The notes beneath the pieces are model-generated. The model was not told the DNA's origin, made no database searches, and saw nothing but the letters and a program-made list of their open reading frames with translations. DNA of 64,000 nt from Sulfitobacter sp. HGT1. GTDB lineage: Bacteria; Pseudomonadota; Alphaproteobacteria; Rhodobacterales; Rhodobacteraceae. Below are positions 1 through 64,000 of the stretch, in pieces. Where the stretch lies: contig NZ_BLWI01000001.1 in NCBI RefSeq assembly GCF_013282155.1, positions 372,001 through 436,000 of the forward strand, written 5' to 3'. Position 1 is the stretch's first letter; every line of letters starts with the position of its first letter. The position numbers were made by a program, and so were the translations under genes.

Positions 1-546
1 CTGATGTTGCTGTCGGCAGGGGAAATCCCGCGCGAACTGGCGGCAGGGCGCATCCACCTTGGGGTTACAGGCACCGACCTGATCGAGGAGAAACTGGCCC
101 TGTGGGATCAACTGGTCGTGCCCGTGGAAGAGCTTGCCTTTGGTCACGCCGATTTGATTGTCGCGGTTCCCGCGGCCTGGTCCGATGTGGATACGTTGGA
201 TGATCTGGATGCCGCTGCCGCCGCGTTTCGCGCCACACATGGGTTCCGTCTGCGCATTGCCACGAAATACCACCGCCTGGTGCGTGAATTCCTGCGCGGG
301 GCCGGGGTCGCGGACTATGCGCTGGTCGACAGCCAGGGGGCCACGGAAGGCACCGTGAAAAACGAAACGGCCGAGGCGATCGCAGATATTACCTCAAGCG
401 GCGAAACCTTGCGGGCCAACCATCTGAAAATCCTGTCGGACGGTTTGATCCTGAAATCGCAAGCGACACTTTGGCGCAGCCGCACGGCGGATATGGATGA
501 TAAAGAGCGCCGTACTCTTGCGGCTTTGCTAGAAAAACTAGCCTAG
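1..546 (+). CDS. hisG: ATP phosphoribosyltransferase catalytic subunit (short form), 5' truncated
   Basis: First enzyme of histidine biosynthesis; it condenses ATP with PRPP in the cytosol. The frame is open from base 1, so the N-terminal part (roughly 50 residues by family length) lies outside the window. Visible family features are the LSAGEIPRELAAGRIHLGVTG stretch near the start and the phosphate-binding segment around ATEGTVKNE with the following AEAIADITSSGETL. The protein ends soon after this, without the C-terminal regulatory domain of long HisG. It is therefore the short form, which in this family works with a HisZ subunit, probably encoded upstream outside the window. Recognition is secure; only the 5' end is missing. 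Confidence 0.95.
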   Translation: MMLLSAGEIPRELAAGRIHLGVTGTDLIEEKLALWDQLVVPVEELAFGHADLIVAVPAAWSDVDTLDDLDAAAAAFRATHGFRLRIATKYHRLVREFLRGAGVADYALVDSQGATEGTVKNETAEAIADITSSGETLRANHLKILSDGLILKSQATLWRSRTADMDDKERRTLAALLEKLA

Positions 547-555
547 ACCAAAGGC

Positions 556-590
556 CGCGCTTACGCGCGATTATATTATTTATTTTGCCT
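556..590 (+). terminator. Candidate terminator after hisG
   Basis: A short GC stem, CGCGC (556-560) with GCGCG (565-569) and loop TTAC, starts 10 bases after the hisG stop. It is followed by an AT-rich run (570-587). The stem is only 5 bp, so this is moderate evidence. A second set of inverted repeats follows at 582-650 and may serve the convergent gene. Confidence 0.45.
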
Positions 591-650
591 CCGGCGGGAG
601 TTTAGGGGGCAAAATGAAATATGAAGACCTACGCCTATTTTCATTTTGCC
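582..650. repeat. Three alternating inverted copies of ATTTTGCC/GGCAAAAT
   Basis: ATTTTGCC occurs at 582-589 and 643-650, and its reverse complement GGCAAAAT at 608-615. The middle copy can pair with either flank. With the first it gives an 11-bp arm (582-592 with 605-615, one G-T). With the last it gives about 13 bp (608-620 with 637-650, one bulge). It sits between the convergent hisG and DUF1489 genes and probably works as a bidirectional terminator region. Mutually exclusive pairing is seen in the sequence; function is inferred. Confidence 0.5.
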
Positions 651-696
651 AAATAAACTCAAATTCCGACAGCGCTGCATGGGGTGGCGATGAGGT

Positions 697-1128
697 TTAG
701 AGCACGCCGATTTCGGCCAGGGCGCGGTTTAATTCGACCGGCAGCGGTTCTTCCTCTTCGCGACCTTTTGGCAAATCGGCGGGTGCGTCGGCCGGGCTTA
801 GGTAGCGCCAGCCCTGGAAGGGGCGTTTGAGGCTGGATTGGACGCGCACGATCGTTGGGTCCATCACCACCGCACATCGGCGGATTCCGTCTTCTCCGAC
901 ATGTTCGTCCAGCCGGATAATTTTCTGCCGGCATTGAATGACACCTTTGATGACCCAGAAAACCGAGCCGCCATTCGTCAATTCGGCTTCGCGTTTCGGC
1001 CACATGCGGGTGACATGGCGGGGCTGGCCTTCTGGCGTTTGCGCGCGCTTTGTCTGCTGCCATGCTTCGAGGTCGTCGATATTTTCGGTGCCCACCGACA
1101 ATTTCAAGATGTTTACGTACTTATCCAC
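697..1128 (-). CDS. DUF1489 family protein
   Basis: A 143-residue protein matching the alphaproteobacterial DUF1489 family: N-terminal NILKLSVG, then GQPRHVTRMWPKREAEL, the conserved GGSVFWVIKGVIQCRQKI segment and a C-terminal PFQGWRYL region. No biochemical role is established for the family. The start is a GTG at 1128, chosen because GGAGG lies a few bases upstream. A longer frame reaches 1257 but has no ribosome site and would overlap nrdJ's start. It is convergent with hisG and divergent from nrdJ. No signal peptide or membrane segment is visible. Confidence 0.85.
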   Translation of the reverse strand: MDKYVNILKLSVGTENIDDLEAWQQTKRAQTPEGQPRHVTRMWPKREAELTNGGSVFWVIKGVIQCRQKIIRLDEHVGEDGIRRCAVVMDPTIVRVQSSLKRPFQGWRYLSPADAPADLPKGREEEEPLPVELNRALAEIGVL

Positions 1129-1250
1129 AGAATCCCTCCGGCTCACCACGACATAAGGTAGCGCATCTAAGACGGCCTTCAAACTGTTGTGCTTTGGCGC
1201 TTGTTTGAGGTAAGGTAGAATCCTTCCCAAAAAGCTCCGAGGAACCGAGT

Positions 1251-3533
1251 ATGTCACGATTCGCCACCCCTATCGCCGAACAGATCTGGGATATGAAATA
1301 CAGGTTCAAGGATGCCGGTGGCACGCCCAAGGACGTCACGGTCGAGGATACATGGCGGCGCATCGCGCGGGATCTGGCGCAGGTAGAAAAGCAGCCGGAT
1401 GTTTGGGAGAACACGTTTTTCGAAGCGTTGGAAGATTTCAAGTTTCTGCCGGCGGGTCGCATTACAGCGGGGGCGGGTACTGCGCGTCGCGTGACGTTGT
1501 TCAACTGTTTCGTCATGGGCACTGTACCTGACAGCATGGGCGGCATTTTCGACATGCTGAAAGAGGCCGCGCTGACCATGCAGCAAGGTGGCGGGATCGG
1601 GTATGATTTCTCGACAATCAGGCCCAAGGGTGCGGATGTGCTTGGGGTATCTGCCGATGCCTCGGGGCCGCTGTCGTTTATGGATGTGTGGGATGCGATG
1701 TGCCGCACGATCATGTCAGCCGGGTCGCGCCGTGGTGCGATGATGGCCACGATGCGCTGCGATCACCCCGATGTTGAGGCCTTTATCGCGGCCAAATCAG
1801 ACCCTGCCCGTTTGCGGATGTTCAATATGTCGGTTTTGATTACCGACCCGTTCATGGATGCGGTCAAGGCTGACAAAGCCTGGGATCTTGTGTTTGATGG
1901 CAAGGTTTACCGCACTGTTCAGGCGCGTGATCTGTGGAACCGGATCATGAAGGCCACGTATGAATTCGCTGAGCCCGGTGTGATCTTCATTGACCGGATC
2001 AACGCGGCGAACAACCTGAGCTATTGCGAGACCATCGCGGCAACCAACCCGTGCGGCGAGCAGCCTTTGCCGCCTTATGGGGCCTGCCTTTTGGGGTCGA
2101 TCAACATGGCGCGGATGGTTGCGGACCCGTTTGGCGAAGCGGCCCATCTGGATGTTGATGCCCTGGACAAGCTGGTCGCAACCGCTGTGCGGATGATGGA
2201 TAACGTCGTGGACGTATCGCAATTTCCGCTGGACGCGCAGCGGGCCGAAGCCAAAGCCAAGCGGCGGATCGGTCTGGGTGTCACCGGTTTGGCCGATGCG
2301 TTGTTGATGGTTGGCTTGCGCTATGGATCGGACGAGGCAGCCGCCCAGACCGAGGCCTGGTTGAAGGCGATTGCGCGGGCCGCATATCTGGCGTCGGTTG
2401 ATCTGGCCAAGGAAAAGGGTGCGTTTCCGTTGTTCGATGCTGAGGCCTATCTGGCCTCTGGCACCATGCAGCAGATGGACGATGACGTGCGCGATGCCAT
2501 CAAGGAAAACGGCATTCGCAACGCGTTGCTGACGTCGATCGCGCCTACGGGAACCATCAGTTTGTATGCGGGCAACGTCAGTTCCGGTATCGAACCGGTG
2601 TTTGCCTATGCCTACACCCGCAAGGTGTTGCAAAAAGACGGTAGCCGTACCGAAGAGGAAGTCGTTGATTACGCTGTTCAGATGTGGCGTGATTTGAAGG
2701 GCGATGCAGAATTGCCCGACTATTTTGTGAATGCGCAGACATTGGCCCCTCTGGACCACGTCAAGATGCAGGCCGCCGCCCAGAAATGGGTGGACAGCAG
2801 CATTTCCAAGACGATCAACTGCCCCGAAGACATCAGTTTTGACGCGTTCAAAGACGTGTATATGGCCGCATGGGATCAGGGCTGCAAAGGCTGCACCACC
2901 TATCGCCCCAATGATGTGACCGGATCCGTTCTGTCGGTATCCGAGAGCACCAACAGCGCCCCCGGCGAAACCGCAGCCCAGGCGATGCCGCAGGATGGAG
3001 GCGAGGTCGTTTACATGTCCGAGCCGCTGGACCGCCCGGAGGAGCTGGAAGGGTCGACCTATAAAATCAAATGGCCCGACAGCGAGCATGCGCTTTACAT
3101 CACGATCAACGATGTTGTTATCGGCGGTCATCGCCGCCCGTTCGAGGTCTTTATTAACTCGAAAAACATGGAGCATTTTGCCTGGACCGTCGCATTGACG
3201 CGCATGATCTCGGCAGTGTTCCGGCGTGGCGGGGATGTGTCCTTTGTTGTTGAAGAACTGAAGGCGGTGTTCGACCCAAGAGGCGGTGCATGGATGGGCG
3301 GCAAATACATCCCGTCAATGCTTGCCGCGATTGGTGGGGTGATCGAACAACACCTGATCTCGACCGGCTTTATCGCAGGCGAAGGGCAGGGGCTGAAATC
3401 AGACCCGAGCGCCCAAATCGTGGGCCTCAACGCGCCCCGCGGCAAAGCATGCAGCAGCTGCGGACAATACGATCTGCGCATGGTTGAGGGGTGCATGACC
3501 TGTGGCAGCTGCGGTCACAGTAAATGCGGGTAA
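1251..3533 (+). CDS. nrdJ: Adenosylcobalamin-dependent (class II) ribonucleotide reductase
   Basis: Reduces ribonucleotides to deoxyribonucleotides using the AdoCbl radical, independently of oxygen. The 760-residue protein has the alpha/beta barrel signature NPCGE with Asn266, thiyl Cys268 and Glu270. The partner cysteines Cys86 (LFNCFV) and Cys279 (YGACLLGS) form the redox pair; the 11-residue distance between 268 and 279 fits class II enzymes. After about residue 560 comes a C-terminal TSCPase-like domain, and the end is a cysteine-rich zinc-ribbon-like tail with paired CxxC motifs, where the shuttle cysteines are expected. The ATG start is preceded by GAGGA. No cobalamin riboswitch or NrdR box was recognised upstream. 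It is followed by a strong terminator, so it is probably monocistronic. Confidence 0.97.
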   Translation: MSRFATPIAEQIWDMKYRFKDAGGTPKDVTVEDTWRRIARDLAQVEKQPDVWENTFFEALEDFKFLPAGRITAGAGTARRVTLFNCFVMGTVPDSMGGIFDMLKEAALTMQQGGGIGYDFSTIRPKGADVLGVSADASGPLSFMDVWDAMCRTIMSAGSRRGAMMATMRCDHPDVEAFIAAKSDPARLRMFNMSVLITDPFMDAVKADKAWDLVFDGKVYRTVQARDLWNRIMKATYEFAEPGVIFIDRINAANNLSYCETIAATNPCGEQPLPPYGACLLGSINMARMVADPFGEAAHLDVDALDKLVATAVRMMDNVVDVSQFPLDAQRAEAKAKRRIGLGVTGLADALLMVGLRYGSDEAAAQTEAWLKAIARAAYLASVDLAKEKGAFPLFDAEAYLASGTMQQMDDDVRDAIKENGIRNALLTSIAPTGTISLYAGNVSSGIEPVFAYAYTRKVLQKDGSRTEEEVVDYAVQMWRDLKGDAELPDYFVNAQTLAPLDHVKMQAAAQKWVDSSISKTINCPEDISFDAFKDVYMAAWDQGCKGCTTYRPNDVTGSVLSVSESTNSAPGETAAQAMPQDGGEVVYMSEPLDRPEELEGSTYKIKWPDSEHALYITINDVVIGGHRRPFEVFINSKNMEHFAWTVALTRMISAVFRRGGDVSFVVEELKAVFDPRGGAWMGGKYIPSMLAAIGGVIEQHLISTGFIAGEGQGLKSDPSAQIVGLNAPRGKACSSCGQYDLRMVEGCMTCGSCGHSKCG

Positions 3534-3662
3534 TCTGTTAGATTGAAGTGGAAGCCGGAAAAAGGTGAAGCGTTCACAAAAGAAACATAAAAGCGTGCGC
3601 AAAACTTGATGTGAGCCTGAAGCTGGCTTCAAAGCACATTGAGATCTGATGTGATTAAACGG

Positions 3663-3691
3663 AAAAGGCGGAGCTCGATGCTCCGCCTTTT
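3663..3691 (+). terminator. Rho-independent terminator after nrdJ
   Basis: A perfect 12-bp stem AAAAGGCGGAGC (3663-3674) with GCTCCGCCTTTT (3680-3691), loop TCGAT. The descending arm ends in four T residues. It lies 130 bp after the nrdJ stop. Its symmetry would also let it stop transcription from the other side. Confidence 0.9.
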
Positions 3692-4065
3692 GTAATGTGC
3701 AGGGTTTGATTTTTTTCTCCCACGTCTCTCGACCGTTGAGGACCATGCACGCAAGGCAGCGTCGATCTCGTAGAGCGGGACAACGTTGCCGTACTCAACG
3801 CCGTGCAGTAAACACGGAACGATCCCGGCATTTTTCAATAGCGCTGCGGAACTCCGCCATCATATGCCTGAGGGTTCCTAAAGTATCCTCAATCTGAAGC
3901 CTGACGGCAAGCAAGCAAGCACCAGTTTCAGATTGTACACTAGGGCGGGGAGCGGCTGTTCGCTGCGTGCCGTTTGGGGGGCAGCGTTGTGGGGCGTAGC
4001 ACCGGGGGAGAGCGGGAGAATACCTTGGTATCGTGGAACGTCCCCTGCCATTTTTTGTCTTTTCC
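3692..4065. other. Gene-free stretch between nrdJ terminator and MAPEG gene
   Basis: About 370 bp without a credible gene. Short frames exist on both strands, but none has a recognisable product and ribosome site together. Composition is mixed, with a G-rich segment near 3940-4015. I see no tRNA, repeat array or insertion-sequence end. It may be decayed coding sequence. Confidence 0.5.
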
Positions 4066-4530
4066 CTACATTAGTAGGACGAAAAGTGCGTGCAGGGCCA
4101 TGTAGATGACGACCAGAGAACCGATGGTATAGAAGGTAGCCCGGACTTCGTGGGTCTGCCGTGTCGAATAAGCGACGAAATGTGCCGCGCGGGCCGCGAC
4201 GAACCCGTAAATCAGAAATTGCGCAAGGATGAGCGGGGGATTGGCCAGCACGAAGAGCAATCCGGCGATCCAGAATGCCGGGATGTTTTCGAGGTCATTC
4301 CGATGCATACGGCGTGAGCGATCAACATAGTCATTGACCTCAAGCTGGGAGGGGTCCGGGTTTCTATTGATCGGGCCGGCTTTTAGGTCTTCCGGGCTGG
4401 CAAGGCCTGAGTTGCTCCGAAGCATCCGGTAGACGGTCATCCATCCTTGCCCCATCACCTTTAGGACCAACAAGGCCGACGCAATGGCGTAGGTTACAAA
4501 GATCGGGTTCTCAAAGTTGATTGTCTGCAT
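4066..4530 (-). CDS. MAPEG family membrane protein (MGST1-like)
   Basis: A 154-residue four-helix membrane protein of the MAPEG superfamily, close to the microsomal glutathione S-transferase 1 type. The diagnostic segment RMHRNDLENIPAFW lies around residue 75, on the conserved loop and second helix. Hydrophobic helices fall at roughly 10-30, 85-105, 110-125 and 135-154. MGST1-type enzymes conjugate glutathione to lipophilic electrophiles or reduce lipid peroxides; the substrate here is unknown. GAGGGGA precedes the ATG at 4530. It is divergent from a TetR gene across an intergenic region with two palindromes, so repression by that regulator is likely. Confidence 0.88.
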   Translation of the reverse strand: MQTINFENPIFVTYAIASALLVLKVMGQGWMTVYRMLRSNSGLASPEDLKAGPINRNPDPSQLEVNDYVDRSRRMHRNDLENIPAFWIAGLLFVLANPPLILAQFLIYGFVAARAAHFVAYSTRQTHEVRATFYTIGSLVVIYMALHALFVLLM

Positions 4531-4593
4531 CGTTGAATTTCCCCTCGAGCCGTCCGGTCCACACCGTATGCCCTTTTAGTTAATGTCCATTTA

Positions 4594-4630
4594 CTTACCA
4601 ATGGTAAGTCTATATCCTACCATTGGTAAG
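4594..4630. promoter_or_regulatory. Paired TetR-type operators between MAPEG and TetR genes
   Basis: Two near-identical 15-bp palindromes: CTTACCAATGGTAAG (4594-4608) and CCTACCATTGGTAAG (4616-4630), centres 22 bp (two helical turns) apart. They lie in the divergent intergenic region, 26-62 bp before the TetR start and 64-100 bp before the MAPEG start. Size, symmetry and placement fit TetR dimers binding on the same DNA face. Sites are seen; the regulator assignment is inferred from adjacency. Confidence 0.8.
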
Positions 4631-4655
4631 CAGTCAACATTTTCAGGTATTCTGG

Positions 4656-5237
4656 ATGAAATCGGACGAGAAGATCCTCAAAGCCGCTCAGGCCCTTTTG
4701 GCCTCGGATGGGTTCGGGGCAGTCACTTTTGACGCGATCGCGCGCGCTCTGGGGGTGTCAAAACAGGCCGTGCTTTATTGGTATCCGTCCAAACAAGAGC
4801 TTCTTGCTGCAATGCTTGGCCCTTGGTTGGCAGCGGAGGCGGACGTCGCGGCGGCCGCCGTTGCCGGAAAAACCACGCCAAACGCTGCCATCTCGGCCTT
4901 TGTCGAGGCCGTGGCGGCGTTCCATTTGGGCGATTTGGATCGGTTCCGAATGATGTATCTGGCACCGCAGACCTTGAAGGCCGGTATGCAGGGCCCGCTG
5001 GAAACGGAAGCACTTGATCGGGTGCATGCCACGACGAACCGAATGTATGGCGCGCTGGCGGACCGCCTTGAAGGAGATCCGCTACGCGCTCGCCAGCATG
5101 CAGCATCAATCCATGCTGCGGTCTTGGGACTTGCTCTGATGTTTGGGCTCGCGGACGGAATCAAAGACCCGTTGAAACATTCGGAGAAGGATCTTATCGC
5201 CGCCCTTGTGGCGAGGATGACCGATCCCGAGCCGTGA
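4656..5237 (+). CDS. TetR/AcrR family transcriptional regulator
   Basis: A 193-residue regulator with an N-terminal TetR helix-turn-helix: ILKAAQALLASDGF, then AVTFDAIARALGVSKQAVLYWYPSKQELL (residues about 8-50). The C-terminal ligand-binding domain is all-helical and divergent. The ATG at 4656 is chosen because the protein then starts just ahead of the first helix; a TTG at 4623 would run into the operator. No strong Shine-Dalgarno is visible. The duplicated palindrome upstream suggests autoregulation and control of the divergent MAPEG gene, probably in response to a lipophilic or electrophilic compound (inference). Confidence 0.9.
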   Translation: MKSDEKILKAAQALLASDGFGAVTFDAIARALGVSKQAVLYWYPSKQELLAAMLGPWLAAEADVAAAAVAGKTTPNAAISAFVEAVAAFHLGDLDRFRMMYLAPQTLKAGMQGPLETEALDRVHATTNRMYGALADRLEGDPLRARQHAASIHAAVLGLALMFGLADGIKDPLKHSEKDLIAALVARMTDPEP

Positions 5238-5487
5238 AGCCTATGCAGATTGGGCTCTGAACTGCCGTTTGCTGCTGGAGCCACCAAGGTCCGCTTCGGG
5301 CCGTTCGTGTCGATCGACATCAAGGGCGGAAACCGGGTATTTGCTGCGCAGGCGAAAAGAACTCACACAGGGCTCCGGACCAGACAATCGCGGCATATGC
5401 TTCCGTGCCATTAGACTTGCGTTACAGATCAAGGGGCAAGGTGGCAGCGATCAAGTAAGACCATGATCAGAATTGTCTCACACCCTG

Positions 5488-6147
5488 CTAGCGCCTGCTG
5501 AGAGTTCTCATCATGAACAGAATCCAGATCGATGAGATTGCAGCCATGAAACACCAGATCGAAGTGAATGCATAGTCAGCGAAGGCGAAGCCAACGATGA
5601 CGGAAAGGGCAATAATCACCCCAAAAAACCGGATTTGTTTTTCAGACGAAGCGAGCAGAGGCAGGCAAACGATACTGGCGTAGGTGATCCGCATGACGCT
5701 GTACGGCGCGATGCCTTCCCAGATCAGTCTCGAGTTGTAGTCAATAGAGTACTTTACGACCCTAAGCGGCACCCACTCTGGGTTGAACAGCAAAGGCACG
5801 AAAAGAGATATCCCCAGAAGCAGCCCCAAGGCACTCAGCGCCAAAAAAGCCGTTTTTCGATTTCTGCGCGGTTCAATAAGAAAGGCTGCAAAAGGGACCA
5901 AGAACGGCCAGACGAGGTAGGCAAAAAACAAGAACCCCAAGGCATATATATGTGAGTGCGCAGAATCCGATTGCCCGATCTCGATCCAAAGACTGCCTTC
6001 CAAAATTTGTTGGATACCAAAAAAGAGAGGGAAAATTGCGAACCCCAGATACCGCCGGTCCGTCTTCAAGGCCGTGCTGATGGTATATGCGGCCACTGGT
6101 AGTAATAAAGCCGCTGTTGTGAAGCTGGCGGTCGCAGAAAAACACAT
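5488..6147 (-). CDS. DUF6629-like integral membrane protein
   Basis: A 219-residue hydrophobic protein beginning MCFSATASF, an N-terminal signature typical of DUF6629-type proteins. Six or seven transmembrane helices can be traced. A conserved-looking FPLFFGIQQILEGSLW segment lies in the second helix and loop, and WCFMAAISS near the C-terminus. The start at 6147 is preferred over one five codons upstream (6162) because GGGGA is correctly spaced and the family begins at MCFSA. Function is unknown. It is isolated from its neighbours by about 250 bp downstream and 450 bp upstream. Confidence 0.75.
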   Translation of the reverse strand: MCFSATASFTTAALLLPVAAYTISTALKTDRRYLGFAIFPLFFGIQQILEGSLWIEIGQSDSAHSHIYALGFLFFAYLVWPFLVPFAAFLIEPRRNRKTAFLALSALGLLLGISLFVPLLFNPEWVPLRVVKYSIDYNSRLIWEGIAPYSVMRITYASIVCLPLLASSEKQIRFFGVIIALSVIVGFAFADYAFTSIWCFMAAISSIWILFMMRTLSRR

Positions 6148-6605
6148 GCTTGATGTCCCCAAAGGCGTTGATCTTCAGCAGGTGCTCGAAACCCGTCGGC
6201 AAACCATGCCATGAGGGTAGCCCATCTTATTGAGCCATATCAAACCATTTCGAATGGCCTCTCTTTGGCCTTGGGCGTGATATATATGAACCGCTGTCGC
6301 GCGAAGGGACTGCTGAGGCTTGGATGGTGAGCTTCGATGCCTCGCTTGTGTCGTGAGTGACCACCCATTGTTGAACACAACGCATAGATACTCCGAGGTG
6401 GAGAAAATAGGCACTCGTTCGTGACGCGTTATCGAAACCAGTTTTTCAGGTAACAATCCAGACATTTTAAGATCCAAGAGAAGCTCGTCTTCAATCAACA
6501 TTTGGATGCAGGCAACTGATTATTTCGTCCGTGTTGATTTAGCTCAAGCCCCAGGGCAGCCAGGTCTCTTACGGTTAAAAAAGAGGTCATTAATTGGAGT
6601 TGAAG
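6148..6605. other. Region without a confident gene; possible relic reading frame
   Basis: About 450 bp. A minus-strand frame at 6175-6501 could encode about 108 residues. It starts MLIEDELLLDLKMSG, faintly like the beginning of a response-regulator receiver domain (usual form VEDEPLI.LDL), but the phosphoacceptor segment does not follow and the rest is not recognisable. The frame may be a decayed receiver protein or chance. It has no clear ribosome site. No repeats or RNA genes seen. Confidence 0.35.
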
Positions 6606-7061
6606 ATGGTTCTTTTGAAAACGGGGAGTTGGGTATTGGTTGCGGATGGCCAAAAAGCCCTTTTTCTACGCAACGACGGTGATACGAAAAACTATGATTT
6701 GCGCGTGGTCTGGCATCAGGAGACGGAAAATCCGCCCAGCATTGCTCAAGGCAGTGACCGCGCTGGTCGCGCAAACTCTGTTCCCGGAATGCGCCGCGCT
6801 GCATTGCAGGATACCGACTGGCACCAGTTGTCCGAAGACAACTATGTAAAAGAGATCGCAGAAATTCTTGACCGTGCCGCGCATGATGGCGCTTTTGACG
6901 AGATCGTGATCGTGGCACCGCCGAAGGCGCTTGGTGATCTACGGGTGGAAATCAACCCAAATGCCGTGAAGAAGGTGATCGCCGAAATACCAAAGACCCT
7001 GACAAATCATCCGATCGAGAAAATCGAAAGCCTGCTGAAGTCCGAGCTTGAAAGGATGTAA
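6606..7061 (+). CDS. Host attachment protein family (PF10116-like)
   Basis: A 151-residue cytosolic protein of the family named for an Agrobacterium protein required for attachment to host cells and related to bacterial eRF1-like folds. Features are the N-terminal WVLVADGQKALFLRN strand, then a central segment with an RAALQDTDWHQLSEDNYVKE motif. The family's DEIVIVAPPKALGDLR block follows, then IPKTLTNHPIEKIESLL at the C-terminus. The ATG at 6606 has GGAG six bases upstream; an upstream TTG would place that ribosome site inside the gene. The molecular role is not established. It stands alone on its strand. Confidence 0.85.
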   Translation: MVLLKTGSWVLVADGQKALFLRNDGDTKNYDLRVVWHQETENPPSIAQGSDRAGRANSVPGMRRAALQDTDWHQLSEDNYVKEIAEILDRAAHDGAFDEIVIVAPPKALGDLRVEINPNAVKKVIAEIPKTLTNHPIEKIESLLKSELERM

Positions 7062-7322
7062 AGGTGTTGCCAATGCAGTCTTGACGCATATTCGGTTGGA
7101 ACATTTCTCGGTCATCATGAACGGCAGGGTGCAGGCTCTCTGCATCTGCGCGCCTAGACCAGCACTCTCCGTTCAGGACCCGTGACCGACCAGCATCCGT
7201 TTGGCCTAGACATAAAGACGTTTGAATGGCTGACCTGAAAAACTAGCTATTTGTGAAGCAAGGGATGGGCGTTCCACACGACCCGCAGTTTGCATTTACC
7301 ATCCAACCGAAGGAGTTACACA

Positions 7323-7730
7323 TTGCTTAAGTTAAGAAGATTTATGTCCTTGTTGTTCGGCTTTCTGTTGACGATGAATCTGGGGCTATTGGCGACAAAC
7401 AGTGCAGCCCAAGACATTTTCCCGGAAAAGCACGGGCAAGTATTGGGCTATAACGATGTAAAGGAACTCACATCAGCAGGACCGCTAACGTTTCCGGGCC
7501 TCGGACGGTCAAACTACAGCGAAAATGGGTCCTACAGCTTTACTGACGAGACAAAATCGATCACTCGTTTCGGCGCATTTCATATCAGGGAAGATGGTAG
7601 GGTCTGTATCGACTTCTCCCAAAGTGAACGGCACCGCTGCGACACTTTCTTGCGGAAAGATGGTTTGGTCTTTCTGCTCACCGAAGAAGGTGATCGTTTC
7701 CCGGTATTCTTCACTCTAGGAGGACATTAG
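7323..7730 (+). CDS. Small secreted protein of unknown function
   Basis: A 135-residue protein with a signal peptide: a basic start (LKLRRF), a hydrophobic core and a likely cleavage after NSAAQ. The mature part has two cysteines in GRVCIDFSQSERHRCDTFL, probably a disulfide in the periplasm, and ends in a beta-rich GLVFLLTEEGDRFPVFF segment. The start is a TTG at 7323 because AAGGAG lies eight bases upstream; an ATG at 7344 inside the signal peptide is the alternative. The pattern of a short exported protein with a DGRVC...C core is common in Rhodobacterales hypothetical proteins, but I cannot name a family. No operon partner. Confidence 0.65.
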   Translation: MLKLRRFMSLLFGFLLTMNLGLLATNSAAQDIFPEKHGQVLGYNDVKELTSAGPLTFPGLGRSNYSENGSYSFTDETKSITRFGAFHIREDGRVCIDFSQSERHRCDTFLRKDGLVFLLTEEGDRFPVFFTLGGH

Positions 7731-7943
7731 GTCGGTTAATCTTCGTCGAAGAAGGTGAGTGCCGACGTAGGCATCCAAGTTTAGCGGGTTGCGAAAGCAT
7801 GCTTGATAATTCTCGAACTGCGGTATCGCCGCATCAGGCCCGTTTGTCCGCTGACCGATGCTTCATCCAACAAAATGCTGCAAAGCGAGGTGTTTCATCA
7901 ATTCCCGGCGTTCGGGTTGGATCGTTTCCCGCATGAAAAGGCG

Positions 7944-8189
7944 TCAGCCGATCCGCGTTTTCAGATAGGCGACCGCAAGCGCCAGAGTGGCGATTTTCGG
8001 ATAGTCGGTTTCAGGAATATCAACGCCAAGCCGTTTATGAAGCGCCGAAACCAAATTTAGAAAATCCATCGAGTCGAGTTCCAGATCGTCTTGCAGGTGA
8101 TCCCCGTCGCCAACGTCGCTTGGGGCGATGTCCGGCGCGATCTGGGTCAGTTCCTCAAGGATTGCTTTGCGAATGTCAGCGTCGGTCAT
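7944..8189 (-). CDS. Acyl carrier protein
   Basis: An 81-residue acidic protein with the ACP fold. The phosphopantetheine attachment site is the LELDSMDFLNL motif at Ser40, in the usual position. Its start overlaps the stop of the upstream E2 gene by ATGA, so it is co-translated with a 2-oxoacid dehydrogenase complex rather than with fatty-acid synthase genes. That makes it a dedicated carrier, not the housekeeping AcpP. Its cargo cannot be seen from sequence; the synthetase first in the operon could load it or make a precursor (inference). Confidence 0.9.
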   Translation of the reverse strand: MTDADIRKAILEELTQIAPDIAPSDVGDGDHLQDDLELDSMDFLNLVSALHKRLGVDIPETDYPKIATLALAVAYLKTRIG

Positions 8190-9406
8190 AGGGTCTCCGG
8201 GGTTTGCAGTGCCGTGTTGATGGCGGCCAGAAATTTGGCACCGCGACGTCCGTCGCTGACACGGTGGTCGGCAGACAGCGTCACGGTAACAGTCATGCGC
8301 GGCACGATGGCGTCGCCCACAATCCATGGCCGGGCCACCGGTGCGCCAAAGCCGACAATGGCGACTTGCGGCGGATAGATGACAGCGGCCATCGCATCGG
8401 CACCGGTATCGCCCATAGCCGAGATGGTGATGGTGCCATCGGTCATTTCCGAAGACCGAAGCCGCCCGCTGCGCACCCGCGCGACCAGATCCCGCATCCG
8501 GGTCATCAGATCATCAAGCGGCAGGGTTTCGGCATCATGCAAGGCAGGTGCCACAAGCCCGCCCTGGCGCAGCGCCACCGCCACGCCAGCGTGAACGGCT
8601 TTGGCGGGGTGAAAGCCGTCGGCGTCGTAATGGCCGTTCATCTGCGGCACTTGCGCGGCGGCAATAGACACGGCCTTGACGAAAAGCGCCCCCATCAAAA
8701 GACGGGCATCGGGCGGGCGCGTTGCATTGGTGGCGGTAAGCCAGTCACTGGCGGCTTGCAGGTCGATGGTCTGGGTCAGGTAATAATGCGGGATTTCGCG
8801 TTTTGATCGTGCCATGGCGTTGGCAATGGCCGTGCGCATCGCGGCCATATCGAGCCCCGGCTTGGCGCTGCTGCTAACGGGGGCTGCCTTGACCGCAGCA
8901 GGTTCTGCGGCCTCTACATCGGCCAATACAATGGCACGATTGGGTCCGGTGCCGACAAGCGCCCCAAGGTCGATCCCGCGCTCGGCAGCACGGACCCGCG
9001 CGGCGGGAGAAGCGGCCGGGATTTCGCCAGTGGTCACCTCGGAGGGCGTCGCACCCATCGGAGCAGAGGTCGGCGGCGGCGCTTCGGTTGGCGGGGCTGG
9101 AGTTTCAGCTTCCCGCTTTGCGTGTTTCTTGGGGTCAGCGGCGGGCCGTGCCGCGCTTGCACTGCCTTTTGCAGGCGTGCGCAACGTTGCCAAGGGGGCA
9201 CCGACATCCAGCGTAGCACCGATTTCTGCATCAAGCGTTTCTACAATCCCCTCCTCGAAACACTCGATTTCGATTGCGCCTTTCTGGGTTTCGACCACCG
9301 CGACCACATCGCCCCGATGGACGGTATCGCCAGCTTTGATCATCCATTCGACCAAGGTGCCCGCTTCCATGTCGGCACCAAGCGAGGGCATGGTAAAAAT
9401 GCTCAT
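8186..9406 (-). CDS. 2-oxoacid dehydrogenase E2 (dihydrolipoamide acyltransferase)
   Basis: A 406-residue E2 component that passes the acyl group from the E1 thiamine intermediate to CoA. Order of domains: lipoyl domain (residues 1-75) with lipoylated Lys42 in VETQKGAIEIE; an Ala/Pro-rich linker; a peripheral-subunit-binding domain (SPAARVRAAERGIDL...GPNRAIVLADVE, about 145-180); and a catalytic core ending in HRVSDG with His381 and Asp385. The start follows the E1 stop by four bases and the end overlaps the ACP gene (ATGA). No E3 gene is adjacent, so lipoamide dehydrogenase must come from elsewhere. Pyruvate- versus branched-chain or acetoin-type specificity is not resolved. Confidence 0.92.
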   Translation of the reverse strand: MSIFTMPSLGADMEAGTLVEWMIKAGDTVHRGDVVAVVETQKGAIEIECFEEGIVETLDAEIGATLDVGAPLATLRTPAKGSASAARPAADPKKHAKREAETPAPPTEAPPPTSAPMGATPSEVTTGEIPAASPAARVRAAERGIDLGALVGTGPNRAIVLADVEAAEPAAVKAAPVSSSAKPGLDMAAMRTAIANAMARSKREIPHYYLTQTIDLQAASDWLTATNATRPPDARLLMGALFVKAVSIAAAQVPQMNGHYDADGFHPAKAVHAGVAVALRQGGLVAPALHDAETLPLDDLMTRMRDLVARVRSGRLRSSEMTDGTITISAMGDTGADAMAAVIYPPQVAIVGFGAPVARPWIVGDAIVPRMTVTVTLSADHRVSDGRRGAKFLAAINTALQTPETL

Positions 9407-9410
9407 CGGG

Positions 9411-11411
9411 TCACTCTTTGCCCATCGCCGCACGCGCGGCGGCAACGATACCGGCAACCTGCGGTATCGCGGCTTGTTCCAGATGTGCGGCATAGGGAAT
9501 TGGCACTTCGGCCGAACACACCCGCCCCACCGGGGCATCAAGCCGCCAAAAGGCCCCTTCGGTGATCCGGGCCGATACCTCGGCGGCAAGCGAGCCTGTG
9601 CGCCACCCTTCATCCACCACCACTGCGCGGCGGGTGCGCGCGACCGAGGCAAGGATGGTTTCCTCGTCAAGCGGGCGCAAGCTGCGCAGGTCTATCACCT
9701 CTGCGTCGATGCCTTCTTTGGCCAGTTGCTCTGCGGCCTCAAGCGTCTTGAAAAGCGACCCGCCATAGGTAATCAACGATACATCCTTGCCGGGCCTGCG
9801 GATCGCGGCCTTGTCAATATCGACAGCACCGGCCGTCACAGGAATATGGCCCGTCCTGTTGTACAGCATGACGTTTTCAAAGATCAGAACGGGGTCTGGA
9901 TCAGCGAGGGCTGTCAGCAGCATGCCGCGTGCATCTTCCAGCGTTGCGGGTGCCAGCACCTTCAGCCCCGGAATATGCGCATACCAGCCTTCCAGCGAAT
10001 GGGAGTGCTGTGCGGCCAGTTGTTTGCCCGCGCCGGTCGCCATGCGGATCACGATGGGGCAGCCGAACTGGCCCCCCGACATGTGCCGGATCGTGGCGGC
10101 GGTGTTCAGGATCTGATCCAGCGCCAGCATCGAGAAATTCACGGTCATCAGTTCAACGATCGGTCGCATGCCCGCCGCCGCCGCACCGATCCCCGCGCCG
10201 GTAAAACCCGATTCAGACAGCGGCGTGTCGCGAATGCGGTCCGCGCCGAATTCAGCCATCAACCCTTTCGAGACGGCGTAACAGCCACCATAGGCACCAA
10301 CATCCTCGCCCATCAGGAACACGCGATCATCGTCAGTCATCGCCTGACGTATCGCCTGTTTGATAGCCTCGCGGTAGGTCGTCTCGACCATGTCGCCCGC
10401 AGGGGCCGGTGTGGCGGGCGGTGTCGGCTGGGTCTCGGCCATGACATGTTTGGTCAGGGTCTCGACCGGCTCCCACGCGCCGGCCTCAGCGAATGCCACC
10501 GCCTCGGCAATCTCGGCGTCAATCTCGGCGGTCATTTCCGCGATATCCGCCTCGTGGATCAGGTTGTTTTCAAGCAACCAGTTCTGGAACCGGACGATCG
10601 GCCCCTTTTCCCGCCACTCCGCTACCTCGGCCTTGTCGCGATACAGCTGCGCGTCGAACATGGAATGCGGGCGAAAGCGGTAGGTGCGCGCCTCCAGCAG
10701 AAACGGGCGACCGGTTTCGCGTATACTTGCCACCGCGCGGCGGGCCGCAGCCTCGACGGCGACGACATCCATGCCATCGACCGCTTCGCTCTCAATGCCA
10801 TAGGCAGCGGCCTTGGCGTGAATGTCGGTCTGCGCTTGCGTGCGCGCCAAGGCCGATCCCATCGCATAGCCGTTGTTCTCGCAGACCCAAAGCACCGGCA
10901 AATCCCAAAGCTCCGACAGGTTCATCGCCTCGTGAAACTCGCCCTCGGCCACAGCACCTTCGCCAAAGAAACAGGCGGTGACGTTCTTTTCGCCCATCAT
11001 CCGGTCCGCCAGACCAAGACCGGCAGCCAGCGGCATGCCGCCGCCGACGATTGCATTCCCGCCATAGAAGTTGGCAGCCGCGTCGAACAGATGCATCGAC
11101 CCGCCACGCCCGCCCGAACAGCCGTTCGCCTTGCCGTACATCTCGGCCAGGATCGGCCCCATTGCGATGCCGCGTGCCAAGGCATGCCCGTGCTCGCGAT
11201 AGGTGGCAACGATACGGTCACTGGCCCCCAGCACCGGGATCACCCCCATCGCCACCGCTTCCTCGCCATCATAAAGATGCAGAAAGCCGCGAATTTTCTC
11301 ATGGGTGTACAGCTCGGCGCATTTTTCCTCAAAGCGGCGGATACGGATCATGCCGCGCAGCAGGTCTTGGACATGGTCCCGACTAAGATGTGGTTTTGTC
11401 GCGCTTTTCAT
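9411..11411 (-). CDS. Fused 2-oxoacid dehydrogenase E1 alpha-beta
   Basis: A 666-residue thiamine-diphosphate enzyme that carries both E1 subunits in one chain. The alpha part (1-325) has [15 protein letters not shown], the [11 protein letters not shown] loop and the TPP motif [15 protein letters not shown]...ENNGYA. A Pro/Ala linker (about 328-342, [10 protein letters not shown]) leads to the beta part: [40 protein letters not shown], and [14 protein letters not shown] followed by [15 protein letters not shown]. These motifs belong to pyruvate/acetoin-type E1. Most alphaproteobacteria encode alpha and beta separately, so the fusion is noteworthy. It overlaps the synthetase gene by ATGA and is followed by E2. 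Confidence 0.93.
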
Positions 11412-13150
11412 TTTTCATCCGCCTCCAATGTGGAAATGTCGCCTTCCGGCAGGCCAAGTTCGCGCGCCTTGAGAAGACGGCGCATGATCTTGCCCGATCG
11501 GGTCTTGGGAAGCTCTTTGCGAAAGACGATTTCGCGGGGTGCCACGGCAGCGCCAAGCCGTTTGCGCGCAAAGCCCCGGATTTCCCGCTCAAGCGTCTCG
11601 GACGGCTCGAAACCGGGGTTCAGCGCGACATAGGCTTTCACGACCTCGCCGGCGGTGTCGTCGGGGATGCCGATGATGGCGGCCTCGGCGATTGCTTCAT
11701 GCTCGATCAGCGCGCTTTCGACCTCGAACGGGCCGATCAGATGGCCCGACGATTTGATCAGGTCATCGGCGCGGCCGACAAACCAGAAATACCCGTCCTT
11801 GTCCTGCAGGGCGAGGTCACCCGACAGATACCACCCCCCGACAAAGCATTTGTCAAAGCGCGCCTGTTCGTTGAGATAGGCGCGCATCATCGACGGCCAG
11901 CCGGGGCGCAGCGCCAATTCGCCAATTTCGCCCGGTTTGCATTCTCGCACGGTACCATCTTGAACACTGACAATCCCGGCCTCGATGCCGGGCAGGGGTT
12001 TGCCCATCGAGCCGGGATAGATGTCCATGTCGGCGGTATTGGCGATCATGATGCCACCGGTTTCGGTCTGCCACCAATTGTCATGGAACGGCGTGCCGAA
12101 CACGTCTTGGCCCCAGACCACCCCTTCGGGGTTCAACGGTTCACCAACGCTGGCGATAAATCTTAACTTGCTGAAATCATAGTTCTTTGCGGCGTCCTTG
12201 CCCGCCCGCATCAACATGCGGATCGCGGTGGGCGCGGTGTACCAGACCTGCACGCCTTCGTCCTGCAAGATGGCGTACCAGCGTTCCAGATCGAATTCGG
12301 CCTCGTTGACGATCATCGTCACCCGGTTCACCAAGGGCGCGATGATGCCATAGGACGTGCCCGTGACCCAGCCGGGATCGGCGGTGCACCAGTAGATATC
12401 ACCCGGTTTGAGGTCGAGCGCAAAGCGCCCCGTCGCTGCATGGGCCACAACCGCGCCATGCACATGAACCGCGCCTTTGGGCTTGCCCGTTGTGCCAGAG
12501 GTGAAGTGGATCAGCGCCATATCCTCCGCCGTGGTTCTAACGGTGTCAAAACTGTCGGCGGCACGCGCCATCGCGGGGCGCAAGGCCACACAGGTGTCGG
12601 CCACAGCGCCATCGCCCAGAGTCAGCACCAGTTTCAACGAAGCAAGCTCGTCGCGCCAAGGGGCGACTTTCTTGCGATAGAGCGCATCCGTGGTGACCAG
12701 AACATTGCCCTCGCCGATCTCCATCCGCGACCTGATCGGTTCGGGGCCGAATGCAGCAAACAGCGGGGTGAATGTCATGCCCGCCTTCAACGTGCCAAGG
12801 GCCGCCGCATAAAGCTCGGGCACCCGCCCCATCAGGGCAAAGACACGGGCACCGGGCTGCAACCCATGCTCGGCCAGCACGTTTGCGAAACGTGCCGCAT
12901 CTGCGGCCAGCGCTGCATAGGTGATGTCGCGCCGGTCGCCGTCCTTGCCGAGCCAGCGGATCGCGATCTGATCGCCATGGCCGGCAGCGACATGGCGGTC
13001 AACCGCCTCGTGCGCAATGTTCAACCCGCCGCCCGGCAGCCCGTCCAACAGCTTGCGCGCGTCGTCCCAGCCGAACTCTGCGCGCACCGTTTGGGTCAGG
13101 TTCGCGGCGGCGCGCGTTGCATCGTCTTTGCGTATGATCGGCCATTTCAT
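11408..13150 (-). CDS. AMP-forming acetyl/acyl-CoA synthetase (AcsA-like)
   Basis: A 580-residue adenylate-forming ligase making acyl-CoA from a short carboxylate, ATP and CoA. It has the P-loop [14 protein letters not shown] near residue 215, the [16 protein letters not shown] and WWQTETGG motifs of the acetate/propionate branch, the hinge region [18 protein letters not shown] and the catalytic C-terminal lysine in [10 protein letters not shown]. It starts at ATG 13150, with GGGAG eight bases upstream inside a CCCATATGGG palindrome. It is the first gene of the operon with E1, E2 and ACP. An FNR-like box lies 49 bp upstream, pointing to oxygen-responsive expression. The exact acid is not determined. 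Confidence 0.92.
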
Positions 13151-13464
13151 GAAAACACTCCCATATGGGGAGCTTATCTTTTCCGGGGAAATGATAACTT
13201 GACTTAAATCAACAGCATCGGGCGCAGGGGCAAGCCGCGCGCGGGGCGTCGTTTCTGACTCCGCCTCGAACGGACCCTTTTTGCGCATTCTGAAAGTGCA
13301 CGCCATCCCCCCTGTCGGGCGCAGGCTGGCCTTGGGTGGCATGGTGCATTGCGTTACTCTGGACGGTCAAACCTGATCCCGAAAATCGCCACATCCACTG
13401 TCGTCTTTCTGGCCAAACGGCGAGACCCAAAGCACGGCTTCAAAACCGCAGGCTTAACTCTTGC
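13151..13464. other. Intergenic region upstream of the synthetase operon
   Basis: About 310 bp between two leftward units. It holds the FNR-like box, a possible -10 and the CCCATATGGG palindrome (13160-13169) near the synthetase start. I see no clear terminator for the binding-protein gene and no credible gene in the remaining 13220-13460. Confidence 0.55.
13199..13212 (-). promoter_or_regulatory. Candidate FNR/FnrL box upstream of the synthetase-E1-E2-ACP operon
   Basis: Read on the minus strand the sequence is TTGATTTAAGTCAA, nine of ten specified bases of the FNR consensus TTGAT-N4-ATCAA. Its centre is 55 bp from the start codon. If the activator sits at -41.5, transcription would begin near 13164 and the hexamer GATAAG (13178-13173) falls at -10. 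That geometry supports an activating site. Box and spacing are seen; binding is inferred. Confidence 0.6.
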
Positions 13465-14520
13465 TCAGCGCGCTTTGTCACGCTTGGCAAAGGCCGAACG
13501 CCACAGGTCGATGAATTGTTTGCGGCGATGTTTGTCGCCCGCGACCAACAAGGTCGGCTCGATCGAAATGCCGCGCTCGGCGCTTTCGGGCAGCGTGGCA
13601 CCGTCGGTTTCCGCATAAAACAGGTTGCGCGCCTTCAAAAGGTTTTGCCCGCGCGTCGACAGCATGAAATCGAGCAACCGCGCCGCGGCTTGCTTTTCCG
13701 GCCCGTCCTTCGGGATCATGTAGGCCCGAGATAGAAACAACGTGTAATCCTGCGGGTGGATGACGCCGATATTGTCAAAGGTCGCACTGTCTACGTAGGA
13801 CCCCAAAACGTTATAGGCGATCAGGTAATCGCCCCTGGAAACCCGATTGATAATTTCCCACGAGCAGCAGGTCGCAACTGCGTCAGTACGTGCAAACCCC
13901 TCCAGAAGTGCGCCGAAGGTCGATGCTTCGAGGCTGTCCATAAAGGCGAAAAGATAGCCAAGGCCCGAAGCCTCGATGTTATAGGTGGCGATTTTCCCGC
14001 GGTACATCGACGTCGGACGGCGCATCAGGTCCAGCAGTGCAAACCGCGATTTTGGCACGTCCTTGGCGGGAACCAGATCGGTGTTATAGATCATGACCGC
14101 GGGCTCTTTGGTGATCCCCCAAAGCTCGTCCCGCCAACGCCGCGCGGCGGGCAGGGCGGTGGTTTGTTCAGAACGGTACGCGCTGGCGCAGGCCCGGTTC
14201 ACCAGATCAATCATCTGATGCACGCCCGACGAAAACACCGCACTGGCCGAGGGCACTTTGCCTGCGCAGGCCGCCAGACTGTTCTCGAACAGCGCGTTCG
14301 ACCCCCATTGCTCGTAAGTCACCGCAATATCGGGGTTTTGCAGGACAAACGCTTCGATGATGGGGCGCAAGACGTCCAGATCGGTGGTGGAACGCAGAAC
14401 AAGCGTGATGTCCACCTGCGAGCCCGGCGCGGTTATGCGCTCTATTTCCTCTTGCGAGGCAAGGGCGGTCGGCAAAAGCAGCACGACCTGCAAGGCGGCC
14501 CAAAGCAAACTATTGCGCAT
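13465..14520 (-). CDS. ABC-type periplasmic binding protein associated with TctDE
   Basis: A 351-residue exported protein: signal peptide 1-22 (hydrophobic LLWAALQVVLLLPTALA), then an extracellular solute-binding fold of the iron/putrescine-like type. Visible parts are LRPIIEAFVLQNPDIAVTYEQWGSN, ELWGITKEPAVMIYN and a C-terminal LDFMLSTRGQNLL segment typical of this class. No ABC permease or ATPase is nearby; it overlaps the 3' end of the tctE sensor gene by 11 bp. It may present a ligand to the kinase or act as an extra scavenging protein for the Tct system (inference). It is the last gene of the leftward tctD-tctE operon. Confidence 0.82.
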   Translation of the reverse strand: MRNSLLWAALQVVLLLPTALASQEEIERITAPGSQVDITLVLRSTTDLDVLRPIIEAFVLQNPDIAVTYEQWGSNALFENSLAACAGKVPSASAVFSSGVHQMIDLVNRACASAYRSEQTTALPAARRWRDELWGITKEPAVMIYNTDLVPAKDVPKSRFALLDLMRRPTSMYRGKIATYNIEASGLGYLFAFMDSLEASTFGALLEGFARTDAVATCCSWEIINRVSRGDYLIAYNVLGSYVDSATFDNIGVIHPQDYTLFLSRAYMIPKDGPEKQAAARLLDFMLSTRGQNLLKARNLFYAETDGATLPESAERGISIEPTLLVAGDKHRRKQFIDLWRSAFAKRDKAR

Positions 14521-15916
14521 CCTTGCCTCCCATCGCTGGAAAGGCCATCGTCACCCTGAACCCGCCCTCATGTTGCCCGATATGCATGCTGCCGTGAAAG
14601 GCTTCGGCGACCGAGCTCACGATTGAAAGGCCCAAGCCCGCGCTGGTGCCCTTTGAGGCCGCGAAACGTTCAAACCGCGCACCGATCTGCGCCAACATTT
14701 CAGGCGATGGGCCAGGCCCCGCATCGGCAACCCAGATTTCAGCAGTTTTGCCCTTGCCCGTCACCCCGACGCGGATCGGGGATGTGCCGTGTTTCAGCGC
14801 ATTGGTCAGCATGTTCTTTACGGCTTCGCGCAGCGAGATTTCATCGGCAAAGACCATCACTTCATCCCCGTCGATACACAGTTCGACAATCGCATGGGGC
14901 GACAGGACCATGTGATCCTCCAGCTCGACCACATGCAGGGCAATATCGCGCAAATCGACAGGTTCGGGTGGGGAGTTATCGGTGCGGTGGATCACCATTG
15001 CCCGCGACAGCATCTGATCAAGCAGACTGCCCAGGGACCGCGTGCGTTTCAGCAGCCGTTCCAGCCCCTGTTGCTGCTCTGCCAAGGCACCGTGGTCTGC
15101 CACCAATTCCGCATGGGCGCGAATTGCCGCGACGGGGGTGCGCAGCTGGTGGGCGGCATCCGAGATCAGGTTGCGCATCGCGCCAACCTGGCGGTCAAGG
15201 CGGCGCATGAACTGGTTCATCGCTGCAATCGCGACCGTCACCTCGGCGGGGCCCTTGATCGGCATGGGCGTGAGGTCGTACGGGTCGCGCTTAAGCAGTT
15301 CGGAGGCCATATGCTCCAACGGGCGCATGGTTGAACGGATCACGAAAAACGCACAGATCATCAGGATCACCCCCGCGATCCCCACGCCCATAAGCGCGGT
15401 TCTTGTCAATTCTATCGCCATTGCGTTGCGCGCCCTAAGCGTGTGACCCACGGTGAAATACACAGTGCCGGAGTAGTCGCGCTCGGCGAAGCGGCGCGCG
15501 ACAGTGGCAAACCGCGCGGCATCACTGTGCAGCATGGCATCGAACAGAACCTGATCACCGCTTTTGCTGGCTATCGGTGCCGTGTCATAGCCGGTCAGCA
15601 ATGTTCCGTCCGCTTCGCGCACCGCATAGGAAATCCGGTCGTCCAAGGCCAGCGACAGCAGCGAAAACGCTGATACCGGTAAATCCACCACGGGTGCGCC
15701 GTTCACGATTTTGGTGGATTCCGCGATGTCCTGGGCGGCACCGACCAGCAAACGGTCATAGGATTGCCGTGCCGCCTGTTTGCCATAGGCCAGCGCGGCG
15801 ATGGCCACGATCACCCCGCCCGCCGCCAGCAGGGCCAAGACCCCCAGCATGACCCGCGACATCAGCGATGTGCGAAACGGCACCGCCACACGTGCCCCGC
15901 TTTCAGTCACTTTCAA
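14510..15916 (-). CDS. tctE: Sensor histidine kinase, TctE type
   Basis: A 468-residue inner-membrane sensor of the tricarboxylate two-component system. TM1 (about 22-44) and TM2 (about 173-195) flank a periplasmic 2CSK-type sensor domain. A HAMP segment with MRPLEHMA follows, then the HisKA box ISDAAHQLRTP with phosphoacceptor His256, an N box NMLTNALKHG and G boxes (DAGPGP, SAGLGLSI). It overlaps the TctD stop by 14 bp if the TTG at 15916 is used; GTG 15910 is an alternative. It should phosphorylate TctD in response to an external carboxylate. Confidence 0.93.
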   Translation of the reverse strand: MKVTESGARVAVPFRTSLMSRVMLGVLALLAAGGVIVAIAALAYGKQAARQSYDRLLVGAAQDIAESTKIVNGAPVVDLPVSAFSLLSLALDDRISYAVREADGTLLTGYDTAPIASKSGDQVLFDAMLHSDAARFATVARRFAERDYSGTVYFTVGHTLRARNAMAIELTRTALMGVGIAGVILMICAFFVIRSTMRPLEHMASELLKRDPYDLTPMPIKGPAEVTVAIAAMNQFMRRLDRQVGAMRNLISDAAHQLRTPVAAIRAHAELVADHGALAEQQQGLERLLKRTRSLGSLLDQMLSRAMVIHRTDNSPPEPVDLRDIALHVVELEDHMVLSPHAIVELCIDGDEVMVFADEISLREAVKNMLTNALKHGTSPIRVGVTGKGKTAEIWVADAGPGPSPEMLAQIGARFERFAASKGTSAGLGLSIVSSVAEAFHGSMHIGQHEGGFRVTMAFPAMGGKDAQ

Positions 15917-16574
15917 TAATCCGGTACCCCATGCCGCGCTGCGTCTCGATCACGGCACCCGAGCCTGCAATCTTGCGGCGCAACCGCCCGATATAAAGCT
16001 CGATCGCGTTCAGCCCGACATCGACCTCATCAAAAGAATAGATACCCTCGTAAAGGCGTTCCTTGCTGATGGTTTGCCGCACGTGCCGCAGGAGAACCCC
16101 CAAAAGGGCGGCCTCGCGGCGCGTCAGTTCAAGGCGGTTGCCGGAATGCTCGGCGCTGAGCGTGGCGGGGTAAAATGACAGATCTGCGACCTTTTGCACA
16201 TCGCTTTTCTGATCGGTCTCGCGGCGCAAAAGGGCGCGCAACCGCGCCTCAAGCTCGCGGTGGTCAAAGGGTTTCACAAGATAGTCGTCGGCCCCCAGAT
16301 CAAGGGCGCTGACCCGGTCATCGACTGAAAAGCGTGCGGTAAGCATCAGCACCGGCGTCCGGTCGCCACGGTTGCGCAGGGTGCACAGCAGATCCGTGCC
16401 CAGCCCGTCCGGCAGATTGATATCCAGCACCAACGCATCATAGCGCTGGACAGCCAGATGCGCGTCGGCCTCGGCGATGTTTCCGGCCAGATCACAGGCC
16501 ATACCCGAACGCGCCAGGCGTGTGACAATGGCTTCTGCCATATCTGTGGCATCTTCGACGATCAGAATTCGCAC
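15903..16574 (-). CDS. tctD: Response regulator, TctD type (OmpR family)
   Basis: A 223-residue regulator with receiver domain (phosphoacceptor Asp51 in LVLDINLPDG; Lys in DYLVKPFD) and a winged-helix OmpR-type output domain ending IETQRGMGYRI. The GTG at 16574 is preferred to an ATG seven codons upstream (16595): the family begins MRILxVED and GGAGG lies ten bases before the GTG. Divergent from tctCBA, which it should activate. A direct repeat GTGACAGGTT twice at 11-bp spacing in the shared intergenic region is the probable binding site. Confidence 0.93.
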   Translation of the reverse strand: MRILIVEDATDMAEAIVTRLARSGMACDLAGNIAEADAHLAVQRYDALVLDINLPDGLGTDLLCTLRNRGDRTPVLMLTARFSVDDRVSALDLGADDYLVKPFDHRELEARLRALLRRETDQKSDVQKVADLSFYPATLSAEHSGNRLELTRREAALLGVLLRHVRQTISKERLYEGIYSFDEVDVGLNAIELYIGRLRRKIAGSGAVIETQRGMGYRIIESD

Positions 16575-16621
16575 AGCTGGTTTGCCTCCGATCAAGCATC
16601 TGAATTGTCGATTGCCGCCAA

Positions 16622-16642
16622 GTGACAGGTTCGTGACAGGTT
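16622..16642. promoter_or_regulatory. Tandem direct repeat, probable TctD site
   Basis: GTGACAGGTT at 16622-16631 and again at 16633-16642, period 11 bp, in the tctD/tctC divergent region, about 119 bp before tctC. OmpR-family regulators bind tandem half-sites one helical turn apart, so the arrangement fits TctD. The repeat is directly visible; the assignment is inferred. Confidence 0.6.
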
Positions 16643-16760
16643 TGTTGGGTACCTCCTTTGCTTAGCCCGCCGGGAGGATTCTGTAAATCGCAGATGGATT
16701 GGCGGCGCGACATGTGACCGCGCCCGCGTGCGCGCAACAAATACTGTGGAGGAAACACAA

Positions 16761-17747
16761 ATGTTCAAATCAACCCGCCTTACTCTGGTTGCCCTGCTGT
16801 TCAGCGCATCCGCCCTGACGGCAACTGCCGAAGGCTTCAGCCCCGAAAACCCCGAATGCATCGCGCCGGCCAACCCCGGCGGCGGTTGGGATTTCACCTG
16901 CCGTCAGGTTGGTAAATCCATGCAGGACCAGGGTTTGATCGAAAAAACCATGCAGGTCGTGAACCTTGCTGGTGGCGGTGGCGGCGTGGCTTTTGCCGAA
17001 GTCGTTAACAAGCGCAATGATGACAATGACCTGATCGTGGCCGCTTCGGCGGCGACATCGACCCGTCTGGCGCAGGGTGCCTATCCCGGCAACAACATGA
17101 ACGAAGTGCGCTGGCTGGCCTCTATCGGTGCCGATTACGGCGTGATCGCGGTCGCCGCAAACAGCGAGATCGCCGACCTCACAGGTCTGCTTGACGCGAT
17201 GAAGAACGACCCCACGTCGATCTCGATTGCGGGCGGTTCTGCGGTTGGTGGCTGGGATCACCTCAAGGTTCTGATCGCGGCCAATGCCTATGGCATCGAA
17301 GATGTGCGTTCGGTGAAATACATCGCCTTTGATGGCGGCGGCGAGGCTGTGACCCAGCTTTTGGCGGGCTCCGTACAGGCGTTTACCGGTGATGTTTCCG
17401 AAGCAAAAGGTTTCGTGGAAAGCGGCGACATCCGCGTGATCGCCGTGCTCGCGCCCGAGCGTCTGGACGGCGAATTTGCCGATTTCCCGACAGCGCGTGA
17501 ACAAGGCGTTGATGCGATTGGCGCAAACTGGCGCGGGTTCTATGCACCGGGCGGCATGTCGGACGAAGCCTATGAAGGCTGGGTCGAAAAGATCGGCGCA
17601 CTTTACGCCAGCGACGCGTGGAAAGAAGTGATGGCCACCAACGGCATGGCCCCGCTTGATCTGCAAGGCGCTGCCTTCCAGGAGTTTGTTGCAAATTCCG
17701 TAGCGCAGATCGAAAGCATCTCTCGCGAGATCGGTATTATCCAGTAA
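16761..17747 (+). CDS. tctC: Tripartite tricarboxylate transporter substrate-binding protein
   Basis: A 328-residue periplasmic protein of the Bug/TctC family with a signal peptide ending near TATA-EGF. The PGGGWDFTCRQVG loop that caps the ligand carboxylates is present near residue 40, as is the second-lobe NLAGGGGGVAFAEV segment. It binds a di- or tricarboxylate and delivers it to TctAB. GGAGGA lies ahead of the ATG at 16761. First gene of the rightward tctCBA operon, divergent from tctDE. Confidence 0.94.
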   Translation: MFKSTRLTLVALLFSASALTATAEGFSPENPECIAPANPGGGWDFTCRQVGKSMQDQGLIEKTMQVVNLAGGGGGVAFAEVVNKRNDDNDLIVAASAATSTRLAQGAYPGNNMNEVRWLASIGADYGVIAVAANSEIADLTGLLDAMKNDPTSISIAGGSAVGGWDHLKVLIAANAYGIEDVRSVKYIAFDGGGEAVTQLLAGSVQAFTGDVSEAKGFVESGDIRVIAVLAPERLDGEFADFPTAREQGVDAIGANWRGFYAPGGMSDEAYEGWVEKIGALYASDAWKEVMATNGMAPLDLQGAAFQEFVANSVAQIESISREIGIIQ

Positions 17748-17826
17748 TCAAAGTTACCCTGCGGGGCGCGGTCTATCTGCGCCCCGTCCTTTCCCCCAAT
17801 TTTCGCCCCCAAAAAAGGAGATCGCC

Positions 17827-18258
17827 ATGAGTGATCGAATTTTCGGCGTGTTCGGCGTGCTTCTTGCCATCGGTTTTGCCATCGCGGCCAGCCTGATCCA
17901 AGAGAGCTTTCTGTCAGACGCTGTTGGCCCCAAGGCCTTCCCCTATATCATTGCCGCTATTCTAGGGCTTTCAAGCGCCGTGATTGCGCTGCGCCCCGAC
18001 CCCGAACCCATCTGGCCCCCGCTGGGACAACTGATAGAGATTCTCGCCGCTGCGGTGGTGATGATCCTTTATGCACAGTTGTTGCCTGTCGCAGGCTTTG
18101 TCATCGCCACCGCATTTGCCGCCGCTTACCTGTCATGGCGTCTTGGCTCGACCATTCTGGGGGCCTGCCTGACAGGCGTCGGGACTTCCGTCGGGATCTA
18201 TGTGGTGTTTCATCTGGTGCTGGGGCTGTCGCTTGCCCGCGGCCCGCTTGGCTTTTAG
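17827..18258 (+). CDS. tctB: Tripartite tricarboxylate transporter small membrane subunit
   Basis: A 143-residue membrane protein with four hydrophobic helices, matching the TctB family (about 150 residues): N-terminal FGVFGVLLAIGFAI, conserved VGPKAFPYIIA, and two C-terminal helices. It forms the inner-membrane complex with TctA. AAGGAG precedes the start. It lies 79 bp after tctC and 12 bp before tctA. Confidence 0.93.
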   Translation: MSDRIFGVFGVLLAIGFAIAASLIQESFLSDAVGPKAFPYIIAAILGLSSAVIALRPDPEPIWPPLGQLIEILAAAVVMILYAQLLPVAGFVIATAFAAAYLSWRLGSTILGACLTGVGTSVGIYVVFHLVLGLSLARGPLGF

Positions 18259-18270
18259 GGGGTCAACATT

Positions 18271-19806
18271 ATGGAAACGTTATCAAGCCTCGCGGATGGC
18301 TTTGCCATCGCGCTGACCTGGCAGAACATCGGCCTTGCCCTGCTGGGCTGTTTTCTAGGGACAATCATGGGCGCGCTGCCCGGTCTTGGCCCTTCAAACG
18401 GCGTGGCAATCCTCATTCCGCTGGCCTTCACATTGGGTCTGGCGGCGACACCTTCGTTGATCTTGCTCACATCCGTCTATTACGGCGCGATGTATGGCGG
18501 GCGGATTTCGTCGATCCTGCTTAACATTCCGGGTGATGAACCAGCGATGATGACCTGCCTTGACGGTTATCCGATGGCGAAAAAAGGCATGGCGGGCGAA
18601 GCACTGTCACTTTCGGGTATCTCGTCCTTCGTTGGCGCATTTTTTGCAACATGGGGGCTGATCCTGCTGGCCCCGCAGCTGGTCAAAATCGCTTTGCTTT
18701 TCGGTCCTGCGGAATATTTCGCGCTCTTCGCCTTGGCCTTTATGACTCTGGGTGGTGTATCTTCGACCAACCAAGCGAAATCAGCCTTTGCCGCGGCTTT
18801 GGGGCTGGGGTTTGCCATGATCGGCGTGGACACACAAACCGGCGTGCCGCGCTTTACCTTTGGCGAGGTCCATCTTTATGACGGGCTTGATTTTCTGGTG
18901 GCTATTGTCGGTCTTTTTGCCCTGTCAGAGGTGTTTATCTTTCTGGAAAACCGCCACGGCGAGGCAAGTGCCAAGGGCAAGACAATCGTTATCGGTCGTC
19001 TGACCCCGCCACTGTCGATGCTCAAGGCCTGCACACCTACCATGCTGCGCTCCTCGTTCGTGGGCTTTATTGCGGGTGTTCTGCCGGGTGCGGGGGCTTC
19101 GCTGGGGTCGTTCCTGTCGTATTCTCTGGAAAAACGGATGGTCGACAAAGATGGCACTTTCGGCACCGGCGACCCGCGCGGTGTTGCCGCGCCTGAGGCT
19201 GGCAATAACGCAGCCGCAGGCGGTGCGCTGGTGCCGATGCTGGCGCTTGGTGTGCCGGGATCGGGCACAACGGCTGTGCTGCTTGCGGTGCTTTTGTCGC
19301 TCAACATCACACCGGGGCCTTTGTTGTTTGCCAACAATCCCGATGTGGTTTGGGGGCTGATTGCCGCGCTGTTCATCGCGAACTTCATGCTTCTGGCGCT
19401 GAACATCCCGATGGTCGGTATCTTTACCCGTCTGCTGCTGGTGCCGCCGCGTGTGTTGATGCCTATCGTCGCGATGGTTTCCTTTGTGGGGATCTACGGG
19501 ATCTCGGGATCATCCTTCGACCTTTTGGTGATGATCGGGTTTGGCCTGTTGGGCTGGGTGTTGCGCAAGTTTGATGTGCCGCTGGTGCCGATCATTCTTG
19601 GCACGCTGCTTGGCAACGCAATGGAGAACAACCTGCGCCGCGCCATCACCATCGACAATGGCAACTGGTGGACCCTGATCGACAGCCCGCTGGCCATCGG
19701 CCTTTGGGTCGTGGCGATTATCGGTTTCATCCTGCCGCTGTTCTTTGCCCGCAAGGTCAAATCGGGCATGCAGCGCGGCGATGCCGAAGGGTCGATCAAA
19801 GACTAA
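18271..19806 (+). CDS. tctA: Tripartite tricarboxylate transporter large permease subunit
   Basis: A 511-residue polytopic protein, the sodium-linked transport subunit. The family duplicated motif is clear: GALPGLGPSNGVAILIPLAF near residue 40 and AGVLPGAGASLGSFLSY near residue 270. YYGAMYGGRISSILLNIPG follows the first copy, and AGGALVPMLALGVPGSGTTAVLL the second. About 11-12 helices. Followed directly by a strong terminator, so it ends the operon. Confidence 0.95.
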   Translation: METLSSLADGFAIALTWQNIGLALLGCFLGTIMGALPGLGPSNGVAILIPLAFTLGLAATPSLILLTSVYYGAMYGGRISSILLNIPGDEPAMMTCLDGYPMAKKGMAGEALSLSGISSFVGAFFATWGLILLAPQLVKIALLFGPAEYFALFALAFMTLGGVSSTNQAKSAFAAALGLGFAMIGVDTQTGVPRFTFGEVHLYDGLDFLVAIVGLFALSEVFIFLENRHGEASAKGKTIVIGRLTPPLSMLKACTPTMLRSSFVGFIAGVLPGAGASLGSFLSYSLEKRMVDKDGTFGTGDPRGVAAPEAGNNAAAGGALVPMLALGVPGSGTTAVLLAVLLSLNITPGPLLFANNPDVVWGLIAALFIANFMLLALNIPMVGIFTRLLLVPPRVLMPIVAMVSFVGIYGISGSSFDLLVMIGFGLLGWVLRKFDVPLVPIILGTLLGNAMENNLRRAITIDNGNWWTLIDSPLAIGLWVVAIIGFILPLFFARKVKSGMQRGDAEGSIKD

Positions 19807-19811
19807 GATTG

Positions 19812-19846
19812 CAGCGCGCGCCCCGTGTGGCGCGCGCTGTCTTTTA
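19812..19846 (+). terminator. Terminator between tctA and queF
   Basis: Perfect 11-bp stem CAGCGCGCGCC (19812-19822) with GGCGCGCGCTG (19829-19839), loop CCGTGT, followed by TCTTTT. It starts six bases after the tctA stop and lies between convergent operons. Confidence 0.85.
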
Positions 19847-19920
19847 CGGTGCTTTCGATATCAAAAGCCGCATCCGCGCAGGGTGCAAGCAGCGTAAAGG
19901 GGGCTTCACGTCCTTGGCCG

Positions 19921-20382
19921 TTATCCTCTGCCGCGGTAGGGTGGCACGCCCTGATCGGGAATCCACACACCTTCCGGCATGGCCCCTGTCTGCCAGAAAA
20001 CATCAATCGGGATACCCCCGCGCGGATACCAGTAGCCGCCGATCCGCAGCCATTGCGGGTTCAGAAAATCGACCAGACGCCGCGCAATCGAGACGGTACA
20101 ATCCTCATGAAATGCGCCGTGATTGCGGAATGACCCAAGGAACAGCTTGAGCGATTTGGATTCGACCAGAAATTCGCCCGGCACATAATCAATCACCAGA
20201 TGTGCGAAATCAGGCTGACCTGTCATCGGGCAAAGCGATGTGAATTCAGGGGCGGTGAAACGCACGCAATAGGCGACGTCGGCCTGCGGGTTCGACACGC
20301 GCTCCAGCACCGCGTCTTGGGGGGAGGACGGCAAATCGGTCTGGCCACCCAGTTGTTTCAAGTCACTGTAAATCGTTTCCAT
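19921..20382 (-). CDS. queF: NADPH-dependent 7-cyano-7-deazaguanine reductase (type I)
   Basis: Reduces preQ0 to preQ1 in queuosine synthesis. The 153-residue protein is the short unimodular type, with catalytic Cys51 in [15 protein letters not shown], Asp58 seven residues later, and the QueF signature [21 protein letters not shown] at about 74-94. ATG at 20382 has AAGGAG upstream; the reading frame continues further but without a start context. Last gene of the leftward queC-D-E-F operon, 19 bp after queE. Its product is the ligand of the riboswitch ahead of queC, giving feedback control. Confidence 0.97.
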
Positions 20383-20401
20383 AATCGTCTCCTTGAACGG
20401 G

Positions 20402-21112
20402 TCAGACCCCGCGCTTGTTTCCCCAAAGCAGGACGTGCAATTGCGGCAAGACCCGCGGTGCAAACCAGCTGTCATTGATGGTTTTATCGACCAGCCACAG
20501 CAGTTTATCTGCCAAAAGCTGCGGGTCGACCGCGACATCTGGATCGACCTCAAGATTGCCGGGTTGAAGGTAGAGCGGCACATCAGGGTATTTATCAGCC
20601 GCCGCCCGTGCCCAGGCATAATCGGCATCGTCGAAGATCACGATCTTCATCACGATGTTACCCGCCCCCTTGGCCGCAAGCAGGCAGGCATCAAAGGCGG
20701 CCCAATCAACGGTTTCGCCGCTTGATGGCGGTTTCGGGCTTAGCACCAGCGTGTCGAGGTCGCCAAACCAAGGTTTTGCAATCGACCCTTGGGTTTCGCA
20801 GGCAAAGCGGTAGCCGTGCGCGTGGCCAAGCGCGATGAGTTGCGTGAAATCCTGGATCGCGGGGTTGCCGCCGGACAAGGACACGGTCAGCGGGTGCCCT
20901 TTGGACAGGCGCAACACTTCGGCCCAGACCGCATCCGTGGGCATCGCAGCCCATGTGTGACGAAAGGCCGTGTCGACCGCATGCAGGCTGTCGCACCATG
21001 CACAGCGGTAATCGCATCCCCCTGTGCGCACAAAAACGGTAGGTTCTCCGATCAGCGCCCCTTCGCCCTGGATCGTGGGGCCGAATATCTCAGCGATGCG
21101 CAACTGGCTCAT
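20402..21112 (-). CDS. queE: 7-carboxy-7-deazaguanine synthase (radical SAM)
   Basis: Converts carboxytetrahydropterin to 7-carboxy-7-deazaguanine. The 236-residue protein has the radical SAM cluster motif C33-x3-C37-x2-C40 ([11 protein letters not shown]), preceded by [22 protein letters not shown] and followed by [11 protein letters not shown], where the SAM-binding GGxP is present as GGNP. ATG 21112 overlaps the queD stop (ATGA), which fixes the start; longer frames lack support. Confidence 0.96.
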
Positions 21113-21462
21113 GGTCGGTATTCTGCCCATGTCTTGGGAGTCTCGCTGACCTTGACTGCGCTGGTTTCGGGCCACCGTGCCGCGCACCATTCATAAAAAT
21201 GCCGCGCCATGTTTTCCCCGGTCGAGACCTCGCTCATGACATCATTAAGATGGCGGTGGTCGAACGTGTCATCGATATAGGTCTTGAGCGGTTTCAGCTC
21301 CCCATAGTCGCGCACAAACCCGTCGGCGTTCAATGTCGCAGACGCCAATTCAACGACGACGACATAGTTGTGGCCGTGCAGCCGCGCGCATTGGTGATCG
21401 TCGGGCAGGTGCGACAGTTGGTGCGAGGCTGAAAAGTGGAATTCTTTTGTAATCCGGTACAT
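21109..21462 (-). CDS. queD: 6-carboxytetrahydropterin synthase
   Basis: Makes 6-carboxy-5,6,7,8-tetrahydropterin from dihydroneopterin triphosphate. At 117 residues it is the usual size. The zinc ligands are His14 (SASHQL) and the RLHGHNY pair His29/His31, with the nucleophile Cys25 in [13 protein letters not shown]. The catalytic DHRHLND and a C-terminal VKVSET segment are also present. It shares one base with the queC stop (TGATG) and overlaps queE. Confidence 0.97.
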
Positions 21463-22163
21463 CAGCCACGGTCCTTTTTCGCGATTGCCGCGACCCAGAA
21501 ATCGGGGTCTGCATATGTGGTGGGATCGGCGATATTGGCCAGATGAAACGCTTCGCGGCGCTCAACGCAGGTGCCGCAACGGCCGCAATGGGTTTCGCCG
21601 CCTTTGTAGCAGGACCAGGTTTCGGCAAAGGGCGTGTTGTGGCGCGCGCCTGCGATGACGATATCGGCCTTCGTGCGATCCACGAAAGGCGTATATAGCG
21701 AAACATCGGCATAGCCATCCAATGCGGCTTTTTGCATGGTTTCGAACGCTTTGGTAAAGGCGGGGCGGCAGTCGGGATAGATGAAATGATCCCCGCCATG
21801 CACCGCTGTGGCAACGGCCTGGTCGTCGTTTGCTGCGGCCACACCAAAGGCCACGGCCAGCATGATTGCATTGCGGTTCGGCACGACGGTGATGCGCATG
21901 CTTTCCTCGGCGTAATGCCCGTCGGGGACGTCGATATCATCGGTGAGCGCAGAACCCGTCAGGGCCGCACCAATGCCGCGCAGGTCGATAATATCGTGAG
22001 GGACATCCAATCGCTGCGCACATAGGGCTGCATAGTCCAGCTCCTTGCGGTGGCGCTGGCCGTAATCGAATGACACAAGGCGGGTCAGTTGTTGTTCCTG
22101 CGCGACCATATGCGCAAGTGAAACAGAATCGAGCCCGCCGGAGCAGATGACGATAGTCTTCAT
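21462..22163 (-). CDS. queC: 7-cyano-7-deazaguanine synthase
   Basis: ATP-dependent conversion of carboxydeazaguanine to preQ0. The 233-residue PP-loop protein has SGGLDS at residues 8-13 and the zinc site CYKGGETHCGRCGTCVER near 185-200. First gene of the operon. Its ribosome site AAGGG (seven bases before ATG 22163) is the 3' end of a preQ1-I aptamer, so translation should fall when preQ1 is abundant. Confidence 0.97.
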   Translation of the reverse strand: MKTIVICSGGLDSVSLAHMVAQEQQLTRLVSFDYGQRHRKELDYAALCAQRLDVPHDIIDLRGIGAALTGSALTDDIDVPDGHYAEESMRITVVPNRNAIMLAVAFGVAAANDDQAVATAVHGGDHFIYPDCRPAFTKAFETMQKAALDGYADVSLYTPFVDRTKADIVIAGARHNTPFAETWSCYKGGETHCGRCGTCVERREAFHLANIADPTTYADPDFWVAAIAKKDRG

Positions 22164-22170
22164 TTTATAA

Positions 22171-22205
22171 CCCTTGTTTTGTTATCCGGGTAGGCTGCGA
22201 CCGGA
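22171..22205 (-). ncRNA. preQ1-I riboswitch controlling queCDEF
   Basis: Minus strand: P1 stem TCCGG (22205-22201) with CCGGA (22189-22185), L1 beginning TCGCAG, and an A-rich tail TAACAAAACAAGGG. These blocks match the Thermoanaerobacter preQ1-I aptamer as I remember it, including the TCGCAG loop and the whole AACAAAACAAGGG tail. The last GGG pairs in the bound form and is also the queC Shine-Dalgarno, so control is translational. Position directly before a preQ1-synthesis operon is decisive context. Confidence 0.93.
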
Positions 22206-22456
22206 AGCTCGCCCTTAAATTATTTTTAATGCGACGCCAAGTGGTAGACTGTTGATCAAGGGGAATATCCTGCGATTGACGGTGATTTCGATGAACGGCG
22301 AAACCCCGGTCTTTATACAATCAGGGTCCGGGCCCTTCATCCCAACCTCTCGGCCAGCCCAAAGGGTACATGGCAAAGCCATGGGTCGAGACCGCGCAAA
22401 CAGCCCAAGCCGCTCTGATACACAACTTTTTTTCACGGCGGGAAGGACTGTGCTTT

Positions 22457-24433
22457 TCAGGTCAAAGCTGGTTTCTGCGTCATGCTGCGGGCCGATTGGA
22501 CGATTGCAGCGACCGTAATGCCAAAATGCTCGTACAGTTTGGCGGACTGATCCGATGCCCCGAACCCGTTCATGCCAATGAAGTGGTCGCCTTCTTGCAG
22601 CCAGCGTTCCCAGCCGAATTTCATGGCGGCTTCGATGCCGATGCGCGGGGCGGTTCCGATGACGCGGGCCCTATACTCTGCATCCTGCGCATCGAAAAGT
22701 TCCCAGCAGGGCATGGACACCACGGCGGCTTGAATGCCCATCTCCACAAGCGCCTGCCGTGCCGCCACGGCAAGGCCGACTTCGGTGCCGCTTGCCATCA
22801 AGGTGATGTCGCGCGCGCCATCCGCTTCGTGCAGGACATATGCCCCGCGTGCGGTCAGGTTGTCGGGGCAGGTGTCACGCACCTGATCCGCAGGCTGCCT
22901 CGACAATGCGAACAGGCTTGGGCCGTCGGTCGCTTCCATCGCGAGCGCCCAAGCTTCGGCTGTTTCGACGGCGTCGGCGGGGCGGAACACTTTCATGTTC
23001 GGCATGGCGCGGAAACTGGCGAGGATTTCGACCGGCTGGTGGGTCGGCCCGTTGCTGCCCACGCCGATGCTGTCGTGGCTGAACACGAATAGCGCGGGAA
23101 GCCCCATGACCGCCGCCATGCGCATCGCGGGACGCTCGTAATCGGCAAAGGCAAGGTAGGTGACATTCACGGGCCGCAAGCCACGGTGGGCGGCGATCCC
23201 GTCACACATGGACCCCATCAGATGTTCGCGCACGCCGCAATGGACATAGCTGCCTGAACGGTCGGATGCGTCAAAGGCCGTCCGGCTGCGTTTGTGATTG
23301 GTCGGTGCCTCAAGATCGGCGCACAGGACAAGGGTGTCAGGCAGTGTCTGGACCAGTGCATCGCAGATTTCACCAGACGACTGGATCGTCGGGCGCGGGG
23401 TACGCACCGACGCCTGATCTGCGGTGATCCCTTGCATCGTGGCAGCCCAGTCGTTTGGCAAGGTGCCGCTGGTCCACTGGTGAAAGACCGCCGCCGATGC
23501 ATGGCCGTCGATCCGGGATTGCCACGCAGCATGTGCCTGCGTGCCGCGTTCCATACAGGCGGCCCAATCTTGGCGGACGTTTTCGGGCAGATCAAACGGT
23601 GCATGGTCCCAGTTCAGCAAGGCCCGCGCCTCGTCGGAATCCGCCGAGGTCAAGGGTGCGCTGTGCCCGCCGCGCTGGCCTTGCAGGCGCGGAATGCCGC
23701 GGGCAATCACGGTGCGACAGGCGATCAGGGACGGTCGCGGATCGGCCTTGGCGGCATCTATCGCGGCTGAGATTGCTTCGATGTCGTGGCCGTCGACGTC
23801 TTGCACATGCCAGTTGGCGGCGCGGAACCGTGCCGGTACGTCCTCGCTGATCGACAGGTCTGTCGTGCCGTCATCGGTGATGTGGTTGTCATCCCAAAGG
23901 AACGTCAGCTTGCCCAGTTGCAGGTGACCGGCCAGTGATATCGCTTCGTGACCGACGCCTTCCTGAAGGCAGCCGTCGCCGACAAAGGCCCAAGTGCGAT
24001 GATCCACAAGCCCGGCCCCGAATTGCGCGGCCAGACGTGCTTCGGCCACGGCCATCCCGACAGAACAGGCGATCCCCTGACCCAGCAGCCCGGTTGTCAG
24101 TTCGATGCCGGCCTCTTGCTCGATTTCGGGGTGCCCCGCGCAGACCGATCCCAGCTTGCGGAAAGACTTGAGCGCGTCGGTGGAGACATGCGCGTAGCCT
24201 GCCAGATGCAGCAGGGAATATAGCAGCATCGACCCGTGCCCGTTCGACAGCACCACCCGGTCGCGATCGGGCCAAAGCGGGTCTTTCGGATCGACCTTGA
24301 GGTGGCGGGCATAAAGCGTTGCGGCGATTTCGGCCATGCCCAACGGCACGCCCTGATGGCCTTCGCCTGCGTTCAGGATGGAATCAAGGGCAGTGAAACG
24401 GATGGCGTTGGCCATCGATTGAATATCGGTCAT
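22457..24433 (-). CDS. Divergent full-length transketolase
   Basis: A 658-residue thiamine-diphosphate enzyme moving two-carbon ketol units. Catalytic features are kept: GEGHQGVP (usual SGHPGAP; His kept), LSNGHGSML, GHPE, the TPP motif GDGCLQEG...DDNHI, GGHSAPL, GVREHLMGS with the cofactor-activating Glu, and HDSIGVGSNGPTHQPVE. Several positions around the donor loop differ from housekeeping transketolase, which suggests a specialised role. ATG 24433 is 13 bp after the aminotransferase gene, so the two form a leftward operon. A second, split transketolase is divergently encoded 3 kb away. Confidence 0.9.
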   Translation of the reverse strand: MTDIQSMANAIRFTALDSILNAGEGHQGVPLGMAEIAATLYARHLKVDPKDPLWPDRDRVVLSNGHGSMLLYSLLHLAGYAHVSTDALKSFRKLGSVCAGHPEIEQEAGIELTTGLLGQGIACSVGMAVAEARLAAQFGAGLVDHRTWAFVGDGCLQEGVGHEAISLAGHLQLGKLTFLWDDNHITDDGTTDLSISEDVPARFRAANWHVQDVDGHDIEAISAAIDAAKADPRPSLIACRTVIARGIPRLQGQRGGHSAPLTSADSDEARALLNWDHAPFDLPENVRQDWAACMERGTQAHAAWQSRIDGHASAAVFHQWTSGTLPNDWAATMQGITADQASVRTPRPTIQSSGEICDALVQTLPDTLVLCADLEAPTNHKRSRTAFDASDRSGSYVHCGVREHLMGSMCDGIAAHRGLRPVNVTYLAFADYERPAMRMAAVMGLPALFVFSHDSIGVGSNGPTHQPVEILASFRAMPNMKVFRPADAVETAEAWALAMEATDGPSLFALSRQPADQVRDTCPDNLTARGAYVLHEADGARDITLMASGTEVGLAVAARQALVEMGIQAAVVSMPCWELFDAQDAEYRARVIGTAPRIGIEAAMKFGWERWLQEGDHFIGMNGFGASDQSAKLYEHFGITVAAIVQSARSMTQKPALT

Positions 24434-24446
24434 CGCGCGGGCCCCC

Positions 24447-25616
24447 TTATAAAATCTCGCGGATGCGACGGATCGCCTCGCTGATATTTTCGGTCGAATT
24501 GGCGTAGGAGAACCGCAGATAGCCTTCGCCGTAGCTGCCAAAGGACGTTCCTGCGACGGTCGCGACACCTGCCACATCCAGGAACCGGTCCTGCGCCTCG
24601 CGGGCGGTCATGCCGGTGCCTTCGATGTTGGGAAACGCATAGAACGCGCCGCCGGGGTCGGAGCAGCGCACACCGGGCAGGCTGTTGAGTTCTTCGACGA
24701 TCAGCCTGCGGCGCGCGTCAAAGGCCACCATCATGTCGGCAACCGCATCCTGCGGGCCGGTCAGCGCCGCGATGCCCGCGTATTGGGTGGCGGCATTCAC
24801 GCAGGAATGGTCGTTGATCGCCAGCTTGGTCGCGGGGCCGACGGCGTCGTCCGGCCAAACCGCGAAACCCAGACGCCAGCCCGTCATGGCATAGGTCTTG
24901 GACCAGCCATCCAGCACGATCAGGCGGTCGCGGATTTCGGGATATTGCAGCAGCGAAACATGCTCGCGGCCCTCGTACAACATCTGGCTGTAGATTTCGT
25001 CGGACAGCACGGCGACATGGGGGTGATCGGCCAGCCCGGCGACGAATTTGTCGATCTCGGCGCGCGGTGTCACGCCGCCGGTCGGGTTTGCGGGGCTGTT
25101 GATGATGATCAGCCGTGTGCGCGGCGTGATCTGGGCCAGAACGGCTTCGGCTGAAAAGGCAAAGCCGTTGCTTTCCTCAAGTGCGATCGGCACCGGCGTG
25201 GCACCGGAATAGCGGATCACGCTTTCGTAAATCGGGAAACCGGGGTTGGGGTACATGATCTCGACGCCGGGCTGGCCGAACATCAGCACGGCAAAGAACA
25301 TCGTGGGCTTGCCGCCCGGCACGACGACCACGTTGTCGGGGTTCACCTCGACATTGTGCCGTTTGTGCAGATCGGCGGCGACCGCTTCGCGCAGCGCGGG
25401 GATACCGTTTGCGGGCGTATAGCCGTGATGGCCATCTCGCAGCGCCTTTATTCCGGCCTCGACGATGTGGTCGGGGGTCTGGAAATCCGGCTGGCCGATG
25501 CCAAGGTTAATGATGTCGCGGCCCTGCGCTGCCAGCGCTTGTGCCCGCGCCAATACCGTAAAGGCTGATTCTGTTCCAAGGCGCGACAGGCTGTCGGCAA
25601 AGATCATCTGTGACAT
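24447..25616 (-). CDS. Class I/II PLP-dependent aminotransferase
   Basis: A 389-residue fold-type I aminotransferase of the aspartate/aromatic group. It has the INLGIGQPDFQTP N-terminus, YTPANGIPALREA, NSPANPTGG (Asn and Pro of the cofactor pocket), SDEIYSQMLYEG, the PLP lysine in DGWSKTYAMTGWRLGF and the substrate-carboxylate Arg in YLRFSYANS. Amino donor and acceptor cannot be told from sequence. Gene order places it first in an operon with the transketolase, divergent from the split transketolase-SDR-TRAP operon; GGGAGGA precedes the ATG. Confidence 0.9.
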   Translation of the reverse strand: MSQMIFADSLSRLGTESAFTVLARAQALAAQGRDIINLGIGQPDFQTPDHIVEAGIKALRDGHHGYTPANGIPALREAVAADLHKRHNVEVNPDNVVVVPGGKPTMFFAVLMFGQPGVEIMYPNPGFPIYESVIRYSGATPVPIALEESNGFAFSAEAVLAQITPRTRLIIINSPANPTGGVTPRAEIDKFVAGLADHPHVAVLSDEIYSQMLYEGREHVSLLQYPEIRDRLIVLDGWSKTYAMTGWRLGFAVWPDDAVGPATKLAINDHSCVNAATQYAGIAALTGPQDAVADMMVAFDARRRLIVEELNSLPGVRCSDPGGAFYAFPNIEGTGMTAREAQDRFLDVAGVATVAGTSFGSYGEGYLRFSYANSTENISEAIRRIREIL

Positions 25617-25701
25617 AAAGTTCCTCCCTCAGTTTTCCGTTCCGGACGCGGTCGCGCCCCTGCGGAATCGCCCGAGTAGTAGCCGATGACCGCAGGGAAA
25701 G

Positions 25702-25721
25702 TTGTTAAGAATTACTAACAA
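25702..25721. promoter_or_regulatory. Palindrome in the aminotransferase/split-transketolase divergent promoter
   Basis: TTGTTA (25702-25707) and TAACAA (25716-25721), perfect inverted arms with an 8-bp spacer, in the 183-bp divergent region. It contains T-N11-A spacing as LysR regulators like, and a LysR gene closes the island at 31346-32332. Operator role is inferred. Confidence 0.5.
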
Positions 25722-25799
25722 GGTCTTTCAGTTTTCATACAATACGCCGCCACTCTCGCTTGATAGCGTTGTGCCAAGTCGTCAACTCGGGAGGAGCAA

Positions 25800-26654
25800 A
25801 TGACAGCCGAAACGCCACCTGGCGCTTTCTCGAACATGTCCTTGGAGATGCGTGCGTGGAACATCCGCCGCAAAGCGCTTCTGATGGGCGAGGTTCAGGG
25901 GCAGGGGTACATCGGGCAGGCGCTTGGCGTCGCGGATGTGCTTGCCACGTCCTATTTTCACGCCATGGATTTTCAGCCCGAAGACCCCAAATGGGAAGGG
26001 CGCGACCGCTTTTTGCTGTCGATCGGCCACTATGCCATCGCGCTTTATGCCGTGTTGATGGAGGCGGGCATCCTGCCGGAAGAAGAGCTTGAGACCTACG
26101 GCATGGACGATTCCCGGATGCCGATGTCTGGCATGGCGTCCTATACCCCCGGCATGGAAATCACCGGCGGATCGCTGGGCCACGGTCTGGGCATCGCTGT
26201 CGGCATGGCGATGGGGCTGAAACGCAAGAAAAATCCGGCCTTCGTCTATAACCTGATGTCCGATGGCGAGTTGGGCGAAGGCTCCACCTGGGAAGCGGTG
26301 ATGTCTGCGGTTCAGTGGAAGCTGGATAACCTGATCTGCATCGTCGACTTCAACAACCAGCAAGCCGACGGCCCGACGCGTGATGCGCTGGCAGTTGGTG
26401 CCGAAGCGCCGAAATGGGAAGCCTTCGGCTGGTTCGCCCAAGAAGTGGACGGCAATGACCTGGACGCCTTGGTTGCCGCCTTTGACGCAGCGCGCGACCT
26501 GACTGACGCCAGACCGCGCGTCATCATTTGTAACACGACCATGTGCAAGGGCGTCGATTTCCTCGAGGCCCGCGAGATCACCCACTTTGTTCGCGTCGAA
26601 GCCGATGAATGGTCAAAAGCGCTCGCCAAGCTGGAAGAAGGAAAGCCACAATGA
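25800..26654 (+). CDS. Split transketolase, N-terminal (TPP-binding) subunit
   Basis: A 284-residue protein equal to the N-terminal half of transketolase. It has LLSIGHYAIALYAVL, GMEITGGSLGHGLGIAVGMA, and the TPP motif SDGELGEGSTWEAV...VDFNNQQADG. The canonical SGHPG loop reads QGYIGQALGVADV here, so the catalytic His (yeast His30 equivalent) is a Tyr. GGGAGGAG precedes the ATG. Its stop overlaps the C-terminal subunit gene (ATGA), as expected for an obligate complex. It starts an operon with an SDR and a TRAP transporter. Confidence 0.9.
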   Translation: MTAETPPGAFSNMSLEMRAWNIRRKALLMGEVQGQGYIGQALGVADVLATSYFHAMDFQPEDPKWEGRDRFLLSIGHYAIALYAVLMEAGILPEEELETYGMDDSRMPMSGMASYTPGMEITGGSLGHGLGIAVGMAMGLKRKKNPAFVYNLMSDGELGEGSTWEAVMSAVQWKLDNLICIVDFNNQQADGPTRDALAVGAEAPKWEAFGWFAQEVDGNDLDALVAAFDAARDLTDARPRVIICNTTMCKGVDFLEAREITHFVRVEADEWSKALAKLEEGKPQ

Positions 26655-27682
26655 CCCTTGCTTCGATGGCCCGCAAATACGAGCCGCGCCGCGTGGCGCA
26701 AACCAAGGTCGCAACCTCGGCGATGATCGCGTCGCTGGCAGCCGAAGGCTATGACACCGTCAACGCGCCTTTCGGTCACGCGCTGGTCGAACTTGCCAAA
26801 AAGGACAAGCGGATCGTCGGCCTGTCTGCCGATCTGTCGAAATACACCGACCTTCATATCTTTGCCAACGAGATGCCGGAGCGGTTCTACCAGATGGGCA
26901 TGGCTGAACAGTTGCTGTTCTCTGCCGCGTCGGGGCTGGCGCGTGAAGGGTTTATTCCGTTCGCGACAACCTACGCCGTGTTTGCCTCGCGTCGGGCCTA
27001 TGATTTCATCGCGATGGCGATTGCCGAAGAAAACCTGCCGGTCAAGATTGCCTGCGCGCTGCCGGGCCTGACGACGGGCTATGGGCCAAGCCATCAGGCT
27101 ACCGAAGACCTCGCGATTTTCCGGGGTCTGCCGAACATGGTGCTGATTGACCCGTGCGATGCCGCCGATGTCGCGGGCATGGTTCCGGCGATGGTGGCCC
27201 ATGATGGCCCTGTCTATGCGCGCCTGTTGCGCGGCAAGGTGCCATCGGTGCTGCGCAAGCACAAACCGGATTACAAATTCGAACTGGGCAAGGCGCAGAT
27301 GATCCGCGAGGGCCGCGATGTGCTGGTGATTTCCACGGGGATTATGACGATGCGGGCGCTGGATGCCGCCGTGAAACTGGCGGATGACAATGTCGATGTC
27401 GGCGTGTTGCACGTGCCCACGATCAAGCCGCTGGACATTGAGACGATCCGCGCCGAGGCCGCAAAGCAGGGCAGGCTGGTTGTTACGGCAGAAAACCACA
27501 CGGTCAACGGTGGGCTGGGCGAAGCGGTCGCCACCACCTTGCTGACCGCAGGGATCGCGCCGCAGTTCCGCATGATCGGGCTGCCGGATGAATTTCTGGA
27601 AGCCGGCGCACTGCCGACGTTGCACGAAATGTACGGTCTTTCGGTCGACAAGGTCGCCGAGCGGATCAAGAGCTGGCTTTGA
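26651..27682 (+). CDS. Split transketolase, C-terminal subunit
   Basis: A 343-residue partner carrying the pyrimidine-binding and C-terminal transketolase domains. The cofactor-activating Glu is in QMGMAEQLLFSAASGLA; GLSADLSKYT and LTTGYGPSHQATEDLAIFRGLPNM carry the substrate-phosphate/hydroxyl positions. A C-terminal domain with STGIMTMRALDAA and VTAENHTVNGGLG follows. Catalysis needs both subunits. Its substrate is presumably a ketose or keto-acid made by the SDR that follows 31 bp later. Confidence 0.9.
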   Translation: MTLASMARKYEPRRVAQTKVATSAMIASLAAEGYDTVNAPFGHALVELAKKDKRIVGLSADLSKYTDLHIFANEMPERFYQMGMAEQLLFSAASGLAREGFIPFATTYAVFASRRAYDFIAMAIAEENLPVKIACALPGLTTGYGPSHQATEDLAIFRGLPNMVLIDPCDAADVAGMVPAMVAHDGPVYARLLRGKVPSVLRKHKPDYKFELGKAQMIREGRDVLVISTGIMTMRALDAAVKLADDNVDVGVLHVPTIKPLDIETIRAEAAKQGRLVVTAENHTVNGGLGEAVATTLLTAGIAPQFRMIGLPDEFLEAGALPTLHEMYGLSVDKVAERIKSWL

Positions 27683-27713
27683 GCCGAATATTTTAACGGG
27701 AGGAGAAGAGGCT

Positions 27714-28469
27714 ATGGGCCTTCTTGACGGAAAAATCGCGATCATTACTGGGGCGGCAAGCCCGCGTGGTCTGGGCAAGGCGACAGCCAAGCTGTTTGCC
27801 GAACATGGTGCCACGATTGTCATCATGGACCTTGATGCGGATCAGGCCAGTGCCGCCGCCAAGGACCTGCCCGGCGCAGGCCACATCGGGTTGGCGGGCA
27901 ATGTCGTTGACAAAGCCGCCTGCGATGCAGCCGCCAAGGCGACGCTTGAGCAGTTCGGGCGCATCGACATTCTGGTGAATAACGCAGGGATCACCCAGCC
28001 GCTCAAGCTGATGGAGATCGGGCCGGACAATTACGATGCCGTGACCGACGTGAGCCTGCGCGGCACACTTTACATGAGCCAGGCCGTCATTCCGGCCATG
28101 CGCGCGCAGAAAGCCGGGTCGATCGTCAACCTGTCGTCGGTGTCGGCGCAGCGTGGCGGCGGCATCTTTGGCGGCCCGCATTATTCGGCTGCCAAGGCCG
28201 GTGTTCTGGGCCTGACCAAGGCGATGGCCCGCGAACTGGCCCCCGACAACGTGCGGTCGAATGCGATTTGCCCAGGCTTTATCGCCACGGATATCACCGC
28301 TGGAAAACTGACACCGGAAATGCAAAAGGCAGTGCTCGACGGCATTCCGATGGGGCGCGCGGGCGAAGCTTCTGACGTTGCTGGCTGCGCCTTGTTCCTT
28401 GCCTCGGACCTGTCGGCCTATTGCACCGGCACCGAAGTGGACGTGAACGGGGGCTCGCTCATTCACTGA
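27714..28469 (+). CDS. SDR family oxidoreductase
   Basis: A 251-residue classical short-chain dehydrogenase: cofactor loop TGAASPRGLGKA, then an acidic residue after the second strand (IVIMDLD) that favours NAD(H). NNAG, catalytic Ser in LSSVSAQRG, Tyr and Lys in HYSAAKAG, and CPGFIATDI follow. Located between split transketolase and dctP with GGGAGGAG upstream, so it probably oxidises the imported hydroxylated compound to the ketose form used by the transketolase (inference). Confidence 0.9.
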   Translation: MGLLDGKIAIITGAASPRGLGKATAKLFAEHGATIVIMDLDADQASAAAKDLPGAGHIGLAGNVVDKAACDAAAKATLEQFGRIDILVNNAGITQPLKLMEIGPDNYDAVTDVSLRGTLYMSQAVIPAMRAQKAGSIVNLSSVSAQRGGGIFGGPHYSAAKAGVLGLTKAMARELAPDNVRSNAICPGFIATDITAGKLTPEMQKAVLDGIPMGRAGEASDVAGCALFLASDLSAYCTGTEVDVNGGSLIH

Positions 28470-28534
28470 ATTACCCAAGACCCCTACGCACAAAGGGGGC
28501 TTACCGACTATCTTCAAAAAGGGAGGAAACCACT

Positions 28535-29500
28535 ATGAAGATCAACGTCTTGGCCATTCTGGCCGCAACTACTGCCTTTGCCGGTTCTGCGCATGCGGAT
28601 GAAGTGATTTTCGCGCACGGTGCCAACCCCGGCAACCCGCGCTATGTCGCCGCCGAAAAATGGGCCGAACTCTTCGCCACCTGTTCGGGCGGCGCGCACA
28701 CAGTGAACCATGCGCCATCCGCGACCATGGGCAACGACGTGGAAATGCTGACCTCTGCCACGGCAGGCGTCATCCAGATCTCCGCCAACAGCCAGGGCGC
28801 AATGAGCCAGATCGTGCCGGAAATCGGCCTGCTGGGTCTGCCCTTCCTGTTCAAGGATCTGCCGACCGCTTGGGGCATTCTGGATGGCGAAGTCGGTGAC
28901 ATGATTGACGCGCGCGCCCAAAATGCCGGCCTCAAGATCCTTGGCTTCTGGGACAACGGCATTCGCAACGTCACGCATACCTCGAAAAACGTCGCAGCAC
29001 CGGCTGACCTGTCGGGGATGAAAATCCGCACCCCACCAGACCAGATGACCGTTGATATTTTCGAAGCGCTTGGCGCATCGCCTGCACCGCTGGCATGGTC
29101 CGAACTGCCGACAGCGCTTCAGTCGGGTGTCTTTGACGGGCAGGAAAACCCGCTGGTGAACATCTATTCCGCCAAGCTGCACGAGATCACACCCTACGTC
29201 ACCTTGACCGGTCACAAGTACGAATCCACCCCCGTGGTGGCAGGTCTGGGCTGGTGGTCCGGTCTGGACGAAGCCACGCAGAACTGTGCGCTTGAAGCCA
29301 CGGCCGAAGCCGGCAAGATCCAGCGTGATCTGGTCCTGTCCAGCGATGAGGATCTGCGCCCTGTGATGGAAGCCGAAGGCGCTATCTTTGCCGAGGCAGA
29401 CAAGGCCGCGTATCAGGCAGCAACGGCATCGGTTTATGATAAATACGCCGAAAAATACCCCCAGCTCGTTGCCGCGCTCCGGACTGCGGCGGGTCTCTGA
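28535..29500 (+). CDS. dctP: TRAP transporter substrate-binding protein
   Basis: A 321-residue periplasmic DctP-family protein with a signal peptide cleaved near SAHA-DEV. The family landmarks are LPFLFKDLPTAWGIL, WDNGIRNVTHTSKNV with the conserved Arg-bearing segment MKIRTPPDQM, and LQSGVFDGQENPL. It binds a small organic acid or related solute for DctQM. GGGAGGA precedes ATG 28535. Its stop overlaps the dctQ start (TGATG). Confidence 0.93.
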   Translation: MKINVLAILAATTAFAGSAHADEVIFAHGANPGNPRYVAAEKWAELFATCSGGAHTVNHAPSATMGNDVEMLTSATAGVIQISANSQGAMSQIVPEIGLLGLPFLFKDLPTAWGILDGEVGDMIDARAQNAGLKILGFWDNGIRNVTHTSKNVAAPADLSGMKIRTPPDQMTVDIFEALGASPAPLAWSELPTALQSGVFDGQENPLVNIYSAKLHEITPYVTLTGHKYESTPVVAGLGWWSGLDEATQNCALEATAEAGKIQRDLVLSSDEDLRPVMEAEGAIFAEADKAAYQAATASVYDKYAEKYPQLVAALRTAAGL

Positions 29501-30072
29501 TGTCGTCGGGGGCTCGGATGCAGCCCGATGTGGAAAGCAAGAAGGGGCGTTCGCGCCCCTTCCTGACAGCCGCAACGGGGGTGATTTCGGCGTTGGAGTG
29601 GAGCGGGAAGATCATCGCCTTCGCGATGCTTTCGCTGACCTTCGTCACGCTTCTGGTCAATGTCATCCTGCGCTATGCGACGGGGGCGGGCATTGCCTGG
29701 GCCTATGAAATTCACGCAATGACATTGCCATGGCTGGTGGCAGGCGGCATCGTCATTGCCTCCGCGCGGGCCCGCAACATTGCGATACTTTTGCTGCCCG
29801 ATGTGTTGAACCCCACATGGCAGCGCGCCCTGTTGATCACCGTCAATGTCATCATCGTGGTGATCTCGGTCAACGTTCTGGTCTCCAGCCAGCCGATCCT
29901 GAAAGCGTCCAAATTCCAGACCTTGTCGACGCTCGGGATCAAACAGATTTGGGGCTATTCAAGCCTTGTCTACGCCTTCGCCAGCATGGCGGTGATTGCC
30001 GCCCTCGGTGTGGTGCGCGTCGCGTATATCGCTCCGGAAAAGAGCGACCCTGAACATTCAAGCCTAAGCTGA
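29500..30072 (+). CDS. dctQ: TRAP transporter small membrane subunit
   Basis: A 190-residue four-helix DctQ protein, with the usual segment VNVILRYATGAGIAWAYE after helix 1 and helices near 38-58, 72-90, 108-128 and 150-172. It shares one base with dctP and is 9 bp from dctM. The N-terminal extension of about 25 polar residues is a little long for the family; an internal start at the seventh codon (Met) is possible. Confidence 0.9.
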   Translation: MSSGARMQPDVESKKGRSRPFLTAATGVISALEWSGKIIAFAMLSLTFVTLLVNVILRYATGAGIAWAYEIHAMTLPWLVAGGIVIASARARNIAILLLPDVLNPTWQRALLITVNVIIVVISVNVLVSSQPILKASKFQTLSTLGIKQIWGYSSLVYAFASMAVIAALGVVRVAYIAPEKSDPEHSSLS

Positions 30073-30081
30073 GGATACACC

Positions 30082-31338
30082 ATGGCCGCTCCGATGATCT
30101 GGATTTTCTTTGCCCTGCTGGCCCTGTCCGTACCCGTGGCCCATGCCATGATTGGTGGCGTCGCTGCCGCGCTGTGGTTTGATGGCAAACCCTTGGCGGT
30201 GATCGCGCAGCGGCTCTATACCCCGACGCAAAGCTTTCCGATGCTGGCGATCCCGTTCTTTATTCTGGCGGGCAACCTGATGATGTCGGGCAAGTTCGGC
30301 GTCTATCTTATCAACGTCGCGCGACTGCTGGTGGGCAACATGCGCGGCGGTATGGGGCAGGTGTCGATCCTTGGGTCGGTGATGTTCGGCGGCGTGTCCG
30401 GTTCCGCCGTGGCGGATGCGTCGGCACTGGGCAATGCGTTGATCCCGGTCCAGCAAAAGGAAGGCTATCCGGGTGGTTTTGCCGCTGCGATAAATTCGGC
30501 CTCTTCGACGGTTTCGGTGCTGATCCCACCGTCGATCCCGCTGATCCTGTACGGTCTTGTCTCGAACGTCTCAATCGTGGACCTGTTCGTCGCGGGTATT
30601 CTGCCGGGCCTGATGTTGGGGGTCGGGATGTTCGCCACCGTCTGGCTGGTCGCACATCGAAAAAAGCTGCCGCGCTCGCCTTTGCCGGGCGGGTTCAAGG
30701 AATTCCGTGGTCAGCTTATGATCGCGTTTCCGGCCATGCTGATGCCCGTGTTCATCATCGGCACCCTGCGCTTCGGCATCGCCACCCCGACCGAGGTTTC
30801 GGTTCTGGCCGTCGCCTATGCGCTGCTGATATCGGGCCTCGTCTATCGCGACCTGACGTTCAAGGGCATCTGGGACGCCAGCGTGGATACCGCGATGATG
30901 ACCGGCGCTGTGATGATTATCATCATGGCGTCCTCGACGATCCAGTGGGTGCTGACGGCTGAGCGTGTGCCACAAGAACTGGCGGAATGGGTCGCGGCGA
31001 CCATCCAGAACCCGTGGATGATTATCCTCGCGTTGAATGTGGTGATGCTGATTGTCGGGGCGTTTCTTGACCTTCCAGCCGCCGTGCTGCTGCTGGGGCC
31101 GCTTTTTGTGACCATCGGCAATTCCATCGGCCTTGATCCGGTCCAGCTGGGTCTGATGATGGTCGTCAACCTGTCGATCGGGCTTTACACGCCGCCGGTG
31201 GGTACGACCTTGTTCATATCCGCCGCCATTGCGCGGGTCGGGATCGGGGAAACCGTCAAGGCGTTGCTGCCGTTCTATCTGGTGGCGCTCATGGTCTTGA
31301 TGGCGATCTCGTTCATCCCCGCGCTGACCATCTACTGA
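30082..31338 (+). CDS. dctM: TRAP transporter large membrane subunit
   Basis: A 418-residue DctM permease (ion-transporter superfamily), about 12 helices. Landmarks are FPMLAIPFFILAGNLM, MFGGVSGSAVADASALG, the PPSIPLILYG loop and VNLSIGLYTPPVGTTLF near the C-terminus. Last gene of the split-transketolase operon. Seven bases separate it from the convergent LysR stop. Confidence 0.95.
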   Translation: MAAPMIWIFFALLALSVPVAHAMIGGVAAALWFDGKPLAVIAQRLYTPTQSFPMLAIPFFILAGNLMMSGKFGVYLINVARLLVGNMRGGMGQVSILGSVMFGGVSGSAVADASALGNALIPVQQKEGYPGGFAAAINSASSTVSVLIPPSIPLILYGLVSNVSIVDLFVAGILPGLMLGVGMFATVWLVAHRKKLPRSPLPGGFKEFRGQLMIAFPAMLMPVFIIGTLRFGIATPTEVSVLAVAYALLISGLVYRDLTFKGIWDASVDTAMMTGAVMIIIMASSTIQWVLTAERVPQELAEWVAATIQNPWMIILALNVVMLIVGAFLDLPAAVLLLGPLFVTIGNSIGLDPVQLGLMMVVNLSIGLYTPPVGTTLFISAAIARVGIGETVKALLPFYLVALMVLMAISFIPALTIY

Positions 31339-31345
31339 CGCACCG

Positions 31346-32332
31346 TCACAGTGCCCAGGGTGCGACTTCGTTCATTTCCAGATCTGCGCCGGGCTGGAAA
31401 TGACAGCCTGCGGTGGTCAGCAATTCGCGCGTGCGCTCTTCGTGTTCGCGGGCCTCGTTGACCACCCATTGCGCAAACCGTTTTACGATCCGGCGGTTCA
31501 GATGGCGGGGCGGGCAGACGATCCAGTAGGCTGCAAAGTCCATCACCGGAAACAAAGGCGAGAACGGCACCAATTCGCCGCGCTCCAGCTCTGCGCGGCA
31601 CAAGATCGCGCTGTCCAGTGCAATGCCGCCGCCCTGTTTGGCCATCTCTATCGACATGGATGAACGGTCAAAGCGGAACGGGTAGGCGAGATCGGGCAGT
31701 TCAACCTGATTGGCGGCAAGCCAGATGTCCCAGCGATACAACGTCTTGACGCTGTCGATCAGGCGGGCGTTTTTGAGCTGCTCGATCGGATCGTCGCTGA
31801 GGCTTTTAAGGCGGGCCAAATAGTCGGGGTTGCACATCGGCAAGGATAGGTCGTTCACGACCGGTTCAACGGTCAGCCCCGACCAGTTGCCCAGACCATA
31901 GCGCAGGTCAAGATCAACGGCTTCGGTTTCAAAGGCGCTGTAGTCTGGCGTTGCATCGACACGAATGTTCCAGTCCGGGTTTTGTTCTGCGAATGCCGCG
32001 ATGCGGGGCCCAAGCCACCGGACGCCAAAGCTCGGGCTGACCCTGATTGTGAGACTGCGCATATCGCGCTGGCGACCGATGGCACTGCTTGCGTTTCTGA
32101 TCGCTCTGAATGCTTGCGTCGTTGTCTGGAACAAGCGGTCGCCGTCCAGTGTCAGGATCAGCCGCCGTTTTTCACGCCGGAACAGTTTGACCCCGAACTG
32201 TGCCTCAAGCGAGGTCAATTGCTGGCTTACGGCAGAGGGCGACACGCCCAGTTCATGGGCTGCCTTTGTCACGGTCCCCAACCGGGCCACGGCTTCGAAA
32301 TATTCGGTTGCTTTGAAATTGATGTCCCGCAT
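31346..32332 (-). CDS. LysR-family regulator (GcvA-like)
   Basis: A 328-residue LTTR: winged helix at 1-60 (FEAVARLGTVTKAAHELGVSPSAVSQQLTSLE) and a type-2 periplasmic-binding-like effector domain from about 95. The domain has the VSPSFGVRWLGPRIAAF and DLDLRYGLGNW segments characteristic of the GcvA/AmpR subgroup. It is convergent with the dctM of the transketolase island, whose divergent promoter holds a palindrome, so it most likely controls that island rather than the leftward TRAP genes behind it. Confidence 0.9.
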   Translation of the reverse strand: MRDINFKATEYFEAVARLGTVTKAAHELGVSPSAVSQQLTSLEAQFGVKLFRREKRRLILTLDGDRLFQTTTQAFRAIRNASSAIGRQRDMRSLTIRVSPSFGVRWLGPRIAAFAEQNPDWNIRVDATPDYSAFETEAVDLDLRYGLGNWSGLTVEPVVNDLSLPMCNPDYLARLKSLSDDPIEQLKNARLIDSVKTLYRWDIWLAANQVELPDLAYPFRFDRSSMSIEMAKQGGGIALDSAILCRAELERGELVPFSPLFPVMDFAAYWIVCPPRHLNRRIVKRFAQWVVNEAREHEERTRELLTTAGCHFQPGADLEMNEVAPWAL

Positions 32333-32521
32333 GAACGGACATTAGACCCGGTCCGGCGGAAGTGCCAACAGGTATTGGGACGTCAGGTGTGTGGCTGACG
32401 ATCAGAGCCATCCCCGTTGTGATCCTACCGCTTTGAGGGGCGAAACGGGATAATAGCGGGCAAGTGACCCGTCGCGGTGCCATGGGGGCTGGTACTGTTT
32501 ACGACACCATTGGCAATTTTC

Positions 32522-32565
32522 AACGGGCCCCCGAAACGCCAAGATGGACGGGACGGGGGCCTGTT
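32522..32565 (-). terminator. Hairpin after the leftward dctM
   Basis: AACGGGCCCCC (32522-32532) with GGGGGCCTGTT (32555-32565), one G-T pair, loop 22 bp, just three bases past the dctM stop at 32569. No U-tract follows on the minus strand, so termination is uncertain. Confidence 0.35.
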
Positions 32566-32568
32566 TTG

Positions 32569-33855
32569 CTAGCGGCCAAATCCGGCCGCCGTTGGCAGCC
32601 ATGTGGCCAGTTCCGGTACCGCGATAAGCAGTGCAAGGCCAGCGATCATGATGACCACGAACGGGGCCGCACCCCGCACAATCGTCGCGAGCGGCGCGTT
32701 CGAAATGCCCTTGATCACAAAAAGGTTCATGCCCACCGGAGGGGTGATCATCGCCAGTTCGAGGTTGATCATCAGCAAGATGCCATACCAGATCGGATCA
32801 ATGCCAAGGGCAATCATCGTCGGCAACAGGATCGGTGTCGTAATCAGGATGATCGCGATGGATTCAAGGAACATGCCAAGCACAAAGATCAGGACCATCA
32901 CCACCAGAATGAAACCGATCGGACCAAGTCCAAAGCTTGCCACGGCCTCGGTCACGCCGACGGGCAGACGGACCAGCGTGATCGCATGGCCGAACATTGC
33001 GGCACCCGCGATGATCATAAAGACCATCATCGACGTGCGCATTGTCGAATAGGCACAGGCCCACAAGTCACGGAACCCGAAGTTGCGATAGACCAGCACC
33101 GCGACCAGCAGCGCATAAAGGGAACCGGCGGCGGCGGCCTCGGATGCGGTGAAGATGCCAAAGTAGATACCGCCCATCACCACCGGCGGCGCAAGCAAAG
33201 CCCAGACCGAACGGCGAAAGGCCGAGACCGCGGCAGGCCAGCCGGCCCAGTCGGGGGTGTTGATCCCGTCACGTCCACGGGCCTGGATCATGCAATAGGC
33301 CGAAAACATCAGCGCCAGCATCAGCCCCGGGATGATCCCGGCCAGAAACAACGCACCAATCGACGCCTCCGACACGATCGCATAGAGGATCATCGGCCCG
33401 GACGGCGGGATCAGAATACCCAAGGTGCCGCCTGCTGCCACGACGCCCAAGGCATCCCGTTCGGCATAGCCAAAGCGCTTCATCTGCGGGATCGCGCTGG
33501 AGCCGATGGAAAGCGCCGTTGCCACGGAGGAACCGGAGATCGCCGCGAATATGGTGCAGGCCAGCACCGTGGCGACGCCAAGGCCGCCCTTCACGTGACC
33601 GATAACGGTGTGGGCGAATGTATAGAGGTCGTCGATCACCTTGGCGCGGATCATCACCTGCGCCATGAAGACGAAAAGCGGGATGGTGCTGAGGACCGGT
33701 TTGTCGAGCTGGGTAAAAACAGCATCGCCCAATCCGTCGATATCCCCTTCGACGATCATCATGATGGCGCTTGCGGACAGGCCAAGGGCGGCAAAGATCG
33801 GAATGCCCGTGAGCAGAAGCAGGATCAGCCCTGCAAAGACAAAGAAAAGGGTCAT
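32569..33855 (-). CDS. dctM: TRAP transporter large membrane subunit
   Basis: A 428-residue DctM permease with STIPLFVFMAQVMI, IFAAISGSSVATALSIG, the IPPSGPMILYA loop and MINLELAMITPPVGMNLFVI. About 12 helices. ATG 33855 overlaps the dctQ stop (ATGA). Last gene of the leftward CaiB-HMG-lyase-dctPQM operon. Confidence 0.95.
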   Translation of the reverse strand: MTLFFVFAGLILLLLTGIPIFAALGLSASAIMMIVEGDIDGLGDAVFTQLDKPVLSTIPLFVFMAQVMIRAKVIDDLYTFAHTVIGHVKGGLGVATVLACTIFAAISGSSVATALSIGSSAIPQMKRFGYAERDALGVVAAGGTLGILIPPSGPMILYAIVSEASIGALFLAGIIPGLMLALMFSAYCMIQARGRDGINTPDWAGWPAAVSAFRRSVWALLAPPVVMGGIYFGIFTASEAAAAGSLYALLVAVLVYRNFGFRDLWACAYSTMRTSMMVFMIIAGAAMFGHAITLVRLPVGVTEAVASFGLGPIGFILVVMVLIFVLGMFLESIAIILITTPILLPTMIALGIDPIWYGILLMINLELAMITPPVGMNLFVIKGISNAPLATIVRGAAPFVVIMIAGLALLIAVPELATWLPTAAGFGR

Positions 33856-34376
33856 TGAGGCAGCCCCCGTAAAGAGCGGTAAAGGCCAAGCGCTGCGGTC
33901 AGGAAAAGCAGGGCCATCCCAAGGACGACCGGCACCTGCGGAATCCACGTCGCGATTTCGATATAGCCGACAGAATACGACCCGAAGCTATGGGCGAAAG
34001 CGATGCTGTCCCATATCGACACGCCAACGATGGTGGCAAATGCCATGACCGACAGGTTTGCCAAGACCCTTTGCATGCGGGCCAGACCGGGGCGCAACTG
34101 GGCCGACACAAGGTCGATCGCGATATGATCCCCGCGCCGCAACGCCTCGGCCGAGCCGAGCATGATAAGCGTCACCAGCAGATAGCCAATCATTTCGTCG
34201 CTCCATTGCAGCGGACTGTCGAACAGGTAGCGCCGGATTACGGCAATTACGATCTGGGCAAGGATCACAAGGATCAGCGCCGTGCTGAGCATGCCGCAAA
34301 AGCGGACAAGCCAGGTGATGATGCGGTCTGGGAAGATGGGAGCATTGGCTGCTCCCACCTTTTTGTGGTCAATCAT
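33852..34376 (-). CDS. dctQ: TRAP transporter small membrane subunit
   Basis: A 174-residue DctQ protein: helices at about 20-42, 57-75, 95-115 and 140-162. The conserved IRRYLFDSPLQWSDE segment links helices 1 and 2 and GDHIAIDL is present. It is 12 bp after dctP and overlaps dctM, so the subunits are coupled. Confidence 0.93.
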   Translation of the reverse strand: MIDHKKVGAANAPIFPDRIITWLVRFCGMLSTALILVILAQIVIAVIRRYLFDSPLQWSDEMIGYLLVTLIMLGSAEALRRGDHIAIDLVSAQLRPGLARMQRVLANLSVMAFATIVGVSIWDSIAFAHSFGSYSVGYIEIATWIPQVPVVLGMALLFLTAALGLYRSLRGLPQ

Positions 34377-34388
34377 GATCCGACCGGC

Positions 34389-35375
34389 TCACATCTTGGC
34401 TATCAGATCGAGAAGCGTCTGGCTGTCAGCATCGCCTTCGCCGAACGATTTGTCGAAAGCAGGCCGCATGACCGCTTCAAGTGCCGCGTTCTCTTCCGGT
34501 GTGGCGATATGCACTTTTACGCCTTTCGCCTCGAGCTGGCCCGGACCTTCTGCGGCGGCTTGGGTCGAGGCTTCGATGGCCCATTCCGACGCTTTCATGC
34601 CTGCCTGCGTGAGGGCGGACTTGGATTTATCCGAGAGCCCGTCGTAGAAATCTGGGTTCAGGTAGCCGTGCAAATAGGCCGACAAGACAGGCACGACGGT
34701 AAAGGCATCCTGCACTTCGTAGTATTTCCGCGATACGGCGGCAGCGACGTCAGTGATCGCTCCGTCGATGACGCCGGTTGCCAGTGCCTGATACACTTCG
34801 GACCCGGGCATTGCCGTAGGTGTCGAGCCAAGCGCGGACAGGGCGGCATCAAAGGGCGGTGTCACACCGCGCATCTTCAGGCCGGTAAAGTCTTCCGGCT
34901 TGACCAGCGGCGCACCGTTTGTGGTGAAGACAGAGGTGTTGGTCTGGAACAACCAGACGACGTTCTTGACGCCTTTCTCCAGCAGCTTGCCTTCAAGGAA
35001 GGTCGCGGCCTCCGAAGTTGGCCATTTCTTCCAGATTTCGATGTCACCAAAAGCATAGGGCGCGACGGTGACGTTCATGATCGGCAGCGTTTTGCCCCAC
35101 TGGAAGTTCAGCGAGAATGCGCATTCGATGTCGCCCTTGGCGGTTGCGACGATGTTTTCACGCGCGCCAACAAGGCTGTCCGCACCGAAAATCTGCACGT
35201 CGATCTCGCCTTCGGACAGGCTTTCGACCTCGGCGGCCCAACGATCGACAACCTTGGCGATGTGGTGCGCAGGGGGCAGCTGGTGGCTGCAGCGCATTTC
35301 CGTAGCGGCCTGTGATGCCGGCGCGGAAACCGCAAAGATTGCAGCCCCGATGGCTGCTGATGTGATATATTTCAT
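34389..35375 (-). CDS. dctP: TRAP transporter substrate-binding protein
   Basis: A 328-residue DctP protein. Signal peptide ends near ASQA-ATE. The mature part starts MRCSHQLPPAHHIAKVVDRWA, and carries the LKMRGVTPPFDAAL segment with the ligand-anchoring Arg and the YQALATGVIDGAI signature. The short region around TNTSVFTTNGAPL is typical of DctP proteins for carboxylates. GGGAGGAG precedes the ATG. Lies directly after an HMG-CoA-lyase-family gene, which suggests the imported acid is the CoA-transferase substrate. Confidence 0.93.
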   Translation of the reverse strand: MKYITSAAIGAAIFAVSAPASQAATEMRCSHQLPPAHHIAKVVDRWAAEVESLSEGEIDVQIFGADSLVGARENIVATAKGDIECAFSLNFQWGKTLPIMNVTVAPYAFGDIEIWKKWPTSEAATFLEGKLLEKGVKNVVWLFQTNTSVFTTNGAPLVKPEDFTGLKMRGVTPPFDAALSALGSTPTAMPGSEVYQALATGVIDGAITDVAAAVSRKYYEVQDAFTVVPVLSAYLHGYLNPDFYDGLSDKSKSALTQAGMKASEWAIEASTQAAAEGPGQLEAKGVKVHIATPEENAALEAVMRPAFDKSFGEGDADSQTLLDLIAKM

Positions 35376-35400
35376 TGTTGTTTCTCCTCCCAGTTAAAAC

Positions 35401-36354
35401 TCAGACCAAGGATTTGGCCTGCCAATTTGCGTTCTTTGGCGGACCTGCGCGGTGCAGGGCCCCGTGGAACATTTCACCCGGCATCGCCTCCTCCGCGATG
35501 CGCCGGGCGTCTTTCAGTCTGTCCAGATCGATTCCGGTGGCGAAACCCATCGACTCGGACAAATATACGATATCTTCGAACACGACGTTGCCGGTGGCAC
35601 CGGGCGCAAACGGGCATCCGCCCAATCCGCCAAGCGAGGCGTCGATCACCCGCGCGCCGCTTTCCAGCGCCGCCGCCGCATTGGCCACGCCCATGCCCCG
35701 CGTGTCGTGAAGATGGATGATGAAAGGCTGCCCGCCGCACAGCTTCTCCATCCGCGCACAAAGCGCGCCAACAGCCTTTGGTCCGGCATAGCCGACCGTA
35801 TCCGCGACCCCGACGATATCGGCACCTGCCTCAAGACAGTCAGCGGCCAGACGGACAACCTCTTCGGGGTCGACATTTCCAGAGATCGAACAGCCAAGCG
35901 CCATTGCGATCCCGGCGTTCACCAGCTTGTCGGGGGCGTGGTGGTCGCGCATCGCGACGACGTTGCGCACCAGATCCACCGCGGCATCGCGCGAGCGGCG
36001 CATGTTGGCCTGGCTGTGTTCTTCGGTCGCGGAAACAACGCAGACCATCTCGCGGATCGCGCTTTGCACTGCGGCCTCGGCCCCGCGTTCGTTCAGGGTC
36101 AGCCCCGCCGAGTGGACGTCGAGCCGTTCACTCGCAGCAATCACCGCGTCGATATCGGCGAATTGGGGGAAACGGCTGGCGGGCAGGAATGATCCGACCT
36201 CGTAATGACCCACACCTGCGGCGCATTCTGCCTCGAGCCAGGCGATCTTGGCCTCGGTCGAGGGCAGCGACTTGGCAATCTGAAGCCCGTCGCGCAGACC
36301 GACTTCGCGCAGGATCACGCGGTCGGCGGGGTAAATGGTGCTCGCCCGGCTCAC
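35401..36354 (-). CDS. HMG-CoA lyase family enzyme
   Basis: A 317-residue TIM-barrel lyase of the hydroxymethylglutaryl-CoA lyase group, which cleaves 3-hydroxy-3-methyl acyl-CoAs (HMG-CoA or citramalyl-CoA). It has LREVGLRDGLQ with catalytic Arg/Asp, the metal-binding HLHDTRGMG and the signature GGLGGCPFAPGATGN, whose Cys is the catalytic loop cysteine. The GTG start at 36354 overlaps the CoA-transferase stop (GTGA). The linked transferase and TRAP transporter indicate catabolism of a free C5-C6 hydroxy acid such as citramalate or 3-hydroxy-3-methylglutarate (inference). Confidence 0.92.
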   Translation of the reverse strand: MSRASTIYPADRVILREVGLRDGLQIAKSLPSTEAKIAWLEAECAAGVGHYEVGSFLPASRFPQFADIDAVIAASERLDVHSAGLTLNERGAEAAVQSAIREMVCVVSATEEHSQANMRRSRDAAVDLVRNVVAMRDHHAPDKLVNAGIAMALGCSISGNVDPEEVVRLAADCLEAGADIVGVADTVGYAGPKAVGALCARMEKLCGGQPFIIHLHDTRGMGVANAAAALESGARVIDASLGGLGGCPFAPGATGNVVFEDIVYLSESMGFATGIDLDRLKDARRIAEEAMPGEMFHGALHRAGPPKNANWQAKSLV

Positions 36355-37535
36355 GCTGCCGCCTCCACACCGCAGGCCGCTGCGATTTCAGCCTCGCTGA
36401 GCCCGGCAGCCGAAAGAACGGCGTGGGTATCCGCGCCGATTGCGGCGATGTCGAGGTTTTCACCCACCATCGGTTGATCGTCGATCTCGAAGGGCATGAC
36501 GGGCGCACGGTAGGTCCCGCCTTCGGGCAGGGAGGACGTGAAAAGCCCGCCGGGGCGTGTCACATGCGGATCGTCGTACATCTCGGCCGGACGATGGATC
36601 GGCGAGAAGGGGATGCCAGCGTCTTCGAAGGCTTCGAGGAGATCGGCAAAGGACCGGCTGCGCACAGCCGCAGCGACCACCGGTATGGTGCGGTCGCGGG
36701 CGTCGATCTGCTTCATGCGGGTTTGCAAATCGGGATCATCGAGCAACACCTGCAGCCCCAGAATATTGCACAGGGTTACCCACTGGCCTTCGGTGACGGC
36801 ACCGATGAACATCTGCTTTCCATCCGAGGTGTCAAAGATGTCGTAGACCGGCCAAGAAAACTCCCGTTCGGGCATCGGCGGGGCCTCGCGGCCTTCGATG
36901 TCGAATTGCACCATATGCTGGGCCACAAGAAAAAGGCAGTTTTCAAAAAGTCCGGTGCGCAGCACGTGACCCTTGCCATCTTTTTCGCGTTGCAAAAGCG
37001 CAACCAGAACCGCGAAGGCACCAAAAAGGCCCCCCATGATGTCATTCGCCGATGATCCGATCCGCAAGGGACGTCCGGTTGGGCCGGTCATATAGGCCAT
37101 GCCCGTCATCATCTGCACGACCTCGTCCATCGCGGTCCGGTTCTCGTAGGGGCCCTTGAGGAACCCCTTGAGGGATGAAACGATCAGACTGGGATAGCGG
37201 GCCTGCAACACGTCAGGGGCGAACCCCATCTTGGCGAGGGATTGATCGCGGAAATTCTCGACAAAGACATCCGCGCCTTCAAGAAGCCGGTGCAGTGCAT
37301 CTTTTCCGGCATCCGATTTCAAGTCGAGCGTGATGCTCTTTTTGCCGCGGTTGAAGGTGGGATAGAAGCCGCGCCCCATGCCGGTCAACGCGCGGGTCTT
37401 GTCACCCTCGGGCGGTTCGACCTTGATGACTTCGGCACCAAGCATCCCCAGAAACATGCCGCAAGACGGCCCCATGATCATATGCGTCATTTCGACAACG
37501 CGTAGTCCGGCAAGTGGCCTAATGTCTGTGGTCAT
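36351..37535 (-). CDS. CaiB/BaiF (family III) CoA-transferase
   Basis: A 394-residue interlocked-dimer CoA-transferase. The catalytic Asp is Asp137 in RTAMDEVVQMMTGMAYMTG, and the N-terminal GLRVVEMTHMIMGPSCGMFLGMLGAEVIKVEPP is typical. ATG 37535 is chosen because AGGAGG precedes it; a start ten codons upstream would sit before that site. First gene of the leftward operon; it should activate the imported acid using a CoA donor such as succinyl-CoA, feeding the lyase. Divergent from a LysR gene 84 bp away. Confidence 0.93.
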   Translation of the reverse strand: MTTDIRPLAGLRVVEMTHMIMGPSCGMFLGMLGAEVIKVEPPEGDKTRALTGMGRGFYPTFNRGKKSITLDLKSDAGKDALHRLLEGADVFVENFRDQSLAKMGFAPDVLQARYPSLIVSSLKGFLKGPYENRTAMDEVVQMMTGMAYMTGPTGRPLRIGSSANDIMGGLFGAFAVLVALLQREKDGKGHVLRTGLFENCLFLVAQHMVQFDIEGREAPPMPEREFSWPVYDIFDTSDGKQMFIGAVTEGQWVTLCNILGLQVLLDDPDLQTRMKQIDARDRTIPVVAAAVRSRSFADLLEAFEDAGIPFSPIHRPAEMYDDPHVTRPGGLFTSSLPEGGTYRAPVMPFEIDDQPMVGENLDIAAIGADTHAVLSAAGLSEAEIAAACGVEAAA

Positions 37536-37619
37536 GAAAATTCCTCCTGAAACAATCATAGCCAAAGTCGTGTGAACGGAATATTATAATGTTTCGAATA
37601 AACCCTTCTGGAAAACAGA

Positions 37620-38561
37620 ATGCTCGATACGCGCCAGCTTCAATATTTCAACGCGATTTACGAACACGGGTCATTGGCGCGCGCCTCGACCCATCTGCGG
37701 ATCGCGGCATCAGCCCTTAGTCATCATCTTGCCCAGATGGAGGCGCGATTCGGAAAGCCGCTCTTTCGGCGCAAGCCAAGAGGTATGGAGCCAACGGCCG
37801 CCGGGCACCGGCTTTACGGGCACGCCCGCTCGATCTTGCGCGCCATGGCCGCAGCCGAGACTGATCTGACCGATGCGGTAAACAAGATTTCGGGGCCGGT
37901 ATCGGTGGGCATGTCCTTTTCCGCAGTCAAGGCGATCGGGGTGGCTTTCATCACGCAGGTCGTGCGCGATTTCCCCAATGTTCAACTGGCCCTGACCGAG
38001 AGCCTGTCCGGCGCGGCGCTTCCGCATCTTCTGGCCTCTGACGTTGATCTTGCGCTGATCTATAACCCGCCTGCCGATCCGACCTTTGAGTCAGAACCGG
38101 TGCTTGAGGAAAAGATGTTCTGCGTGGGGCGCACTGATATCATCGGGGATACCGATGATCCGATCACCTTTGCCGAACTGCTGGACCTGCCGATCATCCT
38201 GCTACGGCAGGGTGTTTCCGCCCGTGCGATCATGGATGATGTGGCATTGTTGAAAAAGATCGAGGCAAAAGCGATCCTTCAGATGAATTCCGTTCAGGCC
38301 ATCGCAGGGTCGATCGAGGCGGGCCTTGGGTGCGTCATCGGTACGCGGCTTTTCATGCACGACCAGCTTGAACGCGGCACCGTGCGCGCCCGTCCGATCA
38401 TCGCGCCAGAATTGTCACGAACCCTATACCTGTGTCGTCTGGCCTCCCGGCCGCCGACCTTTGCATCCGAAGCCATCCGGCAACTCTTGATCGACCACGT
38501 GCGCGATGCCGTCCTGTCGGGGGTATGGGATGCGCAACTGTTGGATCGTTCAGACCCCTAG
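37620..38561 (+). CDS. LysR-family regulator (CbbR/TdcA-like)
   Basis: A 313-residue LTTR with helix-turn-helix in the first 60 residues (IYEHGSLARASTHLRIAASALSHHLAQME) and an effector domain from about 90. It is divergent from the CaiB-lyase-dctPQM operon, the standard arrangement for an LTTR and its target. The short intergenic region has an imperfect inverted element (CGGAATATTATAATGTTTCG, 37577-37596) that could be its site, but the match is weak. Confidence 0.92.
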   Translation: MLDTRQLQYFNAIYEHGSLARASTHLRIAASALSHHLAQMEARFGKPLFRRKPRGMEPTAAGHRLYGHARSILRAMAAAETDLTDAVNKISGPVSVGMSFSAVKAIGVAFITQVVRDFPNVQLALTESLSGAALPHLLASDVDLALIYNPPADPTFESEPVLEEKMFCVGRTDIIGDTDDPITFAELLDLPIILLRQGVSARAIMDDVALLKKIEAKAILQMNSVQAIAGSIEAGLGCVIGTRLFMHDQLERGTVRARPIIAPELSRTLYLCRLASRPPTFASEAIRQLLIDHVRDAVLSGVWDAQLLDRSDP

Positions 38562-38721
38562 GTAGCGTGGAATCACATCCGCGGGTTTTCATGGATGTCC
38601 GCGCCAGCAGGTGCAGCCATCGCCTTCAGGGCCGCTTTAATGCGACGGGCTTTCCTTATCTGCTTTCACAAGGGGGCCAGACACACTAGGCAACCCTATC
38701 TTCCCAACTCCAGGACCTGTC

Positions 38722-39270
38722 ATGGCGCAAAAAGCCACCATTTATAAAGTCGAACTTTCCGTTTCCGATATGGATCGTCACTATTACGAGACCCACAAAC
38801 TGACGGTGGCCAAACATCCGTCTGAAACTGACGAACGGCTGATGGTGCGGCTTCTGGCTTTTGCGCTGAATGCGCACGAGCATCTGGAGATGACCAAGGG
38901 TCTTTCCACGGATGACGAGCCCGATATCTGGCAGAAAAGCCTGAGTGACGAGCTGGAGCTGTGGGTGGCGCTAGGGCTTCCGAGCGAAAAGGTCGTGCGT
39001 CAATCCAGCGGCAAATCCGGCAAGGTGATTGTCTACAGCTATGGCGGCAGGACGGCCGAGACGTGGTGGGACAAGATCAAAAACAGCACCACCCGTTTTG
39101 ACAATCTTCAGGTGATGAACTTCTCAGAGAAAGACACAGGTGATCTGGCTAAACTGGCAAGCCGGTCGATGAAGTTGCAGGTCAATATTCAGGACAGCGA
39201 AGTGATGGTCAGCGTTGATGACAGCATCGTTTACGTGACTCCGACCAAATGGAAAGACGCCGGTTATTGA
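38722..39270 (+). CDS. yaeQ: YaeQ family protein
   Basis: A 182-residue protein with the YaeQ landmarks: MAQKATIYKVELSVSDMDRHYY, HPSETDERLMVRLLAFAL, DLWxxxL-like DIWQKSLSDELELWVALGLPSEK, VYSYGGRTAETWW and a C-terminal VTPTKWK. Structurally related to PD-(D/E)XK folds; the biological role is unresolved. Monocistronic as far as can be seen, with 140 bp to the next gene. Confidence 0.95.
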   Translation: MAQKATIYKVELSVSDMDRHYYETHKLTVAKHPSETDERLMVRLLAFALNAHEHLEMTKGLSTDDEPDIWQKSLSDELELWVALGLPSEKVVRQSSGKSGKVIVYSYGGRTAETWWDKIKNSTTRFDNLQVMNFSEKDTGDLAKLASRSMKLQVNIQDSEVMVSVDDSIVYVTPTKWKDAGY

Positions 39271-39354
39271 TGTCTGAGCAATGCCGCTAGGCTAGGCCAC
39301 CGGGGGGTGGTGTAACCGAAGCCAGTGCCAAGCAATCCTTTTGCGTGAATTAAT

Positions 39355-39379
39355 TAGCTTGCAAATCATTATCAAGCTA
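39355..39379. promoter_or_regulatory. MarR-type operator, copy A
   Basis: TAGCTTG (39355-39361) and CAAGCTA (39373-39379), perfect arms with an 11-bp spacer, 33 bp before the MaoC gene. The same arms and spacer recur at 48795-48825, next to a MarR gene, so both sites are probably read by that protein. Confidence 0.7.
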
Positions 39380-39411
39380 CATAAAATCACAATGCAAGAG
39401 GAGGACTTGTA

Positions 39412-40272
39412 ATGATTGACTATGACGCTCTTATGGGGCGCACGTTCCCTGTTACCGAACATGCCTATACGCAAAAGGATACGATCCTTTATGCGCTGGG
39501 TCTGGGCCTTGGAACCGATCCGCTGTCCGCGTCGCATCTGCGTGCGACCTATGAAAACGCGCCGGGGTTCGGCGCTTTGCCTGCCATGGTCAACGTCTTG
39601 GCCTATCCGGGTTTCTGGGCGATGGACCCCAGCACCGGCCTGACGTGGCAGAAAATCCTTCACGGAGAGCAAAGCCTGACATTATACGCGCCGCTGCCTG
39701 CGTCCGGTGTGCTGCTGGGGGAAACGCGGATCACCGGCATTGTGGACAAAGGGGCGGGCAAGGGTGCGCTGATCTATTCCGAACGTATCGTCAGCGACAA
39801 GGCCACAGGTGCCAAGATCGCAAGGATCGTCAGCACCTCCTTTGCGCGGGGCGATGGCGGGTTTGGCGGGTCAGACGATACCGTTCGTCCGGTCCATCCC
39901 ATGCCCGAAACCGCGCCGGATGCCACCTTTGATTTCCGGACGCCCGAAAATGCAGCGCTGGTGTACCGCTTGTCGGGGGACATGAACCCGCTGCACGCGG
40001 ACCCTGAAATTGCACGGCAAGCCGGGTTCGACCGCCCGATCCTGCACGGGCTTTGTACGCTTGGCGTTGCATCATGGTCGATCACCGAAGCCTTGGCGGA
40101 CGGTGATTTTGCAGCGCTAACGCATCTGCAATTGCGGTTCTCGTCCCCCGTTTATCCCGGCGAAACCATCCGCACCGAGATGTGGCGCGACGGCAATGCC
40201 GTCAGTTTCCGCGCCCGTGTGGTGGAGCGGGATATCGTTGTTCTGAATAACGGCCTGGCGCGGCTTGGCTGA
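39412..40272 (+). CDS. MaoC-like enoyl-CoA hydratase
   Basis: A 286-residue double hot-dog protein like the hydratase-2 part of multifunctional enzyme 2. The hydratase-2 motif is YRLSGDMNPLHADPEIARQAGF with catalytic Asp and His, followed by RPILHGLCTLG. The N-terminal half is a degenerate copy with ATYENAPGFGALPAMVNVLAYPG. It hydrates 2-enoyl-CoA to the (3R)-hydroxy form, which pairs with the MFE-2-like SDR of the same island. GAGGA lies upstream. First gene of the five-gene unit to 45089. Confidence 0.92.
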   Translation: MIDYDALMGRTFPVTEHAYTQKDTILYALGLGLGTDPLSASHLRATYENAPGFGALPAMVNVLAYPGFWAMDPSTGLTWQKILHGEQSLTLYAPLPASGVLLGETRITGIVDKGAGKGALIYSERIVSDKATGAKIARIVSTSFARGDGGFGGSDDTVRPVHPMPETAPDATFDFRTPENAALVYRLSGDMNPLHADPEIARQAGFDRPILHGLCTLGVASWSITEALADGDFAALTHLQLRFSSPVYPGETIRTEMWRDGNAVSFRARVVERDIVVLNNGLARLG

Positions 40273-40305
40273 TCCGAAAATCGTTTGAAATCAAGGAGAG
40301 AGATG

Positions 40306-40713
40306 ATGGCTGACCGGCCCCTGCCGACCATTTATCCAGAAACGGAATTCTACTGGAACGGTGCAAAAGAGGGCAAGCTGTTGCTGAACAGCTGCCCGTC
40401 CTGTGACAAGGCGTATTTTCCGCCGCGCCCGTTTTGCCCGGTTTGCGGCAATCGCGATGTTGAAATCAAGCAGGCCAGCGGCAAGGGCCGGCTGTATTCC
40501 TATATCATCAACCACCTGCCTGCCCCCGGCTACGAGCCCCCCTTTACCGTCGCTGTCGTCATGCTGGACGAAGGCGTGAAAATGGTCGCGAATGTTCTGG
40601 ACTGCCCCGCCGACCCCGAGGCGCTGGTTCTTGATATGCCGCTCGAGGTCACCTTCGAGCAGCGCGGCGATGTTGCCATTCCCCAGTTCAAGCCCGCAGG
40701 AGGTGTCGCATGA
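40306..40713 (+). CDS. DUF35 (zinc ribbon plus OB-fold) acyl-CoA-associated protein
   Basis: A 135-residue protein with a rubredoxin-like zinc ribbon CPSCDKAYFPPRPFCPVCG (about 29-47) and a C-terminal OB fold (YSYIINHLPAPGYEPPFTVAVV). DUF35 proteins bind and position thiolase-like enzymes acting on acyl-CoA; here the thiolase follows with an ATGA overlap. Start: ATG at 40306 or the adjacent ATG at 40303; AAGGAG is better spaced for 40306. Confidence 0.93.
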   Translation: MADRPLPTIYPETEFYWNGAKEGKLLLNSCPSCDKAYFPPRPFCPVCGNRDVEIKQASGKGRLYSYIINHLPAPGYEPPFTVAVVMLDEGVKMVANVLDCPADPEALVLDMPLEVTFEQRGDVAIPQFKPAGGVA

Positions 40714-41855
40714 CCCGTGCATCCATAGCCATCGTCGGTGCCGCCGAAACCACGCGCATGGGCAAGGTCCCCGAACTTAGCCAGACCGGCCTGCATGCCG
40801 ATGCTGCGCTGAATGCCCTGGCCGATTGCGGTTTGACCCTTGCGGATATCGACGGCGTTGCGACCGCTGGTCATGACGTGGCCGAAATCATTCAATACCT
40901 TGGCATCACGCCCACGTGGTATGATGGCACATCGGTGGGGGGCTGTTCCTTTATCACGCTGGTGCGCCATGCGGCGGCGGCGATTGAAACGGGGCTGTGC
41001 AAGACGGTTCTGATCACCCACGGCGAAAGCGGGCGGTCTAACAATCGCAGCCATCGCCCGCTGTTCCCGTCGATGCAGCAGCAGGAATTTGAATCGATCT
41101 ACGGCCCGCTGTTCCCGCCATCACGCTTCACGCTTCCGGTGATGCGCAAGATGAAAGACGATGGTCTGACCGTGGAACAAATCGCGATGGTCGCCGTGGT
41201 GCAACGCGAATGGGCCGCACTTCACCCGCGCGCAACGGCACATGACCCGCTTACGGTCGATGATGTTCTGAACTCTAAAATGATCGCATATCCGTTCCGC
41301 AAACTGATGTGTTGTCTGGTCAGCGATGGCGGCGGCGCGTTGATCCTGACCAGCGCGGAACGGGCCAAGGATTTCCCGACCAAACCGGTTTACCTACGCG
41401 GCATGGGCGGCGAAAGCGCCGAAGGGCCGATGATCTCGCAGATGGAAAGCTTTTCGTCCTCCAAGGCCTTCCGCGTCTCTGGCAAGATGGCGTTCGAGAG
41501 TGCGGGCATCACCCATTCGGATGTCGATCACCTGATGATCTATGACGCCTTTGCGCATCTCCCGATCTACGGGCTTGAGGATCTTGGCTTTGTCAAACCG
41601 GGCGAAGGCGGGGCTTTCATCGCCGAGGGTCATACCCGCCCGGGTGGCGCATTGCCGTTGAACACCAATGGCGGCGGGTTGTCTTATATGCACTCTGGCA
41701 TGTACGGGATGTTCGCCTTGCAAGAAAGCGTGCGGCAGATGCGCGGCGTGTCGCCAGCGCAGGTCAAAGACGCAAAGTTGTCTTTGGTACACGGGGTCGG
41801 GGGGATGTTCTCGGCGGCGTCAACGGCGGTTCTGACGACGGAGGACCAGTGGTGA
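40710..41855 (+). CDS. SCP-x-type thiolase
   Basis: A 381-residue thiolase of the SCP-x/lipid-transfer group. The nucleophile is Cys79 in GTSVGGCSF. The second-half motifs are NTNGGGLSYMHSGMYG (in the place of NxxGG..GHPxG) and the C-terminal HGVGGMFSAASTAVL. This group usually handles branched, steroid-like or bulky 3-oxoacyl-CoA and acts in a complex with a DUF35 protein, present immediately upstream. Overlaps both neighbours. Confidence 0.92.
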   Translation: MTRASIAIVGAAETTRMGKVPELSQTGLHADAALNALADCGLTLADIDGVATAGHDVAEIIQYLGITPTWYDGTSVGGCSFITLVRHAAAAIETGLCKTVLITHGESGRSNNRSHRPLFPSMQQQEFESIYGPLFPPSRFTLPVMRKMKDDGLTVEQIAMVAVVQREWAALHPRATAHDPLTVDDVLNSKMIAYPFRKLMCCLVSDGGGALILTSAERAKDFPTKPVYLRGMGGESAEGPMISQMESFSSSKAFRVSGKMAFESAGITHSDVDHLMIYDAFAHLPIYGLEDLGFVKPGEGGAFIAEGHTRPGGALPLNTNGGGLSYMHSGMYGMFALQESVRQMRGVSPAQVKDAKLSLVHGVGGMFSAASTAVLTTEDQW

Positions 41856-42637
41856 GCTTTGCCGGAAAGACGGTTTGCGTATCGGGCGGCACCAGTGGCA
41901 TCAATCTGGGCATCGCGAGGCATTTCGCGCGGGCAGGGGCCAAGGTCTTTGTCTTTTCGCGCGATCCGGCCAAGGTCGACGCGGCGGTTGCCGAGTTGCG
42001 TGGCTTGGGGGCAGAGGCGCAGGGCTGTTCGGCTGATGTGCGCAGCGCTGACGCGGTATCGGATGCGGTTGGCCAATGTGTTGATGCCTTTGGACTGATC
42101 GACATTCTGGTGTCCGGTGCTGCCGGAAACTTTGTCGCAAGGGCGGCGGATATTTCGTCGAACGGGTTTCGCGCGGTGCTGGAGATTGACGTTCTGGGCA
42201 CCCATCACGTCATGCACGCCGCGTGGCCTCATCTGCGCAAACCGGGGGCCGCGGTGATCAACCTGTCTGCCGGTCAGGCCAGTGTCGCGATGATCGGGCA
42301 GGCCCATGTTTGCGCGGCCAAGGCAGGCGTGGACATGCTCACACGAACCCTTGCGCTGGAATGGGGCCCTCATGGTGTGCGGGTGAATTCCATCGTGCCG
42401 GGGCCGATTGGCGACACCGAAGGCGTCAAACGATTGATGCCCGATGCCGCGTCGCTGGAGGCCAAGATACAGTCCATTCCGCTGCGCCGCATGGGGGCAA
42501 CGCAAGACGTGGCTGATCTGTGTGATTTTCTATGCTCGGACAGGGCGGGATATATTACCGGCACTGTGATCCCTGTGGATGGCGGTGCTATCCTGAACCC
42601 CATGCCTACACGGATGGAGGCGTTTATTGATGGATAA
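41852..42637 (+). CDS. 2,4-dienoyl-CoA reductase-like SDR (DECR2 type)
   Basis: A 261-residue SDR. Rossmann motif SGGTSGINLGIARHFARAGAKVFVFSRD. The region AGQAHVCAAKAGVDMLTRTLALEWGP followed by VRVNSIVPGPIGDTEG matches peroxisomal dienoyl-CoA reductase. The usual SDR tyrosine is missing: YxxxK reads VCAAK, as expected for the DECR group. It would remove a double bond from an unsaturated acyl-CoA using NADPH. GTG 41852 is chosen because GGAGG is seven bases upstream and the start overlaps the thiolase stop (GTGA). Confidence 0.85.
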   Translation: MSFAGKTVCVSGGTSGINLGIARHFARAGAKVFVFSRDPAKVDAAVAELRGLGAEAQGCSADVRSADAVSDAVGQCVDAFGLIDILVSGAAGNFVARAADISSNGFRAVLEIDVLGTHHVMHAAWPHLRKPGAAVINLSAGQASVAMIGQAHVCAAKAGVDMLTRTLALEWGPHGVRVNSIVPGPIGDTEGVKRLMPDAASLEAKIQSIPLRRMGATQDVADLCDFLCSDRAGYITGTVIPVDGGAILNPMPTRMEAFIDG

Positions 42638-45089
42638 AGGGGTGCTTGCGGGCCTGCGGGTTCTGGATCTGACCGACCAGCGCGGCGTTTTGACGGGGCG
42701 GATGCTGGCGTGCATGGGCGCGGATGTGCTTCAGGTTGAACCCGCCACAGGGTCGACTGCCCGCGCCATGGCCCCATTTGACACGGACGGGGCGTCCTTG
42801 TTCTGGGCCGCCTATGGCGCAGGGCGGCGGTCGCTGGTGTTGGACCGTGACAGCGACCCCGCGCGGCTGATGGCGCTTGCGGCTGTTGCCGATGTGGTTC
42901 TGGAAAGCGGAGTGCCCGGGCGGGACGTATTCTTGGACACGGATGCGCTTTTGCAGGCCAACGCCGGTGTGGTGCATTCCATCGTGACGCCCTTTGGTCT
43001 GGACGGGCCGAAAGCGGGCTATGCCGATAGCGATCTCACGCTTTGGGCTGCGGGCGGGCCGCTTAAGCCAACCGAAAGTCAGGCCGGTATCCCGACCCGC
43101 GTGACCCTGCCGCAAGCCTATCATCATGCGGCGGCAGATGCGCTTTGCGGGATCATGGTCGCGCTTGAGGCGCGCAGGCGCGGCGGGCAGGGCCAGCGGG
43201 TCGTGACCAGCGCACAGGCGTCGGCCACGCAATGCACCCTGAGTTTGTCGATGGCGTCGGTGATCGGTCACCCCAATTACGTCTTCCGCGCCGAGGTGAA
43301 ATCAAAGAAGAAGCGCGAGCTTGACCTGTCAGGGTCGGGGTCACGAACGCAGCGGTCGAAATGGCCGGTCAAGGACGGGATCGTTGAGATGCACCTTGCC
43401 CTTGGTCCGGCGGCGGGGCGGTTCACCAATGCGCTGTTTACGCTGATGGCCGCGCGCGGGGCCTGTTCGCCCAAATTCGCCGCGTGGGATTGGGTCACGC
43501 TTCCTCCCAAGATCGAAAACGATGAAATCACGGACGAGGAAATGGAGCAGGCCCGCACGGAGGTCGCCGATTTCCTTGCCACCATGACCAAGCTTGAAGC
43601 CGTCGAGATGGCGTTGCAGCACCGTCTGATGCTGGCCCCCATCATGACCGTCGCGGATCTGGCCAGCAGCCCCCACGGCAAGGCGCGCGGCTTTTTGCAA
43701 CAGGTCGGCGCGTTGTCCTTGCCGGGAAAACTTGCGCTTGGCTTTGACGAAGGGTTTGCCCCGCTGCGCCCCGCACCTGGTCTGGGCGAGGGCGGTGCAG
43801 AGGTCGAGGCAGGTTGGCTTGCCAATCGTGATGCCGTCAGACCCTTTGCCGTGGCCCGCACGGTGACCAAAGTCGTGCGGCCCCTTGAAAATATCACCGT
43901 CCTGGATTTGTCCTGGGTGGTCGCAGGCCCGATGATTGGGCGCAATCTGGCTGATTTCGGCGCGCAGGTGATCCGTGTCGAAAGCGCCCGCAAACCCGAA
44001 GTTGCGCGTTTGACCGGCCCTTATCCCGAAGGGGTGCGCGATCTGAACCGGTCGGGGTTGTATGAAAACTGCAATGCAGGAAAGTCGGGTCTGACGCTTG
44101 ACCTGTCCCAGGATGCAGGGCGGGCGTTGGTCAAGGAACTGGCGGGAAAAGCCGACGTGTTGGTCGAAAGCTTTGCCCCCGGTCAGATGGACAAATGGGG
44201 GTTGGATTACGACACCTTGTCCCGGGACAATCCGGGCTTGGTCATGCTGTCGACATCGCTGATGGGGCAGTCGGGGCCTTGGTCTGCCTTGGCGGGTTTC
44301 GGCAATATCGGTGCCGCAATGTCGGGGCTTCAGGTGCTTGCCGGTCGCGATGTATCGGCCCCGATTGGCCCCTACGGACCCTACACCGATTTCGTGGCCC
44401 CGCGTCTGGCCCTTCCCGTTTTGCTGGCAGCCTTGGAGGTGAAGCGCCTGACAGGCAGGGGCAGGCAGTTGGATGTCAGCCAGGCCGAGGCGGGGATGCA
44501 GTTCATTGCCGAAGCCTTTGCCGATTATGCCGCGACCGGACGGGTGCCGGTTGCGGATGGCAACCGCGATCCGCACTGCGTCCCGAACGAAGTCTACCCC
44601 TGCATCGCGCCCGAGGGCGAAACTGCATGGGTTGCCGTATCTGCCACATCAGACGCCGCATGGATCGCCCTGCGTGACGAAACCGGGCTGGCGGCGCTGG
44701 CTGATCCGGCGTTCGAGACGCTGGAAGGCCGCCGCGCGGTCGAGGCGGAGATTGACACGATCCTTGCCGATTGGTGTCGGGGTCAACCCCCCGAGGCGGT
44801 GGAGTTGCGCCTCCAAGGGCGGGGTGTGGCGGCGCATGTTGTCGCGTCGCCTGCGGATTTGGCAGCCGATGCGCAGCTTGGCGCTTGGGGGCATTTCCAG
44901 ACCTTGCCGAGAACCGATGGCACGCCGGCCCATCACGAGGCCTGCCGTTTTCAACTGGGTCTGACGCCCGCCAAGACAGGGCGCGCGGCACCGGAATACG
45001 GGCGGGATAACCGTCAGATTTTGGCAGACTATCTGGGGCTGGATGCAGCGCAGATTGATGCGCTGGAACGGGACGGGGTTCTGACCTGA
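42630..45089 (+). CDS. Tandem CaiB/BaiF CoA-transferase (two-domain fusion)
   Basis: An 819-residue protein of two family III CoA-transferase domains, about 1-400 and 415-819. In the N-terminal domain the active-site region reads YADSDLTLWAAGG, keeping an Asp (about 135). In the C-terminal domain the corresponding region reads WSALAGFGNIGAAMSGL, where the expected Asp (GFD/GYD) is Gly. Family III enzymes are interlocked dimers; the fusion may form one pseudo-dimer with a single active site. ATG 42630 follows GGAGG by nine bases. Ends the maoC operon. Candidate substrate: the same acid handled by the hydratase, or transfer between pathway intermediates. Confidence 0.88.
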   Translation: MDKGVLAGLRVLDLTDQRGVLTGRMLACMGADVLQVEPATGSTARAMAPFDTDGASLFWAAYGAGRRSLVLDRDSDPARLMALAAVADVVLESGVPGRDVFLDTDALLQANAGVVHSIVTPFGLDGPKAGYADSDLTLWAAGGPLKPTESQAGIPTRVTLPQAYHHAAADALCGIMVALEARRRGGQGQRVVTSAQASATQCTLSLSMASVIGHPNYVFRAEVKSKKKRELDLSGSGSRTQRSKWPVKDGIVEMHLALGPAAGRFTNALFTLMAARGACSPKFAAWDWVTLPPKIENDEITDEEMEQARTEVADFLATMTKLEAVEMALQHRLMLAPIMTVADLASSPHGKARGFLQQVGALSLPGKLALGFDEGFAPLRPAPGLGEGGAEVEAGWLANRDAVRPFAVARTVTKVVRPLENITVLDLSWVVAGPMIGRNLADFGAQVIRVESARKPEVARLTGPYPEGVRDLNRSGLYENCNAGKSGLTLDLSQDAGRALVKELAGKADVLVESFAPGQMDKWGLDYDTLSRDNPGLVMLSTSLMGQSGPWSALAGFGNIGAAMSGLQVLAGRDVSAPIGPYGPYTDFVAPRLALPVLLAALEVKRLTGRGRQLDVSQAEAGMQFIAEAFADYAATGRVPVADGNRDPHCVPNEVYPCIAPEGETAWVAVSATSDAAWIALRDETGLAALADPAFETLEGRRAVEAEIDTILADWCRGQPPEAVELRLQGRGVAAHVVASPADLAADAQLGAWGHFQTLPRTDGTPAHHEACRFQLGLTPAKTGRAAPEYGRDNRQILADYLGLDAAQIDALERDGVLT

Positions 45090-45135
45090 ACGGCTGACCC
45101 GAACAGGAACCTTTGCGAACCGATAAACAACTTCT

Positions 45136-45171
45136 GCATTAGGGCCACGGGGAAATCCGTGGCCCTAATGC
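45136..45171. terminator. Bidirectional hairpin between convergent operons
   Basis: A perfect 15-bp stem: GCATTAGGGCCACGG (45136-45150) with CCGTGGCCCTAATGC (45157-45171), loop GGAAAT. It lies between the two-domain CoA-transferase and the leftward enoyl-CoA hydratase gene. No U-run on either side, so strength is uncertain though the structure is unmistakable. Confidence 0.7.
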
Positions 45172-45187
45172 GTCTCACATGCACCGC

Positions 45188-45985
45188 TTAGCGGAAGTCA
45201 AAGCGTGGGGCCTGCTTCTTGGTAAAGCGGTCGATTGCGTCTTTGTGATAGCTGCTCGACAGGCAAATGGCTTGCGCCTGTGCTTCAAGCTCAAGCAACG
45301 CGTTGCTGTCCAGTTCCATCGACCGTGCCGAAATCGCCTTGGTCATCGCAAAGGCGGTGCGCGAGGTGTCGCACATCATCCGCGCAATCGCTTGGGCACG
45401 GGGCAAAAGGTCATCTGCGGCAAGCACTTCCATGCAGATGCCCAGACGTTGGGCTTCTTCTGCGTGAACGGTGCGGCCCGTGTAGAACAATTCACGCGCC
45501 CGTTGCAGGCCGATCATCCGCGGCAACGAATAGAACAGGTTGCCATCCGGCACCGCCCCGACCTTGCAGAAGGACGCATTGAAGCTCGCCCTCTCGGACG
45601 CCAGAATAATGTCGCCGGTCAGCGCCAGACCCAGACCCGCGCCATAGGCAGGGCCATCGACCGCGACGATGACAGGCACCTGCAAGTCGCGCAGCAGCGT
45701 GATCCAGCGATGCAGATATTTCATCCGGGGCAGGATGTCTTCGGCCCCTGTCACCAGCCCGGCCTTGTGGTTGGCCAGCATCTTTTTCAGGTCACCGCCG
45801 GCGCAGAATACGCCGCCTGTTCCGGTCAGAATGACGGCCTGAAGATCGGCATCGACCGACAGGTCCTGCACGGCGCTGGACAGACCTTCGCGCATTGCGT
45901 CAGACAAGGCGTTCCGAGAGGCGGGTTCGTTCATGGTCAGCGTCACGACGCCGCCATCGCGGGTGATTTGCAAAGCGTCGGTCAT
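45188..45985 (-). CDS. Enoyl-CoA hydratase/isomerase (crotonase family)
   Basis: A 265-residue crotonase. Oxyanion-hole segments are GVFCAGGDLKKM and VDGPAYGAGLGLALTGDIILAS. Of the two crotonase glutamates, the first position (GxGxxL) reads GAGLGLAL, and the second (usually a Glu in PELGL..GxG) reads CKVGAVPDGNLFY. The usual hydratase glutamates are therefore not obvious and an isomerase or other crotonase activity is possible. Last gene of the leftward ACAD-ligase-crotonase operon, overlapping the ligase by ATGA. Confidence 0.87.
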   Translation of the reverse strand: MTDALQITRDGGVVTLTMNEPASRNALSDAMREGLSSAVQDLSVDADLQAVILTGTGGVFCAGGDLKKMLANHKAGLVTGAEDILPRMKYLHRWITLLRDLQVPVIVAVDGPAYGAGLGLALTGDIILASERASFNASFCKVGAVPDGNLFYSLPRMIGLQRARELFYTGRTVHAEEAQRLGICMEVLAADDLLPRAQAIARMMCDTSRTAFAMTKAISARSMELDSNALLELEAQAQAICLSSSYHKDAIDRFTKKQAPRFDFR

Positions 45986-47586
45986 GTCGCAGCTTCCTTT
46001 GTGTCTTCGGACCCCAGGCTTTGCAGAACCTGTGCCTTGATCGTCATTTTATCGAGCTTGTTGGTCGCGGACAGGGGCAGTTGCCCTTGCCAGATGGTCA
46101 TGCCGCGCGGGGCCTTGTAATGGGCGATGCGGTCGCGACAAAAGGCGATCAGCTCGGCTTCGGTTGCGGTCTTGCCATCGTGCAGGGCGACGGCGGCATA
46201 GACCATTTCACCCCATTTCGCATGCGGCACACCGAAAACGGCGGCCTGCGCGACTGCTGGGTGTTTGCTCAGCGCGTTTTCAGTCTCGATCGGATAGACG
46301 TTTTCACCGCCCGAGATGATCATTTCCTTGGTGCGGCCTGCGATGGTCAGATAGCCGTCTGCGTCCATCACGCCCGCATCGCCCGTGTGGAAAAACCCGC
46401 CGCGCATGGCATGGGCGGTTTCTTCGGGGCGGTTCCAATAGCCGTTCATCACCTGCGGCCCGCGCACCACAATTTCGCCGGGCATTCCGACAGGCACGGG
46501 GGTGTCGTCGGCATCCACAATGCGCAAATCCGAATAGAGAATCGGGCGGCCCACGGTGCTGAGCTTGTCCAGCATCGGATTGCCCGGAATATGATCCGCC
46601 GGTTCAAGAACCGACAGGACTGGCGATGTTTCGGTCAGCCCATAGCCCTGACAAAAGGTGATGCCCGGAATGGCTGCAATCGCGCGCTCCATCAAGGTGA
46701 CGGGCATCGGGGACGCCCCATATGTCAGCACGCGGATCGACGAAAAATCAAACTCGGGGAAGCGCGGATGGTTCATCACCATGTTCAGCATGGTCGGGAC
46801 CATGGTCATCGTGGTGATCTTTTGCGCTTCGATCATGCGCAGGGTATCGACGACTTCGAATTTCGGTTGCACGACCATCGTGGTGCCGTAAGCCAGCGCC
46901 GTGAACACACGGCTGCCCGTGCCAAGGTGGAACAACGGCCCCGACAGCAGCAAAACATCATCCTGCCGGTAGCCATACAGATGGCCCGATCCGGTGGCAT
47001 TCACGAGAAAGTTCGAATGGCTGAGCATGACGCCTTTGGGCTGACCCGTGGTGCCTGACGTATAGAACAGGATCATCGTGTCGTCAGACCGGCTGGCACT
47101 CTCGTCAAAGGCATCGTCGGCGACTTCGGGGGCCTCGGCGATCAGGGTGTCATAGTGCAGCGTGCCGTCGGGCAGATCGTCGGCCGGTTGATCCCAGTCG
47201 GCAAGGATCAGCGTGTGCAGCGACGGGCATAGCGCCAACAGGTCAGCGGCTTGTTCACGGAAATGACGGTCGAAGATCAAGATGGCGGGGCTCGCATCGC
47301 CGATCACGCCGACCATTTCCTCGACCGACAGACGGTGATTGATCGGCACCGAAATCGCGCCGATCATCGACGGAACCACGTACATCTCGACGATCCAATG
47401 CGAGTTCAGACCCAGATAGGCAACACGGTCACCCGGCCTGACGCCCAGCTTTTCCAACTGCCAGGCAATGGCATGCACGCGGCGGTTCATCTGTGCCCAG
47501 CTGTAATCGCGGCCCTCGAAATGGGTGGCGCGCCAGTTGGGGCGTTGATACGCGTATTTGCGTATGAAATCGGGGTAACGGATCAT
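45982..47586 (-). CDS. Acyl-CoA ligase (AMP-binding)
   Basis: A 534-residue FadD-type adenylating enzyme. P-loop FYTSGTTGQPKGV (near 180), A8/hinge region GYLTIAGRTKEMIISGGENVYPIE, and C-terminal Lys in SATNKLDKMTIKAQ in place of the usual PRTxxGKI. It activates a carboxylic acid to its CoA ester. ATG 47586 is preceded by GGAGGA and overlaps the acyl-CoA dehydrogenase stop (ATGA). Confidence 0.92.
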   Translation of the reverse strand: MIRYPDFIRKYAYQRPNWRATHFEGRDYSWAQMNRRVHAIAWQLEKLGVRPGDRVAYLGLNSHWIVEMYVVPSMIGAISVPINHRLSVEEMVGVIGDASPAILIFDRHFREQAADLLALCPSLHTLILADWDQPADDLPDGTLHYDTLIAEAPEVADDAFDESASRSDDTMILFYTSGTTGQPKGVMLSHSNFLVNATGSGHLYGYRQDDVLLLSGPLFHLGTGSRVFTALAYGTTMVVQPKFEVVDTLRMIEAQKITTMTMVPTMLNMVMNHPRFPEFDFSSIRVLTYGASPMPVTLMERAIAAIPGITFCQGYGLTETSPVLSVLEPADHIPGNPMLDKLSTVGRPILYSDLRIVDADDTPVPVGMPGEIVVRGPQVMNGYWNRPEETAHAMRGGFFHTGDAGVMDADGYLTIAGRTKEMIISGGENVYPIETENALSKHPAVAQAAVFGVPHAKWGEMVYAAVALHDGKTATEAELIAFCRDRIAHYKAPRGMTIWQGQLPLSATNKLDKMTIKAQVLQSLGSEDTKEAAT

Positions 47587-48737
47587 TTCCGTCCTCCAAG
47601 CACCGAACGCCCGATGATCTCGCGCATCACTTCGCCGGTCCCACCGGCGATGCGGCCAACGCGGGCATCGGCCCATGCGCGGGCAATCGGATATTCCCAC
47701 ATATAGCCATAGCCGCCGAACATTTGCAGCAAGTCGTCAAGACAGCGGCACAGGGTTTCCGAGGTCAGCATCTTGCCCATCGCGGCATCAACGGCGTCCA
47801 GTTCCCCCGCCACATGCAGTTCAAGGCATTTATCGGTGAACACGCGCATCAAGACCGATTGGGCTTTGATCTCGGCCAGTTTGAACCGCGTGTTCTGGAA
47901 ATCGGCGATGGTTTTGCCGAAGGCCTTGCGTTCGGTGACGTGGTCGATGGTCCATTGCAGCGCGGCCTCAAGTGCTGCGGTGGCGCGGACGCATTGCAAC
48001 AGACGTTCCTGGGGAAGCTGCTCCATCAGTTGGTAAAAACCACGTCCTTCGGCCCCCAGCAGGTTGGTTGCGGGGACGCGGACGTTGTCAAAGAACAGTT
48101 CAGCGGTGTCCTGCGCCTTCCAGCCGATTTTTTCCAACAGTTGGCTGCCCTTGCGAAAGCCCGGCGTATCAGCGGGAACCAGCAGCAGCGACGTGCCCTT
48201 TGCGCCAAGTGTCGGATCGGTCTTGCAGGCAAGGACCAGAATATCGCAATTGCCGCCGTTGGTAATGAACACCTTTTGGCCGTTGATGACGTAATCATCG
48301 CCGTCACGGATCGCGGTGGTTTTGATGCCTTGCACATCCGATCCGGCAGCCGGTTCGGTCATGGCGATGGCACCGATCGCCTCGCCTGCGGCCATCTTGG
48401 GGAGCCATTCGTGCTTCACCGCGTCGCTGCCGTAATGCAGGATATAGGGGGCCACGATGTCGGAATGCAGAGAAAACCCAGGCCCCATCGCACCAGCGGC
48501 GGCCAGTTCTTCCATCACCACCATCGAGAAAAGGAAGTCGGCACCGGCCCCGCCATATTCTTCGGGCATCGCCGCGCACAAAAGACCGTTTTCCCCGGCC
48601 TTGCGCCAGGCGTCGCGGCTGACACGGCCATCTTTTTCCCACTGCGCGTGGTGCGGTGTGATTTCCTCGGCGACGAAGCGCCGGACCTGGTCGCGGAACA
48701 TCTCGTGGTCTTCATTGAATACGGTGCGCTTGAACAT
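47583..48737 (-). CDS. Acyl-CoA dehydrogenase (LCAD/IVD-like)
   Basis: A 384-residue FAD enzyme. FAD-binding segments AMTEPAAGSDVQGIKTTA and NGQKVFITNGGNCDI are present. The site that carries the catalytic Glu in medium-chain enzymes reads RIAGGTGEVM (Gly). Instead Glu244 in QLPQERLLQ matches the base of long-chain and isovaleryl dehydrogenases. Those enzymes accept branched chains. First gene of the leftward operon, with operator copy B in the divergent region 58-88 bp upstream. Confidence 0.92.
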   Translation of the reverse strand: MFKRTVFNEDHEMFRDQVRRFVAEEITPHHAQWEKDGRVSRDAWRKAGENGLLCAAMPEEYGGAGADFLFSMVVMEELAAAGAMGPGFSLHSDIVAPYILHYGSDAVKHEWLPKMAAGEAIGAIAMTEPAAGSDVQGIKTTAIRDGDDYVINGQKVFITNGGNCDILVLACKTDPTLGAKGTSLLLVPADTPGFRKGSQLLEKIGWKAQDTAELFFDNVRVPATNLLGAEGRGFYQLMEQLPQERLLQCVRATAALEAALQWTIDHVTERKAFGKTIADFQNTRFKLAEIKAQSVLMRVFTDKCLELHVAGELDAVDAAMGKMLTSETLCRCLDDLLQMFGGYGYMWEYPIARAWADARVGRIAGGTGEVMREIIGRSVLGGRK

Positions 48738-48794
48738 CGTGTGGTTCCTCCCTCATGTCGTGGGTCAAAAACTTTGACGGTATGAGGAAAGTCT

Positions 48795-48825
48795 AATTAG
48801 CTTGCATATTATAATCAAGCTAATT
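48795..48825. promoter_or_regulatory. MarR-type operator, copy B
   Basis: AATTAGCTTG (48795-48804) and CAAGCTAATT (48816-48825), perfect 10-bp arms, spacer 11 bp, midway between the divergent acyl-CoA dehydrogenase and SDR genes. Shares TAGCTTG-N11-CAAGCTA with copy A at 39355. Confidence 0.8.
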
Positions 48826-48858
48826 ATAACTGCCATAAATCATCTGGAGGAGACAGGT

Positions 48859-49761
48859 ATGTTGGAAGGTAAGTCAGTCATCGTAACCGGGGCAGGTCGT
48901 GGCATCGGCCGTGATATTGCGCTTATGATGGCCAGCCATGGTGCAAAAGTTGTCGTAAACGATTTGGGTGCGGCATCGGATGGCGCAGGCGCGGATGCGA
49001 CCCCGGCGCAAGAGGTCGTGAATGAAATCATCGCGGCAGGCGGCGAAGCGGTGACCAATTTTGGCAACGTGGCAAAGCCCGAAGATGCAAAAGCCATGGT
49101 TGAACAGTCGATGGATGTGTTTGGCGGGATCGATGTGATCGTCAACAACGCAGGCATCCTGCGCGACGTGATCTTTCACAAGATGACCGAAGACGATTGG
49201 GATTCGGTGATCTCGGTTCACCTCAAGGGCAGCTTTAACATGGCCCATGCCGTGGCTGCGCAGTTCAAGATGCAGGCGTCGGGCTGCTTTATCAACTTTA
49301 CCTCGACCTCCGGTTTGATCGGGAACTTTGGGCAGGCCAACTATTCCGCCGCCAAGATGGGGATCGTCGGGCTGTCGAAATCACTGGCGCTGGATATGTC
49401 GCGCTTTAACGTGCGGTCCAACTGTATCGCGCCCTTTGCATGGTCGCGCCTGATTGGCACCATTCAGGCCAAGACCGACGCTGAAAAAGCCCGTGTCGAG
49501 CGCATCAAGGAAATGACACCAGCCAAGATCGCACCGCTTTGTGTGGCATTGGCCGACCCGACCTGTGACACGACAGGTCAGATCTTTTGCATCCGCAACA
49601 ACGAGATTTTCCTGATGTCCCAGCCACGTCCGATCCGGTCGGTGCACCGGTCAGAGGGCTGGACACCAGAGACAGTGCGTGATCATGCCTTGCCAGCGAT
49701 GAAGGCCGATTTTTACGATCTTGACCGGTCCAGCGATGTGTTTACGTGGGATCCGATTTGA
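48859..49761 (+). CDS. 3-hydroxyacyl-CoA dehydrogenase, MFE-2-like SDR
   Basis: A 300-residue SDR close to the N-terminal domain of peroxisomal multifunctional enzyme 2. Motifs: TGAGRGIGRDIAL, VVVNDLGAASDGAGADATPA, DVIVNNAGILRD, Ser in TSTSGLIG, and Tyr-Lys in NYSAAKMG. The C-terminal tail (IFCIRNNEIFLMSQPRP) is also MFE-2-like. It should oxidise (3R)-hydroxyacyl-CoA made by the MaoC hydratase. GGAGGAGA lies upstream. It shares the intergenic operator with the divergent dehydrogenase. Confidence 0.9.
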   Translation: MLEGKSVIVTGAGRGIGRDIALMMASHGAKVVVNDLGAASDGAGADATPAQEVVNEIIAAGGEAVTNFGNVAKPEDAKAMVEQSMDVFGGIDVIVNNAGILRDVIFHKMTEDDWDSVISVHLKGSFNMAHAVAAQFKMQASGCFINFTSTSGLIGNFGQANYSAAKMGIVGLSKSLALDMSRFNVRSNCIAPFAWSRLIGTIQAKTDAEKARVERIKEMTPAKIAPLCVALADPTCDTTGQIFCIRNNEIFLMSQPRPIRSVHRSEGWTPETVRDHALPAMKADFYDLDRSSDVFTWDPI

Positions 49762-49831
49762 TTTGGTTGGCGAGAGCGGTCAAAAGCACTAGACTGGCGT
49801 ACGGACTTTGGACGCCGATAGACAGAAGGGT

Positions 49832-50311
49832 ATGCTGAGCTTGGAAGAAGTTGCGACACCAGTGCACAAACAGACTTCGTTGAGCGAGGATAACAATCCT
49901 ATTTATCAGGATATCGCGCGTTTTCGTGCGATCTTGTTCGACTCGATGTTGAAGCCCCATGACATGACCATGTCGCAAGGCTGGGTTATGGTGCATCTGG
50001 TGCGCGAGAACGGCTTGCGTCAGTCTGAACTGGCCGAACGGCTCGAGGTGGCAACGGTTACCACCTCCAAGCTGATCGACCGGCTCGAGGCGCGCGGCTA
50101 TGTCGAGCGCCGTGCAGACCCCGAAGATCGCAGGTCCAACCGTGTCTACGCAACGCCCCAAGCAAAGTCGCTGGTCAAGATTATGACCCGCACCATTTTT
50201 GAGGTGGACGAGATCGCAAACGAAGGCATCTCGGAAGCCGAGCTTGAGACGACCCTCAAGGTGCTGCGCAAGATGCGCAACAATCTGCGGCGCGGCTTGA
50301 GCAAGCGATAA
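49832..50311 (+). CDS. MarR-family regulator
   Basis: A winged-helix MarR protein, 159 residues from ATG 49832. Core: MTMSQGWVMVHLVRENGLRQSELAERLEVATVTTSKLIDRLEARGYVERRADPEDRRSNRVYATP, the recognition helix and wing of the family. C-terminal dimer helices follow. The start is uncertain: AGAAGGG is too close to this ATG, and a TTG at 49808 is the other candidate. Adjacent to copy B of the palindrome and the only regulator in this island, so it is the likely repressor, with an acyl-CoA or the acid itself as effector. Confidence 0.9.
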   Translation: MLSLEEVATPVHKQTSLSEDNNPIYQDIARFRAILFDSMLKPHDMTMSQGWVMVHLVRENGLRQSELAERLEVATVTTSKLIDRLEARGYVERRADPEDRRSNRVYATPQAKSLVKIMTRTIFEVDEIANEGISEAELETTLKVLRKMRNNLRRGLSKR

Positions 50312-50366
50312 AAACAAGCAGCGGGTTTCCCGCGCTTGGTTAAATATTCCTGAAAGGACCCGTGAG

Positions 50367-51521
50367 ATGCAGCAAGAGGCATCCGCACCCCCGCTGGCGG
50401 GGCTGCGCATTATTGAATTCGCCGGCATCGGTCCCGGTCCCTTTGCGGGCATGATGCTTGCTGACATGGGGGCCGAAGTGATCAGGATTGAACGCCCCAA
50501 TGCCGGATCCCCGACAGGGCAAGGCGCGCACGAGCTGGATTTCCTTGCCCGTGGGCGCAAGTCCATCGCGCTGAACATGAAGACACCCGGTGCTGTCGAT
50601 CTGGCCTTGCGTCTGGTCGAAACGGCAGACGGGTTGATCGAAGGGTTCCGGCCCGGCGTGATGGAACGTTTGGGCCTTGGCCCTGACGTTTGCCGCGCCC
50701 GCAATCCGCGTCTGGTCTATGGTCGGATGACTGGCTGGGGGCAGGAGGGGCCGGTCTCCAAAACTGCTGGTCACGATCTGAATTACATCGCCCTGTCTGG
50801 TGCGCTTTGGGCCTCTGGCGAAGCCGGCCGTGCGCCGAGCTTTCCGTTGAACCTTTTGGGTGATTTCGGCGGCGGTGGCATGTTTCTGGCCTTTGGTATG
50901 GTGACGGGGCTGCTTAAGGCCGCAAGAACCGGTTCGGGCGACGTTGTTGATGCGGCGATTGTTGACGGCACCGCCGCGCTGATGAGCATGATTTACAGCC
51001 GCCGCGCCATGGGGCTGTGGCGTGATGAACGTGCGTCCAATGCGTTGGATGGCGGCGTGCCTTGGTATGGCGTCTATGAATGTGCGGATGGCGGATGGGT
51101 GACCATCGGTGCCCTTGAGCCGCAGTTCTGGGCGGTGTTGCTGGACCGGCTTGGCCTGACGGCGCAGGAAATGGGCGACCGCGCGGATCGGGGCACCTGG
51201 CCTGCGATGCGTGCCCGGCTGACCGAGGTTTTCAAAAGCCAGCCCCGCGATCATTGGGTTGCCCTGTTGCAAGATACCGATGCGTGTTTCGCCCCGGTTC
51301 TAAGCCCGGCCGAAGCCCCCGGCCATCCGCACAACCAAGCCCGCGGGATATTCTCGGAAGGGGTGGTGCAGCCGATGCCTGCGCCGCGTTTCACCGATGC
51401 CAACACCCCGTTGCCCACAACGCCGCCCGCCCCCGGTGCCGACAGCCGCGCCATCCTGACGGATTTGGGATTGGCTGCCGATGAAATCGACGCGCTCTTT
51501 AGTGGCGGCGCGGTGACGTAA
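50367..51521 (+). CDS. Alpha-methylacyl-CoA racemase-like (CaiB fold)
   Basis: A 384-residue family III fold protein. The segment TAGHDLNYIALSG contains His136 and LNLLGDFGGGG contains Asp166, thirty residues apart like the catalytic pair of the mycobacterial racemase (His126/Asp156). This argues for racemase rather than transferase chemistry. It would interconvert 2R and 2S methyl-branched acyl-CoAs, letting a stereospecific dehydrogenase act. AAAGGA precedes the ATG; it starts 55 bp after the MarR gene. Confidence 0.9.
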   Translation: MQQEASAPPLAGLRIIEFAGIGPGPFAGMMLADMGAEVIRIERPNAGSPTGQGAHELDFLARGRKSIALNMKTPGAVDLALRLVETADGLIEGFRPGVMERLGLGPDVCRARNPRLVYGRMTGWGQEGPVSKTAGHDLNYIALSGALWASGEAGRAPSFPLNLLGDFGGGGMFLAFGMVTGLLKAARTGSGDVVDAAIVDGTAALMSMIYSRRAMGLWRDERASNALDGGVPWYGVYECADGGWVTIGALEPQFWAVLLDRLGLTAQEMGDRADRGTWPAMRARLTEVFKSQPRDHWVALLQDTDACFAPVLSPAEAPGHPHNQARGIFSEGVVQPMPAPRFTDANTPLPTTPPAPGADSRAILTDLGLAADEIDALFSGGAVT

Positions 51522-51542
51522 ATCACATAAGGGAGAAACCTC

Positions 51543-52520
51543 ATGACTTTGCCTGCAATTCTACAAAACCTGCGGCTGCCGCTGATTGCGAGCCCCTTGT
51601 TCATCATCTCGAACCCCGATCTTGTCATCGCGCAATGCAAGGCGGGCATTGTCGGGTCTTTTCCTGCGCTGAATGCGCGCGAAAAGGACGGGCACAGTCT
51701 GGATGCCTGGCTGACGCAGATCAAAGAGGCGCTGGACCGCCACAACCAGGAGAACCCGGATTCCCCTGCCGCACCTTATGCCGTGAACCAGATCGTTCAT
51801 AAGTCCAACAGCAGGCTCGATCGTGACATCGAGATTTGCGTGAAGCACGAAGTGCCGGTTTGGATCACCTCGCTTGGGGCGCGGGTCGAGGTCAACGAGG
51901 CCGCACATTCCGCCGGTGGTGTTGTGTTGCACGATGTGATCAACAACCGCTTTGCCCATAAAGCCATCGAAAAAGGGGCCGACGGTCTGGTCGCTGTGGC
52001 TGCCGGTGCCGGTGGCCATGCCGGTGCGCTGTCGCCTTTTGCGTTGGTTCAAGAAATCCGCAGCTGGTTCGATGGCCCCTTGTTTCTGTCCGGTGCGATT
52101 GCACGGGGTGATTCCATTCTGGCAGCGCTCGCGATGGGGGCGGACGGCGGCTATGCAGGTTCGGCCTTTATCGCCACGGATGAGGCGAATGCGGCTGAGG
52201 GCTACAAACGGATGATCGCCGAGAGCGGTGCCGACGACATCGTTTATTCAAACCTGTTTACCGGCGTTTGGGGCAACTATCTGAAACCGTCAATCGCGGC
52301 AGCGGGGATGAATCCGGATGCGTTGGAACAGTCCGACCCGTCCAAAATGAACTTTGCCGAAGATCGCGAAAAACCCAAAAGCTGGAAAGAGATCTGGGGG
52401 TCGGGTCAGGGCATTGGCGCGGTTTCGGATGTGGTACCAACGTCGGAAATGGTCGCCCGGCTCAAGCGTGAATTTGATGCGGCACGCCAGCGACTGGACA
52501 AAACGCTTAGCACCTACTGA
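51543..52520 (+). CDS. Nitronate monooxygenase-family FMN flavoprotein
   Basis: A 325-residue TIM-barrel flavoprotein of the 2-nitropropane-dioxygenase family. Features: LPLIASPLFIISNPDLVIAQCKAGIVGSFPALNAR, GADGLVAVAAGAGGHAG, and the phosphate-binding FLSGAIARG...AMGADGGYAGSAF. Some members act on acyl-CoA ring-cleavage intermediates or as enoyl reductases, not on nitronates. Here, between a racemase and a TRAP transporter, such a redox step is plausible. GGGAGAA precedes the ATG. Activity unresolved. Confidence 0.88.
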   Translation: MTLPAILQNLRLPLIASPLFIISNPDLVIAQCKAGIVGSFPALNAREKDGHSLDAWLTQIKEALDRHNQENPDSPAAPYAVNQIVHKSNSRLDRDIEICVKHEVPVWITSLGARVEVNEAAHSAGGVVLHDVINNRFAHKAIEKGADGLVAVAAGAGGHAGALSPFALVQEIRSWFDGPLFLSGAIARGDSILAALAMGADGGYAGSAFIATDEANAAEGYKRMIAESGADDIVYSNLFTGVWGNYLKPSIAAAGMNPDALEQSDPSKMNFAEDREKPKSWKEIWGSGQGIGAVSDVVPTSEMVARLKREFDAARQRLDKTLSTY

Positions 52521-52557
52521 CACTATTTAGCGGGCTTTGCTGGGAGGCGTCCGAATA

Positions 52558-52590
52558 AATAGATTGCTAGATAATAGTTACCATGCTATT
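52558..52590. promoter_or_regulatory. Weak inverted repeat before TRAP dctP
   Basis: AATAGATTG (52558-52566) and CATGCTATT (52582-52590): seven of nine arm positions pair, spacer 15 bp. It differs in spacing from the two TAGCTTG palindromes, so another regulator or chance is possible. Confidence 0.3.
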
Positions 52591-52646
52591 TAATATTTAA
52601 TACAAGTCGGGTGACATCATACCCGCAACATAAGGGAGGAGAGACT

Positions 52647-53705
52647 ATGAAGAAATCTATTCTAGGGGCCGTAATGGCTGCATCAGTTTCGGTTTTGGCC
52701 ATGGCGGCCCACGCGGAAACGACGCTGATCGCAAACGAACCTGGCCCGAACCGCGGCGTGCGCGCCGAGGCCGTGAACTACATCGCAGATCAGATCGCCG
52801 AGCGCACAAATGGCGAAGTGAAGGTCGAGCAGAACTGGGGCGGAGCCCTGTTCAAGACGAATGCCGCGCTTCAGTCGATTTCGGTTGGTGTTGCCGACAT
52901 GGGCGTGCTGATCGGGGCCTATGTCGCCTCGGAATTCCCCGAGCTGCAAATGGCGGGTCTGCTTTTGAACAAGCCCGGTCACCCTTGGGTGATGATGCAG
53001 GCCGTCTATGAATTGTTCACGACCAATGAACGCATTCAAGAGCGCCTTGACGAGATGAACCTTGTCTATCTTGCGCCGTTTTCCTTGTCGCCGGCCATTC
53101 TGGCCTGTCGCGGCGATGGCATCCGGTCGATCGAGGATATCAAGGGGGCCAAGATTGCCCATACCGGTTCGTCCGGTGACGTGCTTGCCGCATTGGGTGG
53201 CAATATGGTGAGCATGCCGATTTATGATGTTTACCAATCCATGGAAACCGGCCTTGTCGATTGCTCGGTTACCTATGCGTATTACGCTGTCGCATCGAAG
53301 CTGAACGAAGAAATCGATACGATGACCGAACTGCGCTATTCGACGATTACCAGCCTGGGTACGGTCATCAACAAGGACACTTTCGAGCGCCTGACGCCCG
53401 AACAGCAAGAAGCGATCCTGGGGATCGGTCCGGACATGATGGATTTCTACGGCGAAAAGCTGGAAGAAGCCGATGCAAAGGCGCTTGTGACCCTTTCGAC
53501 GGGCGACGATGCTGTTGATTTCGTGAAACTGTCGGATGCCGACTATGATGCGATGGACGTGGCCGGTGCGCCGATGTTTGACAACTGGTACGCTGACGCC
53601 GAAGCAGTTGGCACCGATGGTAAGGCGCTTTTGGCCGAACTTTACGGGCTGATGGACAAGTGGACACTGGTCATGGAGACCGAAGGTCTGCCTTGGAAGC
53701 GTTAA
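52647..53705 (+). CDS. dctP: TRAP transporter substrate-binding protein
   Basis: A 352-residue DctP-family periplasmic protein, signal peptide ending near AAHA-ETT. Family segments: WGGALFKTNAALQSISVGVADMGVL, AGLLLNKPGHPWVMMQAVYELF, IKGAKIAHTGSSGDVLAALGG (in the place of the usual Arg-bearing loop), and YQSMETGLVDCSVT. The loop lacks the canonical RVP-type arginine (reads IAHTGSS), so the bound solute may not be a simple dicarboxylate. GGGAGGAG upstream. Confidence 0.9.
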   Translation: MKKSILGAVMAASVSVLAMAAHAETTLIANEPGPNRGVRAEAVNYIADQIAERTNGEVKVEQNWGGALFKTNAALQSISVGVADMGVLIGAYVASEFPELQMAGLLLNKPGHPWVMMQAVYELFTTNERIQERLDEMNLVYLAPFSLSPAILACRGDGIRSIEDIKGAKIAHTGSSGDVLAALGGNMVSMPIYDVYQSMETGLVDCSVTYAYYAVASKLNEEIDTMTELRYSTITSLGTVINKDTFERLTPEQQEAILGIGPDMMDFYGEKLEEADAKALVTLSTGDDAVDFVKLSDADYDAMDVAGAPMFDNWYADAEAVGTDGKALLAELYGLMDKWTLVMETEGLPWKR

Positions 53706-53789
53706 TGATCGTCTGCACGGTCGCGTGACGATTGCCCTGTCCCTTTGGGGGGCAGGGCAGCGTTTATCCATACTCCACTGGAGAACATC

Positions 53790-54284
53790 ATGTTGAAACG
53801 TCTTGAGTTTACGCTCGATACGCTTGCAGCGGTGGCCGTGGTGCTGCTTTGCTTGCTTATTACAGCCAACATTATCGCCCGCGAATTCCTGATGGTCGGC
53901 ATCCCCGACAGCATCATCATGGTCCGCGAGCTGATGGTACCTGCGATCCTGTTTCCGCTGGCCGCAGCCACGGCGAAACGCGCGCATGTCGCCGTAGAAT
54001 TCATCGCCAATCACTTCCCCGACGGGGTCAACCGCTGGATTGCCGTGCTGGCCACCGTCATCGGTCTGACCATCGTGACAATCCTTCTGTCCGCCGGCTG
54101 GTTCGAACTGGCCAAGAATTTCGCAAGCGGTGCGCATTACGGCGGAGAGCTTTTGCTTCCGAAATGGCCAAGCCGCGCCCTGTTCGTGCTGGCGATTGGC
54201 GCATTCTGGTTGCGATTGATCCACGTGCTTTGGGTCGATCTGAAAGCCGCAGTGACGGGTACGCCGGCACCGGCAGAACTTTAA
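53790..54284 (+). CDS. dctQ: TRAP transporter small membrane subunit
   Basis: A 164-residue DctQ protein with four helices, starting MLKRLEFTLDTLAAVAVVLLC; characteristic IIAREFLMVGIPDSIIMVRELM after helix 1. ATG 53790 follows GGAG by six bases; upstream codons belong to a leader. Eighty-four bases after dctP, 12 before dctM. Confidence 0.9.
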   Translation: MLKRLEFTLDTLAAVAVVLLCLLITANIIAREFLMVGIPDSIIMVRELMVPAILFPLAAATAKRAHVAVEFIANHFPDGVNRWIAVLATVIGLTIVTILLSAGWFELAKNFASGAHYGGELLLPKWPSRALFVLAIGAFWLRLIHVLWVDLKAAVTGTPAPAEL

Positions 54285-54296
54285 GGAATTACCATT

Positions 54297-55637
54297 ATGG
54301 ATCCGGCAACCATCGGCTATATCGCATGTGCGATTGTGCTTCTCCTTTTGGCAATACGCATTCCGATTGCCTATGCCATTGGCGGCGTCGCCGTCGTGGC
54401 AATCTTTATCGTATTCGCAACGCGCACCGGCACATTCATGCCAGAGCGCGCGATGTGGACAACCTTGTCGCTCGCGTTTTCGTCCAGTTTCGATCTGGTC
54501 CACAGCTATGACCTGTCGATGATCCCCTTGTTCATCGCATTGGGTCACGTGGCGTACAAAGCGGGCATCACCACCGAGATTTACGAGGCCGCGCGTGTCT
54601 GGCTGGTGCGTTTGCCCGGCGGGGTCGCGATCGCGTCTGTCGCAGGCTGCGGCGGATTTTCAGCGATTTCGGGGTCGTCCATTGCCTGCGCGTCCACCAT
54701 GGGGCGGATCTGCACCCCCGAAATGCTGAAGCTCAATTATGACCCGCGTCTTGCCACTGCATGTGTGGCGGCGGGCGGCACGCTGGGGTCGCTTATCCCG
54801 CCGTCGGTCTTGTTCATCATCTACGGCATTTTCACAGAAAGCTCGATCAGCGAATTGTTTATGGCGGGCTTCCTGCCGGGCGTTTTGTCGATGCTTGGCT
54901 ATGCTTTGGTGATTGTGCTTTGGGTGCGTCGTTCGCCCGAAATTGCACCCGTGCCCGATCAGGTCTTTTCGATGAAAGAGAAAGTCCGGGCGGCATTGCG
55001 GTCATGGCCGGCTGTGCTGCTTTTCACTGTCGTTATCGGCGGTATCTATGGCGGCATCTTTACCGCAACCGAAGCCGCGGCCCTGTCGCTGCTGTTTGCC
55101 ACGCTTCTTGGGATGGTGCGGGGCTTTATCAAGGTAAAGGACATCATACCGATGCTGCGCGAGACGATGGCCACCACGGGCGCGATCTTCTTTATCGCGG
55201 CTTGTGCGAAGATCTTTGTGTCGCTGATCGCCTTGACCGGATTGTCCAACAGCCTTGTCTCGGCTTTGGGGGATTCAAGCATCGGGCCCTGGATGTTCAT
55301 CGCTCTTGTTTGCCTGATCTATCTGGTGCTGGGGATGTTCCTTGACCCGGTAGGGATCATGGTTCTGACCTTGCCTTTGATGATCCCGATGGTCGAAAGC
55401 TTTGACATGAACCTGATCTGGTTCGGGGTGGTGATCGTCAAACTGCTCGAGATCGGGTTGATCACCCCTCCGGTCGGGCTGAACGTCTTTGTGCTGGCAA
55501 GCGTGCTGGAAGGAAAGGTCGAGATCGGCGAGATTTTCGCAGGTCTGTGGCGTTTTCTGGCAATCGATATCGTTGTTCTGGCGCTTTTGGTGATGATCCC
55601 GGCCATCTCGCTTATCCTTCCCATGTCGATGAATTGA
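54297..55637 (+). CDS. dctM: TRAP transporter large membrane subunit
   Basis: A 446-residue DctM permease: LSMIPLFIALGHVAYKAG, GGFSAISGSSIACASTMGRI, the IPPSVLFIIYGI loop and EIGLITPPVGLNVFVLASV. It is somewhat longer than the other dctM genes here because of an extended N-terminal loop with a soluble-looking FATRTGTFMPERAM stretch. Seven bases before the ligase gene. Confidence 0.94.
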   Translation: MDPATIGYIACAIVLLLLAIRIPIAYAIGGVAVVAIFIVFATRTGTFMPERAMWTTLSLAFSSSFDLVHSYDLSMIPLFIALGHVAYKAGITTEIYEAARVWLVRLPGGVAIASVAGCGGFSAISGSSIACASTMGRICTPEMLKLNYDPRLATACVAAGGTLGSLIPPSVLFIIYGIFTESSISELFMAGFLPGVLSMLGYALVIVLWVRRSPEIAPVPDQVFSMKEKVRAALRSWPAVLLFTVVIGGIYGGIFTATEAAALSLLFATLLGMVRGFIKVKDIIPMLRETMATTGAIFFIAACAKIFVSLIALTGLSNSLVSALGDSSIGPWMFIALVCLIYLVLGMFLDPVGIMVLTLPLMIPMVESFDMNLIWFGVVIVKLLEIGLITPPVGLNVFVLASVLEGKVEIGEIFAGLWRFLAIDIVVLALLVMIPAISLILPMSMN

Positions 55638-55644
55638 GGACCGT

Positions 55645-57171
55645 ATGATGCATTTCAATCCACCCGTCGTTGATGGTGAAAAGCTCCTGAATTTCGGGGC
55701 CGCGCTTCAGGAAAATGCGGCAACACACGGTGAAAAACCCGCTTTGATCGTCGGGGACCGGACCATTAGCTGGGCCGAATTCGGGGCGATGGTGGCGCAG
55801 GTCACGGGGCAGCTTGTGGCCCAGGGTGTGGGGCAGGGCGATACGGTTGCGTCGCTGTCTGAAAATTCGGTCGAGCATGTTGTGCTGTATTGCGCGGTGG
55901 TGGCCAGCGGTGCCTGTATCGTGCCGCTGCCGTTTTCCGCCACACCCGACGCGCTGGCGCTGATGATGGCCGACAGCAACGCGGACCTGCTGTTTGTGTC
56001 ATCGACGCAGGCCGATATCGGGCGCGGTCTGCCTGTGAAACAGAGTGTCGATCTGGACGGGTTGATGGCATGGGCGGCGGATGCGGCCCCTGCTAAGCCA
56101 GCGCAAGTGAATCCCGATGATCTGTTCAACATCATCTATTCGTCGGGCACCACGGGAACACCCAAAGGCATCATTCACGACCACCGCTTTCGGTCGCGCC
56201 AGTTGAACAGAATTACCAACTTCGGCCTGACCGGGGCCGACCGTCTGGTGATCTCGACGCCGATCTATTCCAACACCACGCTGTTCGGGATGCTGCCGAC
56301 CCTGTCTTTGGGCGCGACTTTGATCGTGATGCCAAAGTTCAACGCCGCAGGGTTTCTGAAACTCAGCGCTGATCTAAAGCCGACCCACGCGGTTCTGGTA
56401 CCGGTACAACTGATGCGCCTGATGGCAGAGCCAACGTTCGATGACTTTGATCTGACCAGCTATCGGTGCAAATTCTCGACCTCGGCCCCGTTGCCCAGCA
56501 CCTTGATCGCACAGGTGATGGAACGCTGGCCCGGCAACCTGATCGAAGTGTACGGCATGACCGAAGGCGGTATTTCCACCGCGCTGAATTGCGAAGCATT
56601 CCCCGACAAATGGGACACGGTCGGGCGCTTGGGCGAAGGCGTCGACATGCGGGTGATCGACGATCAGGGCAAGGAATTGCCCAAAGGATCCTTTGGCGAA
56701 TTGATCGGCCGGTCTGCGTCGATGATGCGGAACTATCATAACGCGCCGGAGAAAACCCGAGAACTGCTTTGGACCGACGCGCACGGCAATCACTTTATCC
56801 GGTCTGGCGATATGGGCCGGATTGATGAAGACGGGTTTGTGCATCTGATGGACCGCAAGAAAGACATGATCATCTCGGGGGGCTTCAACATCTATGCTGC
56901 CGATCTTGAGGCCGTCTTGCGCCAGCATGGGGATGTCGCCGATGCGGCTGTCATCGCCATCCCCAGCGATGCCTGGGGCGAGACGCCGCTTGGTTTTGTC
57001 GTGCTGCGTGCGGGGGCCACTGCGGATGCCCAACAGGTGCTTGAATTCGCCAACGCCAAGCTGGGGAAAACGCAGCGCTTGTCGAACATCGTTTTGCTGG
57101 ACGATCTGCCGCGCAGCGAAATCGGCAAGGTCCTGAAAAAGGATCTGCGCGAAGCCTACCAGCCCGGCTGA
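55645..57171 (+). CDS. Acyl-CoA ligase (AMP-binding)
   Basis: A 508-residue adenylating enzyme with P-loop IYSSGTTGTPKGI, YGMTEGG, hinge GFVHLMDRKKDMIISGGFNIYAADLE and catalytic Lys in LPRSEIGKVLKKDLRE. It follows dctM by 7 bp, so import and CoA activation of the same acid are coupled. GAGGA precedes two adjacent ATGs (55645, 55648). The other ligase of the island at 45982-47586 may act on a later or related acid. Confidence 0.93.
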   Translation: MMHFNPPVVDGEKLLNFGAALQENAATHGEKPALIVGDRTISWAEFGAMVAQVTGQLVAQGVGQGDTVASLSENSVEHVVLYCAVVASGACIVPLPFSATPDALALMMADSNADLLFVSSTQADIGRGLPVKQSVDLDGLMAWAADAAPAKPAQVNPDDLFNIIYSSGTTGTPKGIIHDHRFRSRQLNRITNFGLTGADRLVISTPIYSNTTLFGMLPTLSLGATLIVMPKFNAAGFLKLSADLKPTHAVLVPVQLMRLMAEPTFDDFDLTSYRCKFSTSAPLPSTLIAQVMERWPGNLIEVYGMTEGGISTALNCEAFPDKWDTVGRLGEGVDMRVIDDQGKELPKGSFGELIGRSASMMRNYHNAPEKTRELLWTDAHGNHFIRSGDMGRIDEDGFVHLMDRKKDMIISGGFNIYAADLEAVLRQHGDVADAAVIAIPSDAWGETPLGFVVLRAGATADAQQVLEFANAKLGKTQRLSNIVLLDDLPRSEIGKVLKKDLREAYQPG

Positions 57172-57180
57172 CAAAACGAC

Positions 57181-57218
57181 GCCCCAGGTCTGCTTCGCCT
57201 CACGAGCAGATCTGGGGC
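57181..57218 (+). terminator. Hairpin after the transporter-ligase operon
   Basis: GCCCCAG-G-TCTGCT (57181-57194) with AGCAGA-T-CTGGGGC (57205-57218), 14 pairs including one G-T, loop 10 bp. Between convergent genes. Lacks a U-run after the stem. Confidence 0.6.
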
Positions 57219-57229
57219 TATTCCACGCG

Positions 57230-59254
57230 CTAGGGGGCGTTGACCTGCGCCACTGCGTCACGCAGCGCGTCGGCCAGTTTTGGCAAGGTATAAGGCTTGG
57301 CCAGCAGTTCGACATCTTGCAGGCCTTCTTTGGCGAAATCATTGTAGCCGGAGGTGAGCAAAACCCCCGTACCGGCGCGGTTCTCAAGCACCCATCTTGC
57401 CAAATCATAGCCCGACATGCCCCCGGGCATCTTGATGTCACTAAACACCAAGGTCACGGGGGCGTTGCCCTCGAGGTGCCCGATTGCTTGTGTGGCTGTC
57501 GATGCCTCGATCACCTCATAGCCCAGTTCGACCAAACGTTTATGCGTAATTCTGCGGAGCCGGTCGTCATCTTCGACCAACAGGATCAATTCACGCTGCC
57601 CCAGCGGCAGATTGTTTACCGACGTCTCCACCTTGCTCGCCGTTGCGGGGGAAGACGCGCGCGGCAGCCAGATCGCAACTGTGGTGCCGATCCCCTGGCT
57701 GCTGTCGATCCTGACAAAACCACTGGACTGCGCGGCAAAACCGTACACCGAGCTGAGCCCCAAGCCGCTGCCTTTGCCCTCTTCTTTGGTGGTAAAATAG
57801 GGCGTGATTGCTTTTTCTTTCACATCGGCTGACATGCCCACGCCGGTGTCGGAAACCGAAATCTCGATATACTCGTGGGGGTGTGCATCTGGGATGAACT
57901 TTGCATCTTGGTCGCTCAGGGTCAGATTTCGCGTAGAGATGCGCAGCTTGCCCCCAGACGCCATTGCATCGCGCGCGTTAAGGGCAAGGTTCAAAATTGC
58001 GCTGTCAAACTCTCCGGAATCGGCCGTTGTCTGCCACAGGTCTGGTTCAAGCTCCGTGACCAACTCGATATTTGCGCCAAGGGTTCGTTCCAATAGCGGT
58101 CTGGTCTTTGTGATCCGGTCATTGACGGCCAGTGCCACAGGCTCAAGAACGTGCTCTCGCGCAAAGGACAGCAAACGCCGGTTGAGACTTGCGCCGGCCT
58201 CGACGGCTTCCATCGCCTCATTGATCAGCTCAACGATCCTTTTGTCTGCCGTGCGCATCGCCGCAAGCTCGAGATTGCCACCGATAACGGCTAGAAAGTT
58301 GTTAAAGTCATGCGCCACACCGCCCGCGAGTTGCCCGATCAATTCAAAGCGCTGCGAGTGGGCAAGCGCCCCTTCAACCTTTTGACGCTCGCGCATTTCC
58401 TCTTCCAATGCGCGGCTGCGGTCGGCAACGCGTGCCTCCAGCTCTGAATTGGATTGGGCGAGCTTTATCTCCAGACGCTTTCGTTCGGTGATGTCGTAGT
58501 TCACCCCGATCAATGATTTAGGTCTGCCGCTTTCACTATGGTGCAGGATGTTCCCCTGACCGACAAGCCAGCGAACCTCTCCGGTGTTGTGAACCACGCG
58601 GAACTCTTCGCGAAACGGCAGGTCGTTTTCAGCCGACATCGCAACTGCGGTCTTTACACGTTCACGATCGTCGGGGTGGACGGTTGTCAGCGCATCTTCG
58701 AGACGCAAATGCCTGCTTTTTTTTGGCATTCCAAACAGTTCAAATTGCCGGTCGCTCCAGTGCAGGTAGTCCTCCGCGAAATCCCAGTCCCATGTTCCCA
58801 TTTCGGCAGCGTCATAGGCCAGGTGCAGACGGGCTTCGCTTTCCTGAAGCGCAGTTTTCGCCTGTTTTCTTGCTGTAATATCATGCCCTTCAGGTACCAG
58901 GGAAACCACAACGCCGGCTTTGTTGATGATGGGGGTGAGTGAAAAGTTGATGTCGACAATTTCGCCATTTTTGTCACCAACCCGCGCTTCGAAGTGCGAC
59001 GGTTGACCGGATGCGCCCCGCCGGATGGCATCCTTTAGCGCGAGGCGTGATTTTTGACAGACGCGCCACCATGGAGTGGTCCAAAATTTAAGGCCCACAA
59101 CGTCATCAAGCTGCACACCGATCAAATCAAGCGCGCTTTTATTCGCATCCAGGACAGTGCCGTCGGGCGAAAGCAGACCTATAAACCCCTGAACTAGATC
59201 ATAGATGTCACGATGTTTAACGATACCAAGTCTGTTTTCATCTGAGGAAGACAT
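57230..59254 (-). CDS. PAS-PAS hybrid histidine kinase with receiver domain
   Basis: A 674-residue cytosolic kinase: PAS1 (about 12-130), PAS2 (about 140-260, WDWDFAEDYLHWSDRQFELFG...RWLVGQGNILHH), a short coiled coil, and the HisKA motif GGVAHDFNNFLAVIGGNLEL with His315. An N box NLALNARDAM, G boxes DTGVGM and KGSGLGLSSVYG, then a receiver domain with Asp606 in VFSDIKMPGG complete it. No transmembrane segment, so the signal is intracellular. ATG 59254 is preferred over GTG 59287 because GGGA is spaced correctly. No partner regulator is adjacent. The HDFNN motif belongs to the NtrB-like class of kinases. Confidence 0.93.
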   Translation of the reverse strand: MSSSDENRLGIVKHRDIYDLVQGFIGLLSPDGTVLDANKSALDLIGVQLDDVVGLKFWTTPWWRVCQKSRLALKDAIRRGASGQPSHFEARVGDKNGEIVDINFSLTPIINKAGVVVSLVPEGHDITARKQAKTALQESEARLHLAYDAAEMGTWDWDFAEDYLHWSDRQFELFGMPKKSRHLRLEDALTTVHPDDRERVKTAVAMSAENDLPFREEFRVVHNTGEVRWLVGQGNILHHSESGRPKSLIGVNYDITERKRLEIKLAQSNSELEARVADRSRALEEEMRERQKVEGALAHSQRFELIGQLAGGVAHDFNNFLAVIGGNLELAAMRTADKRIVELINEAMEAVEAGASLNRRLLSFAREHVLEPVALAVNDRITKTRPLLERTLGANIELVTELEPDLWQTTADSGEFDSAILNLALNARDAMASGGKLRISTRNLTLSDQDAKFIPDAHPHEYIEISVSDTGVGMSADVKEKAITPYFTTKEEGKGSGLGLSSVYGFAAQSSGFVRIDSSQGIGTTVAIWLPRASSPATASKVETSVNNLPLGQRELILLVEDDDRLRRITHKRLVELGYEVIEASTATQAIGHLEGNAPVTLVFSDIKMPGGMSGYDLARWVLENRAGTGVLLTSGYNDFAKEGLQDVELLAKPYTLPKLADALRDAVAQVNAP

Positions 59255-59446
59255 TTTGTTCCCATCGATCTTAACCTGCTGCGCCACTTTGAGTTGTAAA
59301 GCCTGGCCAGTATTATGCTTAGAATTAACAATTGCAATGACTTGCCAAAGGGCGGTCCCTTGGCGGTAGAGACGTAAATATCCGTGTCCGGAGCCACCAC
59401 CACCGATGGGCTCCGCTGTCTGCTCGGCTATCCACTGATGGTCAGC

Positions 59447-60118
59447 TTATGTCTGCTCTGCTGCGGGCTTTGTCACGATTTCCCAGTATGACCCTTCTTT
59501 GCGGTCGATATGGGACCGAAGCGTCGCGATCGCAGTATCAAGGTCACGGTCTGCAACGGCTTGGACCAACACGCCATGCTCCCTAAAGGACTTGGCCATA
59601 TGCTCTGGATGGCGTCCCAACCTGTTGCGAACAGCGGCCATTTTTTGCGCGATTGTCTGGTATGCTTCATCAAGGAACCGGTTGTCCGAGCAGTCAAAGA
59701 AATGTTGATGGAATTCCGTATCAAGCGCGAGATATGCGCTGTCATCGCCCTTGTCGCGCGCGGCTTTCATCCGGTTCACACAGTCCGACAAACGCGCATG
59801 TAGCGCCTCGGGCTTTGCGTGGATGGCAGTGGTTAACGCATTTGTCTCAAGGCACACACGTGCATCACACAGCTTGGCCAATTCATCCGCTTCGAGGTTG
59901 AATACATAGGTGCCGCGCTGCGGCTCGACGACCAGCATTCCCTCCATCTCCAACCGGTTGATGGCCTCGCGGACGGGGGTCCGGCTCACGTCCAGCTCCT
60001 TGGCGACGCGCGCCTCTGACAATTGGCTGCCTAAGTCCAACTCCCCCGAAATGATCCACTCGCGCAGGGTTTCAGTCACCAGTTCGGTTAACGACTTGGG
60101 CCGGTCAAATGATTTCAT
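59447..60118 (-). CDS. GntR-family regulator with FCD domain
   Basis: A 223-residue FadR-type repressor: winged helix at 1-75 (LTELVTETLREWIISGELDLGSQLSEARVAKELDVSRTPVREAINRLEMEGML) and an all-helical FCD effector domain with the metal-site pattern Asp-x3-His (DTEFHQHFF) and further His near HPEHM and FREHG. Divergent from dctQMP, with two operator palindromes between them. It likely derepresses transport when a hydroxy acid is present (inference). Confidence 0.92.
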   Translation of the reverse strand: MKSFDRPKSLTELVTETLREWIISGELDLGSQLSEARVAKELDVSRTPVREAINRLEMEGMLVVEPQRGTYVFNLEADELAKLCDARVCLETNALTTAIHAKPEALHARLSDCVNRMKAARDKGDDSAYLALDTEFHQHFFDCSDNRFLDEAYQTIAQKMAAVRNRLGRHPEHMAKSFREHGVLVQAVADRDLDTAIATLRSHIDRKEGSYWEIVTKPAAEQT

Positions 60119-60154
60119 GCTGCTCTCCCTGACTTAGCTTTAGCTGCAAAAATA

Positions 60155-60199
60155 CTGGCATACAATATGGCACTTTACAACTGGCATACCGTATGCCAG
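60155..60199. promoter_or_regulatory. Two GntR/FCD operators in the divergent promoter
   Basis: CTGGCATACCGTATGCCAG (60181-60199) is a perfect 19-bp palindrome; CTGGCATACAATATGGCAC (60155-60173) is a degenerate copy 26 bp away. Both lie between the GntR gene and dctQ. FCD-type GntR proteins favour sites of this kind (TGGxATACxxTATxCCA). Confidence 0.82.
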
Positions 60200-60240
60200 T
60201 TTGCGAAAGCTAGATGGAAAAAGCTTTGGGAGGAGCGTTC

Positions 60241-60747
60241 TTGCGCCAGATAGAATCATACATCGTTGCGATTAACCGCGCCTTGGTTGCCGGGCTTTTG
60301 GCGGTCACCTTTGCAATGGTTTTCGTCAACGTCATCGGGCGCTACGGCTTTGGATCTTCCTTTGCATGGGTAGAGGAGGCGGCCCGCCACCTGATGATCC
60401 TTGCGGCGTTCAGCGGTGCAGGCCTTGCGTTGCGCGAGGGCCGGCTTGTTGCCATCGGCACCCTTCCTGATTTGCTTCCCCCGCGATTGGCCCTGATCCT
60501 GCGTTGGGCTGTCGTCGTGGTTATGTTTTTGTTCATGGCCCTGGTCTGCTGGCTGGGCATTCAATTCGTCCAGTTCGGCTGGAACAAAGAGACAATGGCG
60601 ACCGGCATTTCGCGCGGCATTCCGTATCTGGCAATCCCCGTCGGTTGCGCCTTGTTCCTGATCCAGCTTTGCTTTTTTGCCCGGCGTTTTGTTGCGCAAG
60701 ACTTTGAATTCGATGCCGGCCATATGGCCGATACGGACGGGCAATAA
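60241..60747 (+). CDS. dctQ: TRAP transporter small membrane subunit
   Basis: A 168-residue DctQ protein with four helices and the VNVIGRYGFGSSFAWVEE segment after helix 1. The start is a TTG at 60241: GGGAGGAG ends five bases upstream. The ATG at 60214 would put that ribosome site inside the gene. First gene of the operon, followed by dctM (2-bp gap), then dctP, the reverse of the usual P-Q-M order. Confidence 0.88.
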   Translation: MRQIESYIVAINRALVAGLLAVTFAMVFVNVIGRYGFGSSFAWVEEAARHLMILAAFSGAGLALREGRLVAIGTLPDLLPPRLALILRWAVVVVMFLFMALVCWLGIQFVQFGWNKETMATGISRGIPYLAIPVGCALFLIQLCFFARRFVAQDFEFDAGHMADTDGQ

Positions 60748-60749
60748 TC

Positions 60750-62036
60750 ATGGCGAAAACCCTGATCCTGCTGTTTTTCGGCTGCCTTATCCTAAGCGTG
60801 CCCGTTGCCTTTACGATGGGGCTTGCCGGTCTTGTCGCGATCTATGTGGATGGCAGCCTGAACCCGTTGATCGCCGCGCAACGGATGTTTGCCGGTATCG
60901 ACAGCTTTCCATTGATGGCCGTGCCATTCTTTATCCTGACCTCAGAGCTGATGACGGCCTGTGGTCTCACGACCGCCTTGCTGCGTTTTGCAAATGCGCT
61001 GGTCGGTCATCTGCGCGGCGGCCTTGGCCATGTGAATATTCTTGTCTCGATCATGTTTGCGGGGATCAGCGGGTCGGCGCTGGCCGATGCGGCGGGGCCG
61101 TCTGCCATCGTGATGCGCATGATGCGAGAGGCGGGTTACGAGAAAAACTATGCCGGTGCATTGTCAGCGGCGACTGCAACCATCGGGCCGATCATACCGC
61201 CATCCATTCTCGCTGTGATTTTTGCGATTTCGACCAAGGGCGTCACGGTTGCCGGGCTTTTTCTGGCGGGCATTGTGCCGGGGTTGCTGTTGGGGGCCTC
61301 GCTGGCGGTCGCAAACCACATCGTATCCACCCGCAACGGCTATCGCGGTCGCGACACACGGGCCAGTTTCAGTGAACTGCGCAGCGCGGGTTTTGCGGCG
61401 CTGCCTGCGCTTGTGATGCCGGGCATCATTCTGGGCGGCATCCTGTTCGGTATCTTCACCCCGACCGAAGCGGGTGCCGTCGCGTCTGCCTATGCGCTTT
61501 TTCTGGGTGCTGTCTTGCGGGCGTTCACCTTGCGCGGGCTTTACGACGCATTTGCACGCGCCGCCATTGTGACGTCTTCGGTCTTTCTGATTATCGCCAT
61601 GGCATCGATCTTTGCGTGGTTGCTGACATATCTGCAAATCCCGCAGGCGCTGGCACAGACGATCACCCAGATGTCCGACAACAAGCTGGTGATCCTTTTT
61701 ATTCTGGCCGGATTTGCGCTGGTGTGCGGCCTGTTCATCGACACGCTGCCCGCCCTGATCGTTCTGACGCCAATCCTTGGCCCTATTGCCTATTCGGCCG
61801 GCATAGACCCGCTGCAATTCGGCATGATGCTGGTGCTGAACCTGACCATCGGCATGGTCACGCCGCCGATCGGTCCGGTTTTGTTTGTCATAGCCACGGT
61901 CGGCCAACTGCGCATCGAAGCGCTGTCCCGCGCCATTATCCCGCTGCTTCTGGCGGAGCTCATTGTGCTGCTGCTGGTGATTACCATCCCCGGCATCAGC
62001 ACTTTCGTGCCCAATTTCTTTGGGTTTGCAAACTGA
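60750..62036 (+). CDS. dctM: TRAP transporter large membrane subunit
   Basis: A 428-residue DctM permease: FPLMAVPFFILTSELMT, MFAGISGSALADAAGPSAIV, IIPPSILAVIFAIS, and LNLTIGMVTPPIGPVLFVI. About 12 helices. Starts two bases after dctQ with no strong ribosome site of its own, implying translational coupling. Confidence 0.95.
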   Translation: MAKTLILLFFGCLILSVPVAFTMGLAGLVAIYVDGSLNPLIAAQRMFAGIDSFPLMAVPFFILTSELMTACGLTTALLRFANALVGHLRGGLGHVNILVSIMFAGISGSALADAAGPSAIVMRMMREAGYEKNYAGALSAATATIGPIIPPSILAVIFAISTKGVTVAGLFLAGIVPGLLLGASLAVANHIVSTRNGYRGRDTRASFSELRSAGFAALPALVMPGIILGGILFGIFTPTEAGAVASAYALFLGAVLRAFTLRGLYDAFARAAIVTSSVFLIIAMASIFAWLLTYLQIPQALAQTITQMSDNKLVILFILAGFALVCGLFIDTLPALIVLTPILGPIAYSAGIDPLQFGMMLVLNLTIGMVTPPIGPVLFVIATVGQLRIEALSRAIIPLLLAELIVLLLVITIPGISTFVPNFFGFAN

Positions 62037-62055
62037 CATGTATGGGAGGAACCAC

Positions 62056-63069
62056 ATGACAATCGTATCAAATGCTCTTGTGACAACCGCGTCATTCGCG
62101 TTGATCGCCGCCGCCGGGGGCGCGATGGCAAAGGACCTGAAATATGCGCATTTCCAAGCCGCTGATCTGAGCGCGCCGAAACATGCCGCTGGCTTGGCGT
62201 TTGAAAGCTGCCTTGAGGGGAAGACTTCAGCTGCCATTGACGTGCAGGTGTTCCCAGCGTCGCAACTGGGCGGCGGCTCCGACATTATGGAGGGGCTGGA
62301 GCTGGGCACCGTTCAGATGGCGGTTATCCATGACGGCCCGATCTCGGCGGCTTACAAACCGTTTTCTGTTCTCGCGATGCCCTATCTTTTCGACGATCAG
62401 GCAATGGCCTGGTCCGTGATGGATGGGGAATTCGGGCAGGCCTTGGCCGAGGATATGCTGGCCCAGACCGGTATCCGGATGTTGGGTGTTGCCGACAACG
62501 GCGTGCGCAATTTTACCAATAACGTGCGCCCCGTCGCGGAACCTGCTGACATGAAGGGCCTCAAGATGCGGGTTATGACCTCGCCGGTTTGGGTTGCGCT
62601 GGTCGAAAGCCTTGGGGCATCGGCGACACCCGTGCCATGGCCGGAACTGCCCGGCGCGCTGCAACAAGGTGTTGTTGACGGTCAGGAAAACGGTGTCACG
62701 AATATCGTGGATGCCTCGCTTTATCAAAACCAGAAATATGTGTCTTTGGACGGGCATGTTTTCAGCTGGCACGCCTATCTGATTTCAGATTCCTTTTACC
62801 AAGGGCTGACCGCAGACGAGCAGAAATCACTGCTGCAATGCACCGAGATCGCCAAAACGATCCACCGTGGGATGACCGCCGCACAAGACGCCAATGCAAC
62901 GGCGATCCTGTCGGAAAAGGGCATGGAAGTCGTTCAGGTCAGCCCTGAGCAAAAAGCCATGTTCCGCGAAGCGGCCCAACCCGCTGTTCGCGCATTCATC
63001 GTAAGCGAGATCGGCGAAGAGTGGCCCGACAAGCTTGACGCGGCTGTTGCCGCTTACCGGTCGGAATAA
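62056..63069 (+). CDS. dctP: TRAP transporter substrate-binding protein
   Basis: A 337-residue DctP protein with signal peptide to about GGAMA-KDL. Family motifs: AVIHDGPISAAYKPFSVLAMPYLFDDQAM, ADNGVRNFTNNV, MKGLKMRVMTSPVWV (with the anchoring Arg) and LQQGVVDGQENGV. ATG 62056 is preceded by GGGAGGA. Followed at once by a 2-hydroxyacid dehydrogenase, suggesting a hydroxy- or keto-acid substrate. Confidence 0.93.
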   Translation: MTIVSNALVTTASFALIAAAGGAMAKDLKYAHFQAADLSAPKHAAGLAFESCLEGKTSAAIDVQVFPASQLGGGSDIMEGLELGTVQMAVIHDGPISAAYKPFSVLAMPYLFDDQAMAWSVMDGEFGQALAEDMLAQTGIRMLGVADNGVRNFTNNVRPVAEPADMKGLKMRVMTSPVWVALVESLGASATPVPWPELPGALQQGVVDGQENGVTNIVDASLYQNQKYVSLDGHVFSWHAYLISDSFYQGLTADEQKSLLQCTEIAKTIHRGMTAAQDANATAILSEKGMEVVQVSPEQKAMFREAAQPAVRAFIVSEIGEEWPDKLDAAVAAYRSE

Positions 63070-63073
63070 ACCG

Positions 63074-64000
63074 ATGACAACGGACCGCATCATGAAACCA
63101 TCGACCATCGCCGTTCTTGAACCGGGCTATGCCGCCTATGTGACGGAACAAGACGTATTGGCGGATGACAATGTTCACCTCGTTCCTGTTGGCGAAGATG
63201 TTGATGCGGTCCAAGAGGTCACGGCGCTTGACCCGGTTGCCCTTATGGTCCGCGAACGCGCCGTGACCGCCCCCCTGATGGAAGCCTGCCCGAACCTGAG
63301 GGTCGTCGTCCGTTATGGGGTGGGGGTCGATAACATCGACCTTGCCCATGCAACAAAACACGGCATCTACGTCGCCAATGTGCCCGATTACGGGGCCGAG
63401 ATCGAAGTAAGCGAGCACGCTGTCGCGCTGTATCTGGCCGTTCAGCGCCGGTTGGTGACGCGCGATTTTGAAGTGCGCAGCGGGCTTTGGGGCATGGGCC
63501 AGGCCGCGATCATTCCTGACCGGACCGATGCCATTCTGGGGCTGGTTGGCGGCGGGCGCATCGGATTGGAAACCGCCCGCAAGTTCCGCGCTTTGGGATT
63601 TGCCAAGGTAATGGTCACCGATCCCTTCCTCTCGCAAGCGGCGGCCCAAGCTTCGGGTTTGGAACTGGCCGGCCTGGCAGATATTTGCCGCAGCGCCGAT
63701 GTCATCAGCCTTCATGCGCCTTTGACGGAGCAGACACATCACATCATCGACAGCGCGCATATCGCCCTGATGAAACCGACGACAATTCTGGTGAATGTCG
63801 CACGCGGCGGGCTGCTTGACGAGGGGGCGCTGGCCCGGGCCTTGCACGAAGGGCGCATTTTCGGAGCCGGGATCGACGTCTTCGAGCAGGAACCCATCGC
63901 TGCCACGAACCCGCTTTTTTCATCACCGAACACAATCATTTCGGATCACACCGCCTGGTATTCCGAGCGGACAGTCAAGGTTCTGCAACGCAACGCCGCC
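63074..64000 (+). CDS. D-isomer-specific 2-hydroxyacid dehydrogenase, 3' truncated
   Basis: The frame is open for 309 codons to the window end. NAD-binding motif Gly159-x-Gly161-x-x-Gly164 (LVGGGRIGLETARKFRALG); catalytic Arg244 (NVARGG), Glu273 (FEQEP) and His292 (SDHTAW) are all present, so it is probably active. The N-terminal substrate domain has VVRYGVGVDNIDL. A start at Met7 (63092) is an alternative and fits the family N-terminus better. It belongs to the PGDH/glyoxylate-reductase branch and probably interconverts the imported acid with its 2-keto form. The C-terminus lies outside. Confidence 0.9.
   Translation, partial: MTTDRIMKPSTIAVLEPGYAAYVTEQDVLADDNVHLVPVGEDVDAVQEVTALDPVALMVRERAVTAPLMEACPNLRVVVRYGVGVDNIDLAHATKHGIYVANVPDYGAEIEVSEHAVALYLAVQRRLVTRDFEVRSGLWGMGQAAIIPDRTDAILGLVGGGRIGLETARKFRALGFAKVMVTDPFLSQAAAQASGLELAGLADICRSADVISLHAPLTEQTHHIIDSAHIALMKPTTILVNVARGGLLDEGALARALHEGRIFGAGIDVFEQEPIAATNPLFSSPNTIISDHTAWYSERTVKVLQRNAA

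Follow-up and report, generated by a model that had tools for sequence, protein, structure and literature searches.

We describe a block of 16 genes in Sulfitobacter sp. HGT1 that we read, with a probability of roughly 60%, as a MarR-controlled, horizontally shared catabolic unit that would break down a 2-methyl-branched carboxylic acid of small to medium size, probably a partly unsaturated one. The best reading is a co-regulated pathway that would import and oxidise such an acid; the gene families, key residues, conservation as a unit and operators are read from the sequence, and every enzymatic activity is predicted from them.

Within the window, the whole 64-kb stretch of DNA that was analysed, the block extends from the start of maoC (39412) to the stop of lig2 (57171), limits with which the open frames agree. 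Open reading frames and Pfam/NCBIfam models recover all 16 genes where the preliminary description had placed them: a MaoC/MFE-2 hydratase, a DUF35 protein, a thiolase-like protein, a DECR-like SDR, a tandem CaiB protein, a crotonase, two AMP ligases, an acyl-CoA dehydrogenase, a second SDR, a MarR protein, a CaiB-family racemase, an NMO/FabK-like flavoprotein and DctP/Q/M (Table 1). The island had been called MarR-linked, and a marR gene indeed lies within it, but its place is corrected to mid-island; the gene directly upstream of the island is yaeQ (38722-39270). The start of lig1 is probably 47586, and sdrB probably begins at the ATG at 48859 rather than the TTG at 48802, because an operator covers 48798-48822.

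Table 1. Genes, operator sites and hairpins of the island (positions in the window).
Feature	Positions	Strand	Description
operator site 1 (TAGCTTGCAAATCATTATCAAGCTA)	39355..39379	+	before maoC; overlaps promoter-like hexamer pair 39359-39387
maoC	39412..40272	+	predicted (R)-specific enoyl-CoA hydratase 2
duf35	40285..40713	+	Zn-ribbon/OB partner of thiolase-fold enzyme; Cys 37, 40, 51, 54
thio	40710..41855	+	predicted thiolase-fold C-C cleaving enzyme; Y278DAF, His328, His361, Cys79
sdrA	41849..42637	+	2,4-dienoyl-CoA reductase-like SDR; PRK07576 above cut-off
caiB2	42627..45089	+	fused tandem class III CoA-transferase; Asp588 in C half only
hairpin	45136..45171		strong, between caiB2 and ech, which converge; by eye, probably terminates in both directions
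ech	45188..45985	-	crotonase-family hydratase/isomerase
lig1	45982..47586	-	acyl-CoA ligase; 534 aa when begun at ATG 47586; ends overlap ech and acad
acad	47583..48737	-	LCAD-type acyl-CoA dehydrogenase; Glu244 in PQERL
operator site 2	48798..48822	+	in divergent acad/sdrB promoter region
sdrB	48859..49761	+	MFE-2-like (3R)-hydroxyacyl-CoA dehydrogenase; ORF listed from 48802
marR	49808..50311	+	MarR-family regulator
rac	50367..51521	+	alpha-methylacyl-CoA racemase; His136/Asp166/Glu251
nmo	51543..52520	+	FMN flavoprotein, nitronate monooxygenase/FabK group
operator-like site 3	52564..52588	+	related site, before dctP
dctP	52647..53705	+	TRAP solute-binding protein; ORF listed from 52611
dctQ	53790..54284	+	TRAP small permease; ORF listed from 53745
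dctM	54297..55637	+	TRAP large permease
lig2	55645..57171	+	second acyl-CoA ligase
hairpin	57181..57218		3' of lig2; likely terminator, by eye

Co-regulation, on which the preliminary description had staked its proposal, is supported in the sequence by shared operators. A common operator, TAGCTTGcaAATnATtATCAAGCTA, lies upstream of maoC, at 39355, and again in the acad-sdrB intergenic region, at 48798; it is new in this analysis. At up to three mismatches these two sites are the sole matches in the 3.82-Mb genome, and the pattern, itself derived from the same two sites, found no match in 100 shuffles of the window. With a matrix from which dctP-type sites were excluded, the site before dctP ranks third in the window; its half-sites differ from those of the other two operators, and this type of site is weak in G402 (8 mismatches) and in the copies from another family (6 mismatches). 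Nine of the ten other loci read upstream of sdrB carry the site there at up to six mismatches (G023, G066, G275, G450, L004, L005, G613, G710 and G485; not L012), and a diverged operator (5-6 mismatches) is present in the three genomes of the other family. The site before maoC is weak in G275 (7 mismatches); L012 has no site (10 mismatches). Promoter-like matches were no commoner than in shuffles (4 versus 6.3). The regulator gene adjoins rac in 12 of 13 other loci mapped with a racemase of at least 52% identity, the exception being G388. MarR would repress the promoters until released by an acyl-CoA intermediate, with both its binding and its inducer presumed.

The synteny comparison that had been proposed shows a block conserved as a unit in other genomes, more than chance would give. 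Positions 39335-57151 recur in a second genome of the genus (G023) at 92.6% identity, in one piece and between different neighbours, and the common stretch stops at 57151. This recurrence marks the block as a discrete accessory unit, and the different flanks in G023 are what suggests that the island is horizontally shared and movable. A nine-gene core (maoC, duf35, thio, lig1, acad, sdrB, marR, rac and lig2) is present in all eight copies read over their full span (G000, G023, G066, G275, G450, G613, G710 and G485). Three of these, from genomes of another family (G613, G710 and G485), keep 14 of the 16 genes in a different order, with an sdrB of 70% identity and with caiB2 and nmo missing at the locus. 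G450 (G450/L003 in the sdrA and ech entries) has no sdrA, ech or TRAP trio at the locus, and its racemase alignment runs across a TAG; the L005 copy is incomplete. In G275, tblastn recovers acad, nmo and sdrA. Contig L004, from the cultured Thalassovita litoralis, carries the island's right half; its caiB2 entry and that of L012 are cross-hits to rac and were left out of the counts. The 'complete pathway' of the preliminary description is plausible, but these absences, which concern the loci only, count against it.

A racemase at least 77% identical and a fused, full-length caiB2 at least 70% identical each occur in four of 394 genomes of the family, the same four in both cases. Four further genomes have a racemase of 68-71% without the fused caiB2, and in two of them, G388 and G296, the stretch read contains nothing of the island beyond rac or marR-rac. 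Searching for an empty site by flanking genes was uninformative, the histidine kinase at 57230 occurring in 1 of 60 genus genomes (E 1e-150), and no stretch of 11-13 bases is common to 38951-39420 and 57101-57900, direct or inverted. At E 1e-60 none of 72,556 plasmid records matched caiB2, and no viral contig gave a confirmed match.

In the proposed pathway, the TRAP system (DctP/Q/M), whose genes lie within the block as the claim of a dedicated import had it, would bring in the acid, and lig1 or lig2, or CoA transfer by caiB2, would activate it. The racemase would set the 2-methyl centre, the LCAD-type dehydrogenase would form the 2-methyl-2-enoyl-CoA, MaoC would hydrate this with R specificity, sdrB would oxidise the 3-hydroxyl, and the thio/duf35 pair would release propionyl-CoA and a shorter acyl-CoA; sdrA and ech may deal with double bonds of the substrate. 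The genome has two over-cut-off matches to the methylmalonyl-CoA mutase family TIGR00641, which would give propionyl-CoA a fate.

Gene families and key residues bear out the alpha-methyl, peroxisomal-type logic suggested earlier, nine of the 16 island proteins having been compared with solved structures. The rac protein scores 386 bits with MCR (1x74) and 132 with the best chain not named a racemase. Its His136 and Asp166, exactly at the positions first reported, and its Glu251 align with MCR, whose catalytic residues we take to be those numbered His126/Asp156, and these columns are kept in all six other copies read. The closest relative of acad is mitochondrial LCAD (8w0t, 401 bits), an enzyme that accepts 2-methyl substrates; Glu244 stands where 8w0z carries Gln. 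The two-domain, MFE-2-type MaoC has the MFE-2 hydratase 1s9c as its best solved relative (196 bits) and keeps D190/H195, presumably the catalytic motif of hydratase 2, in six of six other copies read. For sdrB, which carries YSAAK and GAGRGIG, the best solved relatives are the MFE-2 dehydrogenases 2et6, 1gz6 and 1zbq. With the branched-chain oxidation of mammalian peroxisomes (AMACR, MFE-2/D-bifunctional protein, SCPx) plus LCAD, the island shares, as judged from its genes, a racemase, an R-specific hydratase 2, a (3R)-hydroxyacyl-CoA dehydrogenase, an LCAD-type dehydrogenase and a thiolase-fold cleaving enzyme. Unlike the mammalian system, it splits the MFE-2 activities over two genes, has a dehydrogenase in place of the peroxisomal oxidase, possesses its own importer and marR gene, and links its thiolase-fold enzyme, with YDAF rather than HDCF, to DUF35. 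Relatives of lig1 were not decisive for the substrate, since entries named fatty-acyl-CoA synthase and feruloyl-CoA synthetase score 315 and 314 bits; nor could a ligand be assigned from TRAP relatives, the best for dctP reaching only 74 bits among 42 distinct solved sequences matched.

The cleaving enzyme is where the alternatives diverge. The strict 'SCP-x thiolase' call of the preliminary description does not stand: thio has YDAF where SCP-2 thiolases carry HDCF, and Cys79 is not firmly at the nucleophile place. Three MAFFT modes with four HDCF sequences (one partial) set the HDCF thiolase Cys on Ser75 rather than Cys79, phmmer sets Cys79 against the Cys of 7yvy, and a manual count back from the helix arrives at Gly78; the nucleophile place is Ser75, Gly78 or Cys79 depending on gap placement. 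Because HDCF is replaced by YDAF and the place of Cys79 is not firm, the pair may act either by thiolysis or by retro-aldol cleavage. It is unlikely, though worth serious weight, that thio/duf35 is a retro-aldolase that would split a MaoC-made 3-hydroxy-2-methylacyl-CoA into propionyl-CoA and an aldehyde, with sdrB serving another turn or intermediate. The alignment with Ser75 argues for this, as does Y278, the Tyr base of the Ltp2/Sal-type YDxF/Y: a Tyr occupies the catalytic-base place of YDHF/YDCY aldolases in all 36 distinct thio homologues (44 rows at E 1e-30 covering at least 70% of thio, one best place per locus, of which 8 repeat the same DNA; HDCF thiolases were left out). Moreover, maoC, duf35 and thio adjoin one another, Ltp2 (153 bits) and a YDCY protein (140) score above the BbsB thiolase (113), and a Variovorax cluster contains an HDCF thiolase as well as a YDAF relative, as if their jobs differed. 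Against retro-aldol cleavage, Cys79 is conserved in all 20 distinct homologues with at least 52% identity and is the residue that phmmer pairs with the 7yvy Cys, the second catalytic residue of Ltp2 or Sal is missing (Ala at the Sal Cys304 place, no Tyr in the Ltp2 Tyr344 region), sdrB is in 8/8 fully read copies, and the island has no aldehyde dehydrogenase. More tentatively still, and on the doubtful side, YDAF, DUF35-linked enzymes might form a functional class of C-C cleaving, thiolase-fold enzymes of their own, one that lies between steroid aldolases and SCP-2 thiolases and is adapted to alpha-methyl-branched CoA esters, and the island might be a dedicated marine pathway for an acid class without a described bacterial route.

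Two other substrates have been weighed. Oxidation of a substituted succinate or another methyl-branched diacid, in which caiB2 would use a succinyl-CoA product as CoA donor for the incoming diacid, in the manner of BbsEF with benzylsuccinate, would account for the fused CaiB pair with Asp588 in the C half and none in the aligned N half, and for the best match of that C half, a benzylsuccinate CoA-transferase subunit (189 bits, with 136 for the runner-up). The DUF35-linked thiolase recalls BbsAB, and TRAP systems often transport dicarboxylates. We nevertheless judge such a route improbable: sdrB is nearer to MFE-2, with which it scores 199 bits against 116 for BbsD, BbsB (7pxp) has HDAF in place of YDAF, the bbs operon also differs in its hydratase type and its BbsC/D-type dehydrogenase, caiB2 is missing from the three other-family loci, and to our knowledge the bbs scheme includes no racemase step. 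Degradation of sterol or bile-acid side chains is very improbable, even though AMACR acts on the C25 methyl of sterols and MaoC, DUF35 and a thiolase fold with the catalytic Tyr of YDxF occur together as in ChsH1-ChsH2/Ltp2 and Shy/Sal. The duf35 product is a ChsH2-type Zn ribbon/OB protein, but its ribbon has four Cys rather than the Cys3His1 of Shy; MaoC is a separate, two-domain MFE-2 type, sdrB is present, and the importer is TRAP. None of 13 matches in the genome to the model of IpdE2, the one ring-cleavage gene searched for, exceeded the cut-off, although none of the 14 control genomes passes this test either to serve as a positive control. Nothing was found in favour of the cyclic or bile-acid substrates considered earlier. 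The preferred 2-methyl reading has difficulties of its own: besides the absent HDCF and the alignment with Ser75, these include the genes missing in G450 and in the other family, the genomes that hold a racemase of 68-71% but no fused caiB2, an activation set of two ligases and a transferase that exceeds the needs of one acid, the want of a close TRAP relative, and the weak or missing operator sites and unexceptional promoter-like matches noted above.

No named pathway with the same gene order turned up among the listed matches of text searches in the open-licence literature. Cupriavidus necator SHC 2-3 (L074) has a compact cluster of seven genes in one run (sdrB 57%, maoC 45%, ligase 29%, acad 53%, thiolase 43%, duf35 38% and racemase 49%), but no match to marR, TRAP, caiB2, sdrA or nmo in the 20.9 kb searched, and in its thiolase Met stands in for Cys79 and the motif reads YDHF. 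Plasmid quartets of thiolase, SDR, ACAD and AMACR in the Rhodobacterales (Rhodobacter sp. CZR27 and Pseudosulfitobacter sp. DSM 107133) show the same four reaction types by annotation, with racemases 58% and 55% identical to rac, respectively; their thiolase is annotated as an acetyl-CoA acyl/acetyltransferase, and the quartet has no DUF35, MarR or TRAP gene.

The island may offer a bounded, testable unit, with one regulator gene, one importer and a nine-gene core, for methyl-branched acid use by marine alphaproteobacteria. Its operator is a possible reporter for finding the inducing acid, and the odd active site of thio a means to test how aldolases and thiolases with this fold diverged. The flavoprotein gene nmo was rejected as a pathway marker, being found beside phosphate genes in Sinorhizobium too; of the 90 plasmid records that matched it, six more stretches were read, and in these it is surrounded by other acyl-CoA genes.

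The gene families that the preliminary description had assigned to the island were the same by Pfam and NCBIfam. The block begins downstream of yaeQ, the gene preceding maoC, and includes the regulator gene marR. Solute importers are abundant in the window: its 64 kb encode four large permeases of the TRAP type and one TctA permease of the tripartite tricarboxylate type.

Positions of the island, its runs and other features
Feature	Sequence	Position	Strand	Content
Island	window	39412-57171		16 genes
Left run	window		+	maoC, duf35, thio, sdrA, caiB2; frames overlap or almost touch
Middle run	window		-	acad, lig1, ech; frames overlap or almost touch
Right run	window		+	sdrB, marR, rac, nmo, then dctPQM and lig2
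TRAP large/TctA permeases	window	18271-19806, 30082-31338, 32569-33948, 54297-55637, 60750-62036
PAS histidine kinase	window	57230-59287		adjoins the island
thio-like stretch	own genome, C13	12291-12410 (L100 8295-8405)		37 residues
Sphingomonas run	L094	3170-13137
Alteromonas set	L122	8424-24575

Solved structures were searched for nine of the 16 island proteins, and relatives are named here as they are listed. The racemase (rac) scored 386 bits to MCR, against 132 for the first chain without a racemase name, and the dehydrogenase (acad) 401 bits to mitochondrial LCAD and 398 to 2pg0, all remaining chains lying at or below 264. The MaoC hydratase gave 196 bits to peroxisomal multifunctional enzyme 2 (1s9c), and the closest solved relatives of the SDR sdrB are MFE-2 dehydrogenases. 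The C half of the fused CoA-transferase (caiB2) reached 189 bits to a benzylsuccinate CoA-transferase subunit (next best 136); this half alone holds Asp at the aligned position, which we take to be the catalytic residue. The flavoprotein (nmo) reached at most 66 bits, to FabK-like chains.

From these families we infer every activity of a pathway for 2-methyl-branched acids, in which the substrate would be imported, activated and racemised, then dehydrogenated, R-hydrated and 3R-dehydrogenated, before C-C cleavage yields a shorter acyl-CoA together with propionyl-CoA. The latter would feed into the methylmalonyl pathway; TIGR00641, the methylmalonyl-CoA mutase family, has two matches above cut-off, each a candidate for the mutase proper. 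For most hosts, the SDR sdrA and the crotonase ech suggest a substrate that contains double bonds. Chemically, the steps are those of branched-chain oxidation as already known. A search of open-licence literature, a scope that makes absence weak and that included parts of PMC11321319, PMC12329534 and PMC6850023, found no description of the gene set or order, and no paper in it names five or more of six of the island's genes. Growth of Alcanivorax on pristane is accompanied by FadAB proteins, according to excerpts of PMC6850023, whose main text contains no occurrence of 'racemase'.

The cleaving enzyme (thio) could act as a thiolase or as a retro-aldolase. It scored 384 bits to the thiolase 4u4e, followed by Ltp2 (153), 9myr (140) and BbsB (113); 9myr contains YDCY and may, at a guess, be Sal. 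Sections of PMC12329534 give HDCF as the motif of SCP-2 thiolases, YDHF with Tyr344 for Ltp2 and YDCY for Sal, with Gly replacing the thiolase Cys; thio has YDAF as its motif. The motif Tyr is kept in all 36 distinct homologues retained; Cys79 is kept in 20 of 20 with at least 52% identity and in one of 16 below that. The place of the thiolase nucleophile falls at Ser75 in a MAFFT alignment with HDCF thiolases, at Gly78 by hand count back from the following helix, and at Cys79 by phmmer with 7yvy. Related sets bear on both readings. An HDCF thiolase accompanies acad, two lig1-like ligases, sdrA, ech, sdrB and nmo in Aquabacterium humicola (L007), and lig1, sdrA, acad, ech and sdrB in Variovorax (L030), which suggests that such pathways end in thiolysis; the Variovorax set also holds a YDAF relative of thio (44%), suggesting that YDAF enzymes may have another job. 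Thiolysis is favoured because sdrB is steadily present and the island has no aldehyde dehydrogenase.

A run on plasmid pISP0 of Sphingomonas sp. MM-1 (L094) comprises a ferredoxin, a P450, alcohol and aldehyde dehydrogenases, two MaoC proteins, a CoA-transferase ORF of ~768 aa, an SDR, a DUF35 protein and a YDAF thiolase (57%); it could oxidise a terpenoid allylic methyl group and then perform the same cleavage as the island. Plasmid pAltI4 of Alteromonas sp. I4 (L122) carries AMACR, a nitronate-monooxygenase family gene, acyl-CoA genes, a TonB receptor and a GMC oxidoreductase.

A 25-base imperfect palindrome (10/12 pairs) lies before maoC and within the acad/sdrB gap. The search pattern, built from these two sites, matched them alone in the whole genome at up to three mismatches; the reversed control and shuffled windows gave no match. 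A matrix built from 11 sites, leaving out the dctP type, places position 52564, upstream of dctP, third among all window positions (20.8 vs 11.2 for the next place). The dctP site is close in G023, G066, G275 and L004, weak in G402 (8 mismatches), and a half-site only (6 mismatches, 3/3) in the other family (G613, G710, G485). The site before sdrB is kept at no more than six mismatches in nine of ten other loci, the exception being L012. From their position and co-conservation, these are putative binding sites of the island's own MarR.

Full-length caiB2 occurs in two of 62 genus genomes, our own (G000) and G023, where a single block, differently flanked, aligns with window 39335-57151 at 92.6%. 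The differing flanks point to a unit that moves. With a cut-off of E 1e-100, caiB2 was found in five of 394 family genomes: four have the fused gene and the island, and in the fifth (G378) the match is to two separate genes, with no further island match within 32 kb. The same four are the only family genomes with rac at 77% or more. Four additional ones have rac at 68-71%, within sdrB-marR-rac-nmo-dctPQM (G402), marR-rac-nmo on a 6-kb contig (G337), marR-rac (G296) or by itself (G388). All 16 genes, ordered as in the window, are present in G066 and G275; the locus in G450 is missing sdrA, ech and dctPQM. In Thalassovita litoralis (L004) a contig end carries the right half, the copy in L005 is incomplete, and L012 shows five genes at 37-66%: maoC, acad, sdrB, marR and rac.

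At E 1e-120, thio was found in 22 of 385 class genomes, our own included. Three from one other family (G613, G710, G485) have thio at about 81% and 14/16 island genes, caiB2 and nmo being absent, in the order dctPQM, then divergent ech-lig1-acad and sdrB-marR-rac-maoC-duf35-thio-sdrA-lig2. Among the remaining 18, the five alphaproteobacterial genomes read (G773, G568, G462, G676, G547; L149-L153) have a duf35-thio pair (thio 67-72%) without other close island genes nearby. The stretch on C13 of our own genome shows 78% identity to thio. Its 18-kb surroundings contain no further close island match, and it is either a fragment or what is left of a further copy. Among 60 genus genomes, the PAS histidine kinase gene was found in one (E 1e-150); this right-hand neighbour of the island may therefore be accessory too.
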